Shown here: positions 1 through 64,000 of the stretch, one piece after another
How the letters are laid out: the number at the start of each line of letters is the position of its first letter
How positions within the stretch are numbered: the first letter of the stretch is position 1
DNA from: Hydrangea macrophylla
Taxonomy: Eukaryota; Streptophyta; Magnoliopsida; Cornales; Hydrangeaceae
Assembly: GCA_033977485.1 (NCBI GenBank)
Contig: CM066983.1
Span: forward strand, 62,181,010-62,245,009
DNA: 64,000 nt
Direction: 5' to 3'
Position numbers and translations under genes: made by a program
Notes under the pieces: generated by a model
Told to the model about the DNA's origin: nothing
Database searches by the model: none
The model's input: only the letters and a program-made list of their open reading frames with translations

Positions 1-2
1 TT

Positions 3-1157
3 GCTAAGTTTGTATCTGAATGTTCGGCATATCAACAGATCAAAGCAGAGAGACAAGTACCTACAGGATTATTACAACCATTACCAGTGTCAGAATGGAA
101 ATGGGATGAGATTACAATGGACTTTATTTCAGGATTTCCACGATCATTCAATAAGAATGATAAGATTTGGGTTATAGTTAACCGATTAACCAATTTAGCT
201 CATTTTCTACCGATCAAGACCACTAAACCGTCCAAGTTAGCAGAATTGTATGTGAGAGAGATTGTAAGACTACATGGGGTACCAGCCGCGATCATATCGG
301 ATCGTGATAGTAGTTTTACGTCAAGGTTTTGGCGAAGTCTACAGACAGCTATGGGTACGAAGTTAAGTTTCAGTACTGCATTTCATCCTCAGACCGATGG
401 ACAGTCAGAGCGTATGATTCAGACATTAGAGGATATGTTACGATTGTGTGTATTGGATTTTGGGGGTGATTGGGAGAAACACCTACCATTGATTGAATTT
501 GCGTATAACAATGGATTTCAGTCGAGTATTGGTATGGCACCATATGAAGCTTTGTATGGGCGTAAATGTTGATCACCAGTTTGTTGGACTGAGGTGGGAT
601 AAAGGAAGTTACTAGGATCTGAGTTAATACAGGTGACTATTGAGAAGGTGAAGTTGATTCAGGAGCGACTTAAGGTAGCTCAGAGCCGTTATAAGAGCTA
701 TGCGGACTCTAAACGATGACCGATGAATTTTGAAGTTGGAGATTTAGTATACTTACGGGCATCGCCTTCGAAAGGCATTGTACAATTTGGAAAGAGGGGA
801 AAGCTCAATCCAAGATTCATAGGACCTTTTGAGATCCTAGAGAGGGTAGGTTCCGTAGCTTACCGATTAGCATTGTCGTCAGAATTAGAGCATGTACACA
901 ATATATTTCACGTATCAATGTTGAGACGATGTATGACTGATACGAGTAAGATCATTGTACCTAAACCGCTACAGATTCAGAGAGACTTAACTTATGTGGA
1001 ACAACCGACAGAGATTCTAGATCGAAAGGAACAAGTCTTGAGAACTAAAATGATTCCGATGGTGAATGTATTATGGCGTAGTCACACTGTTGAAGAGGCT
1101 ACGTGGGAAAATGAGGAAGAAATGAGGAACGAGTATCCGTACCTGTTCGACGTATGA
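3..1157 (+). pseudogene. CV1 chromovirus integrase C-terminal half with chromodomain (decayed)
   Basis: Ty3/gypsy integrase, which joins element cDNA to the host chromosome. The reading frame is open from the left edge and starts in the zinc-binding region (CSAYQQIKAE, where relatives usually have a Cys-x-x-Cys arrangement, so one zinc ligand seems to be replaced by Tyr). The core follows with catalytic Asp in MDFISGFP, Asp in ISDRDS and Glu in DGQSERMIQ. The C-terminal part (FEVGDLVYLR, GPFEILERVG) ends in a chromodomain-like tail (TVEEATWENEEEMR). Three in-frame stops (TGA 570-572, TAA 600-602, TGA 717-719) interrupt it; both TGA stops fit CGA-to-TGA changes. The chromodomain and the adjacent LTR mark a chromovirus, probably Tekay/Del clade. 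Gag, protease and RT lie left of the window. Confidence 0.9.
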
Positions 1158-1186
1158 GGTATAAGTTTGGAGATAAACTTCCTTTT

Positions 1187-1199
1187 TGGAAGGGAGAGT
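1187..1199 (+). other. CV1 polypurine tract
   Basis: A purine-rich run (ggaagggagagt) ends exactly where the TGTCA terminus of the LTR begins, as expected for the plus-strand primer of reverse transcription. It lies about 30 bp after the integrase stop codon. Confidence 0.75.
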
Positions 1200-1721
1200 T
1201 GTCATGTCCGTTCCAAAATTTCATAGTTTTGTCATGAATGATATGAAATTTTATGAATTATCATTTATATATAATAAATGAGGATAAGTGGTTGACTGTG
1301 GTCAACGGTGAGGTGTCAGTAAGGACACGAGAAAATTTGGTAATTGAGATTTTCATTGGCACGAATAAATGACATTTATATGATTTAAATGTTATTCGAC
1401 ATATCTGGTATTTCGTGAATAGTTAATTATACCTGGGTATTATAATTTCTGGTAATCTCGATATTTGTTATATATCATTTTGAGAACTGTGGTGAGAACG
1501 TAAGTGACACGTTAAATAATAAAGGTAGGTGGTGCAGAGATTCCACATCTTTTAGTTTTCGGACGTTATTTTTGGATCCAAACGAGACTTAGTCAGAAAC
1601 TTCTGAAATTTATAATTTTCACTCGTAAAGGCATAAAATGGATGTGTGCGAAGTTTCATAGGTTAATTAGAAGTTTTGAGAAACTTGCGGGGAGGTAAAC
1701 ACAATTTCTGAGAAGATTTTC

Positions 1722-1729
1722 TATAAATA
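1722..1729 (+). promoter_or_regulatory. CV1 LTR TATA box
   Basis: TATAAATA lies about 520 bp into the LTR and is followed by a GA-rich stretch, the usual arrangement of a U3 promoter and transcript start in plant LTRs. Confidence 0.6.
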
Positions 1730-2309
1730 GTGGAGGATAAGATTTCATTCTCCAAAAGTTGGAAAAATATCTAGAGAGAGAGGAGAGAGAAGGAAGATTG
1801 TTGCCACGGGCTTTGCGACGACGATCGGCAATCTTTCGTCCATCAGTTTTTCACCAAATTCAAGATTTGAACTCGTAGAGGGGAGATCTACGTTTTTATA
1901 CTACTTAAATCGTGTTTGGCCAATTTTTGTAAAAATCTTAATTCTAGACTTTTGGGGAAAACAGGTATAGACTTGTAGGAATTGTCTCAAATTCAAAATT
2001 CGACGATTAATTAGCCTCCTAGTCGATCCTTCAAAGTTGGAGGAAATCGCACGAGGCATGAAGTTCTAACTTGTGAAATATAGAGAAATACATGTTTTAT
2101 ATCTCGACGACGAAATTGAGATCCGGGCACAATCCATGCATTATTTGTAGGCATGTTAATTATGCACGCGCTAAATTGTGAAAAGAATGTCTAAATTTAC
2201 GCGAGCACGTTGAGTTGTCTATGTGGGTCAAAAGGGGATTTTATACAAATTCATGCCGGAGTAAGCTTCTCGTTGTTTGAGAATTTTAGTAGCGACGGCT
2301 ATTGTGCAT

Positions 2310-2405
2310 GGTTTAAGGCTTGGACTTGTCAGGGAACTTGTGGGGATGTAATGGTTGTAGGCTTGGACTAGCCATTGACATCGCGGTTTAAGGCTTGGAC
2401 TTTCC
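2310..2405 (+). repeat. CV1 LTR short repeats (GGCTTGGACT)
   Basis: Three imperfect copies of a roughly 20-bp motif (GTTTAAGGCTTGGACTTGTC and variants) start near 2311, 2355 and 2386. They lie between the TATA box and the palindrome cluster. Function unknown. Confidence 0.75.
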
Positions 2406-2823
2406 GCTACCGGATGAAGGCGTATTTTTCTCCCTAGAGACTATTGATATGATTTATGAGATTAAAGCATGTTTTGTTATATATTGAATATGTTAGACTT
2501 GTGCACTAAGCATATAGCTGAGCAGTGGAGATTTACTCCATTGCAGGTAAGAAGAAAGACAAGAAGAAGCGTGATGAGTGAGGTCGAGGAACGCCGGGGA
2601 GCCACAATTGTATATGTTTTTGTTTTAAATCCTAGACTTGTTTAAGGATTTACAAATTGTAAACCGTTGTAATAGGATCATGCATTAGTTCCGTAGTATG
2701 ATAATCTTGTAATTGAACTCCTGTAGTTGTGTTTTAAAATGTTGCAATTCAGTGGTAGTTGTAGTTGTTATTGAGGTGGAGAAGCATGAGTTGTAATATT
2801 TCACACAGGGCTGTCCAGCAGGG

Positions 2824-3056
2824 GAGTAGTCGACTGGACCATGGAGCAGTCGACTGGATCCCGTGGGGTTTAAACACTGAAAGTGAAAAGTAATAGGAGC
2901 AGTCGACTGGACCACTGTAGATTTTAGCTACTGATCCAAATAGTAACCAATGCAGTCGACTGGGTTCCCTGATCAGTCGACTGGACACCGATGAGAAATG
3001 TGAGTTTTGGTTTCTGCCAGGCACAGTCGACTGGATCCTAGCACAGTCGACTGAAC
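2824..3056 (+). repeat. CV1 palindrome array, CAGTCGACTG
   Basis: Seven copies of a palindrome centred on GTCGAC (starts of the GTCGAC core: 2829, 2849, 2902, 2955, 2976, 3026, 3046). Three pairs are 20, 21 and 20 bp apart. The pair-to-pair step is about 71-73 bp where measurable (2829 to 2902, 2955 to 3026). The palindrome is conserved while the spacers differ, so this is not a simple tandem repeat. It lies about 1.1 kb downstream of the TATA box, in the R/U5 part of the LTR. Confidence 0.9.
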
Positions 3057-5515
3057 CTCTGTTTTCAAAACTGTGTTCCTTTGGACAGGTTTCAATTGAA
3101 CAAAACTTTTTATAACTCTGATTTTAATGGATTTTAATAATGTTTTCCGATGCTATTTGACTTTAATGGAACTGGATAATCCTTGATGGCGTGCCACGTA
3201 TCCTTTTTTCGCACGTATCGGGATGGGTTGTGACATATAAGATCATCTAAGTAGTATCTTAGAGTACCTTGAATGACACTTGGAATATCTTAGGAGAAGC
3301 ATGAGAGATACAAGTACACCTTGAACATACTTTCAATTAAGAGAGAATTCTAGAGAGAGAGAATTATGAATTAGAATTCACTAAGCTAATCTTAAGATAA
3401 TTAGATTAGATGAATTAGACATCAATTGCCTCTATTAACTTCCATGGATGAGTAGACTAAACAACAACAGCCAATGTTCTATCTCTCTCCCACACACAGA
3501 TCCAACATCAACAAAACTACATGGAGGCCACCATCCCCCTTCCATTACAAACCTCGAGGAGCCGTTGAATCCCTTTCTCAGGTCATCTCTATCTCTAGGT
3601 CATAACTCTCTAGGGTTTTACAAATGTATATTGATTGTAGACCTCTGGATCTGAAATGGAGATGATGAATAGGTGTGCTCAGCAATGGCGACGCAAGCTT
3701 TGCAACCATTTTCTCTCTCAACAAAACTACATGGAGATGGTATCATATCCTTTCTTCATCTCAATCTATCTTCCTACTTCGATTTTGTGGCTTTTAGTTT
3801 TTAGGGTGTTTTGTGTGGTAGATATGTCTTTTCCTTTCTGATATGGTGTTTTCTCAAGTTCGGTAATTTTTTGTATTGTTTATACTCTTCCACTCTTGTT
3901 CAAACGGGGGCAATATTTTGATTACATGCATGGTAGAAGTTTAATCATGAATTCATAGACCTCACTAAATCGTACTGATTTCTGAGTCTATTCGTGATGA
4001 TTTAGGGCCTCCTTATGATGGAATCTGAACATAACTTTAAAATTCCCATTAAAAGCAGATTATTGGTATGTACAACTATGTTTATAGCAACTAAATCCCT
4101 ATCATCATCTGTGTTTTTTCCCTTGTTGTTCCTTTGGTTTTATGGGTGCTATTTGAGTTTCTGCGCTACATTTATGAGGTATCACTGCTGTGTAATACTC
4201 ATGCTTTGCATTTCCCAAAAAAAAGGGTTTCTTCCCTAATTTAAATCTCACTGTCCCTCTCTATGACTCCATTGTTTGGATGCTATTCTAAGTTCTAACA
4301 CCATATTTATCCAAATTCATTTGAAGCTATTATAGTGTGGAAGGAATTTTAAATTTAGGGGTCCCAATTAAAAAAGCTTTACCATTTGAAACTTCAATTA
4401 ATTTAATTTTTGTAGGTTTTTCTTAGCAACCAAACCGAACCCAATTGACTTTCTCGAATGTATCCAGTTGTGTATGACATTGGTTCTTGAAGAGTTCTTG
4501 AATGTATCTACTTTCCCCCCATATGGAGTGATTTTCTTTAATACATTCCATGTGCATGTAGGATGGGTCTTGATGAATGTATATGCTTGTTCCCTCGTGT
4601 CGTGAATTTATTATTTTAATTAGGCTTACTTTGGGTCACGAGTATTTGTGAGTGGAAGAAGATAAAACATAGAGGAAAAATACTTTTCTTTATTTGGTTA
4701 GTAAGGAAAATAATATGGAAATAGAAAGAAAAGAAAATAGAATGCAATTTGCAAAGTGAGCACAGCTCGTTTAGGTCCGTTCTATTGCATTGGTCAAGTA
4801 TTCGACCCCCATCCCTTCCCCTTGTAACCCAAAAAGAAAAAGAAAATATAACATAATTCGAGCATGGATGAAAACAATTAAAAAGTCACTTTTCTTGAGT
4901 TTCTTCTCATTTTTTAGAAAATTTTAACCTTATGTTGTTTGAGCATGGATAAAAATAATCGAAAATTTCAGCGGATGTCTTTTGGGACTAATTAATTTCA
5001 GCCTTCTTTGCTTCTGCCTTTGGTTAGATTGATTTAAGACTCGATAGATCAACTATTGGTATGTTGTAGTAAACATTCTTTATAATTGGGTTTCATTTTT
5101 CTCTCTTCACTTCGAATTTCATTCTCCTTCACTCTCATAATAAGTGCTTGAAACCATTTTTAAAAATAATTATGATTTAAATTATATCATTAAGAAACTT
5201 GATGAACTAATTGCTTTGAATACATAGTATATTGATTTGTATCAACAAGAAAAATGATGAACCTGTTCTTTTTTAATTCATTATGTGATACTCTAGTTAT
5301 GTGCTTAATTGTGCCTTCACAGTTCACATGATAGATAATGGAAGTTAAGTGACATTATACCCTGTGGCATCCAAATTCCAAATAGTCCTAAACATTTGTA
5401 ATTGTTCACTGTAATATTTTTGGAATTTCATCACCTTAGTATTGGCTAAGATGGAACATATGTTTTGCGCTTCCTTATGCAACTAAAATACGATTTGTGA
5501 ATTGTTTATCAATGG

Positions 5516-5638
5516 CACAGCATACGTGCACAACAGCACAGTATAGCATGTATGCACAGCAACAAAGCACACGTGCACAATAGCACAGCATATGTGCACA
5601 ACAGCATAGCACCCCTGTTTTTTTTTTTTTTTTTTTTA
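5516..5638. repeat. Imperfect CACAGCATACGTGCACAACAG repeats plus poly-T
   Basis: Three to four degenerate copies of a motif around CACAGCATACGTGCACAACAG, followed by a homopolymer T run of about 22 bases (5617-5638). It looks like microsatellite expansion in noncoding DNA. Confidence 0.75.
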
Positions 5639-6289
5639 TTTATGTTTCCTGGCTAAAAATCTAGACTTAAGTTCATTCGTTGCATTTTCAAATGGTTAGA
5701 CCATTTGGGAGGTTCATATGTGGGTCGAGTAAATCCGCTAATAGAATGGCCTAAGCTTTCCTGTACTTTGTTTCTATCAATCTTGACACTCAATAGAGGT
5801 TTAGCTTGTTTCTTGTTTCAGTTTTCAAACGTCTACAATATTATTTTGTATTTTTCTGATTCAAAAGCTTTTTTTTCGTTTCCTTTTTGCTTTCCTTGGT
5901 GTTTCAGAGTTTCACGTGAGATGAATAATTGTGAAAGTCTCCCTCCTTTATGTCCAGTTATGTGTATATTAGTGTAATTCTTTCGAAATGCTATGTCTTA
6001 CATGGTTCAATAAGTGAATTTCGATTGCGGGGATATGATATGGCTTGGAAAAGTGAATATAATTTGGTATTGAACTGTAGGAAATATGCTACTTGTATAG
6101 GTTATATCAAAACTTTTTTAATTGTGTTTATTTTTATTGTGGATGCATTTGAGATCTTACACACTTGTTACTTTCAATTACTTCTATGTTCAGTTTAGTT
6201 GGTGGAAAATAGAGGAGAAGGTTGAGGAAAATTTTATGATACATCCTAGGGGTTATGCATAAATTGCATGCATCATCCACTTAGTGATT

Positions 6290-6430
6290 TTCGTCCCAAA
6301 ATGTTGCAACTTAGTTCCAACACGTTATAACTTTGGAAACCACTTTGAACCAAAATATAGTAATTTGGTACCAAAATGTTACAAGTTGGTCCCAATACAT
6401 TGTAACTTTGAAAATCGGTTCAAATGATTT
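6290..6430. repeat. Two tandem copies of a 75-bp unit
   Basis: The string AAAATGTTGCAACTT at 6298 recurs as AAAATGTTACAAGTT at 6373. The following bases (TTGTAACTTTGAAAA and similar) also repeat, giving a diverged direct duplication with a 75-bp period. Confidence 0.7.
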
Positions 6431-6790
6431 TGTTATATTCTATTTCTTTAACAATTTTGATTGCTTGGAAAACAAAAAAAAAGAAAAAAGAAAAAAGAAA
6501 AAAGAAAAAGACAATGAAAATTTTTAAGTTGGTACTTTCACCTGAAGGCTTATATTGAATGCAGAACTTGTAGATCAAGGCTTCAGTTCTTTTATTCTTA
6601 TATCTCATACTTTTATGCTTCAATTAGCAATTTAAGTATCACATGAAAGTGTTCAAAACGAAAAGAAATATACTTTGTAATCCTTTGATGTTTGTTAACC
6701 ATCTAAAATATTCTTAACCTTATAAACTTGGTACCACATACAAATTAACTGGGCCCTGGCTCATACTCTTCCATTTATCTATCTGTTCAG

Positions 6791-6891
6791 GTTGGAAAGA
6801 TAAATTCACTTGATTTTCATCTTACTTTTGATTTATTGGTTACTGCTAGTGAGGATGATTCAGTGCGACTGTATGACATTGCAAATACCAA
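6791..6891 (+). CDS. Single exon of a WDR82/Swd2-like WD40 protein
   Basis: A 101-nt exon flanked by an acceptor (ctgttcag) and a donor (gtaagtacc). In phase 0 it encodes a WD40 blade with the strings GKINSLDFH and LLVTASEDDSVRLYDIAN. From memory this matches the first blade of plant WDR82/Swd2 homologues (Arabidopsis S2La/S2Lb type). Members of that family are subunits of COMPASS H3K4 methyltransferases and of phosphatase complexes acting on RNA polymerase II. I found no start exon upstream and no convincing downstream exon before the transposons at 9624. A weak candidate is 8456-8490 (acceptor ttttgtag, then codons for NKK). Either the gene has very long introns and continues elsewhere, or this is a fragment cut by transposon insertion. 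The identity of the blade is firm; the state of the gene is not. Confidence 0.75.
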
Positions 6892-8920
6892 GTAAGTACC
6901 CCTTGTCAAGATATAGCATGGATGTAAACTTGCAATGAATTGGGTCACACTCTTGAATAAAACACATTGGAATTATATAAGTTTACAGCCAGTATATTCT
7001 CTACGCAATTTTATACGTCATACTTTTTTTTGTTAGCCTCTGTTTAAGGTAATTAGAAGTCGTTAAATGGATTAATTGATTAAAACTAGGAAACTCTAGA
7101 GGATAGCTCGGTTTGGTCCAAAATGGTAAAATTAGTATAACTCTTTACTCCGACCACTTATAGATTTCAAATTTTAAAGGCAGTCTCCTAAAGTACCCAT
7201 ATAACTACCCTCTAAAAAGATTTTCATTTGCATGTACCGGATCTTTTAGGCAGGTAGCTTCCCACTACACTAATAGTGTAAGTGAAGCGGGTGCTAGGTG
7301 GCAACCCTCAGATATCCCGACATTAAGAGGTTGGTAGTGGGCGGGCCTAAAGGCAAGAGCATGGTCCAGCCATTGATCATGGGTCAACGACGGAACAAAG
7401 AAGTCAAGTAGGTTGTTCCCTCGGTCAGGATGCGAACTTTAAAAGGAAATCTATCCACCAGTATCAGGAAATATAAAAGAAAGATGATAAATCCCTCGAA
7501 ATACCAAAGCGGGCATTGTCATCGATTGTAGTCGCTTTCTGCTCCCACCAGTAAGGAATCCTTGTCAAAACTAGCTTTTAAAGGGTAAATTGGTCATTTT
7601 TCATTCTATGATTCGTATTTGGTAAAACTGACTTTTGATTTGGATCCTATGCAAAATTTCACTCAAGATAGACACTGATTTCACTTAAAAATGTTAAGAA
7701 ATGAGTGAGTTGTGACCTTTGGAAGTTTGAAATTACAATGTCCAAACTGCACTTCTACCCAGATGTATTTCTAAAATTACACTTACACCCCTAAAACTGC
7801 GAATGTAAAGAGGTCTACCAACGTCGGATTTGATCGCGTTTCAAGCCTAGTAGTTTCAATTCAAGTGTCATATATTTGATGCAATAAGTAATCTCAGCCA
7901 AATGGGCAAAGCTCTTCGATCCATCTTTTTTTTTTACCAACCTCAGTTGTTTGATGTCTCTTTTTTTTCATTATACTCTCTTATTTTTTTAGGAAACAAA
8001 AGGTGATAAATTTTGAGGGTTTAATGTTTCTCTTTCTTTTTTTTATTAACCGAATTTATAAGCGTCTCTGAATATTTTTGGCATCTAAATTCAGAAAAAA
8101 TATGCTTAAATCCTGTCAGTTAAGTTTAAATTCCATGGGGCTTGGCATGGCTTTAGGGGAGTGTGCAGTGCACATTTTGCTCTCGTGTTAAGTACTCGTC
8201 TCAATTAAAATTGCAGGATGTTTTTAGTCTTACAGCATGCCTAGTAACAATAGGATTTTTTTCATTATTCAATGTTTTAGGCTACAAAGAAAGAATTTCT
8301 ATTTCAAATAAACCACTACTTTTTTTTTCTTTTATATTTTGCATTTAATTCTAGCCATTAGCCCAAAGACACGTCTGACATCTAAAGGTACATGGAACTT
8401 TTAGACTGGTATATGATTTTGTTAAGAATTAAGACAATAATATTGTTTTAATTTTGTAGCAATAAGAAGTGGCAAGGCACAATCAGCTTTTTTTTTTCCC
8501 TTGAAATAAGAATTACAAGTGAAATAAATCAGAATGGTTAAATTGTGTTGAATCTGGTCTCAAGCCTTTCTCCATGCAACATGACCAGCATGTGAATTTA
8601 AGTGTTGGAAAATTGCAAACTTGGCATATTTGTAATACTTAGAAATGATCATCTTTGTAATCATTCATGTGCCTCAGATATCATTTTCTATATAGGCACT
8701 TTGCCCTAGATTTCCATATACTACTCTAAGAACTTGTTAATATCTTTGTTATGTGTTGCTTTTATGTGAATCTTGTATATTTATCCATGCTTCATGGAAT
8801 ATAATATTATGAATTTAAAAGTTGATACTCCTATTAGTGGTAGTTTATGGTTCTTGGAGGGCAAATAAATTTAATGCCTATGGACCTCTCAATACAATAT
8901 GATATTTGATTTTTTTGTTG
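6892..8920. other. Unassigned AT-rich sequence after the WD40 exon
   Basis: Intron-like or intergenic sequence with many T-runs. A more GC-balanced block at about 7230-7560 has no coding frame and may be an old repeat. A TGTTGGAAA start near 8603 followed by CTATATAGGC resembles a copia-type LTR start, but no matching end or target duplication was found. No supported gene. Confidence 0.4.
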
Positions 8921-8933
8921 CAGATGGGTGTAC

Positions 8934-9082
8934 TAAAAGGAATGAATACGACTCAATCAATTCAAACAAAAGTAAATGGAGAGATCACGGAGACAAGGAC
9001 CAAGCTAAAAATGTTGGCAACAACCAAGTCGCACTTGCCGATAGCTTTCTAGGGCATTTCCGACATTGTTAAATTGAACTTG
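8934..9082 (+). other. Possible terminal exon, unrecognised
   Basis: A splice-acceptor-like TTTTTTGTTGCAG precedes an open stretch of about 42 codons starting ATGGGTGTACTAAAAGG and ending at a TAG near 9060. Composition is less AT-rich than the surroundings. No family is recognised. It could be the last exon of the transposon whose subterminal repeats follow, or chance. Confidence 0.25.
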
Positions 9083-9235
9083 CTGGTTAGACATAGAAGA
9101 ACTCTTTACTTGTTATGATTACTATGGATTATTTTTGTTGTGTTGGATATACATATGTTGGCTAGACATGGATAAATACTTTACTTGTTATGATTACCTT
9201 AGATTATTTTTTGTTGTGTTGGATATAGACCACTC
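9083..9235. repeat. Two copies of a ~74-bp unit
   Basis: The block containing CTTTACTTGTTATGATTAC and TTTTTGTTGTGTTGGATATA occurs twice in direct orientation with a step of about 74 bp. Confidence 0.75.
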
Positions 9236-9389
9236 TTGTTATTTTTTGTGTTTGATATAGATTAATATGCTTGTTAATTAGGTGAAATTTTTTTTGGGAA
9301 GCATAAAATTAAATAAATTTTTTTTAGATTTATGCTTTTTCCTAACGGTTCTATTTGTATGTAAACTGGTTAGTAAATTTTTTTTAGAC

Positions 9390-9606
9390 ATTACTAACGA
9401 ATATATCCGTTAGTAGTATTTGACAAACCATTAGTATTCAATTTAAATCTTTGAAAATTTGTTGAAAAAAATTGTTACCAAGTAGCTTTCTAACGAATAT
9501 GTCCGTTAGAAATAATTTGATATACTAACAGATTTACGAACGGATATATCCGTTAGTAAAATTAATTTTAGTAACATGTATATCCGTTAGTAAATCCGTT
9601 AGTCAT
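9390..9606. repeat. CACTA-like subterminal palindromic repeats
   Basis: Repeated copies of the near-palindrome CTAACGAATATATCCGTTAG occur at 9394-9413 and 9490-9509. Partial or variant copies containing ATATCCGTTAG lie near 9540-9556, 9571-9590 and 9591-9602. Dense CCGTTAGT-type repeats are typical of the subterminal regions of plant CACTA (En/Spm) transposons, where the element's own protein binds. The array is cut at 9624 by the CV2 LTR, so the expected CACTA terminus is not visible and the assignment is provisional. Confidence 0.5.
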
Positions 9607-10315
9607 ATAACTAATGCTAATTTTGTCACGCCCCGGAACAGCATAAATAGAGAAAAATAAATTTCCTTTATGGGTCCATAGAGAATGACTGGTGAATGTC
9701 ACTAACCTTTCACACCACGCAGTTCTAGATAATAGAACAAGAAAGAAACAACCCACATTAATATAAAGGAAACCTATTATATTACTAACATCAGAGTTAT
9801 TACAACAGTAAAGCTACAGCGGAAGTATATAAGGTTTGGAAGCAACATAAGCCCAAATACCAAATATAAGAACAATTAAACATAAATAACATAAACTATC
9901 TCTAGGTCTTCAGTTGGTGTAAACATCAGTGTTATAGTCCTCCCTGGTATAACCATCATCAGTGCGACCACCCTAGGTGAATTCTCCTCCTGGATAAAAA
10001 TTATCATTGTACGCTTCGTCACCTGAAAAATGAGGTACAGGATAGTCTGGACGGGGAAAAGTCCAGGCAATAAAGGTCGTCAGCTTACTGAAAGCTGAGT
10101 GAGTATAAACTAACAAGGTACCAGTTATATGAAGTAAACACAAGCTAATGAAAACACGAGTTAACATCTTATTATAACAGTAATATCTTGTTCCTTTATT
10201 CAACCTCGTAAACCAACCCTTATCGTCTTGTTAATCAAAGATCGAAATTCAACAATACTCTAACTGAATGAAACAGACTCAATCGTTAACAATAGGGATA
10301 CACCCTTATTCCGTC

Positions 10316-10630
10316 CACCGCTTTTAATAGCATATTACATAGCTCACCGCATGTCATGGACTCCACGTCAGTCCGTCCCCAGCTTTTAAGAAAAATGTAC
10401 ATGTTTAGCGCATTTCAGGGACATAATGTTTTGAACAAGGCATATCATCTATTGCCACGACTTAGCGTTATCTACCAAACATCCCAACTCACCGCTTTTA
10501 AGAGAATATGCACAGCTCACCACTTTTAAGAGCATATCATAGATTATCCGGTCTATCTTAGGAATACTTGGTCCAGCTCACCGCTTTTAAGAGCATATGC
10601 ATAGCTCACCGCTTTTAAGAGCATATCATG
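10316..10630 (-). repeat. CV2 LTR repeats (CACCGCTTTTAAGAGCATAT)
   Basis: At least five imperfect copies of CACCGCTTTTAAGAGCATAT (plus-strand reading) between 10316 and 10630, spaced about 35-80 bp. CV3 has a different repeat (CAGGGAGTGTCC) in the corresponding mid-LTR region, and CV1 has yet another. Confidence 0.8.
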
Positions 10631-10935
10631 ACCAAACGTCCATCCACGTACCATTCCCAGAACTTACCAAACCTACTTAAGTTACGTTCTAATAATGACA
10701 CATGACAATTCCCAATGTGGTCTGACAACTCTGATTAAAAGAACGGATAACGAACTCATACAAGATTCAACATATTACCCACGTTATTACTTTCATCCAT
10801 TGTTCTTTAATCATACTTAACTATGTTGTCACATTATCCCAGATTCATCAAAAATTGCATAACGGGTCCAAAACGAGAAACAAACAATCCAACCTCTTAT
10901 ATAATAAAAAGGCAAAAGAATCCATGTTCTACCCA

Positions 10936-11092
10936 TACCAATCGATTGGGATAAAAACTATAACAATCGATTGAGAATCATGGCAATCGATTGTTAATTT
11001 GTAATCGATTGGGATGTTAATCGATTGGATTTCCATCCAATCGATTGGGTCTAGATTGATGGCAATCGATTAGTAATTATGCCAATCAATTG
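10936..11092 (-). repeat. CV2 palindrome array A, CAATCGATTG
   Basis: Eight palindromes with core ATCGAT (starts 10941, 10966, 10986, 11004, 11020, 11040, 11065 and a variant ATCAAT at 11085). Steps are 25, 20, 18, 16, 20, 25 and 20 bp, and the spacers are unrelated to each other. In the transcription direction the array is about 400-560 bp downstream of the TATA box. It ends about 1.31 kb before the LTR's 3' end. Confidence 0.9.
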
Positions 11093-11259
11093 GCACTTCG
11101 TCTTCACCAGTAGATTGTAAAAATAGCATATATAAACGTCAAAATCATGCATTTAACACATCTGAGCTTCATAAAAACTTGTGTAGACATCCAATAAAGG
11201 GACCAAGTGAGTTAGAAACTCACCAAAGGTATGTTTGGCTTGTGTTTGTTGAAAAACCC

Positions 11260-11425
11260 CAAGCCTCTCTCTTTCTCTCCTCCTTCTCCTCTGTACAGCT
11301 CTCTTTCTCCTTCTCTTCTCCTTTCTTTTCTTCTTTTCCTCTTCTTCTTCTCTCCTTCTCCTCTGCTATGAGAGTGTGTGTGTGTGAGTGTATAGATATA
11401 GATATACGGATATATATATATAACA
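11260..11425 (-). repeat. CT/GT/AT microsatellite run
   Basis: About 110 bp of plus-strand CT-rich sequence, then (GT)n, then (AT)n. On the LTR's own strand the CT part is a GA-rich leader, common downstream of plant LTR promoters. The open frames here are compositional artefacts. Confidence 0.75.
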
Positions 11426-11488
11426 CACAAGATATGCATCTCTCTCTTTTAAGTTGTGTAAAATAGGCCCAAGGCCATAAATGAAGAC

Positions 11489-11498
11489 ATATATATAG
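11489..11498 (-). promoter_or_regulatory. CV2 LTR TATA box
   Basis: The minus strand reads CTATATATAT, about 345 bp into the LTR. Palindrome array B begins about 65 bp upstream of it. Confidence 0.5.
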
Positions 11499-11556
11499 AG
11501 TTGAGAGAGTGCCACACGTTTAAAGCTCAAGGAAAGAAGAAAACTTGTCACAGTAT

Positions 11557-11752
11557 ATGCCAATCAATTAGCATATATGTCAATCAATTGGTAATAGATA
11601 TTTGATGGCAATTGATTGAAAAGAATGGCAATCGATTGAGATGTTGCCACGTCATTACTTTTAGTCAGTATAATGGCAATCAATTGGGAATATGTCAATC
11701 GATTGGTACCCAAAAGTGTTAATCGATTGGGAACAAAGGCAATCTATTTGTA
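11557..11752 (-). repeat. CV2 palindrome array B, CAATCGATTG and variants
   Basis: Eight palindromes with core ATCGAT or one-base variants (ATCAAT, ATTGAT, ATCTAT), starting at 11563, 11583, 11611, 11631, 11679, 11698, 11722 and 11742. They form four pairs with steps of 20, 20, 19 and 20 bp. The array sits about 65-250 bp upstream of the TATA box. Variant units still keep the CAAT...ATTG arms. Confidence 0.85.
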
Positions 11753-11869
11753 TCTAAATCTCACCAATGAAAAGAAAAGTTTATATAAGTCTATGGAAAC
11801 GAAGTTTATTTATTAATACTCTCCAGAAATTCAGGGTATTACATCATCCACCACTTAACAAAAGATTTC

Positions 11870-13434
11870 GTTCTCGAAATCAAAAGTAAACGAGGTCTAG
11901 AACAAAAATGGAAACTTCTCACGCATCTCCGACTCTAACTTCCACGAAGCTTCTCCTCCATCATGATGCTTCCACTGAATCTAGACTAGCAGAATCTCCT
12001 TGTTTTTGAACTTTTTCACTCCTCGATCCAAAATGCAAATCAATCATTCGTTGAACGTAGCATTGTCATTGACTTCAATATCCTTGAAGTTGATCTCGTG
12101 TGCTAGGTTGTGGGCACACTTTCTCAGCATACTGATGTGGAAAATGTTGTGCACTCCTGACATCTTCGGTTTCAATGCAAGGCGATAGGCAACTTTCCCA
12201 ACACGCTCTAGAATCTCAAATGGTCCGATGAATCGCGGCGATAACTTGCCTCTCTTCTGACCAAATCTGACAATCCCTCGAACAGGCAAGACTTTGAGTA
12301 GCATGTGATCTCCAACGAAAAACTCCAAGTCTTTGCGTCGCTTGTCAGTATAACTCTTGTGTCGGGTCTGAGCTATCTTCATCTTCTTACGTACAATTTG
12401 AATTTCTCGCTGGTCTCTCGTACCATTTTGGCCTGAGATGTTGAGTATCTATGACTTCGTTCCAGTACACCGGTGATCGGCAAGGCCTTCTATACAAAGC
12501 TTCAAATGGCGCCATTCCTATGCTCGAATGGTAACTGTTGTTATAGGCGAACACGATCAAAGGTAAGTGCGTCTCCCAAGAATTTTCAAAATCAATGACA
12601 CAAGTACGTAACATGTCCTCCATTACTTGATTAACTCGTTTAGTCTGTCCATCTGTCTGTGGATGAAAAGCTGAACTCAAGTTTAGCATTATTCCCATTG
12701 CTGTTTGGAGACTCTTCTAAAATTCTGCAGTAAAACGCGAATCTCGATCTGACACAATAGAAACAGGTACTCCTTGTAACCGTACTACGTCTTGCAGATA
12801 CATCCAGCTCAAACGTTCTACTGGGTACGTCATACTGTAGGCAATAAAATGTGCCGTCTTTGTAATTCGATCCACAATTACCCAAATAGCATCATGGTTC
12901 TGCTGTGACTTCGGCAATCCTACGACGAAATCCATGGTGATGTGTTCTTATTTCCATTGAGGGATCGGTAACGGCTGTAGAAGCTGTAGAAGTCCAGGTG
13001 GCTTATGATTTTCTACCTTTGCTCATTTACAAGTAAGACATTGAGATATATACTCAGCTATTTCTCACTTCATTCCTTCCCACCAAAAATTTCTCTTCAG
13101 ATCCTTGTACATCTTCGTACCTCCCGGATGAATAGTCATCCGTGAATTATGCGCTTCATCTAATATTTCTGTCCAGAGATTTTTTTTGTCAGGTACACAG
13201 AGTCTACCTTTACATCGTAAGGCTCCGTCTGTACCGATACTCCAGATGTCTGTTGAGCTGCTATAATACGACTGATCAACGTCGGTTGTACCATAAGACA
13301 TCCAAAATATAGTCTTTCCATTGGTTCCACTGGCTGAAGCTTGAATTCAGCTAACACTTCTAATGCTCTCCATTCTCGAATTAGTAATGCAGCAATTACT
13401 AGTCGAGGTTTATGACTCAAAGCACCTGCTATGT
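11870..13434 (-). pseudogene. CV2 pol remnant: integrase and chromodomain
   Basis: Minus-strand Ty3/gypsy pol. It carries the linker after RNaseH (REWRALEVLAEF), a zinc-binding region, the integrase core with Asp in MDFVVGLP and Asp in VSDRDS, and the C-terminal domain (GPFEILERVGKVAYRLA). The chromodomain is degraded (about 11870-12040). The third catalytic residue is changed: HPQTDGQTKRVNQ has Lys where relatives have Glu (AAA at about 12645). The frame is broken by TAG at 12717-12719 (fits Trp TGG-to-TAG) and by frameshifts near 12385 and 13300. The gene is interrupted by solo LTR SL-A at 13435 and resumes at 17621. It cannot encode an active integrase. Confidence 0.9.
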
Positions 13435-16400
13435 GTGGATACCGGGCCTCCACCACTTGTTTGTTTTCGTTTGAAATTGAAATTTAATTTTTAAAAAGAG
13501 AGAGAAAAGGTCTGTTGAAAACAGATACAGAGTCGCCACTTGGTCTTTAAGGAACCAAGAAACCTAATTTGACTCACCCAAGCGGATAAGGGCACCGGCC
13601 CTTCATAACCAAAGAACTTGGTTTAGGGTTTTGGTACGAGAGAGGAAGAAGCCTTTGTCACGACTAAAACACCCTCAACTCGCCCCGTCTTTCGACGGGC
13701 CTCAATTAGCATCCAAATAATCATCTTCTACTATGTATGGTTCGACAATTAATACTATGATAGTATATTACATCACATAAGAAAATTTGAAATGGAAAAT
13801 CAAAAGATAAGATATCATTCATAAGATCTAAGCCAAATATCATACAATGTAAAGTGAAAAATCAGACAAATAAACCTAGGAAAAAATCGTCTAATCATGT
13901 ATCAAGTAATAAAGTTTCCATAGTCTAAAGGGGACATGAATTGTTCTTGAAACAAAATAATCAAAGAAATCAAAATATGCTTAGCAAGCTAGTATGATGC
14001 ATGTTAATCTTTGAGAAAAGAAGATCTCTCAATCCCCGGGACGGACGAGAAAGGAGGATTAGATCGAGGGGAAGCATGAACGTGTGATCATGATCATTCC
14101 TTTTAATCTTCTTAGATTAGGACTCGCAAAAGCCCCAAATCTTGCATGAATGCAATGTATGATATTCCTAAAATGTGCAAAGGTTGTAGTGTGTTTGTGT
14201 ACATGGACTTTCTAAAGTGACTTAAAAGTCTAGAGAATGAATGAATGTATGAATGAAATCATCATGGGATATGTGAAAATGTAGTATGAACTACTTCCTA
14301 AGACATGAACTAATTTGGAGTGCATGTAAGCATTAAATCAAAGGGGGAAAGTAAAAATGTGCTCGCTGTGAATAGTGGACAGAACAGTAGCATGATGTTT
14401 TGGAAATTGACAAGAGGGGTTAGGAATGTTTTCAATGAATGATTTTTTATGGAGATCTTCCTTATTACATCTAGAACATAACTCAAAAAGCCAATCTTTA
14501 ATAACTATTACAGATTTAGAGAAATCATATAACCAATTGAGGTTACTCAGAAACAGAGTTCGTACTGTCAACTGAAATGTTAGAAAATCTTAGAAAATGA
14601 AAACAAATGATCTAGAGGCCCATTATATACATAAAGTTCCCTAAGCCATTGAAGTTCAAGGGAAAAATAAGTTAGGACCACTCTTTTTGGAAAAGTTTTC
14701 TGTAAAACAAGTTGAAAGTAGACCAAGCTGCTGTGACAGCAAAAACAGAATATCTGGAGAGAATGTTTGGGTCCAAATGGACCATTTTGAAGTATTTCCA
14801 AGTCAAACCAAAAATCATGGGTGTTCTCTAATGAGTTAGGAAGACTTTCCAAGTGTTCTTACATTCATACATTGAGTATTGAACTCAAAATAATTCCTTG
14901 AAGTTACATGACTCACTGTTTTGAGGGTTTTGAGAAAAACAAGGTTTATTTCTTGAAATCAAAATAAGGGGTTTGAGAGGGGGGTTTTGATATGGGAGTT
15001 TTGAAAGTATACTTCCAGAACTTGGATGAATATTCTAACCACTTGGAATATCAATTCCTAACTCATTTCAAGAACTTCCCAAGTATTTGCAAAACATGGT
15101 TTTATTTGAAAACCAAACTCAAGAATCTATGGGAGTATGATACATGAGAGGATAGATGATACATGATATGATATAGCATGCTAAAAGTGGTAAAGAACAT
15201 GTTCATGGGATATGGGTTCATCTAGATACAAGAGAGTGTTGCATCAAAATGTGAAAGTCAAAAAATGATATGCTGTGAATAGTGGACAGACTGTATGCAT
15301 TACTTTGTAACATCATAATGGGAGGTCAAACATGCCTAAGAAAATGTGGGAAAAATCAGAGATCATCCTTATTGTGTCTAGAAAATAACCCAAAAAGCCA
15401 AACCTCAATAGCTATCACAGATTAAAAGAAATAAATCAGAATGTACACATGACTCAGAAACAAAGGCTGCACTGTTGACTAATTTTGTATGCTTTTTCAT
15501 AAATCAAAGAAATGGTTTATGATGACCCATTATATACCAAAAGTTTCCTAAGACACCCAAGTTTCATAAAAAAAAAATAGAAAAGATATATGTACAGTGA
15601 CGAAAAAACCCGGAATAAGTGCAAGAAGTCAGGTAAACATTCTGTGAGAACAGAGGCAGATTATGAATATGAACTTCTTAAATCCGAAAATAATAATTTC
15701 ACATCTCTATAATTGATGGGAGAAATTGGAGACAAACTATGATGTCTTAGGAAGATTTTCCAAGTAGTTTCATCATCATAACTCTAGTATTTAATTCAAA
15801 ATAAATCTTTGAATCTGAACAGCTCACTATTTTGGATCATTCTTGAAGACAATGGATTTGGGTTTTGAAATAGAGTTTGAGTTCTTGAATGGGGGTTTTG
15901 AAATAGATGTTCAAAGCATGAACTTAAACTCTTGAGATGACCATGTGACCACTTAGAACCTCATCCAAACTTGAATCATCAAAGAACTCCCAATATTATT
16001 TGCACAAACATAGTTTTGTTTGAGAATGTGACTTCAAGAATACATATGAATGTATTGAAGGTAGAATCATCATCCATCAAACATGTCTTTGAGGTCAAGA
16101 GCTACTATCCATAAGGATTCACTCTCCTCAAACAACATGTCATCTAGATGATTATGAACCACTAAATAATTAAAGAAAAGTAAAAAAGAAATAAGGTTAA
16201 GAGAGAGATGAACATCAAAGTAAACAAGCATTCAAATAGCAATCAATAGTTGATAATCATTGAGATATTGGACTTGTAGCTTGGTGTTTCACTCATATAT
16301 GGTGACATTTGGACATGGAAGTAGCTTCCTATCTCATGAATACTCAAGAATGGTGGTGAAAGAAATGTTTGGATGATTGAAGTTTTGATAGAAAACTCAA

Positions 16401-17620
16401 GTAAAAAGGAAAACTCACTTTGATGGAGAAAATAGAAGAAGAAGACTACTTCTTCTCTTTCTCTCTCTATATTTTTCTAGAGTTTCTTCCTAAGCTCTCT
16501 CTAAGCTTCCATGTCTCATCTCTAAATGGAAGTAAATGGCTTCTTTTATAGGCAAAGGAGGGGTGGTAAATGGAGTTTTAAAAAGTTTAAAATGGTCTCC
16601 CATTGGTCCAAAATAAGCTGGGAACCAAATCTACGTCGTTTTGATTTATAATAAATCAAATTGCACCCCCAAAATAAATTGCAAAAACATATTGTTCTGG
16701 AGGAGAGTGCCGTGGCAGCACTGGGCCTGTGCCGCGGCGGCAGTGGGCCAGTGCCGCGGCGGCACTGCTCCTCCTTCGTCCAGATAATGCTGTTTAGGCC
16801 CCCAGAGGTTCCGATATTCCACAAAAGGCCCTATTTCGTCCAAAATTCACAGAAAATGCATACGAACTCCAAATTGAGGTTGTGATATACCGTTGGAAAG
16901 GTAATAGAGTCTAATTTATATAAAAAATAGTTTGGGAATAGGTCACTTTGAAAATTTTTGCGGTATTTGCGATAAAAACCGATTTGATCTCCTTTTTCGC
17001 CTTCGAAAATTCATAATAGACTCGTTTTAAATCTGAAAATTATGTGCAATATACCGTTGGAAAGCTATTGACCTCTAGTATCCATGAAAAATATTTGAAA
17101 ATTGTTACAGTGTCCCGGTTCTAAAGTCAAATTCTGGTCAAACTGGTCAAACCTGGGATTCCCGAGAAGTTTTGGAAACCTCCGGGAGTTCCCAGGAACT
17201 GACGTTTTCGCTCGATTTTCTTTTAAAACTCATTTTAATACTTTTCTCATGATCTAGAATGATTCTGGCGAATTCGGACGATTATGGTCAAACTTGGTCA
17301 AACTTGGTCAAACCTTGGTCAAACCGGTCAACGGGGATTTTCCGAGAACTTCCGGGACTTCCGGGGGTCTCTGGGAGCTGACGATTTCATTCGATTTTAC
17401 TTAAAAACTCGTTATATCATTTTTCTTGCGACGTAGCATGTTTCCAGAACTTTTGGTCCAAATCTGGGAGCTTTTGGGCTTTCAGGGGCATTTTGGTTAC
17501 TCTGAGCATTCTGAGAAATAGAATTGGCTTCCAGGAGTCTTTTTGAGTCTTTTCGATTATTGTGAACCACCAAGCTATGGGTCTCCTAAATCTGATAGCC
17601 GACAAAATGGGGTGTCTACA
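13435..17620 (-). mobile_element. Solo LTR SL-A of the Ogre/Tat-like family, inserted in CV2 pol
   Basis: 4186 bp bounded by TGTGGATACC and GGGTGTCTACA (plus-strand reading) and flanked by the perfect 5-bp duplication CTATG (13430-13434 and 17621-17625). Its sequence parallels the reverse complement of the Ogre LTRs. Shared features are the CCCGTC-GAAA-GACGGG hairpin near 13680-13697, the TTGACC array (about 17281-17335) and CCGCGG palindromes (16710, 16732, 16754). It is about 0.9 kb longer than the Ogre LTRs because of a diverged internal duplication: the GCTGTGAATAGTGGACAG block is at about 14363 and again at 15271. No coding region or second LTR is present, so it is a recombined solo LTR of a related subfamily. 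Confidence 0.88.
16700..16770 (-). repeat. SL-A CCGCGG palindrome module, three units
   Basis: Cores CCGTGG 16710, CCGCGG 16732 and CCGCGG 16754, each step exactly 22 bp, with spacer TGGGCC between them. It lies about 160-210 bp upstream of the TATA-like CTATAAAAG (minus strand, about 16543-16551). Confidence 0.85.
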
Positions 17621-18424
17621 CTATGACATTCGCTTTACCTGGATGGTATTGTAACAAAAATTCATAGTCTTTGAGTAACTCCATTCATCTTCGTTGTCGC
17701 ATGTTCAACTCCTTCTGAGAGAACAAATACTTCAAACTCTTATGATTGGAAAACAAATCAAACTTCTCTTCATAGAGATATTGTCTCCAAATCTTTAATG
17801 AAAATACTATTGCTGCTAATTCCAGGTCATGCATAGGATAATTTTTCTCATGTACCTTCAACTGTCTTGATCCATATGCAATAACATTCCCATCTTGCAT
17901 CAGTACACACCCTAGTCCTTGGTGTGATGCATCACTGTAGATCACATACCTTTCTCCACTCTTAGGTATCGCAAGTACTGGTGTAGAAGTCAATCTTTCT
18001 TTAAACTCCTGGAATGCTCCCTCATGCTTGTCTACCCATTCGTACTTTATTTCCTTCCTCGTCAAATTTGCCAAAGGTCCAGCTAACTTGGCCAATCCTT
18101 CCATAAATCCTAGATCTTCAAGTTCCTGGACTTGCTTCTTTAGTTCCAACATCTCAGTTGGTGCCATCCTATACGGAGTCTTAGATATTGGCAATGTTCC
18201 AGGCACTAGTTCCACACAAAAGTCTATTTCCCTTTTCGGTGGAAGTCCCTTAATATCCTGGAATACATTCTGAAAATCTTGTACAATAGGAATCTAATCG
18301 ATCTTGAGTTCTGTATTCATGCTCCTGATTGTAGCCAATCTACTTGTTAAGAACATATCGCTCGTCGGCTGACAATGAAATTGATTCGTGCCCAATATTG
18401 CATTCTTGACTACATGTTCTTTAT
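17621..18424 (-). pseudogene. CV2 pol remnant: protease linker, truncated RT, RNaseH
   Basis: Continuation of CV2 pol on the far side of SL-A. From the 3' side it holds the RNaseH domain ([37 protein letters not shown]) and the RT N-terminus ([18 protein letters not shown]). The RT palm is missing: ELEDLGF runs straight into [17 protein letters not shown], a segment that in CV3 lies roughly 200 residues later, so the catalytic xxDD motif is deleted. A TGA near 17680 replaces the Trp conserved after RQRR. The sequence ends abruptly at 18424, where the Athila LTR begins; the rest of CV2 should lie past the right edge. Confidence 0.88.
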
Positions 18425-18601
18425 TGTATTGGACACGAATTATCACTTAAACTGGGAGATTTAATGGGTGAATTTGTGCGTTTGTTGTTCTTATTGATGT
18501 TCTCTCTTTACTAATAATACCCCTTTTTCTTATAGGTAATTGAGGCATTGTTGGAGGCCTTGTTTGTGAGGAATAAAGGAAGAAGTCAAAAGCTACCCGA
18601 G

Positions 18602-18782
18602 CGGATCGATCCGCCCCTTTCACTTGGATCGATCCGCGCGTTTTATAGAACTCTCTGCCCAGAAATCCGAATGCGGATCGATCCGGATTTTTAACGCGGA
18701 TCGATCCGCGTGTTTCGCTGAAGATTCTAACGGCGAATTAAAGAAGCGGATCGATCCGGATTTTTGCCTTGGATCGATCCGC
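18602..18782 (+). repeat. Athila LTR palindrome array, GGATCGATCC
   Basis: Six copies of GGATCGATCC, mostly extended to CGGATCGATCCG, start at 18603, 18626, 18675, 18698, 18748 and 18771. They form three pairs, each with an exact 23-bp step, and the pairs repeat every 72-73 bp. The 13-bp spacers differ (gccccttt..., ggatttttaacgc, ggatttttgcctt) while the dyads do not. The array ends about 59 bp upstream of the TATA box. Confidence 0.93.
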
Positions 18783-18838
18783 GGCCTGTGCTGATGTTTT
18801 CTTCCTTTTATTATAACTTTGCCATTTTGTTTTGGGGT

Positions 18839-18846
18839 TATATATA
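18839..18846 (+). promoter_or_regulatory. Athila LTR TATA box
   Basis: TATATATA followed by AGTTAAAG, about 415 bp into the LTR and just downstream of the palindrome array. A CT-rich leader follows. Confidence 0.6.
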
Positions 18847-19768
18847 GTTAAAGATGAGTTTCTTTTAGGTTATGTTTTTTTTAGCTTATTTTTAGTGGTT
18901 TTCTCTTAGGGTAGAAGCTCTCTCTCTCTCTAATCCTCTCATCTCTCTCCCTCATTACTCCCCATCTACCAACATTCACTTCCATTTATTGTTAGAGAGA
19001 GAAGAGAGTGTGCATGTATTGAATGATTGAAGATTTTATTGGAGCAAGTTTTGGATTTCTTATAGCATTTATGGTGATTTCATCTAGTTGGTATAATTTC
19101 CTTTCCGCTCTCTTTAATATTGTTGTCATTGTGATTATGAGTAGCTAGACCTTCAAGGTTGGGGATCATAAACCCACCATTGGATCTATGTGTATATTAT
19201 TGTAGGACTCTCACACTTTGTAGCATATCTAGAGTTCATGGGGGTATGGTTTGATGTTTTGAGACCTCACTTCTAATGTCAAGCATTTGAAGTGATTAAA
19301 TCTCTACACTCTAACCATACACCCATGTGTTGCATTGGAACATCCATCTAGCATGTTGCTTGACTACCACATATTTGATGGTTTGCCACAATGGAATTTT
19401 CTACTCTAGAATGTGCTTCAGGTGTGAAAGTCATGTGTTGTTGGTCCAAGGTGGGGGAATGCTCCCCAACCTCAATTTCTCCATTTACAAAATCCCAAAA
19501 CATTTACTTACACTTAACTTTGTCCAAAGTTACTTTCCACCTTCGAAATAGCCATTATAGTTAATCTAGAAACAATTGAATCAAACCCATAGTCGAAAAG
19601 ACTCATTTTTATTTCTTAGTTTGTTAATTGCCCTTCGCATTATAATTGGTTATTAAGCGCCCACCAAGTATTGTTGCACTCCAATCCCTGTGGACTCGAC
19701 ACCCTATTTCCACCGTACTACATTTTTAATAGGGTTAACAAAAGAACTTGATTTTGACTGAATCAAAA

Positions 19769-19786
19769 TGGCGCCGTTGCCGGGGA
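19769..19786 (+). other. Athila primer binding site
   Basis: TGGCGCCGTTGCCGGGGA is the primer-site sequence characteristic of Athila-type elements (complement of the 3' end of tRNA-Asp). It lies 28 bp after the end of the LTR. Confidence 0.85.
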
Positions 19787-19914
19787 TTGGCATTGGTAAC
19801 AACCTTAGGTCGCTTAGTTTCTAATTATAGTGCTTTTGCTTTTAATCTTCGTTGCTTTCTTGTTGAGTGTCTTTGAAGGAGTAGCCTTTAAGTGAAAATC
19901 GATAGCTTCTCACA

Positions 19915-22677
19915 ATGTCAAATCCGAGCAACGCAGGTATGACTAACGCCTTTGCAGTTAATTCTAATGATAGTTCTAGTAGTAGTAGTAGTGGGTCGTT
20001 TTGGCGGCCTCCGACCACATCCTCACCATCATTCACTCAAAAATCGCACAGTACCAGCCACCGAGAGCCGGTAGTTGATGCATTTTCGGATCATGCTACG
20101 TTTGCCACAGAGGGCGAAACTCCCATGGATCGATTCCATCGGGAGCAATGGGGTCAACATAACCCCGCTCCTCCACCCAGGTACCCGCCGCATCAACCAC
20201 CTCCTTTTCAACATCATTACCCCCCTCCACCTCCGCAAATGGATCAAACCTTTGGGAGAACGATCTGGGATTACCTTCAACCCGAGACCGTGTCTTCCCC
20301 ATCTTGCATAACATTCCCGTCCATTGCGGGGGTGTTTCGATTTAAACCAAGAATGATCAATCTCTTACCCAATTTTCATGGGCTAGAGAACGAGGACCCC
20401 TACAAGCATATTAGGGAGTATGAGGACATATGTGGGACGTTTGAACAACAAAGATGCACACCCGAGCTCATAAGGCTCAAATTGTTCACATTTTCCCTCA
20501 AGGATAGGGCGAAAGATTGGTTAGTGACCCTACCCCCAAATTCCATAGGCTCATGGCCGGAACTCCAAAAGCAATTCTATAAGGAGTTTTTCCCCATGCA
20601 CAAAACACAAGCTTTGGTCAAACAAATTCAAAATTTCTCCCAGGGAGAGCACGAGACCTTTGCTGAGTGTTGGTTGAGATTCAAGGATCTCCTTAGGAAA
20701 TGCCCGCACCATGGTTTTGACAAATTCCGTCAAATTTCCATTTGTTATGGGGGGTTACAACCCAATACAAAACAATTGATCAAAACCATGTGCTCCGGGA
20801 GTTTTTTAACTCTAGAAGCCGAGCAAGCCGAAGCCCATTTAGAATATGTCCATGAAACTTCGCGTGGGTGGGGTACATCTAACCCTCATGACCGCACACC
20901 ACCGGTCACTGTAGCCCCTTTGAATCACAGCCTCTGTCAAGTGTCAAATGAAGCGGGTTCCATTTCCGAACTCACTAGAAAAGTAGAGGCTTTGGAATCT
21001 CAAAAGGGCACCATTGGACCCAATCCTCTCCCGATCCTCGCACCGATCAATCCTTTGCATTGCTACTTATGCTATGATCCGGAGCACGCAACCAATGAAT
21101 GCCCCGTCCTTCCTATCCTCCAAGCACAAGCTTTGGAGCAAGCATGTGCACTTGGGATGAACATTAGGCCTAGATTCAATCCTTCCCAAAATGATGCCTA
21201 CAATCCTCCCGGAAGGTGGAGTGCTCCGGGGCACAATTACCATAACAATAAAGGGGCAACAGTAGTACCAAATGCTCCCCCACAACCATACTATCCTCAT
21301 CAACCGCCTCCACCACCTTATACCCCTCCGAACTTTGGTCCACCAAACCCTCAATCCCAAGGGCCACATTTCACCCAAAATCAAGGGGCGCATCAACATT
21401 CAACCCCTTATGTGCCCCCTCACAAGAAGAGTTTCAAAGATCCTAATCATGGTGGCTTGTCCCAAAGAATGAGCCAACTTGAGCAATCTATCCAAGCGAT
21501 GCAATCATCGCACGCTCAAAGCATGCAAGCGTTGCAAGCTCAATTGGCTCAATTACTCCAAAATCAACAAGTTATTGACAAAGGAAAGCTTCTGGCGCAA
21601 CCATTTCAAAATCCGAAAGGTCAAGGGACTAATGGAGCCTCAAATTCCAATATCGAACATCTAAAAGGAATCACCACTCTTCGAAGTGGAAAAATTGTGG
21701 ACAACAAGGTCCAAAAACCTCCCCAAGAACCACAAGTTAGCTATGACCCGGGTAGAGGAGAGACCGAACTCAATGAGGGGGACTCATTACCCCCTAATGT
21801 TGAAGACTTGGAGGGGGACTTGTCAAAGGCCCCCGACTTCATGGACCAAGAGTTTTTGAATCCCGCTCCCCCATTTCCTCAAAGGCTTAAGAAAAAGGCC
21901 GAGAATAACAAGAATCATGAATTTTTGGAATTGTTCAACAAAGTGGAAATCAATATCCCTCTTTTGGAAGCCATTAAACAAGTCCCAGCCTATGCAAAAT
22001 TTCTTAAAGACCTTTGCACTGTCAAAAGGAAACTCAATGTTAAGAAGAGTGCTTATATGGCCGCACATGCGAGCTCCGTTATTCTTAACGAAGTTCCTCC
22101 AAAATATAAGGATCCCGGTTGTCCTACTATAGCATGTGTGATTGGACAACACCAGATCGACAGAGAACTCCTTGATTTAGGAGCTAGTGTCAATCTACTT
22201 CCTTATTCGGTGTACGTCCAATTAGGCCTCGACGAACTTAAAGAGACTCGTGTCACTTTACAGATGGCCGACCGCTCGGTCAAGATGCCACGAGGTATAA
22301 TAGAGGATGTTATTGTTCAAGTTGGTAACTTCTACTATCCGGTGGATTTTATTGTACTTGATACACAACCGGTCGTGAACGAGCAATCGCAAATTCTTAT
22401 CATCTTAGGTCGCCCATTCCTCGCTACCGTGAATGCATTGATTAATTGTAGGAATGGCCTTATACGGTTAACATTCGGAAACATGACGGTGGATGTGAAT
22501 ATCTTCTCACTCTTTAAGCAACCCGCCCTCGAAGAGGAGGACGGTGATGGGATTTATGAAATCTCTCTCATTGATTCGTTGGTGCATAATTTTTTCAGTT
22601 TTCTAGTGATTCCGATGTTAATGATTCTTGCATCACTTCTTCTCTTGATCATACTTATGTGCTTAATGATAATATAA
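19915..22677 (+). CDS. Athila gag-protease
   Basis: Long open frame encoding the capsid/nucleocapsid precursor and aspartic protease that assemble and mature the intracellular particle. Visible parts: a Ser-rich N-terminus and Pro/His-rich segment (about residues 85-115), the retrotransposon gag domain (about 150-300, including RLKLFTFSLKDRAKDWL), a zinc knuckle CYLCYDPEHATNEC (about 382-395), a Pro/Gln-rich linker with a Gln-rich helix (about 520-560), and the protease with active-site DLGAS (about 752) and ILGRPFL. The start ATG follows the primer site by about 130 bp. The last roughly 35 codons are hydrophobic and out of family; they come from a frameshift near 22590, after which the true frame continues in phase 0 into pol. 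Confidence 0.9.
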   Translation: MSNPSNAGMTNAFAVNSNDSSSSSSSGSFWRPPTTSSPSFTQKSHSTSHREPVVDAFSDHATFATEGETPMDRFHREQWGQHNPAPPPRYPPHQPPPFQHHYPPPPPQMDQTFGRTIWDYLQPETVSSPSCITFPSIAGVFRFKPRMINLLPNFHGLENEDPYKHIREYEDICGTFEQQRCTPELIRLKLFTFSLKDRAKDWLVTLPPNSIGSWPELQKQFYKEFFPMHKTQALVKQIQNFSQGEHETFAECWLRFKDLLRKCPHHGFDKFRQISICYGGLQPNTKQLIKTMCSGSFLTLEAEQAEAHLEYVHETSRGWGTSNPHDRTPPVTVAPLNHSLCQVSNEAGSISELTRKVEALESQKGTIGPNPLPILAPINPLHCYLCYDPEHATNECPVLPILQAQALEQACALGMNIRPRFNPSQNDAYNPPGRWSAPGHNYHNNKGATVVPNAPPQPYYPHQPPPPPYTPPNFGPPNPQSQGPHFTQNQGAHQHSTPYVPPHKKSFKDPNHGGLSQRMSQLEQSIQAMQSSHAQSMQALQAQLAQLLQNQQVIDKGKLLAQPFQNPKGQGTNGASNSNIEHLKGITTLRSGKIVDNKVQKPPQEPQVSYDPGRGETELNEGDSLPPNVEDLEGDLSKAPDFMDQEFLNPAPPFPQRLKKKAENNKNHEFLELFNKVEINIPLLEAIKQVPAYAKFLKDLCTVKRKLNVKKSAYMAAHASSVILNEVPPKYKDPGCPTIACVIGQHQIDRELLDLGASVNLLPYSVYVQLGLDELKETRVTLQMADRSVKMPRGIIEDVIVQVGNFYYPVDFIVLDTQPVVNEQSQILIILGRPFLATVNALINCRNGLIRLTFGNMTVDVNIFSLFKQPALEEEDGDGIYEISLIDSLVHNFFSFLVIPMLMILASLLLLIILMCLMII

Positions 22678-25600
22678 CTCGCATTGACCATGTTGAGAAA
22701 TGTTTAGTTAGTGACACTACCATTGTTGGGTGTTCTCATGAATTCGAAAGAGAGAATGAGTTGAGTGATGAGGAGAGAGAGAGTGAGGAAGTGGTAGGTG
22801 TTGTGGAAACCGTCGAGGAGGCCAAGTTGACCTCCAATTTCGAGAGATTACCCCTGAGGGATAGTTTCCCTCTTCCTTCTAATGTCGTTACACCAAAGCT
22901 CGAGCTCTAAGTTTTACCAAACGAGCTCAAGTATGTTTTTATGGGAGAAGACGAGAGCTTTCCGGTGGTGATTCTTTCCCAACTTGACCCTTGTCAAGAA
23001 GGGAAATTGATGACGGTTTTGAAAGAGCACAAAAGTGCTATAGGGTGGTGTATAGCGGACTTGAGGGGCATCTCTCCGAAGATTTGCACCCACAAGATTT
23101 ATCTAGAGGATGAATCCAAGCCTTCGCGTCAGATGCAAAGGAGGCTCAATCCCAAAATGAAAGAGGTGGTGATGACCGAAGTCATCAAGTTGTTGGATAA
23201 TGGGATCATATATCCCATTTTCGATAGCGAATGGGTGAGCCCGACCCAATTGGTTCCCAAAAAGTCGGGGATCACGGTAGTGGAAAATGAGAAAGGGGAG
23301 CTAGTGCCTACGAGGACTACCACGGGATGGAGGGTTTGCATCGACTATAGAAAGTTGAATACGGTCACACGAAAGGACCATTTTCCGCTACCCTTCCTAG
23401 ATCAAGTCCTTGAAAGAGTGGCCGGGCACAAATTTTATTGTTTCCTTGACGGGTATTTGGGATACAATCAAATTGAGATAGCCCCCGAGGATCAAGAAAA
23501 GACTACCTTCATATGTCCCTATGGCACGTTTGCCTATAGGAGAATGCCTTTTGGGCTATGCAATGCACCCGCGACCTTTCAACGGTGCATGCTTAGCATT
23601 TTTAGTGACACGGTGGAGAAGTTCCTTGAGGTCTTCATGGATGATTTTAGTGTTTTTGGCGATTCTTTCGACAAGTGCCTCGAGAACCTTGAGAAGTTCT
23701 AAAAAGGTGCATTGAAAAGAATCTTGTGCTTAACTGGGAAAAGTGTCACCTCATGGTGACACACGGCATTGTCCTAGGCCACATTGTCTCAAGGGAGGGT
23801 ATGCAAGTTGACAAGGCTAAGATTGATGTCATCTCCAACCTTCCAGCCCCAAAAACCCTTAAGGATGTTAGGTCATTCTTAGGTCACGCAGGTTTTTATC
23901 GGCGTTTTATCAAGGATTTTAGCTCTATCTCGCGGCCCATGTGCCAACTCCTTGCGAAAGATGTCGTTTTTGAATGGTCCCCCGAGTGCCAAGAGGCATT
24001 CGATAAGCTTAAAGAGTCGCTTACCACCGCACCCATAATGCAAGCCCCCGATTGGACCCTTCCATTCGAGCTCATGTGTGATGCTAGTGACTATGCGGTA
24101 GGGGCCGTGTTGGGGCAATGTAGAGACAAGAAGCCCCACATCATTTACTACGCTAGCCGGACCTTAGATGATGCCCAAATCAACTACTCCACGATGGAGA
24201 AAGAGTTGCTAGCGATAGTTTTTGCACTCGAGAAGTTCCGGTCATATGTGGTAGGATCACCGATCACTTGTTTCACCGATCATGCTGCTCTTAAGTATCT
24301 ATTCTCCAAGAAAGATGCTAAAGCGCACCTTATTCGTTGGATCCTACTTCTCCAGGAGTTTGACCTCTCCATCAAGGACAAAAAGGAGGTGGAGAACGTT
24401 GTCGCGGATCATTTGTCACGTTTGACATTTGATCACAATCATATAGACCCCATACCCATTCAAGAATGTTTTCTGGATGAGCAATTGCTTAAAGTCTCCA
24501 CTCTCCCGTGGTATGCGGATGTGGTAAATTTCCTTGTCACGGGCCAATTGCCTCAAGAATGGTCCACTCATGACAGTGAGAGACTTATATTGATGGCACT
24601 ATCATTCTTTTATGATGACCCTTATGTCTTCAGATATTGTGCCGATCAAATAGTCAGGCGATGTGTGCCGAACGATGAAATACCGAGCGTGTTGTCGTTT
24701 TGCCACGACCAAGCATGTGGAGGACATTTCTCTTCACAAAAGACCGCTTTCAAAGTGCTCCACAGTGGCTTGTATTGGCCTACAATATTCAAGGATGCAC
24801 ATGCCTATTGCAAGGCATGTCCTCGGTGCCAACTCCTCGGAAAAATCACCAAGAGGAACTCCATGCCTCTAAACCCCATTCTTACCATAGAAGTTTTTGA
24901 TTGTTGGGGAATAGATTTCATGGGACCCTTCCCTAAATCCAATAATTTCGAATACATCTTGGTGGCGGTCGATTACGTCTCCAAATGGGTTGAGGCCATA
25001 CCATCTCAGACCAATGACCATAAAGTGGTTTTTAAATTTCTCAAAGAGCATATTTTGTCCCGGTTTGGCACTCCGAAAGCCATAATTAGTGATCAAGGGG
25101 TACACTTTTGTAATTCCCCTTTTGCTCGCTTGATGGAGTAATTTGGCGTAACCCATAAAGTCTCTACCACGTACCATCCTCAAACAAACGGTCAAGTCGA
25201 ATTGGCTAATAGGGAAATTAAAGGAATCCTCGAAAAGACGGTCGACCCGTCGAAAAAGGATTGGTCCTCTAGGCTAACCGATGCGCTTTGGGCGTATAGG
25301 ACGGCCTATAAGACGAATTTAGGAATGTCCCCCTATCGGTTGGTCTACGGGAAGGCTTGCCATTTGCCGGTCGAACTTGAACATCGAGCTTATTGGGCAA
25401 TCAAGAAGCTCAATTTTGATTTTGATGAGAGTTGGAAGAAATTCGAAGTGAACTCTACGAGAGTTCTAAAGTGTACAAGGCACGTGTTAAAGCGTTTCAC
25501 GACAAGCGGATTGTTCGAAAACAATTCATTGTTGATACCAAAGTGCTTTTGTACGATTCATGGCTACACATTTTTCCGGGTAAGTTGCAATCCCGTTGGA

Positions 25601-25773
25601 TTGGCCCTTACATGGTACATAAAGTTTATCCTCATGGAGCCGTGGAAATCCTAGATCCCAAAGATGGGACCATCTCTAAGGTCAATGGGCAGCGACTCAA
25701 ACCTTTTCTCGAGAGATTTGACACCGAGTTGTTATCAATCCCGTTGGAGGACCCCACAGTTGGGGTTGAGTAA
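22600..25773 (+). pseudogene. Athila pol: RT, RNaseH, integrase (frameshifted)
   Basis: RT with IDYRKLN, FCFL/FLDGYLGYNQI and catalytic FMDDFSVFG; RNaseH with [15 protein letters not shown]; integrase zinc region (Cys-x-x-Cys as CKACPRCQ), core residues in [16 protein letters not shown] and GQVELANRE; a C-terminal [16 protein letters not shown] domain. It is inactivated by an in-frame TAA at 22908-22910, a one-base frameshift near 23700 between the RT palm and thumb, a TAA at 25139-25141 between the second and third catalytic residues of integrase, and another frameshift near 25435. It lies directly downstream of gag-protease. Confidence 0.9.
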
Positions 25774-25921
25774 GCTCTCGTGAGTTATACTCTCTTTTTG
25801 TATGCCCAATGATTAATGCTTGGCATAATTTTTGTTCGTATCAAAGTTCTTGTCATCCACTTGTGCTTTTTATCTAGTTCTACATCCATACTTAAGGTTT
25901 CATGTCTACTGGGAACTAGGC

Positions 25922-26171
25922 GGATCGATCCGCCCTTATCACATGGATCGATCCGCCCGTTTTTCCAAACTCTCTGCCAGAAATGTGAGTTGCGGATCGA
26001 TCCGCCCTTATCACATGGATCGATCCGCCCATTTTTCCAAACTCTCTGCCAAAAATGTGAGTTACGGATCGATCCGCCCTTATCACATGGATCGATCCAT
26101 CCATTTTTGCAAAGTCTCTGCCCAGATTTTGTGGGAGCGGATCGATCTGGCTTCTTCACGCGGATCGATCC
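25922..26171 (+). repeat. Athila internal palindrome array, GGATCGATCC
   Basis: Eight palindromes (starts 25922, 25945, 25994, 26017, 26066, 26089, 26139, 26162) in four pairs. Every pair step is exactly 23 bp and the pair period is 72, 72 and 73 bp, the same geometry as the LTR array. The linkers share AACTCTCTGCC and AGAAAT with the LTR array, so the two are related copies. It lies between the end of pol and ORF2. Units 6 and 7 carry single changes at an arm base; the others are perfect. Confidence 0.93.
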
Positions 26172-26821
26172 GCGAGGCCGAAAAACTGTTTTTAATCTCT
26201 TTGAGGGCTCATTTGTTTGCACCATCTCTCATTTCTCTTGAGCCCCTTTTACCCCAAAAATTCCACCCCTTCTAAAATCATCTTTTCAAGCTTTTTCTTC
26301 CAAGATCCACCCAAGGTAAACTTTGCTCTTTGTTTTCCTTTCCATTAACTTGTTGTGAGAACATGTTTTTGTTCAATTGGTTGGGTGATTTCTTCATTTG
26401 GTCACTCTTTTACACATCAACCCTTAGAACTGTGATCTCTTACACTTTTGCTTGCATGGTTAGTGGTTGAAAGCACTTAGTATGTTGTCTTGTTTGTTCT
26501 TCATTTTGTGATGATTCTGGGAGAGGGTTACACTTCACATCTCATAATTTACCCACACATTTCCATAGTGCACACTAGGTGTTTGACAAAAATCTTGTTT
26601 GATTGCTTCCCTTAGTCTTGGCATTTGATCGTCATGATTTCTCGACTCATGCATTTGGCTTATGTTTTTGCTAGACTAAGATTGCTCTTTCTTGTGCATT
26701 CAGGTAGGTTAAACACATTGATCCCTCTTTTGCTTACATTCTAGTAGAGCATTCCCCATGCGCGTATTATAGATCATTTTCGTACTTGTCATGGGTGCTC
26801 TTCTTCTTCTATACAGGGATA
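26172..26821 (+). promoter_or_regulatory. Putative spliced 5' leader of Athila ORF2
   Basis: Noncoding stretch between the internal palindrome array and the ORF2 start. A donor CCAAG/GTAAAC (GT at 26316) and a pyrimidine-rich acceptor CTTCTTCTATACAG (AG ends 26816) frame a possible 501-nt intron. The acceptor is 5 bp before the ATG at 26822. No clear TATA box lies between the array and the donor. Whether ORF2 uses its own promoter or a spliced genomic RNA cannot be told from sequence. Confidence 0.5.
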
Positions 26822-27644
26822 ATGGTGTCTGCTCTTAAGTACAACCGAACCCAACTTACCCCGGAAAATCGGGGATTTGAGGGCTTTAGGGCGCAGACCG
26901 AGAAGACTTGGTATGAAACTTATTTCTTGAAGAAAAAAACCTATTTTGCCCGTGCGCCGCATGGTTTTTGCCGACTTCCCGTTTGAGGTTGAGGCCATTT
27001 TCCAGAGACACCGCTGGCTTTCCCAACTTGAGTATTCCAGGGGGTAGAATGAGACATAGGTCCGGATGTTTTATGCCAGTATTGTCACCACTGGGGCTCA
27101 CTCTTTTGAGGCCTATGTGCGGGGCGTTTCCATTCCCGTAACCACCGCGTCTTTGGTTGTGTTATTAGGCGTCCCGCACGTTCAAAATCACACACAGATG
27201 ATTGCTGGTCCAGAACAGGGTCCCTCCGCCCATAACATGGCAACTCGCTTTGTCGGCCAACCCACACAATGGATCCCTGACCAGTTAGCTCCCTCCTCTT
27301 TTATCAAATTATAACGTTTGGTTAACCTCATTTTGACGGGGGCAGTGACACCCACCTGTAGACACCCCATTTTGTTGGCTATCAGATTTAGGAGACCCAT
27401 AGCTTGGTGGTTCACAATGATCGTAAAAGACTCAAAAGGACTCCTGGAAGTCAGCTATCTCTCAGAATGCTCAGAATGACCAAATGCCCCTGAAAGCCCA
27501 AAAATTCCCAGATTTGGTCCCGAAGTTCTGAAAACATGCTATGTCGTAAGAAAAGCGATAAAAAAGAGTTTTAAAGGGAAGTCAGATGAAATCGTCGGCT
27601 CCCAGAGACCCCCGGAAGTCCCGGAAGTTCCCAGAAAGTCCCCG

Positions 27645-27698
27645 TTGACCGGTTTGACCAAGGTTTGACTAGGTTTGACCAAGTTTGACCAAGTTTGA
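27645..27698 (+). promoter_or_regulatory. TTGACC (W-box) array in the Ogre LTR
   Basis: TTGAC starts at 27645, 27654, 27664, 27674 and 27684, with a TTGAT variant at 27694: a nearly exact 10-bp period. TTGAC(C/T) is the W-box core bound by plant WRKY factors. Two or three more copies follow at about 27836-27860. The array recurs in the 3' LTR (about 44668-44735) and, inverted, in both solo LTRs (about 17281-17335, 53633-53690). Confidence 0.75.
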
Positions 27699-28220
27699 TC
27701 GAAGTCATCCGAATTCACCAAAATCATCTTAAATCATGGGAAAAGTGTTAAAATAAGTTCCAAAAGGAAATCGAGCGAAAACGTCAGCTTCCGGGAACTC
27801 CCGGAGGTTTCCAGAACTTCCCGGGAATCCCAAGTTTGACCAGTTTGACCAAAATTTGACTTTGGAACCGGGGCGCCGAAACAATTTTCAAATATTTTTC
27901 ATAGATACTAGAGGTCAATATCTTTCCAACGGTATATCGCACATAATTCCTGGATTCAAAACGAATTTATTACGAATTTCCGAAGGCGAAAAAGACGAAC
28001 AAATCGGCTTTTATCGCAAATACCGCAAAACTTTTCAAAGTGACCTGTCCCCAAAACATTTTTTATGTAAATTAGACTCCATTACCTTTCCAACGGTATA
28101 TCACAACCTCAATTTGGAGTTCGTATGCATTTTCTGTGAATTTCGGACGAAATAGGGCCTTTTCGCGAATACCGGAACTTCGGGGGGCCTAAACAGCATT
28201 ATCTGGACGAAGGGAGGAGC

Positions 28221-28280
28221 AGTGCCGCCGCGGCACTGGCCCACTACCGCCGCGGCAGTGGCCCAGTGCCGCCGCGGCAC
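28221..28280 (+). repeat. Ogre 5' LTR CCGCGG palindrome module, three units
   Basis: CCGCGG cores at 28228, 28250 and 28272, each step exactly 22 bp, inside arms GTGCCGCCGCGGCAC. The middle unit has one arm change (CTACCG). Spacers are themselves dyadic (CACTGGCCCAGTG type). The array is about 150 bp upstream of the TATA box. The 3' LTR has a single unit (about 45257-45271), SL-A three and SL-B two (53078, 53100). Confidence 0.9.
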
Positions 28281-28380
28281 TCTCCTCCAGAACAGTGTAT
28301 TTTTGTAATTTCTTTTGTGGTCCCATTTTGATTAATTAAAAACCAAAACGACATAGTTTTATGATTTCAGATGTTTGGAG

Positions 28381-28433
28381 CCAATGGGAGTACTTTCTAA
28401 ATCCCAAAAACACCCCAAGTTGGCCTATATAAA
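28381..28433 (+). promoter_or_regulatory. Ogre LTR core promoter: CCAAT and TATA boxes
   Basis: CCAAT at 28381-28385 and CTATATAAA at 28425-28433, about 40 bp apart. The same pair is kept in the 3' LTR (TATATAAA at about 45418-45425). Confidence 0.75.
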
Positions 28434-30385
28434 CACCCCATTACTCCTCATTTTAGGGGAGTCAAATGTGAGTTTTGGAAAAGTTTGGGAGAGAAAGTTG
28501 TAGAGATAAGGTTAGAGTAGAGAGAAAATAAGCTTTCTTCTTTGATTTTTCAAAACAAAAGTGAGTTCTTACTTTGTTTTTTACTTCATTACTTCCATTT
28601 ATTTCAATATTCAATACTCCCAACCACCATTTTAGTGAGCATTCAAGAGAGTGGGAGCTTCTTCCATGTCTAGTGTCAATACATATGAGTGAAATACCAA
28701 TCTACAAGTCTCATGCTTCATGAATATCATCTATTGATCATCATTTACTTGCTTATTTATTTATTGTTCATCTCTTCTTATCCCATTTCTTTTTTTTATT
28801 TTCTTTATTTACTTACTAGTTCATCATCATCTAAGTGATGACATGAAGTTTGGGGTGAGTGAATCCTTATGGATAGTAGCTCTTGACCTCAAAAACATGT
28901 TTGATAGATGATGATCATAACCTCAATACTTCCAAAGTATTCTTGGAATGTATTGAAGTTATGTTCAAAAATAAAATAAATCTCTCCAACAATCTTGGAG
29001 GTTCTTGATGATGAGTTTGATGTTGACATTTTGAGTGGCTATAATCCTTGTTGAGTATTGAAAATATGCTTTCAAAACATCTATTTCAAAACTCCTCTCA
29101 ATCCCTCTCACTTTGGTTTCAAGAAACAAAACCTTGTTTTCTCCAAAATCTCCAAAACAATGAGTCAAAACAGTGAGTGAGTCGAGTTAAAAGATTTCTC
29201 TAGAACTCAATACTCAATATATGAATTCAAGGCCACTTGGAAAGTCTTCCTAACTCATTGGAGAACACCCATGATTTTTGGTTTGACTTGGAAGTACTTG
29301 GAAATGGTCCATTTGGATCCCAACATTCCTTCCAAACATTCTGTTTTTGCTGTCACAGCAGCTAGGGCCACTTCCAACCTCTTTTACAGAAAACTTTTCC
29401 AAAACGAGTGGTCCTAACTTATTTTTCCCTTAAAATTCAATGTCGTAGGGAACTTTCGGTATAAAATGGGCCCTTAGATCATTCCTTTTCATTTTCTAAG
29501 ATTTTCTAACATTCCAGTCGACAGTACGAACTCTGTTTCTGAGTGACCTGTGTTGTTTATATGTTTTCTCTCAATCTGTGGTAGCTATTCAAGATTGGAT
29601 TTTTGGGTTGTATTCTAGACACAATAAGGAACATCTCCATAAAAAATCATGCATTGAAAACATTCCTAACCCCTCTTTTCAAATTACCAAAGATGATGCT
29701 ACTGTTCTGTCCACTATTCACAGCAAGCATACCTTAACTTTCATTCTTTGATTTGATGCTTATATGCATTCCAAATTAGCTCATATCTTAGGAAGTAGTT
29801 CATACTACATTTGTATACATCCCATGTTGATTTAATCCATTCATTCATACATATTTTAGGCTCCTAAGTCATTTTAGAAATCCATGTACACAAAACACAC
29901 TACAACCTTTGCACATTCTAGATATATACATTGCATTCATGCAAGGTTTGGGGTTTTTGTAACTCTTAATCCAAGGAGATTATAAGGAATGAACTTGACC
30001 ACACATTCATGCTTCCCCTTTGATCTAATCATCCTTTCTCATCCGTCCCGGGGATTGAGAGATCTTCTTTTCTCAAAGAATAACATGCATCATACTAGCT
30101 TGTTAAGCATATTTTGATTTCTTTGTTTATTTGTTTCAAGAACAATTCATGTCCCCCTTTAGATTAGGAAAACTTGATTAATTGATATATGATTAGACGA
30201 TTTTTCCTAGGTTTATTTGTGTGATCTTTCACTTCGCATTGTGTGATATTTGGCTTAGATCTTATGAATGATATCTTATTTTTAGATCTTTCATTTCAAG
30301 TTTCTTATGTGATGTAATATACTATCGTAGTATTATTTGTCGAACCATACCTAGTATAAGATTATTATTTGGATGCTAATTGAGG

Positions 30386-30575
30386 CCCGTCGAAAGACGG
30401 GGCGAGTTGAGGGTGTTTTAGTCGCGACAAAGGCTCCTTCCTCTCTCGTACCACAACCCCGAACCAAGTTCTTTGGTTATGAAGGGCCGGTGCCCTTATC
30501 CGTTAGGGTGAGTCAAAATTAGGTTTCTTGGTTCCTTAAAGACCAAGTGGCGACTCTGTATCTGTTTTCAACAGA
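30386..30575 (+). promoter_or_regulatory. Cluster of four stem-loops near the Ogre LTR 3' end
   Basis: Perfect short hairpins: CCCGTC-GAAA-GACGGG (30386-30401, GNRA tetraloop), AACCAA-gttct-TTGGTT (30462-30478), AAGGGC-CGGT-GCCCTT (30482-30497) and TCTGTT-ttc-AACAGA (30561-30575). They are retained in the 3' LTR and, inverted, in both solo LTRs. They lie in the transcribed leader, within 265 nt of the primer site, so an RNA role (packaging, dimerisation, translation) is plausible but unproven. Confidence 0.7.
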
Positions 30576-30652
30576 CCCTTTCTCTTTCCTTGATTCAAAA
30601 TCAAACGAATTTTAAAACATAACAAAGCGGTGGAAACCCGGTGTCCACAATC

Positions 30653-30670
30653 TGGCGACTCTGCTGGGGA
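30653..30670 (+). other. Ogre primer binding site
   Basis: TGGCGACTCTGCTGGGGA starts 3 bp after the LTR end. Its TGG start pairs with a tRNA CCA tail. Tat/Ogre elements commonly use tRNA-Arg, but I cannot confirm the tRNA here. The first 11 bases also occur inside the LTR at 30548-30558. Confidence 0.75.
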
Positions 30671-31846
30671 ATTTTTTATTTTAAAACAAAATAATACAGA
30701 GGTTTGACTCATAAGAAGCATCCTTAAAATCATCTTTTTACTGTGTTTGGTTCACCGCATTGCACTCTTGCATTTCCCCCCTCCGACTGTGTCTGAAATG
30801 CGGCGCTGACATTGTTCAGGTCTTGCTGTGCCAGGGCACAAGTCACCGTTGATACTGTACCTTCCAAGGTATATCAAAAAGAGTAAAAACCTCCGTACTG
30901 TCTCTCTGACGGTATATTGGAACTCTCGTCAACGGACCCTCTTTGACTAAACCCAGCCTTTGCATATAGATCCCTGTAGAACCTTTCATAGGACTGTTCA
31001 TTTATCTTTTCAGATAGGACAATATGATATAACTGCTGTATGCCCTGACGGGATTACCTGCCCGGTGTAGACGCTTATGTGGCATAGAACAGAACCTCTT
31101 TCTTATGATTCCCAAGGCAATCACTCACATGTAACCACATTGGGTTGACCTGCCTAGGCACCATGACAAGGATGTCTGCCCCATGTTCACAAAGATATAC
31201 ACCGCAAACCTTGTTTGTCGGTCTTGAGACATAGGAGTATGAAAACCTGCTAGAAAGTATGATCACTATCACCGTACTTACCAATTTCTCCCGGAAACTC
31301 TGCCCAGATATCCCAGATATAACCATACTTACCAGTTTCCCCCAGAAACTCTGTCCAGACACCCCAGATATAACCATACTTGCCAGTTTCCCCCAGAAAC
31401 TCTGTCCAGATACCCCAGATATAACCACATTAACCGGTTGCTCCCAGAAACTCTGTCCAAAATTCCCGAAGTATCTGGGAAATCCATGTTATCCCTTGGT
31501 GATCATACTAGAAAGTAAGGTTAGCACACTCTGTATGGCTAGGACCTCATTTGTTTAGCTGTTATCTGTTAGAAATAGGAGCATCACATAGATTAGGGCT
31601 TACATCCGCATGTTTGTCCCATTTGCATGCACCTTTTCTCATCTCTCTGCACGCACTGTCTCGAGTCAGTCCACGTCACTGTCTTTGTCTGTCTAAAAGT
31701 CGTCACTGTCAGGATCTGATACACCCCTTTCTCTCAAAATCTGTCAGGTCAGTATAGATTCCCAAGGTCAGCAGCCGGAATCCTCGTCTTGGACCAGGAG
31801 TTCAGATAATCGTCTGGTCAGAATCAGTCCGACAGCCCGCTTCGAT
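30671..31846 (+). other. Ogre 5' leader with 51-bp tandem repeats
   Basis: Untranslated region between primer site and gag. At 31265-31470 a 51-bp unit (containing CCCAGAAACTCTGTCCAGA) is repeated four times, with starts near 31276, 31327, 31378 and 31429. As 51 is a multiple of three, both strands stay open and give 17-residue repeats (plus strand ITILTSFPQKLCPDTPD). I see no other sign of a protein and treat it as noncoding. Confidence 0.7.
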
Positions 31847-34800
31847 ATGAATAGAGAAGAATTGGAAAACAAGGTCACCGAGTTGGGAGCAACCATAAGC
31901 CAACAATCCGACAGTCTAGCCCAGGTCCTGAAATTCATGGAAGAACTAAAGCAGCAACAGCCGCGACCTCCGCCCGGGTTTCCGCCACCGGAGTTTGAAC
32001 CTTCTCTACATGAGAATAATGGGGAGGAAAACTGGTTTCAAGGGATCCCACCGCTTACGTATGAGAAGAAGCTCCAAGAAAAATTGGACAAGGTCGATAA
32101 ACTGGAGAGCGTGCTGAGAAAAAGCAAGGGAGTCGATGATTACATGCTAGATCTGGAAGGCCTCTTCGAGCCTGTCAAGTTAAAACTGCCGGAGAACTTT
32201 AAAATGCCTGCCATCGATCGTTTTGATGGAACTGGGAACCCAAAAAGTCACGTGAAGTTGTGCATGAGTATCTTCCAGTCCATGGGCTGTACCCACGAGC
32301 ACATTGCAATGCTATTTCCGCAAACTCTGGCAAAATCTGCGCTGTCATGGTTCCTAACCTTGGAAGCCTCCAAGACCCGGGCCTGGGAAGATATCGTTCG
32401 AGTTTTTGTCGATCATTACTCTTACAACCAGGAGTTGGATGTCACTATCAGGGATTTGGAAACAACCCGGCAAAGCAACAATGAATCCTTCGCTGCGTTC
32501 CTGAGCAGATGGAGGAACAAGGTAGCTCAAATGACCCACCGGCCGATTGAAAAGGAACAGGTAAGGATGCTCATCCGGAATCTGCAGCCGCTTTATCATG
32601 AGAAATTATTCTACCAGTCCATTTCCACCTTTGAAGAGTTGTTTGAAGTCGGAACCCGAATCGAAGATGCTATCAGGGAAGGAAAGATCAAAAAGGAAGA
32701 CCCTCCGAGTCAGCCAAGAAGGCCCAACTACTCCCGGAATCCCCCGGATGTCAGTGCCCTTAGCAGCCAACCCATGGCATACCCCCCGAGGCCGTACCAA
32801 CTCTCCACCCAACCAAATCCCTCCAACCGCCCTTTCCAGAAAAAGCCTCCTCGCAATTTCGCCAAGCTAGAAATCTCTCTCTCCTCAGCCTTAGACCGCC
32901 TCCTCAAAAAGGGCCATCTCCAACTCCTCCAGCCTCGAAACATCCCACCCCCGCCTAACTGCGATATGTCTAAAAGATGCGCCTACCACCAAGCCCACGG
33001 CCATAACACTGATGATTGCATGCGCCTCTGCCATGATATTCAAGACCTTATTGACCAGAATATCATCGAGCCATCCCCGAAGCAGCCCCATATCACCCAA
33101 AATCCCCTACCAAACCACCAAAATGTCAACCTCATTGAGTCCAGCTCCGTACCCTTCAACCCTGCTGCCTATATCACCCCCCTAGGACAACCCTTGCCCC
33201 TCATTGACATCCCGGATTCTGAGGGAATTCATCTGATCGGAGGGGAGAACGACGAATGGCTACAACAGCTAGACGATGAGCAAGACTTATTCTTCTTGGA
33301 AGAGCATGACCTAGGGGTGGTAGACCTCAAATGGTATGACCCTAACAATGAGAGTGATGCTTCCATCTGGAACGAGACAAAAAAGCCATTTGTGGGAACG
33401 GATTGTGATTGGTTCAAGAAAGACGGGACTGTAGAAGGACCCACTCCTGCCGAAATTGATCACCTAACCAGGTCAGGCCGTCATTATCAGCCACCACTGC
33501 CCGCCACCGATGCAATCGAGAAAGGTCCAGTCAAGGACAAAGGGAAGGGTAAGATGGACGAGATCATCGAGGAAGATAATGAGTTGATAAAACAGCTAAA
33601 GAAAACCCAGGCACATCTCTCAATGTGGGATATCATGGTGACCTCTTACAAGCATAGGCAAGCTGTGTTGAATGCCTTGGCTGGAATTGAAGTCCCTATT
33701 GATACCGCGCCGGAGGACATGATAGCTTTCTTGGGCGCACTTGCCCCCGACCCGATCATTACATTTTCCGATGAGGACCTGCCACCGGAAGGATCTGCAC
33801 ATAACAAGGCATTGTACATCACTATCGGGTGTAAAGGGCAGCAGGTCCCATTTTGTCTGGTCGACACAGGTTCTGCTTTGAATGTTTGTGCGCTAAGGAC
33901 TGCCACTGCTTTGGGGGTCAATATCCTTGACATCACACCATCTGTGCAATCTGTGAGGGCCTACGATAACACCAGGAGAAATGTGATGGGGACTGTCTCT
34001 CTGCAAATCCGGGTAGGATCTTTGGTAAGCACTGAGATTTTTGAAGTCATGGACATACCTGCCTCGTTCAACTTACTGATTGGGAGGCCCTGGCTTCATG
34101 CCAACAAAGTTGTATCATCCACTGTGCATCAAATGATCAAGTACATTTATGAGAAGGAAGTAAAAATCATCCTTGGTAACAGTTGGGGCAATGAAGCTTT
34201 TCCGAACTACGCTCCCGTCTTCGAAATCCAAATACCTGAGTTGGAAGAAGGAGAAATTGGAGGATTCTTCATGGAAGAAGTCCACATGATCAATGATGAA
34301 GACAGGTTCCCTGAGATCCACTCTGCGGTTGTCAACATCGTCCGTAAAATGAACTACTTCCCTGGAATGGGATTAGGTCGACGCCAGCAAGGGATTCGAG
34401 AGTTCCCGCAGATCAAAGGGCAACAAGGCACTTTCGGGTTGGGGTACAAGCCCACTAATGAAGATGCCGAGCTACAGAGGCCATGGAAGAAAAGGGTGAA
34501 GGGTCTTCCACCATACCGCAAGACTTTGAATGGACAATTCGTCAAAGAAGGGGATGATTTCCCTTACTTTGGGTTCCCTGAACCCTGGATCCACCAAACC
34601 ACTAGGAAAAGGCACCCCGGGCTTGAAATCTTCGCTGACTGCGAGAGGCCCCCGTATCAAGATCCGTTCTTTCCCGAAGAAGTCGAGAAGACCCCAGAAG
34701 AAGACTGGTTGAAATACCTGGATACTGAAGCAATCGAGAAAATGTGGGAGGAATCCGTTGAGAAGAAGGAACAAGAGAGGGCCAAGAGCCAAGATGATCA

Positions 34801-37249
34801 GATCAAGCCAACTGAGGAGGATCTGAGCAACCAGGCTGTAGAGTCATCTGTCTGTGTCTCCCAATCCCCTCTTCCCCCAGAGTCTGTACTACCGATTATC
34901 GAGTCTGTACTGGAGTCGGCTGTTGTAAGCCCACCACTATCCAATGTAATCACTTCACCTGTCATGAATGAAATGAAAGACGATTCTGCTTACTCCTCTG
35001 TGTCTACCACTTGTGAATGCGCAGATCCCCCCGAGGATCTCCCAATCGAACTTAAGCAACTAATCGAAAAACCACCTGCTTATGAAATAATCGAAGATAC
35101 TTTATCAGTTAACCTAGGTGAAACAGATAATCCACAAATTGTGCAAATTGGCTCAACTCTTAATAAAGGAGAAAAAGAAAAATTAACTCTCTTGCTAAAA
35201 GAATTCAAAGATGTTTTTGCTTGGTCTTACGAAGACATGCCTGGGGTCGATCCCGACATTGTCCAACATCATATTCCTCTCCTTCCTAATTCTAAACCCG
35301 TCAAGCAGAAACTAAGGCGCATGAGACCGGAATGGGCACTCAAGGTTAAAGAAGAGGTGGAAAAGCAGTTCAAGGCAGGGTTCATCATTGTCACCGAATA
35401 CCCGGAGTGGGTTGCCAATATCGTGCCAGTCCCGAAGAAGGATGGAAAAGTTCGTGTGTGCGTCGACTTTCGTGATCTGAACAAGGCCAGTCCCAAGGAT
35501 GACTTCCCGCTTCCCCACATTGACGTCTTGGTGGATAACACTGCAGGTCATGAGCTACTGTCATTCATGGATGGTTTCTCAGGGTATAATCAGATTTTGA
35601 TGGCGCCAGAAGATCGGGAAAAGACGACATTCATCACCCCTTGGGGAACCTACTGTTATAGGGTAATGCCTTTCGGACTCAAGAATGCGGGGGCAACTTA
35701 CCAAAGAGCTGCCACCACTCTGCTGCATGATATGATTCACAAGGAGGTAGAAGTATACGTAGACGACATGATTGTGAAATCCAAAGATAGAGAAGGGCAC
35801 CTGGTAGCGCTGGAAAAGTTCTTCGAAAGGTTGCGCAAATACAAGATGAGGCTGAATCCAAAGAAATGCACTTTCGGCGTAACCTCCGGTAAACTCCTGG
35901 GTTTTCTCATCACACAAAGGGGAATAGAGGTGGACCCCTCTAAGATCAAGGCAATCCTCGAAATGACGCCACCACGGAATGAAAAAGAAGAAAGGGGGTT
36001 TCTCGGAAGAATCCAATTCATCAGCCGCTTCATTTCCAAGCTCACAGCTACGTGTGATCCTCTGTTCCGGTTATTAAAAAAGGGGGAGAAGTTCCAATGG
36101 GATGACCAATGCCAAGCCGCTTTCGACAAAATAAAAGCCTACCTCCAAAATCCACCTGTCCTTTCACCACCCACTCCTCATAAGCCCTTATCCCTTTACC
36201 TGTCTGTCTCCGAAAATGCCATGGGTTGCATGCTAGCCCAAGAAGGAGAAGAAAGCCACTCCGAAAAAGCCATATACTACCTCAGCAAAAGGATGACTGG
36301 GTATGAGCTCAACTACTCTACCCTTGAAAAAACGTGTTGGGCCTTGGTTTGGTGTACTCGCCGACTGAGGCACTACATGCTGGCCTTCCCAGTTGTGCTC
36401 ATATCCCGCATGGATCCTCTAAAATACCTTCTCGAAAAACCTGCCCTGACCGGTCGTATATCCTGTTGGTTACTTCTATTATCCGAATTCGATATCAAGT
36501 ATGTCACAAGCAAATCAGTAAAAGGGAGAACCGTAGCTGAGCATCTCGCAGAACATGCCGTCGAATCCAAAGAAAGTGGAGACTTCCCGTTTCCAGACGA
36601 GAGTATCATGGAAGTCAAAGAAGAACAGTGGAACTTGTACCTTGATGGGGCAGCCAACATGAAAGGATACGGAGTAGGGATGATTCTCGTATCACCAAGC
36701 GGGGACCACACTCCGTTGGCAGTCAAGCTCAATTATAACTCCACCAACAACACCGCTGAGTATGAAGCATGCATTCTGGGAATGGAAGCAGCCTTAGAGC
36801 TGAAAGTTCAGAAGTTGGATGTCTTCGGGGATTCAAACCTCATTATATCGCAAGCTAGAGGAGAATGGAAAGTAAAAGAAGAAAGCTTGAAGCCCTATCA
36901 CGATCATCTCGACCAACTCAAGAGGCGTTTCAAGAACGTCACATTCCTCTACTTGCCTAGGGAAGAGAACCAGCTGGCAGATTCATTGGCTACCTTAGCC
37001 TCTATGATCAAGATTCTCGCAGGAATCAAGATGATGCCCTTAGTAATTGAGCAAAGGTACGAGTCTTCGTTCAGCATAATCGCCACAATCGAAGAAGAAG
37101 AGAATGAAACACCGTGGTACCAGGACATCTGGAATTTCATAGAAAAGGGGATGTACCCCCAAGAGTCTACCGAGAAAGACAAGAGGGCCATTCGAAGATT
37201 CGCAGCGCAATTCATCATTTGTGGGGGGAAATTGTTGAAGAAAGGATAA
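31847..37249 (+). CDS. Ogre gag-protease-RT-RNaseH-aRNaseH polyprotein
   Basis: An 1800-codon frame. Domains by approximate residue: coiled-coil start (1-40); gag capsid (115-290); a Cys/His segment CAYHQAHGHNTDDC (about 377-391); protease with LVDTGSALN (about 670) and LLIGRPWL; a G-patch-like motif PGMGLGRRQQG (about 840); RT (about 1150-1350) with catalytic YVDDMIVKS (about 1303); RNaseH (about 1440-1530); a second, archaeal-type RNaseH (about 1598-1720) with YLDGAAN, EYEAC, FGDSNL and LADSLA supplying the acidic residues. The dual RNaseH is diagnostic of the Tat lineage. The frame ends at TAA 37247-37249, and the same frame continues as integrase, so this is probably a single mutation in one long gag-pol frame. 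Confidence 0.95.
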   Translation: MNREELENKVTELGATISQQSDSLAQVLKFMEELKQQQPRPPPGFPPPEFEPSLHENNGEENWFQGIPPLTYEKKLQEKLDKVDKLESVLRKSKGVDDYMLDLEGLFEPVKLKLPENFKMPAIDRFDGTGNPKSHVKLCMSIFQSMGCTHEHIAMLFPQTLAKSALSWFLTLEASKTRAWEDIVRVFVDHYSYNQELDVTIRDLETTRQSNNESFAAFLSRWRNKVAQMTHRPIEKEQVRMLIRNLQPLYHEKLFYQSISTFEELFEVGTRIEDAIREGKIKKEDPPSQPRRPNYSRNPPDVSALSSQPMAYPPRPYQLSTQPNPSNRPFQKKPPRNFAKLEISLSSALDRLLKKGHLQLLQPRNIPPPPNCDMSKRCAYHQAHGHNTDDCMRLCHDIQDLIDQNIIEPSPKQPHITQNPLPNHQNVNLIESSSVPFNPAAYITPLGQPLPLIDIPDSEGIHLIGGENDEWLQQLDDEQDLFFLEEHDLGVVDLKWYDPNNESDASIWNETKKPFVGTDCDWFKKDGTVEGPTPAEIDHLTRSGRHYQPPLPATDAIEKGPVKDKGKGKMDEIIEEDNELIKQLKKTQAHLSMWDIMVTSYKHRQAVLNALAGIEVPIDTAPEDMIAFLGALAPDPIITFSDEDLPPEGSAHNKALYITIGCKGQQVPFCLVDTGSALNVCALRTATALGVNILDITPSVQSVRAYDNTRRNVMGTVSLQIRVGSLVSTEIFEVMDIPASFNLLIGRPWLHANKVVSSTVHQMIKYIYEKEVKIILGNSWGNEAFPNYAPVFEIQIPELEEGEIGGFFMEEVHMINDEDRFPEIHSAVVNIVRKMNYFPGMGLGRRQQGIREFPQIKGQQGTFGLGYKPTNEDAELQRPWKKRVKGLPPYRKTLNGQFVKEGDDFPYFGFPEPWIHQTTRKRHPGLEIFADCERPPYQDPFFPEEVEKTPEEDWLKYLDTEAIEKMWEESVEKKEQERAKSQDDQIKPTEEDLSNQAVESSVCVSQSPLPPESVLPIIESVLESAVVSPPLSNVITSPVMNEMKDDSAYSSVSTTCECADPPEDLPIELKQLIEKPPAYEIIEDTLSVNLGETDNPQIVQIGSTLNKGEKEKLTLLLKEFKDVFAWSYEDMPGVDPDIVQHHIPLLPNSKPVKQKLRRMRPEWALKVKEEVEKQFKAGFIIVTEYPEWVANIVPVPKKDGKVRVCVDFRDLNKASPKDDFPLPHIDVLVDNTAGHELLSFMDGFSGYNQILMAPEDREKTTFITPWGTYCYRVMPFGLKNAGATYQRAATTLLHDMIHKEVEVYVDDMIVKSKDREGHLVALEKFFERLRKYKMRLNPKKCTFGVTSGKLLGFLITQRGIEVDPSKIKAILEMTPPRNEKEERGFLGRIQFISRFISKLTATCDPLFRLLKKGEKFQWDDQCQAAFDKIKAYLQNPPVLSPPTPHKPLSLYLSVSENAMGCMLAQEGEESHSEKAIYYLSKRMTGYELNYSTLEKTCWALVWCTRRLRHYMLAFPVVLISRMDPLKYLLEKPALTGRISCWLLLLSEFDIKYVTSKSVKGRTVAEHLAEHAVESKESGDFPFPDESIMEVKEEQWNLYLDGAANMKGYGVGMILVSPSGDHTPLAVKLNYNSTNNTAEYEACILGMEAALELKVQKLDVFGDSNLIISQARGEWKVKEESLKPYHDHLDQLKRRFKNVTFLYLPREENQLADSLATLASMIKILAGIKMMPLVIEQRYESSFSIIATIEEEENETPWYQDIWNFIEKGMYPQESTEKDKRAIRRFAAQFIICGGKLLKKG

Positions 37250-38467
37250 AATGGTCACAACCTGACTTGCTTGTTCGGGAAGAGCTCCCGAAGAATGATG
37301 GAGGAAATACACGAAGGGGTCTGTGGCCCTCACATGAACGGTCACATGTTGGCCAAGAAGATTATAAGGCAAGGGTACTACTGGACAACATTGGAAAAAG
37401 ATTGTTGTGAGTACGTGAGAAGGTGTCACAAGTGCCATATCCACGCAAACATGATGCACGTGCCGCCATCTCTTCTTTACAGCATGACCTCGCCTTGGCC
37501 ATTCTCCACCTGGGGAATCGATATTATTGGGGAAATCGTTCCGAAGGCCTCAAATGGAAATCGGTATATTCTAGTGGCCATAGACTACTTCACAAAATGG
37601 GTAGAAGCTACATCTTACACCAAGTTGGGGGCCAAGGAAGTGGCCAAATTTATCAAGAGAAATCTCATCTGCCGTTACGGAGTTCCTCATGAGATTATTT
37701 CGGATAACGGAAGTCATTTCAAGGCAAAAGTCAGGGATCTGTTCGAAGAATACAAAATCACCTATCACAAGTCGTCGCCATACCGACCACAGACCAATGG
37801 GGCAGTCGAAGCTGCGAATAAGAATGTCAAGGCCATACTGCAAAAATCAGCTGATACCTACAAAGACTGGCATGAAAAGCTACCATTTGCACTTTGGGGA
37901 TACAGAACATCGATAAGGACGTCCACAGGGGCGACTCCTTACTCACTAGTGTATGGGATGGAAGCGGTACTTCCGGTGGAGATAGAATTACCATCCCTAC
38001 GCGTAATGGCAGAGTGTGAAATTTCGGAATCAGATTGGTTGAGAGAAAGATACGAAGAATTGGCTCTCATAGATGAAAAGCGCCTAGCGGCAGTCGACCA
38101 TGTCCGAATCTACCAAAAGAGGGTGGCCCGTGCTTTCAACAAAAGGGTTCGTCCAAGGAAGATTGTCAAGGGCGACCTTGTCCTTAAAGAATTACGAGCT
38201 CCGATCTTTGATCCCCGTGGGAAGTTTAAGCCAAAATGGGTCGGCCCTTACATTGTCAAGGCTGTCCTTTCCGGAGGAGCAACTTACCTCATGGACCTCG
38301 ATGGTGTCGAATTCAAAGAACCAATCAAAGCCTCAAAAAGTACTATGCTTGACCATCTCCTAACCATTTTCTTTCAAACCTTTGCCCTGAACTACGCACG
38401 ACCTGATTCCCATTCGGGGATACGTAGGCAACCACATCGGTTCGGTCGCTCCACCCACAAAAGATAA
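37250..38467 (+). CDS. Ogre integrase (continuation of pol after one stop)
   Basis: Same frame as the upstream polyprotein; the first ATG is at 37271. Zinc-binding region with HMNGHMLAKK and CHKCHI, core catalytic residues in GIDIIGEI, ISDNGSHF and NGAVEAANKN, and a C-terminal GKFKPKWVGPYIVKAV domain. No chromodomain, as expected for Tat elements. The integrase start normally lies inside the polyprotein, so the stop at 37249 would separate it from RT unless read through. Confidence 0.92.
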   Translation, partial: NGHNLTCLFGKSSRRMMEEIHEGVCGPHMNGHMLAKKIIRQGYYWTTLEKDCCEYVRRCHKCHIHANMMHVPPSLLYSMTSPWPFSTWGIDIIGEIVPKASNGNRYILVAIDYFTKWVEATSYTKLGAKEVAKFIKRNLICRYGVPHEIISDNGSHFKAKVRDLFEEYKITYHKSSPYRPQTNGAVEAANKNVKAILQKSADTYKDWHEKLPFALWGYRTSIRTSTGATPYSLVYGMEAVLPVEIELPSLRVMAECEISESDWLRERYEELALIDEKRLAAVDHVRIYQKRVARAFNKRVRPRKIVKGDLVLKELRAPIFDPRGKFKPKWVGPYIVKAVLSGGATYLMDLDGVEFKEPIKASKSTMLDHLLTIFFQTFALNYARPDSHSGIRRQPHRFGRSTHKR

Positions 38468-38536
38468 CCTTTTCTTTCAAAACTTTGGCCCGAACTACGT
38501 TGGACCTGATCCCCGCTCGGGGGTACGTAGGCAGAC
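38386..38536 (+). repeat. Ogre CTACGT...ACGTAG conserved stem motif, two copies
   Basis: GAACTACG...GGTACGTAGGCA-type units at about 38388-38432 and 38492-38534, with a third at about 44177-44222 just before the 3' LTR. Each has AACTACG(T) and (T)ACGTAGG about 25-30 nt apart, able to pair as a stem, with a GACCTGATTCC-like loop. The first copy overlaps the end of the integrase frame. Confidence 0.75.
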
Positions 38537-39160
38537 TTTCAAAAAGAAAAGAAGGATGGCTCGCTAGGTCGAAAATCCGAAAGAACACCTAGGCAAAAAT
38601 TAGAGCTAAATCCAAAGTGAGCAATAACAAAAGAGAGAAAATAGCTCGCCAGGCCGCCTCCTTGGTGCCTGGGCAAAAATTATGAGTATGTGGGAAATAA
38701 AGTCGCGGTCCTTACCATAACCCGGAAATCACCTTCCACACTAGGGGCAAACTTCGGCCACTCGCCTCGTTTGCCTGAACCTCTTCTAAACTAGGGGCAA
38801 ATGTCGGTCATCTACCTCGTTTGCCTCACAACCATACATATCCCAAACTAGGGGCAAACTTCGGCCACCCGCCTCGTTTGCCTCCAATAAACCTAGCATG
38901 CCCAAGCAAGTACCAAAAGCAATGACTAATTAAAGTCTCGGCTACAAAATATTTTTAGAAAGTTAAAATGCATAAAATAAGATTTCCAAAGTAACCGAGG
39001 TTCACTGATAAACAAACTTTGAATATTACATAAGCAGGAATAATTAAAGAAATAAAAATCTCTCAAAAAGCAATCACACATGTTCAAAGACACTTGGAGG
39101 AATGAGCAGAATCAGTCAGGTCTAGTTTTATCTTTGCGTCTTTTATTTCTTCAAAGATCT
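38537..39160 (+). repeat. Ogre 3' noncoding part with GGGGCAAAC hairpin repeats
   Basis: Three copies of a 36-bp unit start at 38741, 38791 and 38848 (CTAGGGGCAAACTTCGGCCA ... CTCGTTTGCCT). In each, GGCAAAC and GTTTGCC can pair as a stem. AGGGGCAAAC also occurs at the element's polypurine tract (44369-44379). The remaining sequence is unassigned. Confidence 0.75.
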
Positions 39161-40159
39161 CTAGAAGTAGGCTTTTACTCGGTCGGTCCAACCATCAATA
39201 AAAGCAGCAATAGTGGTAGCCCTGATCCTGGAAGCAAAGATCCTCTCAGTAAACCCCCGGGGAACCTCCTGAACCTGTCCATACTGTCTGGCCAAACGGC
39301 GAGGATGATAGAAAGAGGTCTCTCTCAGGCCCATCAGCCACACTCTCTGGTGACCCCCAAGGCTTGTGGTGACAGCATAAAGGCCCCAACGTCTCACGAT
39401 CCAGCAAATGTCAGCCTCAGATAAAGCACCCATCATGCCCACCCAATCGGCAAAAGTATAGTGAGAGTCAAGCACGACTCGACGAAAGTAAACCGGTGGT
39501 ATACGGCCTGTCCACAGCTGAAGGCACTCGTAAAGCCAAGCCTGTAACACCAAAGGTGCCCCAGAAAGGAGAAGAGTCCCTTGGTTGAAGGCATTATCCA
39601 AACCGTTCAAAGTTTCAGCTAGAACCATGGCCATGGGATTCCTGCTAAGTTTCAGCCCGAGGCACACATGCACCAAGTCGACGGAAGTACTAGAGAACAA
39701 GAAGTGCGAAGTCATGCACAATACGAAAGCAGCCCCACGAGAAGCATCATACATGCTGGGATTCCCAGGACTGGCATACTGGGCAATAATGGAAGCAATA
39801 TTGAGGACCTCACCTTGAATCAGCTGGCGGGAAATAGTGATTGAACAATTCAGATATTCAGCCAAACCTCGCGTAGGACTGAGGGTATCAACAGAAGGGA
39901 GAATCAAGTCAGAGTCAGAATCAAAGCCAAGAATAGCACAGAACTCCTCAAGCATGGGGCATATTTCCAGGCCGTTGAAGTTGAAGACATGGTTCACTGG
40001 GTCCCAGTGAGCAATGGCAGCACGCAAGAACTCTGTATTCAGGGTCATCTGGCGAAGAGAAAACAGCTCGGTCAAGCCGTAGCTAAAGAGGTTGATCCGC
40101 TCCACGCCATCCGTAATGTTCAGCCAAGCTGTGAGTTGAGCAGGATCATACAAAGCCAT
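39161..40159 (-). CDS. Antisense ORF of the Ogre element, 332 codons, intact
   Basis: Uninterrupted minus-strand ORF between integrase and 3' LTR. It starts MALYDPAQLTAWLN and includes HWDPVNHVFNFNGLEICPMLEEFCAILGF, an all-helical-looking segment and a Trp-rich C-terminal part (ADICWIVRRWGLYAV). From memory it belongs to an uncharacterised plant family (DUF7745-like) often predicted from antisense ORFs of Tat retrotransposons; function unknown. It lies about 340 bp downstream of the antisense PMD gene and in the same orientation. No intron is needed. Intactness in a young element suggests recent constraint but does not prove it. Confidence 0.75.
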   Translation of the reverse strand: MALYDPAQLTAWLNITDGVERINLFSYGLTELFSLRQMTLNTEFLRAAIAHWDPVNHVFNFNGLEICPMLEEFCAILGFDSDSDLILPSVDTLSPTRGLAEYLNCSITISRQLIQGEVLNIASIIAQYASPGNPSMYDASRGAAFVLCMTSHFLFSSTSVDLVHVCLGLKLSRNPMAMVLAETLNGLDNAFNQGTLLLSGAPLVLQAWLYECLQLWTGRIPPVYFRRVVLDSHYTFADWVGMMGALSEADICWIVRRWGLYAVTTSLGGHQRVWLMGLRETSFYHPRRLARQYGQVQEVPRGFTERIFASRIRATTIAAFIDGWTDRVKAYF

Positions 40160-40498
40160 ATTTTCTGTCGCGACTCTAGCAAAAATCGAAATTTCGGCAG
40201 CACCTCTCCGCTTTACGGATTATCCCACCTGCAAGGCGAAAGCACTCACTATCACAAAACTGCCCATCGCAGTAACATCCAACCATCACAGTGTACATAT
40301 ATCAAATAAAAACAAGCACACAACTGCGCCCCCAAGCCAGAAGATATCCGGCCTAGGAGGCAAAACACCATAATACTCTGTCAAAAGGTCACAAATTGTG
40401 CTACACATCATCCTACACTGTCCGAATAATCATATCCCCAGTACAACCCAATCGAAAGCAGAAAAAGAAAATAAAATAAAATGCCCTCTTGGGAGGCC

Positions 40499-42683
40499 TC
40501 AGCCCTCCTCTTCTTCATCCTCTTTCGGACCGCCCGGAGTGTACGTCGGCGACGGCCTCCTCCTACCACCCCTGCATCTTGGACCAGTCCTCGATGAACC
40601 GGCCCTGCCTCCACGGTACTACACACACGAATAAAATGAGAGCAATTAGCGAGGGAACAACAAAAAAAATACAAAAACAGAGTTGAGTCAGAGACTTACC
40701 AAGGACGCCATCTGGTTGGCAGCAAATTGCCGCATACCATCCATCTGTCAAGGGAAAGAATCTAGGGTTAGAACCTTATAACCTTAAGAAAGTGCAAAAT
40801 TAGAGACATACCCGGTGGTCTCGTGTAAGGACCAAGGACCGTAGGCTAGCCGCCAAGGCGTGACCTTCCTCAGCGTAACTCCAAGGAACATTGAGGACGC
40901 CCGCTGGCTGAGTAGGGTACCCACATGTGACTCACGGCACCTCCATCATTTGGGGAGTGCCATCAGCGCCTAGAACGTTGACGGTCCAATCCCAATGAGG
41001 GATAGGGTCAGGAGCCTGAGGAACCTGCCTCCTGTACATCTCGCGAAGCTGAAGGCACAGGATAAGTTAGGAAAAGATAAATCAAAAACATGGACAATAA
41101 ATATAAACAAAAAAAAAAAAAATGCAAAAAAAGAACTCACCTCCAGGAGTGGGAAGTTAGGCATCAGGAAACGGCCACGGTAAGCCTCATAACCGGTCTC
41201 AGAAAGAAAATGGTCCCAAACATCGGTGCCAGCTAAAGCCGCTAGCAGAGCATCTCCAGAAAGGTCACTAGCATCCATCACAGGAGGATCATGAGGGACG
41301 CGATACCGGGAACCACCAACCACCTGCCGAGAGACCCGCTCCCCAAGGAACCACTGCCTGCACTCGGTACTCTCCAGCAGAAGGCGGCAAGAGGTAAGAG
41401 ATTTAACCGCTTGTATCTCCTCAGTGGCGGCATAAGCGACGCCCTCCCAAGGCGTCCAATCAACACTAGAGGCTGTCAACCCAGTTAAGAAGTTTCGAAG
41501 CAAAACAATCCGATGGGCCCTACTCTTCACCCCAACAACGTCCCTCCGCCATCTCAAGCCTCGTGGGAATAGAGGCACAGGAGCCATACCATCCTCATCC
41601 TCGCCTGACTCGTCTGCTGGGGAGGGAGCCAACATCTTCAAGTATTCAAAACTCTAAAGCTGCACAGACAAGGGTGAAATCAGAACAAGTATGAAAATCA
41701 AAAAGATGGAAAATAAAAGAAGAAGCAGTGCATACCTCCCAAGCTCGCCAGAATCCCCCAGTAGATTTAACATCGCCCCGAGAGACCTCCCCCATATGCT
41801 TGTAGAGATGGGCCAGGGCAGCACCACCCCAGTTGTAGGAGGGGATCTCATCAATGGTCGCCAGGCAAGAAAGGAGCCTCAAGCTCACCCGGTCGTTCCT
41901 TGTCGCAAAGATTGAGCACCCGAGGACATACAGAAGATATACTCTCAGAAGCTGGGAATTGTTCAGATTATGATTCCCTCTTCCATAAGCCCGGTAAAGC
42001 CAGCCGCAGGGGAACCAATGCCTCTCCAGGTTAGGGGGAACAGCCCCAATCAACATCTCCACCGCCTCCGGGTCAATCTCATAAAAATAGTCCAGAACCA
42101 GGCGCTTCCCGCCAACCCTCAAGCCCGTAATCATGGAGAAGTCGAAAGGCGTCATAGTCATCTCTCCGAACGGCAGGTGAAAAGTGTTGGTAGTGTCCCA
42201 CCACCTCTCGGCCAGTGCATAGAAGTGAGCCAAGTCATTGCTACTTTTCAAAACCAAGCGGACGAAGCCTCCGAACCCGGCATCATCAACCATCCTCTTA
42301 ACAGTGGGCGAAAGCTGGGTATACCATAAGAAAGCATGGCAAGGCTACCATGGCCTTTCAAGGCCACTTCCGGCACCTACACACAACAAAGACGACAAAA
42401 GATGCACAAAATCACTATTCACAACCCGAGAGCCAAATTCACAAAATCAACATTTGAGCGCAAATCGAACTTCTAACGATCTCTAGGTGCACACTACGGC
42501 TCACAAAACTAGCACAATACATGAAGATGGTCCTAAAATGTCGAAAGTTTCACATACCAAGCTCGCTAGAGCCGCGGCCGAAAGATGGTGTTGGGGGTCC
42601 CGCAAAATCACGTCCGGGGTGTGCATCTCGGCCTTCATCCGTCCTTTGGCCTTCTTAGACGGTCTCCTTGAGGTCGAAGCCAT
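40499..42683 (-). pseudogene. Antisense multi-exon plant-mobile-domain (PMD) gene carried by the Ogre element
   Basis: Minus-strand gene with GT-AG introns. Coding exons (plus coordinates): 42558-42683 (start MASTSRRPSKKAKG), 41736-42376, 41141-41659, 40812-41048, 40700-40744 and 40499-40618 (acidic end KEDEEEG). A noncoding exon ends at 42787 and a 99-nt leader intron spans 42688-42786. Exon 2 carries the aminotransferase-like plant mobile domain signature (FHLPFGEMTMTPFDFSMITG, WGGAALAHLYKHM). PMD proteins such as Arabidopsis MAIN/MAIL1 act in silencing and are often transposon-borne. Lesions: a frame change near the exon 1-2 junction (the exon lengths sum to a non-multiple of three), a TAG in exon 2 (about 42344), a TAG at the start of exon 3 (fits Trp) and a TGA in exon 4 (about 40938, fits CGA). 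Splice sites are all intact, so the gene decayed recently. Confidence 0.8.
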
Positions 42684-42876
42684 GGATCTACAAGAAAAAT
42701 GGAAGTTCAAGTTAAACTTTCTTCTTGAAAATTTGGGCAAACCAAAACACCAATCAAAAATCTGACTACAGGGAAAGATTACTCACCTGGGCGCGCACAA
42801 GTTGCGCTTTGATGAATTTTGGCTTCAAAAACACCTCAAAGTGGCCAAGAATGAGCTTCAAGAGCTCAATAACTCG

Positions 42877-42926
42877 AAATATAAGAAGATGAAGTCCGTC
42901 GCGGCAGTGGCCCAGTGCGCCGCGAC
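42877..42926 (-). promoter_or_regulatory. Palindrome module and TATA-like site upstream of the antisense PMD gene
   Basis: GTCGCGGC (42898-42905) and GCCGCGAC (42919-42926) form an inverted pair 21 bp apart around the AGTGGCCCAGTGC spacer that also links CCGCGG units in the Ogre LTR. On the minus strand a TATA-like CTTATATTT (42877-42885) follows immediately, then the noncoding exon and leader intron. This looks like a promoter built from the LTR module; the TATA box is weak. Confidence 0.5.
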
Positions 42927-43196
42927 ACTGCTCCCCGTGGGCCCCGCGTCGCTCCGTTTTGCTCCGTTTCGCCCCGTTCTGGCCCGTTTTGGCCTTTTTT
43001 AGCCCGTTTTTGGCCCCGATCAGCCCCGATGGCCCATTCCAGTCAAGATTTATGAGGTTTTTACCCCAAGCAGATTAAATGTTGTCAGAACTACCTCCAG
43101 CAGGCAAAAACTGGGAAAAATCGATTCCCGAAGACCCGAATCGGCCATTTCAGGATAACCGTCGCAAATTTTGATCAAACACGAGAATTCTGGTAA
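42927..43196. other. GC-rich Ogre 3' noncoding sequence
   Basis: Contains reiterated GCTCCGTTT / GCCCCGTT / GGCCCGTTTT motifs (42949-43015) and no coding frame. The antisense PMD gene starts just to its left. Confidence 0.6.
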
Positions 43197-43745
43197 CGGA
43201 TCCTGGTTTTTAGCTAATGCACCGAGTAATCGAGAAAAGAGATACCCTGGGAACCCTGCGTCATCCCCTGAGGACAAAAGCAGACCGATGCCAGCTCCCA
43301 GAAGCCCTGACCGGCTCTCTTGGATTGAGCGCCGAAAGATTTGATCAACCGTGAGAGGTTCAGAGACGGATCCTGATTCCTGATCAAGAAAAGAGACTCC
43401 CCGAGAACCCTGCATCATCCCCCGAGGACAAAAGCAGACCGATGCCAGCTCCCAGAAGCCCTGACCGGCTCTCTTGGATTGAGCGCCGAAAGATTTGATC
43501 AACCGCGAGAGGTTCAGAGACGGATCCTGGTTCCTGATCAAGAAAAGAGATTCCCCGAGAACCCTGCATCATCCCCCGAGGACAGAAGCAGACCGATGCC
43601 AGCTCCCAGAAGCCCTGACCGGCTCTCTTGGATTGTGCCCCGAAAGTTTTTGATCAACCGTGAGAGGTTCAGAGATGGATCCTGGTTCCCGATCAAGAAA
43701 AGAGATTCCCCGAGAACACCTACATCATCCCCAAGGGTAAAAGAT
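43197..43745 (+). repeat. Ogre 154-bp tandem repeats
   Basis: About three and a half copies of a 154-bp unit: GATGCCAGCTCCCAGAAGCC starts at 43287, 43441 and 43595, and GGATCCTGGTTCCTGATC recurs at the same step. The copies are very similar. Satellite-like arrays in this position are characteristic of Tat/Ogre elements and can seed genomic satellites. Confidence 0.9.
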
Positions 43746-44365
43746 ACTACCACTAGCCAGAACTGATTCCTGAAAGTCGGCCGTCAGGAACAATCAGAGC
43801 ATCGCCCAAATCCAGATCTCCTGATTATCAAGAATTACCACAAGATCCCTCGGTCACCTTTGGCTATCGTCTTCTAAACAAAGCGCATCTGAACTGTCTC
43901 ACTCGTTCCAGAAGTTTACCCCTAGACCCGGAGTCTTCTAAACTCCGATGTCCTTATCCGAGTCACCCACCGCATCACAGTTGCAAACACTAGCACAATA
44001 CCAGCCCACTCGGAGTGGCACACCCCGCAGCATTTGCTCATACTAGAGTCATAACACTAGACATGATAGGACTCATGACACAATTCACATCACATCCATG
44101 CATTGCATATCACTCTTATTGCATAGCATCCGCCTGATTGTTGTGCATGTGCATGTGTGATTTATTCCTTTGAGCTCCGAACTACGTCCTGGTCTGATTC
44201 CACTTGGGATACGTAGGCAGCTCACGTAGAGCACGACCAGCACTAACCTCATCATCATTGCATCTTTTGCAACGTTTTTATCCTAAATCTATAGCCTCCA
44301 AAAGAACTGTCTCTACAAAACTTTGGCACTCGCTTGCGACATGCGTTGCCTCGCAAGTTCATGCC
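43746..44365 (+). other. Ogre 3' noncoding sequence before the polypurine tract
   Basis: No coding frame of note. Includes GCATTGCAT-type motifs (about 44100-44125), GTGCATGTGCATGTG (44143-44158) and the third CTACGT...ACGTAG motif (44177-44222). Confidence 0.6.
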
Positions 44366-44379
44366 ACAGAGGGGCAAAC
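44366..44379 (+). other. Ogre polypurine tract
   Basis: ACAGAGGGGCAAAC lies directly against the TGTAGACACC start of the 3' LTR. Confidence 0.8.
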
Positions 44380-47300
44380 TGTAGACACCCCATTTTGTCG
44401 GCTATCAGATTTAGGAGACCCATAGCTTGGTGGTTCACAATGATCGTAAAAGACTCAAAAGGACTCCTGAAAGTCAGCTATCTCTCAGAATGCTCAGAAT
44501 GACCAAAATGCCCCTGAAAGCCCAAAAATTCCCAGATTTGGTCCCGAAGTTCTGAAAACATGCTATGTCGTAAGAAAAGCGATAAAAAAGAGTTTTAAAG
44601 GGAAGTCAGATGAAATCGTCGGCTCCCAGAGACCCCCGGAAGTCCCGGAAGTTCCCAGAAAGTCCCCGTTGACCGGTTTGACCAAGGTTTGACTAGGTTT
44701 GACCAAGGTTTGACCAAGTTTGACCAAGTTTGACCGAAGTCATCCGAATTCACCAAAATCATCTTAATTCATGGGAAAAGTGTTAAAATAAGTTCCAAAA
44801 GGAAATCGAGCGAAAACGTCAGCTTCCGGGAACTCCCGGAGGTTTCTAGAACTTCCCGGGAATCCCAAGTTTGACCAGTTTGACCAAAATTTGACTTTGG
44901 AACCGGGGCGCTGAAACAATTTTCAAATATTTTTCATAGATACTAGAGGTCAATAGCTTTCCAACGGTATATCGCACATAATTCCTGGATTCAAAACGAA
45001 TTTATTACGAATTTCCGAAGGCGAAAAAGACGATCAAATCGGCTTTTATCGCAAATACCGCAAAACTTTTCAAAGTGACCTGTCCCCAAAATATTTTTTA
45101 TGTAAAGTAGACTCCATTACCTTTCCAACGGTATATCACAACCTCAATTTGGAGTTCGTATGCATTTTCTGTGAATTTCGGACGAAATAGGGCCTTTTCG
45201 CGAATACCGGAACTTCGGGGGGCCTAAACAGCATTATCTGGACGAAGGGAGGAGCAGTGCCGCCGCGGCACTCCCCTCCAGAACAGTGTATTTTTGTAAT
45301 TTCTTTTGTGGTCCCATTTTGATTAATTAAAAACCAAAACGACATAGTTTTATGATTTCAGATGTTTGGAGCCAATGGGAGTACTTTCTAAATCCCAAAA
45401 ACACCCCAAGTTGGCCTATATAAACACCCCATTACTCCTCATTTTAGGGGAGTCAAATGTGAGTTTTGGAAAATTTTGGGAGAGAAAGTTGTAGAGATAA
45501 GGTTAGAGTAGAGAGAAAAGAAGCTTTCTTCTTTGATTTTTCATAACAAAAGTGAGTTCTTACTTTGTTTTTTACTTCATTACTTCCATTAATTTCAACA
45601 TTCAATACTCCCAACCACCATTTTAGTGAGCATTCAAGAGAGTGGGAGCTTCTTCCATGTCTAGTGTCAATACATATGAGTGAAATACCAATCTACAAGT
45701 CTCATGCTTCATGAATATCATCTATTGATCATCATTTACTTGCTTATTTATTTATTGTTCATCTCTTCTTATCCCATTTCTTTTTTTTATTTTCTTTATT
45801 TACTTACTAGTTCATCATCATCTAAGTGATGACATGAAGTTTGGGGTGAGTGAATCCTTATGGATAGTAGCTCTTGACCTCAAAAACATGTTTGATAGAT
45901 GATGATCATAACCTCAATACTTCCAAAGTATTCTTGGAATGTATTGAAGTTATGTTCAAAAATAAAATAAATCTCTCCAACAATCTTGGAGGTTCTTGAT
46001 GATGAGTTTGATGTTGACATTTTGAGTGGCTATAATCCTTGTTGAGTATTGAAAATATGCTTTCAAAACATCTATTTCAAAACTCCTCTCAATCCCTCTC
46101 ACTTTGGTTTCAAGAAACAAAACCTTGTTTTCTCCAAAATCTCCAAAACAATGAGTCAAAACAGTGAGTGAGTCGAGTTAAAAGATTTCTCTAGAACTCA
46201 ATACTCAATATATGAATTCAAGGCCACTTGGAAAGTCTTCCTAACTCATTGGAGAACACCCATGATTTTTGGTTTGACTTGGAAGTACTTGGAAATGGTC
46301 CATTTGGATCCCAACATTCCTTCCAAACATTCTGTTTTTGCTGTCACAGCAGCTAGGGCCACTTCCAACCTCTTTTACAGAAAACTTTTCCAAAAAGAGT
46401 GGTCCTAACTTATTTTTCCCTTAAAATTCAATGTCTTAGGGAACTTTCGGTATAAAATGGGCCCTTATATCATTCTTTTTCATTTTCTAAGATTTTCTAA
46501 CATTCCAGTCAACAGTACGAACTCTGTTTCTGAGTGACCTGTGTTGTTTATATGTTTTCTCTCAATCTGTGGTAGCTATTCAAGATTGGCTTTTTGGGTT
46601 TTATTCTAGACACAATAAGGAACATCTCCATAAAAAATCATGCATTGAAAACATTCCTAACCCCTCTTTTCAAATTACCAAAGATGATGCTACTGTTCTG
46701 TCCACTATTCACAGAAAGCATACCTTAACTTTCATTCTTTGTTTTGATGCTTATATGCATTCCAAATTAGCTCATATCTTAGGAAGTAGTTCATACTACA
46801 TTTGTATACATCCCATGTTGATTTAATCCATTCATTCATACATATTTTAGGCTCCTAAGTCATTTTAGAAATCCATGTACACAAAACACACTACAACCTT
46901 TGCACATTTTAGATATATACATTGCATTCATGCAAGGTTTGGGGTTTTTGTAACTCTTAATCCAAGGAGATTATAAGGAATGAACTTGATCACACATTCA
47001 TGCTTCCCCTTTGATCTAATCATCCTTTCTCATCCGTCCCGGGGATTGAGAGATCTTCTTTTCTCAAAGAATAACATGCATCATACTAGCTTGTTAAGCA
47101 TATTTTGATTTTTTTGTTTATTTGTTTCAAGAACAATTCATGTCCCCCTTTAGATTAGGAAAACTTGATTAATTGATATATGATTAGACGATTTTTCCTA
47201 GGTTTATTTGTGTGATATTTGGCTTAGATCTTATGAATGATATCTTATTTTTAGATCTTTCATTTCAAGTTTCTTATGTGATGTAATATACTATCGTAGT

Positions 47301-47618
47301 ATTATTTGTCGAACCATACCTAGTATAAGATGATTATTTGGATGCTAATTGAGGCCCGTCGAAAGACGGGGCGAGTTGAGGGTGTTTTAGTCGCGACAAA
47401 GGCTCCTTCCTCTCTCGTACCAAAACCCCGAACCAAGTTCTTTGGTTATGAAGGGCCGGTGCCCTTATCCGTTTGGGTGAGTCAAAATTAGGTTTCTTGG
47501 TTCCTTAAAGACCAAGTGACGACTCTGTATCTGTTTTCAACAGACCTTTTCTCTTTCCTTGATTCAAAATCAAACGAATTTTAAAACATAACAAAGCGGT
47601 GGAAACCCGGTGTCCACA
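44380..47618 (+). repeat. Ogre 3' LTR
   Basis: 3239 bp, nearly identical to the 5' LTR and followed by the CCACC target copy. It keeps a single CCGCGG unit (about 45257-45271) and an extra TTGACC repeat (about 44700-44710), and lacks 22 bp near 47216. The low divergence points to a recent insertion. Confidence 0.95.
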
Positions 47619-48262
47619 CCACCAAGCATAAGACTGTTCGGAGGGATCATGGTGCCTTGTTGTACGCGGTGTGTGATAACTCTATACCGGTCGACTTTGC
47701 TACTATAGTGATTAATCAGATGATTATCTGTTCTCTTGACACCACCACCTCAGGCAGCCTGCCCTTCCCTACACTCATTACCCGCCTTTGCTCTCACCAT
47801 GGGTGCAACGCCTTAGACTCTGACCTTTTGAAGCATGCGCCTTCGCCAATCAACTCTACTACCATCTCTAAGAGTGATGCGCAGATTCTTTCGTATTCTA
47901 AGAGGGCGAGGACCGAAGAGGGTCCTAGTGGTGCGCGGGAGGAGGAGGCCGGCCCTGCTTATAACATGTCTGAGGTGTACCAGCGCCTTGACAGTTTGGG
48001 GGAGAAGCAGTAGAGGCAAGGCCGGGACTTGATGGGATTATGAGGAGAGGTTCAGGATTTCCGCGGGGAGTATCAGCGGGACATAGGCATGATGATGAGC
48101 TTCCAGAGCGATTTCTTCCAGATGCAGTTCCCTGGCGTAGACGACCCCTACTACTTCCAGAATCCTTACGGTGGTTCAGGTGATTATGGTGGCGCTGGAG
48201 GTTCGGGTGCTTACGGTGGATCGGGTGGCCAAGGCGGTGGTGGCGACGACGTAGATGATTAG

Positions 48263-48484
48263 CCGGATTTGCCTCAAGTTCTAACTCCATAGGATCTAAT
48301 TGTAGTGCGTTAGCATTATTTCTTTTTAGTAAGTTTAAAATTTGTTGGTTTCTAGGGTTGACAATTATGGGTGTGTTTATCCTGGTATCTGTTTCTTTTG
48401 GGAACTTGTTGGATATTTGGTGATGGTGTGGATGTTTTTACTGCTTCTCTTTATTTGTACTTTGTGGATGCTTTGAACTCTTGT
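48263..48484 (+). other. Athila 3' noncoding part, left of CV3
   Basis: Sequence after the ORF2 stop up to the CV3 target site CTTGT (48480-48484). T-rich, no frame of note. It continues at 62855. Confidence 0.7.
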
Positions 48485-49178
48485 TGTCACGCCCCGACGT
48501 AGCATAAATATGGAAAGCGTTTAATTTCCTTTATGGACCCGTAGGTCGCGACAGTTTGAAGGATCGATTCCGTCCCAAACGTCGAACAACGTAAAACCAT
48601 TAATCAGAGTAGAGCAATCAAGGCTTATAAAATTTTTCTAACTTATTACATATTACAGTACGGGGTCTACTAAGGCACAAGCCGCCTTAAAACAAAACAA
48701 TAACTTAGTGTCTATTACAGTTATCCTTATTACAAACCCAGTTATAACTTAAAGACATATAATCATTAAGCAAGTTTCTCATTCCAAAAGCCGCCATTCT
48801 CAGTTAGCGTAGTCATAAGTTTCCTCCAGTTTATAACCTGAAAAGCCTGAACACGAATGTCCAGGACGCATCAACGCCGTCAGCTTCAAGAAGCTGGTGA
48901 GTATTAAAAACATAACTTTGAATGTAAAACATACTCATTTACCTTTTTCCCATTTCCATTTAAATCCACAAGTTTATATTTAAGATAAAGAGCTCGTTTA
49001 GAAAACAACCACAACATTATTTAAAAGATAAATTCACACATATGTGACCGTGTATGAGAATGATGCACCATCTCATCTGACCGACTCTTTTCTCTCGACA
49101 AAACCCAACAACCCACTATCCTACTCCTGGTATCTTTGAAACACTAAGATAGCCACACTTTAGCAACGGGGCGCCAGG

Positions 49179-49410
49179 GAGTGTCCAGTTTGCCTCACAC
49201 TTTGGTCCGGGGTACCAGGGAGTGTCCATTGCCTCACACTTTGAATACCCTAACCGCCATGCAAATACTGGAGCAACCTCACGCAGTATCCAGACTCGAG
49301 TATCAGGGAGTGTCCGTAGGCCACACTTTAGCACTACCATGGGTGCCAGTGAGTGTCCAAGTTTGGCGTCACACACTTTAACGCTTCCATGGGCGTCAGG
49401 GAGTGTCCAT
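49179..49410 (-). repeat. CV3 LTR repeats (CAGGGAGTGTCC / CACACTTT)
   Basis: Five copies of GAGTGTCC (49179, 49220, 49309, 49351, 49401), usually preceded by CCAG or TCAG, alternate with CACACTTT. The step is about 41-50 bp with one double step. The 5' LTR has the same array at about 60652-60885. The open frames here are produced by the repeat. Confidence 0.8.
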
Positions 49411-49811
49411 ATTTTCCACCGTCGCATTTCAAAGATACCCTCGCCGTAACCTCAACCATAACCACAACCACAACTGCAAATCTCAATCTCAATCTCAATC
49501 TCATACTCTTTTCACACTGACCATTACTCTTTCCACACTGACTGACACCCACATGCATGCACAACAGACTCCATATGAATGTCATCAAACTTTAAACATA
49601 AAGGAATTCACAGAATTATAGAAATAACACGCGTACGGGGATTGAAAATTCGTAATTCATTGCCTTAATCATTTTAAACATAGCTAATAGCATTCTGTGT
49701 TAATAAATTTCCAAACAGGACCTTAACAGTACTTTAAATTTCATCCCAAACAGTCCCTGACCACAAAACAAGCAAAACTAGAAACTGCCGGAAATCGCGC
49801 GCGCAGGCCGC

Positions 49812-52800
49812 TGTGGACACGCGGAATCGGACCACTTCTCTTGTTTGAGATTGTTTTGAAAAGGAAAAGAAAATAGGTCTGTTGAAAACAGATACAGAGT
49901 CGCCACTTGGTCTTTAAGGAACCAAGAAACCTAATTTTGACTCACCCAAGCGGATAAGGGCACCGGCCCTTCATCACCAAAGAACTTGGTTCGGGGTTTT
50001 GGTACGAGAGAGGAAGGAGCCTTTGTCGCGACTAAAACACCCTCAACTCGCCCCGTCTTTCGACGGGCCTCAATTAGCATCCAAATAATCATCTTATACT
50101 ATGTATGGTTCGACAAATAATACTATGATAGTATATTACATCACATAAGGAGATTTGATATGGAAGATCTAAAGATAAGATATCATTCATAAGATCTAAG
50201 CCAAATATCACACAATGCAAAGTGAAAGATCACACAAATAAACCTAGGAAAAATCGTCTAATCATGTATCAGATAATAAAGTTTTCCTAATCTAAAGGGG
50301 ACATGAATTGTTCTTGAAACAAATAAACAAAGAAATCAAAATATGCTTAACAAGCTAGTATGATGCATGTTATTCTTTGATAAAAGAAGATCTCTCAATC
50401 CCTGGGACGGATGAGAAAGGATGATTAGATCAAAGGGGAAGCATGAACGTATGATCGTGATCATTCCTTATAATCTTCTTAGATTAAGAGTTACAAAAAC
50501 CCCAAATCTTGCATGAATGCAATGTATGTATGTAAAATGTGCAAAGGTTGTAGTGTGTTTTGTGTACATGGATTTCTAGAATGACTTAGAAGTCTAAAAT
50601 GTGTATGAATGAATGAATGAAATTAACATGGGATGTGTACAAATGTAGTATGGACTACTTCCTAAGATTTGAACTAATTTGGAATGCATATGAGCATCAA
50701 ATCAAAGAATGAAAGTTGAAATGTACTTGCTGTGAATAGTGGACAGAACAGTAGCATGATCTTTTGGAATTTGAAAAGAGGGGTTAGGAATGTTTTCAAT
50801 GCATGATTTTTTATGGAGATGTTCCTTATTGTGTCTAGAACACAACCCAAAAGGCCAATATTGAATAGCTATCACAGATTGAGAGAAATTATATAAACAA
50901 TAGAGGTCACTCAGAAACAGAGTTCGTACTGTCGACTGAAATGTTAGAAAATCTTAGAAAATGACAAAGAATGATCTAGAGGCCCATTTTATACAGAAAG
51001 TTCCATAAGACATTGAATTTTAAGGTAAAAATAAGTTAGGACCACCCCTTTTGGAAAAGTTTTCTGGAAAAGAGGTCGTAAGTTGACCTAGCTGCTGTGA
51101 CAGCAAAAACAGAATGTTTGGAAGGAATGTTTGGGTCCAAATGGACCATTTTCAAGTACTTCCAAGTCAAGACAAAAATCATGGGTGTTCTATAGTGAGT
51201 TAGAAAGACTTTCCAAGTGGTCTTGCATTCATACATTGAGTATTGAACTCAAAATAATTCCTTGAAGTTAAATGACTCACTGTTTTGAGGGTTTTGAGAA
51301 AAACAAGGTTTATTTCTTGAAATCAAAATGAGGGGTTTAAGAGGGGGGTTTTGAAATGAGGGTTTTGAAAGTATACTTCCAGATCTTGGATGAATATTCT
51401 AACCACTTGGAATATCAATTCCTAACTTATTTCAAGAACTTCCCAAGTATTTGCAAACCATGGTTTTATTTGGAAATCACACTCAAGAATCTATGGGAGT
51501 ATGATACATGAGAGGATAGATGATACATGATATGATATAGCATACTAAAAGTGGTAAAGAACATGTGCATGGGATATGGGTTCATCTAGATACAAGAGAG
51601 TGTTGCATCAAAGTGTGAAAGCCAAAAAGTGAAATGCTGTGAATAGTGGACAGACTGTATGCATTACTTTGTAGCATTATAATGGGAGGTCAAACGTGCC
51701 TAGAAAAATGTGAGAAAAATCAGAGATCATTCTTATTGTGTCTAGAAAATAACCCAAAAAGCCAAACATCAATAGCTATTACAGATTAAAAGAAATAAAT
51801 CAGAATGTACACATGACTCAGAAACAAAAGCTGCACTGTTGACTGATTTTGTATGATTTTTCATAAATCAAAGAAAAGGTTTATGATGACCCATTATATA
51901 CCAAACGTTTCCTAAGACACCCAAGTTTTATAAAAAAAATAGAAAAGATATATGTACAGTGACGAAAATATCCAGAATAAGTGCAAGAAGTTGGGTGAGC
52001 ATTCTGTGAGAACAGAGGCAGATTATGAATATGAACTTCTCACATCCAAAACAAATACTTTCACATTTCGATAATTGATGGGAAAAATTGGGGACAGACT
52101 ATGATGTCTTAGGAAGATTTTCCAAGTGGTTTCATCATCATAACTCAAGTATTTAATTCAAAACAAATCTTTGAATCTGAACAGCTCACTGTTTTGGATC
52201 ATTCTTGAAGAAAATGGATTTGGGTTTGAAATAGAGTTTGAGTTCTTGATTGGGGGTTTTGAAATAGATGTTCAAAGCATGAACTTAAACTCTTGAGATG
52301 ACCATGTGACCACTTAGAACCTCATCCAACCTTGAATCATCAAAGAACTCCCAATATTATTAGAGAGATTCATTTTTATTTTGGACATAACTTCAATACA
52401 TTTCAAGAACATCTTGGAAGTATTGAGGTTATGATCATCATCTATCAAACATGTTTTTGAGGTCAAGAGCTACTATCCATAAGGATTCACTCACCCCAAA
52501 CTTCATGTCATCACTTAGATGATGATGAACTAGTAAGTAAATAAAGAAAATAAAAAGAAATGAGATTAAGAAGAGATGAACATAATATGAACAAGCAAGT
52601 AAATAACAATCAATAGATGATAATCAATATGATTTTGGACTTGTAGCTTGGTGTTTCACTCATAGATTTTGACATTTGGACATGGAAGTAGCTTCCTAAC
52701 TCAAGAATGCTCAAGAATGGTGATTGGGTATATTGATGATGAAGTATATAGAAAAATGGTGGAGGAAAACAAGATTAGAACTCACTTTGATTTGAAAAAA

Positions 52801-53979
52801 TGGAAGAAGAAGACTACTTCTTCTCTTTCTCTCTCTATATTTCCCTAGAGTTTCTTTCTAAGCTTTCTCTAAGCTTCCATGTCTCTCCCCTAAATGAAAG
52901 TAAATGGCTTCTTTTATAGGCAAAGGAGGGGTGGTAAATGGAGTTTTAAAGAGTTTAAAATGGTCTCCCATTGGTCCAAAATAAGCTGGGAATCAAAGCT
53001 ATGTCGTTTTGGTTTTTAATTAATCAAAATGGGACCACAAACTTAATTACAAAAATACACTGTTCTGGGGGGGAGTGCCGCGGCGGCACTGGGCCAGTGC
53101 CGCGGCGGCAGTGCTCCTCCCTTCGTCTGGATAATGCTGTTTAGGCCCCCTGAAGTTCCGGTATTCGCGAAAAGGCCCTATTTCGTCCGAAATTCACAGA
53201 AAATGCGTACGAACTCCAAATTGAGGTTATGATATACCGTTGGAAAGGTAATGGAGTCTACATTACATAAAAAATAGTTCGGGGATAGGTCACCTTGAAA
53301 AGTTTTTCGGTATTCGCTATAAAGGCTGATTTGATCGCCTTTTTCGCCTTTGAAAATTCATAATAAATTCGTTTTAAATCCAGAAATTACGTACGATATA
53401 CCATTGGAAAGCTATTGACCTCTAGTATCCATGAAAAATGTTTGAAAATTGTTTTGGTTCCCAGGTTCCAAAGTCAAATTCTGGTCAAACTGGTCAAACC
53501 TGGGATTCCCGGGAAGTTCTGGAAACCTCCGGGAGTTCCCATGAGCTGACGTTCTCTCTCGATTTTCTTTTGGAACTTGTTTTAACACTTATCTCATGAT
53601 TTAAAATGATTCTGGTGAATTCGGACGATTTCGGTCAAACTTGGTCAAACTTGGTCAAACCTAGTCAAACCTTGGTCAAACCGGTCAACGGGGACTTTCC
53701 GGGAAATTCCGGGACTTCCGGGGGTATCTGGGAGCTGACGATTTCACCCGATTTCTCTTAGAAACTCATTTTATCGCTTTTCTTACGACATAGCATGTTT
53801 ATCAGAACTTTGGGACCAAATCTGGGAGTTTTCGGGCTTTTAGGGGCATTTTGGTCATTTTGAGCATTCTGAGAGATAGAGCTGACTTCCAGGAGTCCTT
53901 TTGAGTCTTTTACGATCATTGTGAACCACCAAGCTATGGGTCTCCTAAATCTGATAGCCGACAAAATGGGGTGTCTACA
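49812..53979 (-). mobile_element. Solo LTR SL-B of the Ogre/Tat-like family, inserted in the CV3 LTR
   Basis: 4168 bp from TGTGGACACG to GGGGTGTCTACA, flanked by GCCGC (49807-49811 and 53980-53984). The empty site is visible in the CV3 5' LTR (about 61279-61284), which confirms the insertion directly. It is close to SL-A in length and order, including the diverged 0.9-kb internal duplication (GCTGTGAATAGTGGACAG at about 50730 and 51635). It has two CCGCGG units (53078, 53100), the TTGACC array (about 53633-53690) and the GAAA hairpin (about 50051-50066). The target is the GC-rich palindrome cluster of CV3. Confidence 0.93.
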
Positions 53980-55550
53980 GCCGCTCGCGCGAGTCGCTCG
54001 CGCAGTGGTGGCGCAAGTTTGTGCAGTAGCTTCGTCTTATTAATTAGTTGTAATCAATGTATTTATTTTTTTTTTAAACAATCTTAAAACAGATTCTATA
54101 TATTTTACAAAACAAAAACAGATTCGTTTCTGGAAAAACAGAAATCATATTTTGGAAAACAGTTTTTTTTTTTTTTTTTTCGTTTTACAAAAAAAAAACT
54201 GCTACTGTAATCCTCGTTTTCTGCCCAAACGGTGCAGAATCTGAGAAAATTTTATTAGACGAAAAGTGTGCAGAATCGAGTGTTGCTTGGGACATAGAGG
54301 GCAGAATCTTAATTTCCTTCGTTTTCCTAACAAAAATCTAAAAACAAAATTCTGCTACTGTTAAAATTAAAAGAGAAAATATTAGATTTAATTTCTAATA
54401 TACTTTCTCATTGGGACAATTTAAGGGCTAATACTTTGACAGTAGTCACTAGGGACTATAATCTTCCTAAATCAACTCTAAAACTCATTTTGTTTAAGTT
54501 TGGAAAATCTCCAATTTTTTTTTCAAACTATAAACTTCCACGTACGTCATCAATGGTGAATCTTAAAATTAACAACCTAAATTAGTAAATAAGGAATGAG
54601 TTACATTTTGAGTGAGTTAGTAATACTCACTGAGATTAAGTGCAAAGAGATTTGTTGAGAAAGATAACCAAATCAAGAAATCCAATACAAGCTTGGCTAT
54701 GGAAATTGAGGAGCTCTTCTCTCTAGAAATTTTCAGCAAATTGAACTCTCAAACTTTCTCTTTTCTCTCTGAAAATTCTCTCTATTTCAGTTTGTAGAAT
54801 GTGTATGAGAGTGTTGTAAGTGTGTATATATAAACTCAGCAAATATAGGAACTTGGGGGCCCAAGAATTTCTTAGGATTTCTTAATAACCCACTTTAGTT
54901 TAACAAATCTAATAATTAACCACTAATTTCTAAACTATTAGTAGATTAATAGGATTGTGCATAATGTGTAGATACCCACTAAATCTCCATCATATAAGTG
55001 TAGGTAATATATGTAGTGTGGAGTTATACCACTCTCGGATGATCCAAGGGCCAAGTATATAGGGGTCAATTTGTGGGTGTTTGGCAATTAAGCTATAGAC
55101 TTAACAATTACACATGCAAGGTACTCATTGCCAAACAAAGCACAATCAAAAGATTACTTTTCCATTAATAAAATTAAAGTAAATGTCATGTCCGACTTTA
55201 TATCAATTCAAAATCTGTGGAATTTTAGCACAGCGCGGACAGTTTTGAAAGTAAACTGGTAGTTTTATGACGCAGTGTTCGTCACAAAAATACAGAAAAT
55301 TCGGTTTAACGTAAGAATTGATTTTCTGGTTTTATAAAAATACAGTTTGAGTTTAAAAGAAATAATTCCACCGTTATGAAATACAGATTTGAAATTTAAC
55401 ACAGGTGTTACTAAATTTATAAATTGCAGTTTGACCCCAAAAGAATTTTAATGCACAATAAATAGGCCATAAGGTTATAAAACGTGACCTCGCAGATAAT
55501 ACAATTTTTAATTTAAATATAAAAATGCAATGAAAATGTAGGTTATTACA

Positions 55551-55566
55551 CCCTTCCTCCCTTAAA
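55551..55566 (-). other. CV3 polypurine tract
   Basis: The minus strand reads TTAAGGGAGGAAGGG immediately before the LTR start TGTAATAACC. Confidence 0.8.
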
Positions 55567-55595
55567 CAGAATTTCGTCCCCGAAATCAAGACTAA

Positions 55596-58500
55596 CTAGT
55601 CCTGAAACAACTCCGGGTACCTCTTCCTCATACCAGCTTCGACTTCCCACGAGGCTTCGTTCTCGTCATGGTGATTCCACTGAACCTTCACCAACGGAAT
55701 GTCTTTATTTCTTAGCTTCTTGATACTCTGATCCAAAATCTTCACGGGTCTCTCCTTGTAAGAGACGTTATGACTTGTCTCAATGTCGTCATAACTAACC
55801 ACGTGCGAGGGGTCTCGTATGTATTTTCTCAGCATACTCACATGGAATACATTGTGAACTCCTGACATCTTTGGTGGTAGCGCTAGTCTATAAGCCACTT
55901 TCCCGACACATTCTAAAATCTCGAACGGTCCGATGAAATGCAGAGCCAACTTCCCTCTCTTGAGACCAAAACGTACCACTCCTCGGGTCGGTGAAACCTT
56001 AAGAAGTACGTGATCTCCAACACTAAATTCCAAATCTTTTCGACGTCGATCGGCATAACTCTTATACCGACTTTGAGCGGTTCTCATCCTTTCCTTGACT
56101 AGGGAAATCTTTTCGTTGGTTTCTCTAACCAGATCTGGTCCCAACAATTCCGTGTCTCCAACTTCTGCCCAACACAATGGAGAACGACATGGTCGTCCGT
56201 ACAGTGCTTCGAACGGAGCCATACCGATACTCGCGTGATAACTATTGTTATAGGCAAATTCAACCAAAGGTAAGTGTGTCCTTCTTTTTCTTCAGCACTC
56301 TATACATCGAACTCTGCCAACGTCTCCAATACTCTCCATTCTCTAACCATTAAGGGGGCGATCGTTTGTCGAGTCTGTCGACTCAAGGCATCAGCGACCA
56401 CATTAGCTTTACCAGGGTGATATTCTAATGTGAAGTCGTAATCTTTGATCAACTCCATCCATCTGCGCTGCCTTATGTTCAACTCTTTCTGTGTGAACAA
56501 ATACTTCAAACTCTTGTGATCGGAGAACAAATCAAACTTCTCACCGTAGAGATAGTGTCTCCAAATCTTGAGTGCAAATACCACTGCTGCCAACTCCAGA
56601 TCATGAATGGGGTAGTTCAACTCATTCGGCTTCAGCTGTCGGGATCCATAAGCGATAACTCTACCATCTTGCATAAGTACACACCCTAATCCCTGATATG
56701 ACGCGTCACTGAAGATAGTGAACTTCTCATCAGGCTTGGGTATTGCTAGTACTGGCGCAGTAGTGAGTCTCTCTTTCAATTCCAGAAAGGCTCGCTCATG
56801 CTTCTCTGTCCACTCGAATTTCAGATTCTTCTTCGTCAATCCAGTCAAAGGTGCAGCTATTTTAGAGAATCCTTCTACAAATCTTCGATAATAACCTGCG
56901 AGTCCAAGAAAACTCCGAACTTCTGTAGGGTTGCTTGGCCTAACTCAGTTTGATACAGCATCGGTCTTGGATGAATCCACAGAAATTCCTTGAGATGACA
57001 CCTTGTGTCCCAAAAATTTCACTTCTTGTAACCAGAACTCACACTTACTAAATTTGGCATACAACTGGTGATCCTTGAGCGTCTGCATCGCAATCCATAG
57101 ATGTTGTTCGTGTTCTTCTTCTGACTTAGAATAGATCAAAATATCATCTATGAAGACGATGACAAACTGATCTAAATAAGGTTTGAACACTTTGTTCATC
57201 AGATCCATAAACACTGCCGGGGCATTCGTCATTCCAAATGGCATCACCAAAAATTCATAATGACCATATCGGGTTCTGAATACAGTCTTAGGTATATCTT
57301 CCTTCCGTACCCTCAACTGATGATATCCCGACCTTAGGTCTATCTTGGAAAATGTCGTCGCTCCTTGTAGTTGATCAAACAAATCGTCGATCTGAGGCAA
57401 AGGATACTTGTTCTTGATCGTCACCCGGTTTAATTCCCTGTAATCGATACATAATCTGAGTGTCCCGTCTTTCTTCTTCACAAATAACACTGGTGCTCCC
57501 CAAGGCGATGTACTTGGACGTATAAAACCTAGGTTCTCGAGCTCTTGAACTTGTTCCTTAAGTTCCAACAATTCGGTGGGGGCCATTCTGTAGGGAACCT
57601 TGGTGATCGGAGTCGTACCCGGTATGAGCTCAATACAGAACTCTATACTTCTCTCGGGCGGTAAGCCAGAAACGTCTTGAAATACTTCCTCGAAGTCCTT
57701 GACTATAGGTATGGATGACACTGTCAACTTTGTACTGGCGACTTCGATGTTGGCTAAACACCTTGTGAGGAACATATCTCCCAAAGGATTACACTGAAAA
57801 TCAAACGATTGATTCTCGTTGTTGGAGAATATAATTCTCTTCCTCGCACAATTCAGTGTTGCTTGATTCTGAGATAGCCAATCCATCCCTAGGATTATGT
57901 CGAACTCCTTTATTGAGAGGACAATCAATCTAGATGGGATCTCACGGTCTCCTACCCGTAGAGGACAATCCTTGCACACATGTCCTAACTTGACTGAGGC
58001 TCCTAATGGTGAGGTAGCTTTCAAAGCTTTCTCTAACCGATGAGGTAAAATACCCAGTCTCCGAATAGTATTAACAGATATGAATGAAAGAGCAGCACCC
58101 GTATCAAATAAAACTTTAACTTGGGAGTTAAACAGGGTTAATGTACCTTCCATTGCTTGCTGATCAGGTTGAGCTTTTCCATAATCTCCTTCTTCATAAA
58201 CAGTTCCGTCATATCCGGCGGCATCAGGAATAACAACATTCACATGAGTCTGTCCCTGTTGACCATAAGTCACCTACTTAGGAGCAGTGCAGAACCTACT
58301 GATGTGTCCTGGTTCACCACAGTTGTAGCAGACTATTCCTGGCTGAGCAGCACGCCTTGGTGCCTTGCAGTCCCGAGCCAAATGACCAGGGTTGCCACAG
58401 TTGAAGCATTTTCCACCACTACTTCCTTCTCCTGCTCGGGGTTGAGTCGGATAGGTAATAGCTTGTGCCTTCTTGCTCCCGTCAAAATTCCTCTTCTACC

Positions 58501-59248
58501 CTTGGGTACGATTCACCGGTGGTCTATTCCCAAAATTTCCCCTCTGAGGTGGTCGAAATTCGAACTGCTTACGGTTCACTCTAGCATCTTCTTCCAGATC
58601 GGTAGCTAAACCAACAAGTCCTTCAAACGACTTATCCAAATGACCGAGAGTCAGACGGCGAATCTGCGGTGTCAGCCCTTGGTTATACTTACGAATCTTC
58701 TTCTCCTCAGTATCAACCATGTGAGGGGCAAACCGAGACAGCCTCTCGAACTGAGTAGTGTACTCTTGCACTGACTTAGTCCCCTGAGTTAAATCCATGA
58801 ACTCCTTCTCTTTCCTGTGCCTTTCTGTAGCTGGGAAATACTTTTCTAGGAACCTTCCTTTGAATACGGTCCAGGTCATTCCTGTAGCAGCTATGTTCCC
58901 AATAGTGGCTATCACCGAATCCCACCAATCTGCGGCGGCATCGGTCAGTTGAAATGTAGCCAATCTCCTCTTATCCATCTCGTTGCACTGAACAGCTTCG
59001 AACATACGGTCCATTTGTCTTAACCATTGTTCGGCCTTCCAGGGCTCTACGGTACCCGCAAACTGCTCGGGTCTTAGCGCACGGAACCTCTCTAGTAACT
59101 TATCCCCACTTTGACGGTCTCGGCGGTTGTCATTCGTATTACTGATTCTTTCCAGATGTTTGACAAACGCTTCGAACATTCCCGTAGGATCGGCAGCCTC
59201 GGGCGCTCCTTCGATCAAATTCCTGTTTCTCCTTGGTCTCCCAGCCAT
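55596..59248 (-). pseudogene. CV3 gag-pol with deleted integrase core
   Basis: Minus-strand frame starting MAGRPRRNRN (59248; a further upstream ATG exists at 59287). Order: gag domain (WKAEQWLRQMDRMF, FLEKYFPATERHRKEKEF), two zinc knuckles ([14 protein letters not shown] and [14 protein letters not shown], about 58297-58415), protease ([12 protein letters not shown]), RT with FIDDILIYS, RNaseH ([17 protein letters not shown]), then a junction at about 56275-56290. There the linker LAEFDV passes almost directly into VEFAYNNSYH, so the zinc region and all three catalytic residues of integrase are missing. The C-terminal domain and chromodomain (VKVQWNHHDENEASWE) remain, in another frame. Stops at 58496-58498 (TAG), 58274-58276 (TAG) and 56945-56947 (TGA) all fit C-to-T or G-to-A changes. 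Not autonomous. Confidence 0.93.
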
Positions 59249-59936
59249 TCTATGCATGATAGTGATAGTAGAATGAGAAACATGCATGCAACAGTACTAT
59301 GAAGTAATTTAAATGACTACAATTTTCAAAGGAGTATATATCACTATATCACATACTCGTATTATAACATAAGCATACAATAAAATCCAATTATGTAATA
59401 TATATCAAGTACACATAATATACTAAACACGTATTCGAACTAGGGTTGTCTAATAGCAAAGAGGTCGTATTCTTATTCTTATTCTCCATACTCTGGGCTG
59501 TGGGCCATGCTGACTGTTTCCGAGATTTGACTCAGGAAGTTGGTCAGTGCCTAAGCTATTAATGAGGGCTATGGTATGCTTTAACTCCTTAGAAACTCGG
59601 CTACTATCCGTCTGTAGGGGCATCATAAATTATGGCCATCTCGGCTAATTCTAAATGGATACGTCTGAAAATATATGGAAATTGCTATCATTTTTGTCGA
59701 TGTGACAAGACAATCGTGTAATCATCTCTATGACGAAACCAACCTAGAACTTAGTTTCTGAACTAAGGATAATCCGTACTAAACTAAAACTGGAACTTAG
59801 TTGTTCGGTAAATATGAGCTTGGTAAATCAGACTATTCTTAGAGAAACTTGGTTGTATAGCTTAGTAAAACTTAAAGGTAACCTGTGTCACTAGTCTGTG
59901 GCGTGAATAACTGAGCCTGGTCAATCTAGGAAACAT
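59249..59936 (-). other. CV3 leader
   Basis: Untranslated region between primer site and gag; no other frame of note. Confidence 0.7.
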
Positions 59937-59949
59937 GGCTCTGATACCA
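59937..59949 (-). other. CV3 primer binding site (initiator tRNA-Met type)
   Basis: The minus strand reads TGGTATCAGAGCC, the classic complement of the initiator Met tRNA 3' end. It is separated by 8 bp from the LTR end at 59958. Confidence 0.9.
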
Positions 59950-61267
59950 CTAAATCCTGTCACGCCCCGACGTAGCATAAATATGGAAAGCGTTTAATTT
60001 CCTTTATGGACCCGTAGGTCGCGACAGTTTGAAGGATCGATTCCGTCCCAAACATCGAACAACGTAAAACCATTAATCAGAGTAGAGCAATCAAGGCTTA
60101 TAAAATTTTTCTAACTTATTACATATTACAGTACGGGGTCTACTAAGGCACAAGCCGCCTTAAAACAAAACAATAACTTAGTGTCTATTACAGTTATCCT
60201 TATTACAAACCCAGTTATAACTTAAAGACATATAATCATTAAGCAAGTTTCTCATTCCAAAAGCCGCCATTCTCAGTTAGCGTAGTCATAAGTTTCCTCC
60301 TGATTATAACCTGAAAAGCCTGAACACGAATGTCCAGGACACATCAACGCCGTCAGCTTCAAGAAGCTGGTGAGTATTAAAAACATAACTTTGAATGTAA
60401 AACATACTCATTTACCTTTTTCCCATTTCCATTTAAATCCACAAGTTTATATTTAAGATAAAGAGCTCGTTTAGAAAACAACCACAACATTATTTAAAAG
60501 ATAAATTCACACATATGTGACCGTGTATGAGAATGATGCACCATCTCATCTGACCGACTCTTTTCTCTCGACAAAACCCAACAACCCACTATCCTACTCC
60601 TGGTATCTTTGAAACACTAAGATAGCCACACTTTAGCAACGGGGCGCCAGGGAGTGTCCAGTTTGCCTCACACTTTGGTCCGGAGTACCAGGGAGTGTCC
60701 ATTGCCTCACACTTTGAATACCCTAACCGCCATGCAAATACTGGAGCAACCTCACGCAGTATCCAGACTCGAGTATCAGGGAGTGTCCGTAGGCCACACT
60801 TTAGCACTACCATGGGTGCCAGTGAGTGTCCAAGTTCGGCGTCACACACTTTAACGCTTCCATGGGCGTCAGGGAGTGTCCATATTTGCCACCGTCGCAT
60901 TTCAAAGATACCCTCGCCGTAACCTCAACCATAACCACAACCACAACTGCAAATCTCAATCTCAATCTCAATCTCATACTCTTTTCACACTGACCATTAC
61001 TCTTTCCACACTGACTGACACCCACATGCATGCACAACAGACTCCATATGAATGTCATCAAACTTTAAACATAAAGGAATTCACAGAATTATAGAAATAA
61101 CGCGCGTACGGGGATTGAAAATTCGTAATTCATTGCCTTAATCATTTTAAACATAACTAATAGCATTCTGTGTTAATAAATTTCCAAACAGGACCTTAAC
61201 AGTACTTTAAATTTCATCCCAAACAGTCCCTGACCACAAAACAAGCAAAACTAGAAACTGCCGGAAA

Positions 61268-61305
61268 TCGCGCGCGCAGGCCGCTCGCGCGAGTCGCTCG
61301 CGCAG
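61268..61305 (-). repeat. CV3 GC palindrome cluster (CTCGCGCGAG)
   Basis: TCGCGCGCGC (61268-61277), CTCGCGCGAG (61284-61293) and the near copy CTCGCGCAG (61297-61305). Denser than the arrays of the other families. It lies about 1.31 kb before the LTR 3' end, the same distance as array A of CV2. In the 3' LTR this cluster is the insertion site of SL-B. Confidence 0.7.
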
Positions 61306-62123
61306 TGGTGGCGCAAGTTTGTGCAGTAGCTTCGTCTTATTAATTAGTTGTAATCAATGTATTTTTTTTTTTTTAAACAATCTTAAAACAGATTCTATAT
61401 ATTTTACAAAACAAAAACAGATTCGTTTCTGGAAAAACAGAAATCATATTTTGGAAAACAGTTTTTTTTTTTTTTTTTCGTTTTACAAAAAAAAAACTGC
61501 TACTGTAATCCTCGTTTTCTGCCCAAACGGTGCAGAATCTGAGAAAATTTTATTAGACGAAAAGTGTGCAGAATCGAGTGTTGCTTGGGACAGAGCGGGC
61601 AGAATCTTAAATTTCCTTCGTTTTCCTAACAAAAATCTAAAAACAAAATTCTGCTACTGTTAAAATTAAAAGAGAAAATATTAGATTTAATTTCTAATAT
61701 ACTTTCTCATTGGGACAATTTAAGGGCTAATACTTTGACAGTAGTCACTAGGGACTATAATCTTCCTAAATCAACTCTAAAACTCATTTTGTTTAAGTTT
61801 GGAAAATCTCCAAATTTTTTTTCAAACTATAAACTTCCACGTACGTCATCAATGGTGAATCTTAAAATTAACTACCTAAATCAGTAAATAAGGAATGAGT
61901 TACATTTTGAGTGAGTTAGTAATACTCACTGAGATTAAGTGCAAAGAGATTTGTTGAGAAAGATAACCAAATCAAGAAATCCAATACAAGCTTGGCTATG
62001 GAAATTGAGGAGCTCTTCTCTCTAGAAATTTTCAGCAGATTGAACTCTCAAACTTTCTCTTTTCTCTCTGAAAATTCTCTCTATTTCAGTTTGTAGAATG
62101 TGTATGAGAGTGTTGTAAGTGTG

Positions 62124-62133
62124 TATATATAAA
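62124..62133 (-). promoter_or_regulatory. CV3 5' LTR TATA box
   Basis: The minus strand reads TTTATATATA, about 715 bp into the LTR. The same site is at about 54826-54835 in the 3' LTR. Confidence 0.6.
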
Positions 62134-62854
62134 CTCAGCAAATATAGGAACTTGGGGGCCCAAGAATTTCTTAGGATTTCTTAATAACCCATTTTAGTTT
62201 AACAAATCTAATAATTAACCACTAATTTCTAAACTATTAGTAGATTAATAGGATTGTGCATAATGTGTAGATACCCACTAAATCTCCATCATATAAGTGT
62301 AGGTAATATATGTAGTGTGGAGTTATACCACTCTCGGATGATCCAAGGGCCAAGTATATAGGGGTCAATTTGTGGGTGTTTGGCAATTAAGCTATAGACT
62401 TAACAATTACACATGCAAGGTACTCATTGCCAAACAAAGCACAATCAAAAGATTACTTTTCCATTAATAAAATTAAAGTAAATGTCATGTCCGACTTTAT
62501 ATCAATTCAAAATCTGTGGAATTTTAGCACAGCACGGACAGCTTTGAAAGTAAACTGGTAGTTTTGTGACGCAGTGTTCGTCACAAAAATACAGAAAATT
62601 CGGTTTAACGTAAGAATTGATTTTCTGGTTTTATAAAAATACAGTTTGAGTATAAAAGAAATAATTCCACCGTTTTGAAATACAGATTTGAAATTTAACA
62701 CAGGTGTTACTAAATTTATAAATTGCAGTTTGACCCCAAAAGAATTTTAATGCACAATAAATAGGCCATAAGGTTATAAAACGTGACCTCGCAGATAATA
62801 CAATTTTTAATTTAAATATAAAAATGCAATGAAAATGTAGGTTATTACACTTGT

Positions 62855-64000
62855 GTTGTTGACTCTATGGCTTATTGCTTACTTCTTTACTCTTGTGCCA
62901 TGTCAACTTCGTTTTTCTTTTTCTTCTTTTCTTTGTGTATTCTACCATTGCAGTCACAGTTTTACCGCATGCTTCTGTTGGAGTCCGGTAATATTTTTCT
63001 TCCCCTTATACTTTCTTGTTTCATTGAGGACAATGTTTGGTCCTAGTTGGGGGGTGTGAGAGCCTGCTCTCCATTGCAATTGCAAGTTTTGGATTAAAAA
63101 AAATAAAAAATCTCGTGTTTCCAATGATTTTAGTATAGTTGCCCCGTGGTAATGCCGATCAATGACATTTTTCTTGAGAATGTTCTTCTGATTTTAGTAT
63201 ATGACATTTTGTAATCCTATTAGCTCCATTACTATCTTGGTCATAGTAAATTGCATGAAGTTTCAAATCTTGGTTTATCAAGCACGTTGCATGAATACTT
63301 GTGTTAGGAGGGTGTTTAATGCAATTGTCATTCGAAAATTGTTCGAAACATATGTGGAGACGATGCCTTTGTGAGCTTTTGGTCCTTCCTCCCATTGTTG
63401 AGTGTTACATACTTCAATTCTCTCTTTTTGAAAAACATACATAAGTCGTAGATAATCTCATCTTCTTGCTTTGGTTGTTCATTAGAGGAATCTTTTTGTG
63501 TGGAATGCAAAACTCTTGCTTGCCTGTCATCGTAGTGGAGAACTAAGAATCACATTGGTCGAGAAAATGATTTTAGATCCTTCCTTTTACCATTTCTAAC
63601 CTCAACCACACATACCCTTCCTTCACTTAACCATACATCTTCCATATCCACGTTTGAATTACATTTTTGGGATATCTTAGCATGAGATCGCGTGTGTAAA
63701 GTTGTAAAAGGGATTGAGCCATGTTGTTGTGAGAGTACAAAGAACAAAAAAAAAAAAAAAAAGCTTCATAGTCAATTGTACTTCTCTTTTTGAGCTTCAA
63801 AGAAATAGTTGTGGATAATTCATCTCTTGTGGTTATTTGTATCCATGCATTCCAATAAATCCCAAGTTTGTACCCAAACATCTCACTTCATTTCCCCTTG
63901 TCCTTCACCTCATATCACTTTTCCACTTTACATCTCCCTCAAGGTCCTAGTTGATCCTCAAGTTGTGTGATTCAAAGTTTGAAACGGATGTGACAAGTAG
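62855..64000 (+). other. Athila 3' noncoding part, right of CV3
   Basis: Continuation of Athila after the CV3 target copy. At 63021-63056 the string CATTGAGGACAATG followed by GTTGGGGGGTG matches a motif I associate with the 3' part of Athila elements. Nothing up to 64000 matches the 5' LTR, so the 3' LTR should lie further right. An A run (18 bases) is at about 63747-63764. No coding frame is supported. Confidence 0.65.

Follow-up and report, generated by a model that had tools for sequence, protein, structure and literature searches.

Several Ty3/gypsy retrotransposon families of Hydrangea macrophylla each carry a tight array of one short palindrome around their promoters, as revealed by a 64,000-nt stretch of CM066983.1 (the window) and by counts across the 2.22-Gb source genome. 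Judged from the sequences, these arrays are probably homotypic binding sites of DNA-binding proteins that act as symmetric dimers, presumably host-encoded, and control LTR transcription. A sequence-only reading of the window had proposed five families, each with its own palindrome cluster in or near the LTRs. Homotypic arrays are present in the chromoviruses CV1 (CAGTCGACTG) and CV2 (CAATCGATTG) and in Athila (GGATCGATCC), and Ogre has a 22-bp tandem of 1-3 copies with the word GTGCCGCCGCGGCAC, whereas the chromovirus CV3 has a single CTCGCGCGAG per LTR. The arrays of CV1, CV2, Athila, and Ogre lie in LTRs, but a second Athila array sits outside the LTR, between pol and the third ORF (Table 1). 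All array motifs are perfect palindromes, and the typical copy number in the loci read is 5-19 per LTR, with 1-3 in Ogre.

Table 1. Retrotransposon features and palindrome arrays of the window, in order of position.
Feature	Position	Strand	Remarks
Integrase and chromodomain-region ORFs, upstream of CV1 LTR	3-569, 720-1154		Related to chromovirus ORFs (tblastn)
CV1 chromovirus 3' LTR	1200..3235	+	TGTCA...TGACA, read from sequence; TATAAATA at 1722-1729
CV1 array	2827..3053		6 exact CAGTCGACTG (2847-3053), 1 with one mismatch
CV2 chromovirus LTR	9624..11843	-	TGTAATACCC...GGGGCGTGACA; TATA about 11497-11490; ends like CV3's LTR
CV2 array 2, ~400 bp downstream of TATA box	10939..11092		8 sites, <=1 mismatch
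CV2 array 1, upstream of TATA box	11561..11749		8 sites, <=2 mismatches to CAATCGATTG
Array of Ogre solo LTR 13434-17620 (minus)	16706..16767		Three copies, one decayed
Athila LTR array	18603..18780		GGATCGATCC six times exact, in steps of 23/49/23/50/23; followed by TATATATA at 18839
Athila primer-binding site	19769..19786	+	Marks 5' LTR end (~19765); presumably tRNA-Asp type
Athila gag-protease-RT-RNaseH-integrase	19906..25654	+	Pfam matches in 3/4 ORFs
Athila internal array, between pol and ORF3	25922..26171		GGATCGATCC seven times exact, once near-exact; mostly in 72-bp units
Athila third ORF, broken	26822..27356	+	Weak PF20167 'putative plant transposon protein' match; more match beyond Ogre insertion from 47619
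Ogre/Tat element	27357..47618	+	LTRs 27357-30649 and 44380-47618; 5-bp target duplication CCACC
Ogre 5' LTR array	28222..28280		3 copies of 22-bp unit, GTGCCGCCGCGGCAC exact in two of them; TATATAAA follows after ~150-200 bp, at ~28426
Ogre 3' LTR motif	45257..45271		One copy
CV3 other LTR copy	48485-49811 plus 53980-55551		Interrupted by an Ogre solo LTR
Array of Ogre solo LTR 49812-53979 (minus)	53075..53109		Two copies
CV3 chromovirus 5' LTR	59958..62849	-	2.9 kb; TATA ~62131-62124
CV3 CTCGCGCGAG	61284..61293 and 53984-53993		Single copy per LTR, mid-LTR

In terms of abundance, four 8-bp words and three 10-bp words form clusters of at least three identical non-AT palindromes within 300 bp in the window, compared with none in 40 dinucleotide shuffles. 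Neither refuting outcome named in the earlier reading, arrays no commoner than in shuffled sequence or palindromes that change among copies of a family, was observed. Genome-wide, identical-word pairs at a distance of 15-45 bp number 59,243 for CAGTCGACTG (0 for the reversed control word), 124,085 for CAATCGATTG (control, 1), 12,992 for GGATCGATCC (control, 1), and 3,254 for CGACCGGTCG, a word found de novo (control, 2). Swapping the outer base pair of CAATCGATTG reduces its count to 12, and mixed CV1/CV2 pairs amount to 157 + 140 = 297.

The words were first described as unrelated between families, which does not fully hold: RRTCGAYY matches the words of CV1, CV2, and Athila, and a CpG is present in the words of all five families. 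TCGA, CCGG, and CGCG cores carry the CpG, and CCG/CGG is limited to the Ogre word and CGACCGGTCG. Nor is one word strictly tied to one family. Words are 92-97% identical between related LTRs, but CTCGCGCGAG is common to CV3 and an Athila family (L027), and CAGTCGACTG is shared by two groups of LTRs without mutual alignment.

The CV1 and CV2 elements are truncated in the window and were placed in their lineage by similarity. The CV2 LTR contains 6 exact CAATCGATTG (10939-11705) and 17 sites with at most two mismatches, and C-to-T/G-to-A changes are present in its array. Four further CV2-type stretches, L060-L063, were picked by protein match; three have 18-19 sites with at most one mismatch, nearly all exact (16/18, 17/19, and 18/19 in L060, L061, and L062, respectively), and L063, whose LTR aligns in part only, has four sites with one mismatch each.

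Dyads were said to be kept while spacers vary in CV1, CV2, and Athila; this is seen inside the arrays and also between related LTRs. For the two families aligned, CV1 and CV2, the outer 8 bases of the words show 0.92-0.97 identity, compared with 0.40-0.76 for array spacers and 0.71-0.82 for the rest of the LTR, in alignments that may favour the register of the repeated word. This difference disfavours, for CV1 and CV2, the notion that the arrays are a functionless by-product of tandem duplication, as do the predominance of a single word in each array, although many would be possible, and the occurrence of CV2 arrays on both sides of the TATA box. Tandem growth is nevertheless visible in the 72-bp units of the Athila internal array (81-97% alike), in a 45-bp tandem that forms part of the second cluster of L062, and in the Ogre 22-bp tandem (1-3 copies), where the unit includes its spacer and dyad and spacer are not separable for comparison. 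As a general explanation we consider it highly improbable.

The proposed stepping by 20-23 bp, or about two helical turns, is not general. Steps are 20-21 and 50-53 bp in CV1, 16-28 bp plus 48 in CV2, 23 and 49-50 bp in Athila, and 22 bp in Ogre. Helical phasing (multiples of ~10.5 bp) is borderline in CV1, with p 0.012 for a 10.5-bp period and 0.047 when all periods of 9.5-12 are considered, and not significant for the CV2, Athila, and TCGATCGA spacings.

The LTR arrays of Athila and Ogre and cluster 1 of CV2 lie upstream of the TATA box; the CV1 array does not, being located ~1.1 kb downstream of it in the transcribed R/U5 part of the LTR, and CV2 array 2 is likewise in the transcribed part. 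Self-complementary words in transcripts could pair within or between RNAs, forming hairpins that feed small RNAs or signals for genomic-RNA dimerisation, with family words ensuring self-pairing. The location of CV2 cluster 2 and of the CV1 array within the 5' leader is consistent with such a role, as is the small-RNA excess at maize Sirevirus palindrome clusters cited in the relevant part of PMC10760457, and strong RNA folding is predicted for 11/11 arrays tested (z -3.2 to -12.2; four control stretches, +1.8 to -2.4). However, arrays of identical palindromes always fold, and the z-scores are therefore not independent evidence; the arrays upstream of the TATA box (CV2 cluster 1 and those in the Athila and Ogre LTRs) fall outside the 5' leader, and a host-driven small-RNA target is expected to be lost rather than conserved. 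We regard an RNA-level role as unlikely.

Under the favoured explanation of dimeric DNA-binding proteins, sequence-specific proteins would bind the palindromes as symmetric dimers and control, probably activate, transcription from the LTR, with each family relying mainly on one word around the transcription start; the Athila internal array would perhaps control the third ORF too. In the Athila lineage, three elements (window, L027, and L034) each have an array after pol, with a different word in each. Host transcription factors are the most likely candidates because a CV2-type element lacks an accessory ORF between the primer-binding site and gag and because unrelated lineages, two in number, share one word. 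A CpG stands at the centre of the CV1, CV2, Athila, CGACCGGTCG, and CTCGCGCGAG words, so that CG methylation would probably affect binding. Family-matched dimeric factors had been suggested before; the excess of arrays over chance, the retention of dyads relative to spacers, and the position around promoters support that suggestion, whereas a strict rule of one word per family is not supported.

A matching protein could instead be encoded by each family, as with the VANC proteins of VANDAL elements, which would recognise the word of its family and counteract silencing or promote transcription. The homotypic, family-different arrays resemble the VANC motif arrays described in part of PMC5735166, and according to sections of PMC11963269 Retand (Tat) elements have antisense ORFs after pol, with a TRP28 domain that possibly binds DNA, as well as family-specific tandem repeats. 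In Athila, ORF3 follows the family-word array in the window and in L034 (array 5720-5822, ORF 6826-7683), where it carries a basic stretch. The PF20167 matches in the window (27060-27311, E 2.9e-4; 47585-48010, E 8.4e-11) are both under the Pfam gathering score. Against an encoded factor, in L028, whose LTR aligns with the CV2 LTR at 76%, there is no plus-strand ORF of at least 80 aa between the primer-binding site (7166) and gag (7846), and CV2-type copies, with an open frame of up to ~1512-1517 aa, give the most pairs. The L028 LTR does contain two plus-strand stretches from stop to stop (131 and 85 aa; 4978-5370), which might give an unusual product. VANC motifs are, moreover, direct and non-palindromic (the available text of PMC5735166 has 0 occurrences of 'palindrom'). 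An element-encoded factor thus appears hardly probable overall, and none is indicated for CV2-type elements.

The word GTGCCGCCGCGGCAC occurs at least once in each of the four Ogre LTRs, which hold 3, 1, 3, and 2 array copies including variants. An LTR related to that of CV3 contains a decayed array, and the CV3 LTR is followed by TGGTATCAGAGCC, which we take to be a tRNA-iMet-type primer-binding site. An Ogre solo LTR is inserted a few bp from a CV3 palindrome, with target duplication GCGGC. This insertion, together with the preference of nested plant LTR retrotransposons for palindromes cited in a section of PMC12477314, could point to another DNA role as an integrase, recombination, nucleosome, or insertion-target signal. 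It is a single event, however; the arrays lie away from LTR ends, and their conservation benefits the carrier rather than the incoming element, leaving such a role extremely improbable.

More tentatively, the words may constitute a genome-wide regulatory address code, a reading that is possible although we would not presume it. Families in several lineages would each have settled on one CpG-centred word from a limited vocabulary, used almost exclusively and homotypically, thereby dividing the dimeric transcription factors of the host among themselves by tissue or stage niche, or avoiding cross-silencing; word switches would mark the birth of new families, and the CpG centre would make the address switchable by methylation. 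The words are ready baits for binding factors, since they are short and exact and pairs of their control forms are nearly absent, and it becomes possible to test why regulators are not shared between related families.

CACTA subterminal arrays and VANDAL elements had been named as parallels; the closest precedent, however, is the set of repeated palindromic motifs known from Sireviruses. CACTA arrays are repeated short TNPA sites bound by an element protein; repeated short motifs are the shared feature, whereas those arrays are subterminal and belong to DNA transposons rather than Ty3/gypsy elements. VANDAL elements have family-specific short-motif arrays in non-coding regions, with copies gained and lost, but as portrayed in parts of PMC5735166 and PMC10398659 they are DNA transposons with a non-palindromic YAGTATTAY in one orientation and a TE-encoded VANC, as opposed to palindromes in Ty3/gypsy. 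Retand/Grande (Tat) elements are likewise Ty3/gypsy and carry, between pol and the 3' LTR, accessory ORFs as well as tandem repeats whose sequence is family-specific; in the portion of PMC11963269 concerned, the repeats are not presented as palindromic boxes or described in the LTR promoter.

For Ty1/copia Sireviruses, Bousios et al. 2010 (PMC2829016, in part) describe at least eight homotypic palindromic boxes per element, specific to Sireviruses against other Ty1/copia. Most of the boxes cluster in the upper LTR half, ahead of TATA, with an extra cluster upstream of ENV; the word differs between most elements, and a CGG-CCG core is found in 12/13. Three families here instead have a TCGA core, although the Tnd-1 word ACAATCGATTGT, present eight times, contains the CV2 word. 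Eight or more copies are reached by L060-L062 (18-19 sites) and Athila (6 + 7 exact, 13 in the window), not by Ogre (1-3 per LTR) or CV3 (1 per LTR); CV1 has 6 exact and 1 further site in one LTR. Placement upstream of TATA is shared by Athila, Ogre, and CV2 cluster 1, unlike the transcribed CV1 and second CV2 arrays. Only Athila, in the window (25922-26171) and L034, has a counterpart of the cluster upstream of ENV, ahead of a third ORF whose ENV identity is putative. Sirevirus membership was rejected from domain order: Athila and Ogre have gag, RT, and RNaseH with integrase last, and CV3 has gag, protease, RT, RNaseH, and SH3_Tf2-1/chromo. Maize Sirevirus LTRs (Bousios et al. 2016, as summarised in part of PMC10760457) also have a cis-region of clustered palindromes with strong predicted secondary structure and a small-RNA link, sharing clustering and folding with the present arrays in another superfamily. 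The design was thus already published in 2010 for Ty1/copia Sireviruses; what is new is its occurrence in Ty3/gypsy chromoviruses, Athila, and Ogre, where exact word pairs exceed 10^5 in a single genome, which suggests a general form of transcription control in plant retrotransposons.

Palindromic words that the sequence-only reading had assigned to single element families, CAGTCGACTG for CV1, CAATCGATTG for CV2, GGATCGATCC for Athila and CTCGCGCGAG for CV3, were all found in the window where it had placed them, as was the Ogre word. Four words of 8 bp and three of 10 bp form clusters there, each with at least three identical non-AT palindromes within 300 bp, and, in keeping with the claim that such arrays are a genuine feature, palindrome clusters appeared in 0 of 40 dinucleotide shuffles of the window. 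In 200 kb of the source genome (20 stretches, each 10 kb long, placed on a fixed, non-random grid over 3 of 19 contigs), we found 21 clusters of 8-bp words and 8 of 10-bp words, versus 0.0 clusters per 200 kb when this sample was shuffled 10 times; the 21 include overlapping registers of single arrays (TCGATCGA/GATCGATC and CGCGCGCG/GCGCGCGC) as well as TGAATTCA, TAGATCTA and GAAATTTC (stretches L026 and L036). A second detector, which tolerated one mismatch and required at least five sites, recovered the CV1, CV2 and Athila arrays together with arrays in several other stretches and a few low-complexity words; it found nothing in three shuffles. It also returned CTTTTAAAAG in the window, GTATATATAC in L032 and AGAAATTTCT in L036, clusters that may stem from other causes.

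Placement of the features (L numbers, other stretches of the source genome)
Feature	Location	Details
CV1 chromovirus, 3' end	window	
CV1 array	window	1.1 kb downstream of putative TATA box TATAAATA at 1722; within 180–410 bp of LTR end
CV2 chromovirus, 3' end	window, minus strand	
CV2 clusters	window	cluster 1 upstream of TATA box; cluster 2 ~400 bp downstream of it
CTTTTAAAAG cluster	window 10321–10621	28-bp tandem
Athila element	window	
Athila LTR array	window	~60–235 bp upstream of putative TATA box TATATATA at 18839; PBS at 19769
Athila internal array	window	between pol and third ORF (weak PF20167 matches)
Ogre element, 20 kb	window	between two pieces matching Athila third ORF
Ogre array, 22-bp tandem	window	150–200 bp upstream of putative TATA box TATATAAA
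Ogre antisense ORFs	window 39161–42344, minus	match plant mobile domain (PF10536, best E 7e-27) and DUF7745
Ogre tandem repeat	window 43229–43732	154 bp, 3.3 copies; internal region, upstream of 3' LTR
Ogre solo LTRs	window	n = 2
CV3 chromovirus	window 48485–62849	LTRs ~99% identical; one split by Ogre solo LTR
Ogre solo LTR inserted in CV3 LTR	window 49812–53979	few bp from CTCGCGCGAG palindrome of CV3 LTR; target duplication GCGGC
CV2-type element	L028	LTR start 4687, LTR end ~7157, PBS 7166, gag 7846
Open stretches in LTR	L028 4978–5370, plus	131 and 85 aa
TCGATCGA cluster	L029 1–100	adjoins ORF with reverse-transcriptase matches; RNase H ORF near
Athila-type third ORF	L034 6826–7683	basic lysine/arginine stretch after PF20167-like region
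TCGATCGA, second occurrence	L034 ~8245	stretch aligning with L035
CV2-type cluster	L062 880–1200, minus	14 sites, steps alternate 20 and 25 bp; in part a recent-looking 45-bp tandem

Nested Ty3/gypsy retrotransposons make up most of the window. The near-identity of its two LTRs marks CV3 as a young insertion, which mimics separate repeats if judged by blast alone; a protein search with its reverse-transcriptase region yielded relatives that covered no less than 90% of the query at identities reaching 71%, the named ones being plant proteins (among the best 120 of 7,990). The antisense ORFs within Ogre, judged by their domain matches, appear to be a captured or antisense PMD-like gene.

The specificity of the words was assessed across the whole source genome (2.22 Gb, 19 contigs) by counting pairs, that is, the same word twice with 5–35 bases between. 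CAGTCGACTG gave 59,243 pairs versus 0 for the reversed word, CAATCGATTG 124,085 versus 1, GGATCGATCC 12,992 versus 1 and CGACCGGTCG, found de novo in the genome sample, 3,254 versus 2, where each reversed word is likewise a palindrome of equal composition and where the figures count pairs, not elements, with repeat counts being lower bounds. The CV2 word with its outer base pair swapped (GAATCGATTC) formed 12 pairs, and mixed CV1/CV2 word pairs numbered 157 + 140. These low reversed, swapped and mixed counts indicate that the arrays are largely homotypic and that the outer letters matter.

The strict form of the proposal of family-specific words, one unique word per family, is ruled out by CTCGCGCGAG, which is shared by CV3-type LTRs and the Athila family to which L027 (three exact sites) belongs. 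CV3 in the window was rejected as an array, each of its LTRs carrying a single CTCGCGCGAG. Stretch L037 has seven CTCGCGCGAG sites with one mismatch each; its assignment to a Tat element was discarded, as its flanks align with the CV3 LTR at 70–80%, making it a CV3-type LTR. CAGTCGACTG is present in two LTR groups that do not align with each other, and the CGACCGGTCG array of L031 may belong to either a Tat-type or a chromovirus-type element. Nor are the words unrelated between families, as had been supposed, since RRTCGAYY is common to three of them.

The view that dyads are kept while spacers vary was confirmed between homologous LTRs. Identity at the outer eight bases was 0.97 for six CV2-type LTRs, 0.96 for the four closer ones among the CV2-type, 0.92 for six CV1-type LTRs and 0.94 for two of the second CAGTCGACTG group, versus 0.66, 0.76, 0.55 and 0.40, respectively, in the array spacers, with sites marked in one sequence per pair at no more than one mismatch and with aligning possibly favouring repeats in register. 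The corresponding values were 0.85, 0.83, 0.92 and 0.83 for the central CpG and 0.71, 0.82, 0.78 and 0.79 for the rest of the LTR; the aligned loci were picked from among the first listed matches on contig C1, with the window added, leaving out L048, L051 and L015–L022. Within the window arrays, dyad positions reach 1.3–2 bits and flanks are mostly lower, with a GGAY tendency on the right flank of the CV1 word. Single-mismatch sites in the window CV2 arrays are C-to-T or G-to-A in 8 of 8 cases, four of them at the central CpG, as would be expected if the copies were methylated and ageing. We also considered four CV2-type stretches picked by protein match, three with the lowest identity among the listed matches that lack a stop and one whose match has a stop: the former have 16 of 18 (L060), 17 of 19 (L061) and 18 of 19 (L062) exact sites, and the latter (L063) adjoins four sites with one mismatch each. 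Decay is not the sole reading of these four, because the L063 LTR aligns only in part with other CV2-type LTRs.

Nearest-neighbour steps are mostly 19–25 bp for the CV1, CV2 and Athila words, and GGATCGATCC spacers measure 10–13 bases in all 50 places listed, where 5–35 were permitted. The suggested helical phasing did not prove general, a 10.5-bp period being at best weak in CV1 and absent in CV2. Besides the 20–23 bp step, dyad distances of 70–74 bp form a class common to the CV1 and Athila arrays, although their words differ; the CV2 class is 45–49 bp. Neighbouring CGACCGGTCG places listed lie 72 bp apart in five of eight cases, 81 bp in two and 22 bp in one.

Paired CV2-type clusters recur 474–506 bp apart in L044–L046 and L060–L062 and 324 bp apart in L043. 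In the Athila lineage, L027 (reverse transcriptase 71% identical) has a post-pol array of CTCGCGCGAG and L034 (RNaseH–integrase 70%) one of TCGATCGA, located before its third ORF; these words differ from that of the window Athila, so the word changes and the post-pol array stays within one lineage. The L034 ORF downstream of the array possibly encodes a nuclear protein, and the L029 element may, from its ORFs, be a LINE.

Binding of the array words by dimeric proteins would explain why the words are dyad-symmetric and specific, why the spacers are free to vary and why the arrays lie around promoters. The putative factor is more likely to come from the host, because L028, whose LTR is 76% identical to that of CV2 over 595 bp, revealed no plus-strand ORF of at least 80 aa between PBS and gag, despite plus-strand stretches of 131 and 85 aa inside its LTR, and because open frames in CV2-type copies reach ~1512–1517 aa around the chromodomain region. 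For the Athila lineage, ORF3 is a candidate for an element-encoded factor. The arrays could possibly act at the level of RNA: the 11 tested fold with z of −3.2 to −12.2 versus +1.8 to −2.4 for four controls, and palindrome clusters of maize Sireviruses reportedly attract small RNAs (cited in PMC10760457), although strong folding is unavoidable with repeated palindromes.

Pair patterns were present in 5, 7 and 2 stretches of viral contigs, the first 5 of these 14 being inspected and none having the look of a plant retrotransposon; protein scans of viral and bacterial/archaeal contigs found no relatives. Among the open-licence papers listed, no title or abstract opening reported the same design in Ty3/gypsy, which does not imply its absence from print, and a search for the words themselves gave no title on retrotransposons among the matches listed. 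None of the words was matched to a known transcription factor. In Retand (Tat) elements, the region after pol is described as carrying antisense ORFs as well as tandem repeats that are specific to the family (PMC11963269). The motif arrays recognized by VANC are described as direct, unlike the palindromic words here (PMC5735166, PMC10398659). Bousios et al. (2010, PMC2829016) report palindromic repeated motifs with differing words for 13 Sireviruses, ACAATCGATTGT being that of Tnd-1; within the LTR these motifs precede the TATA box, and they also occur upstream of ENV.
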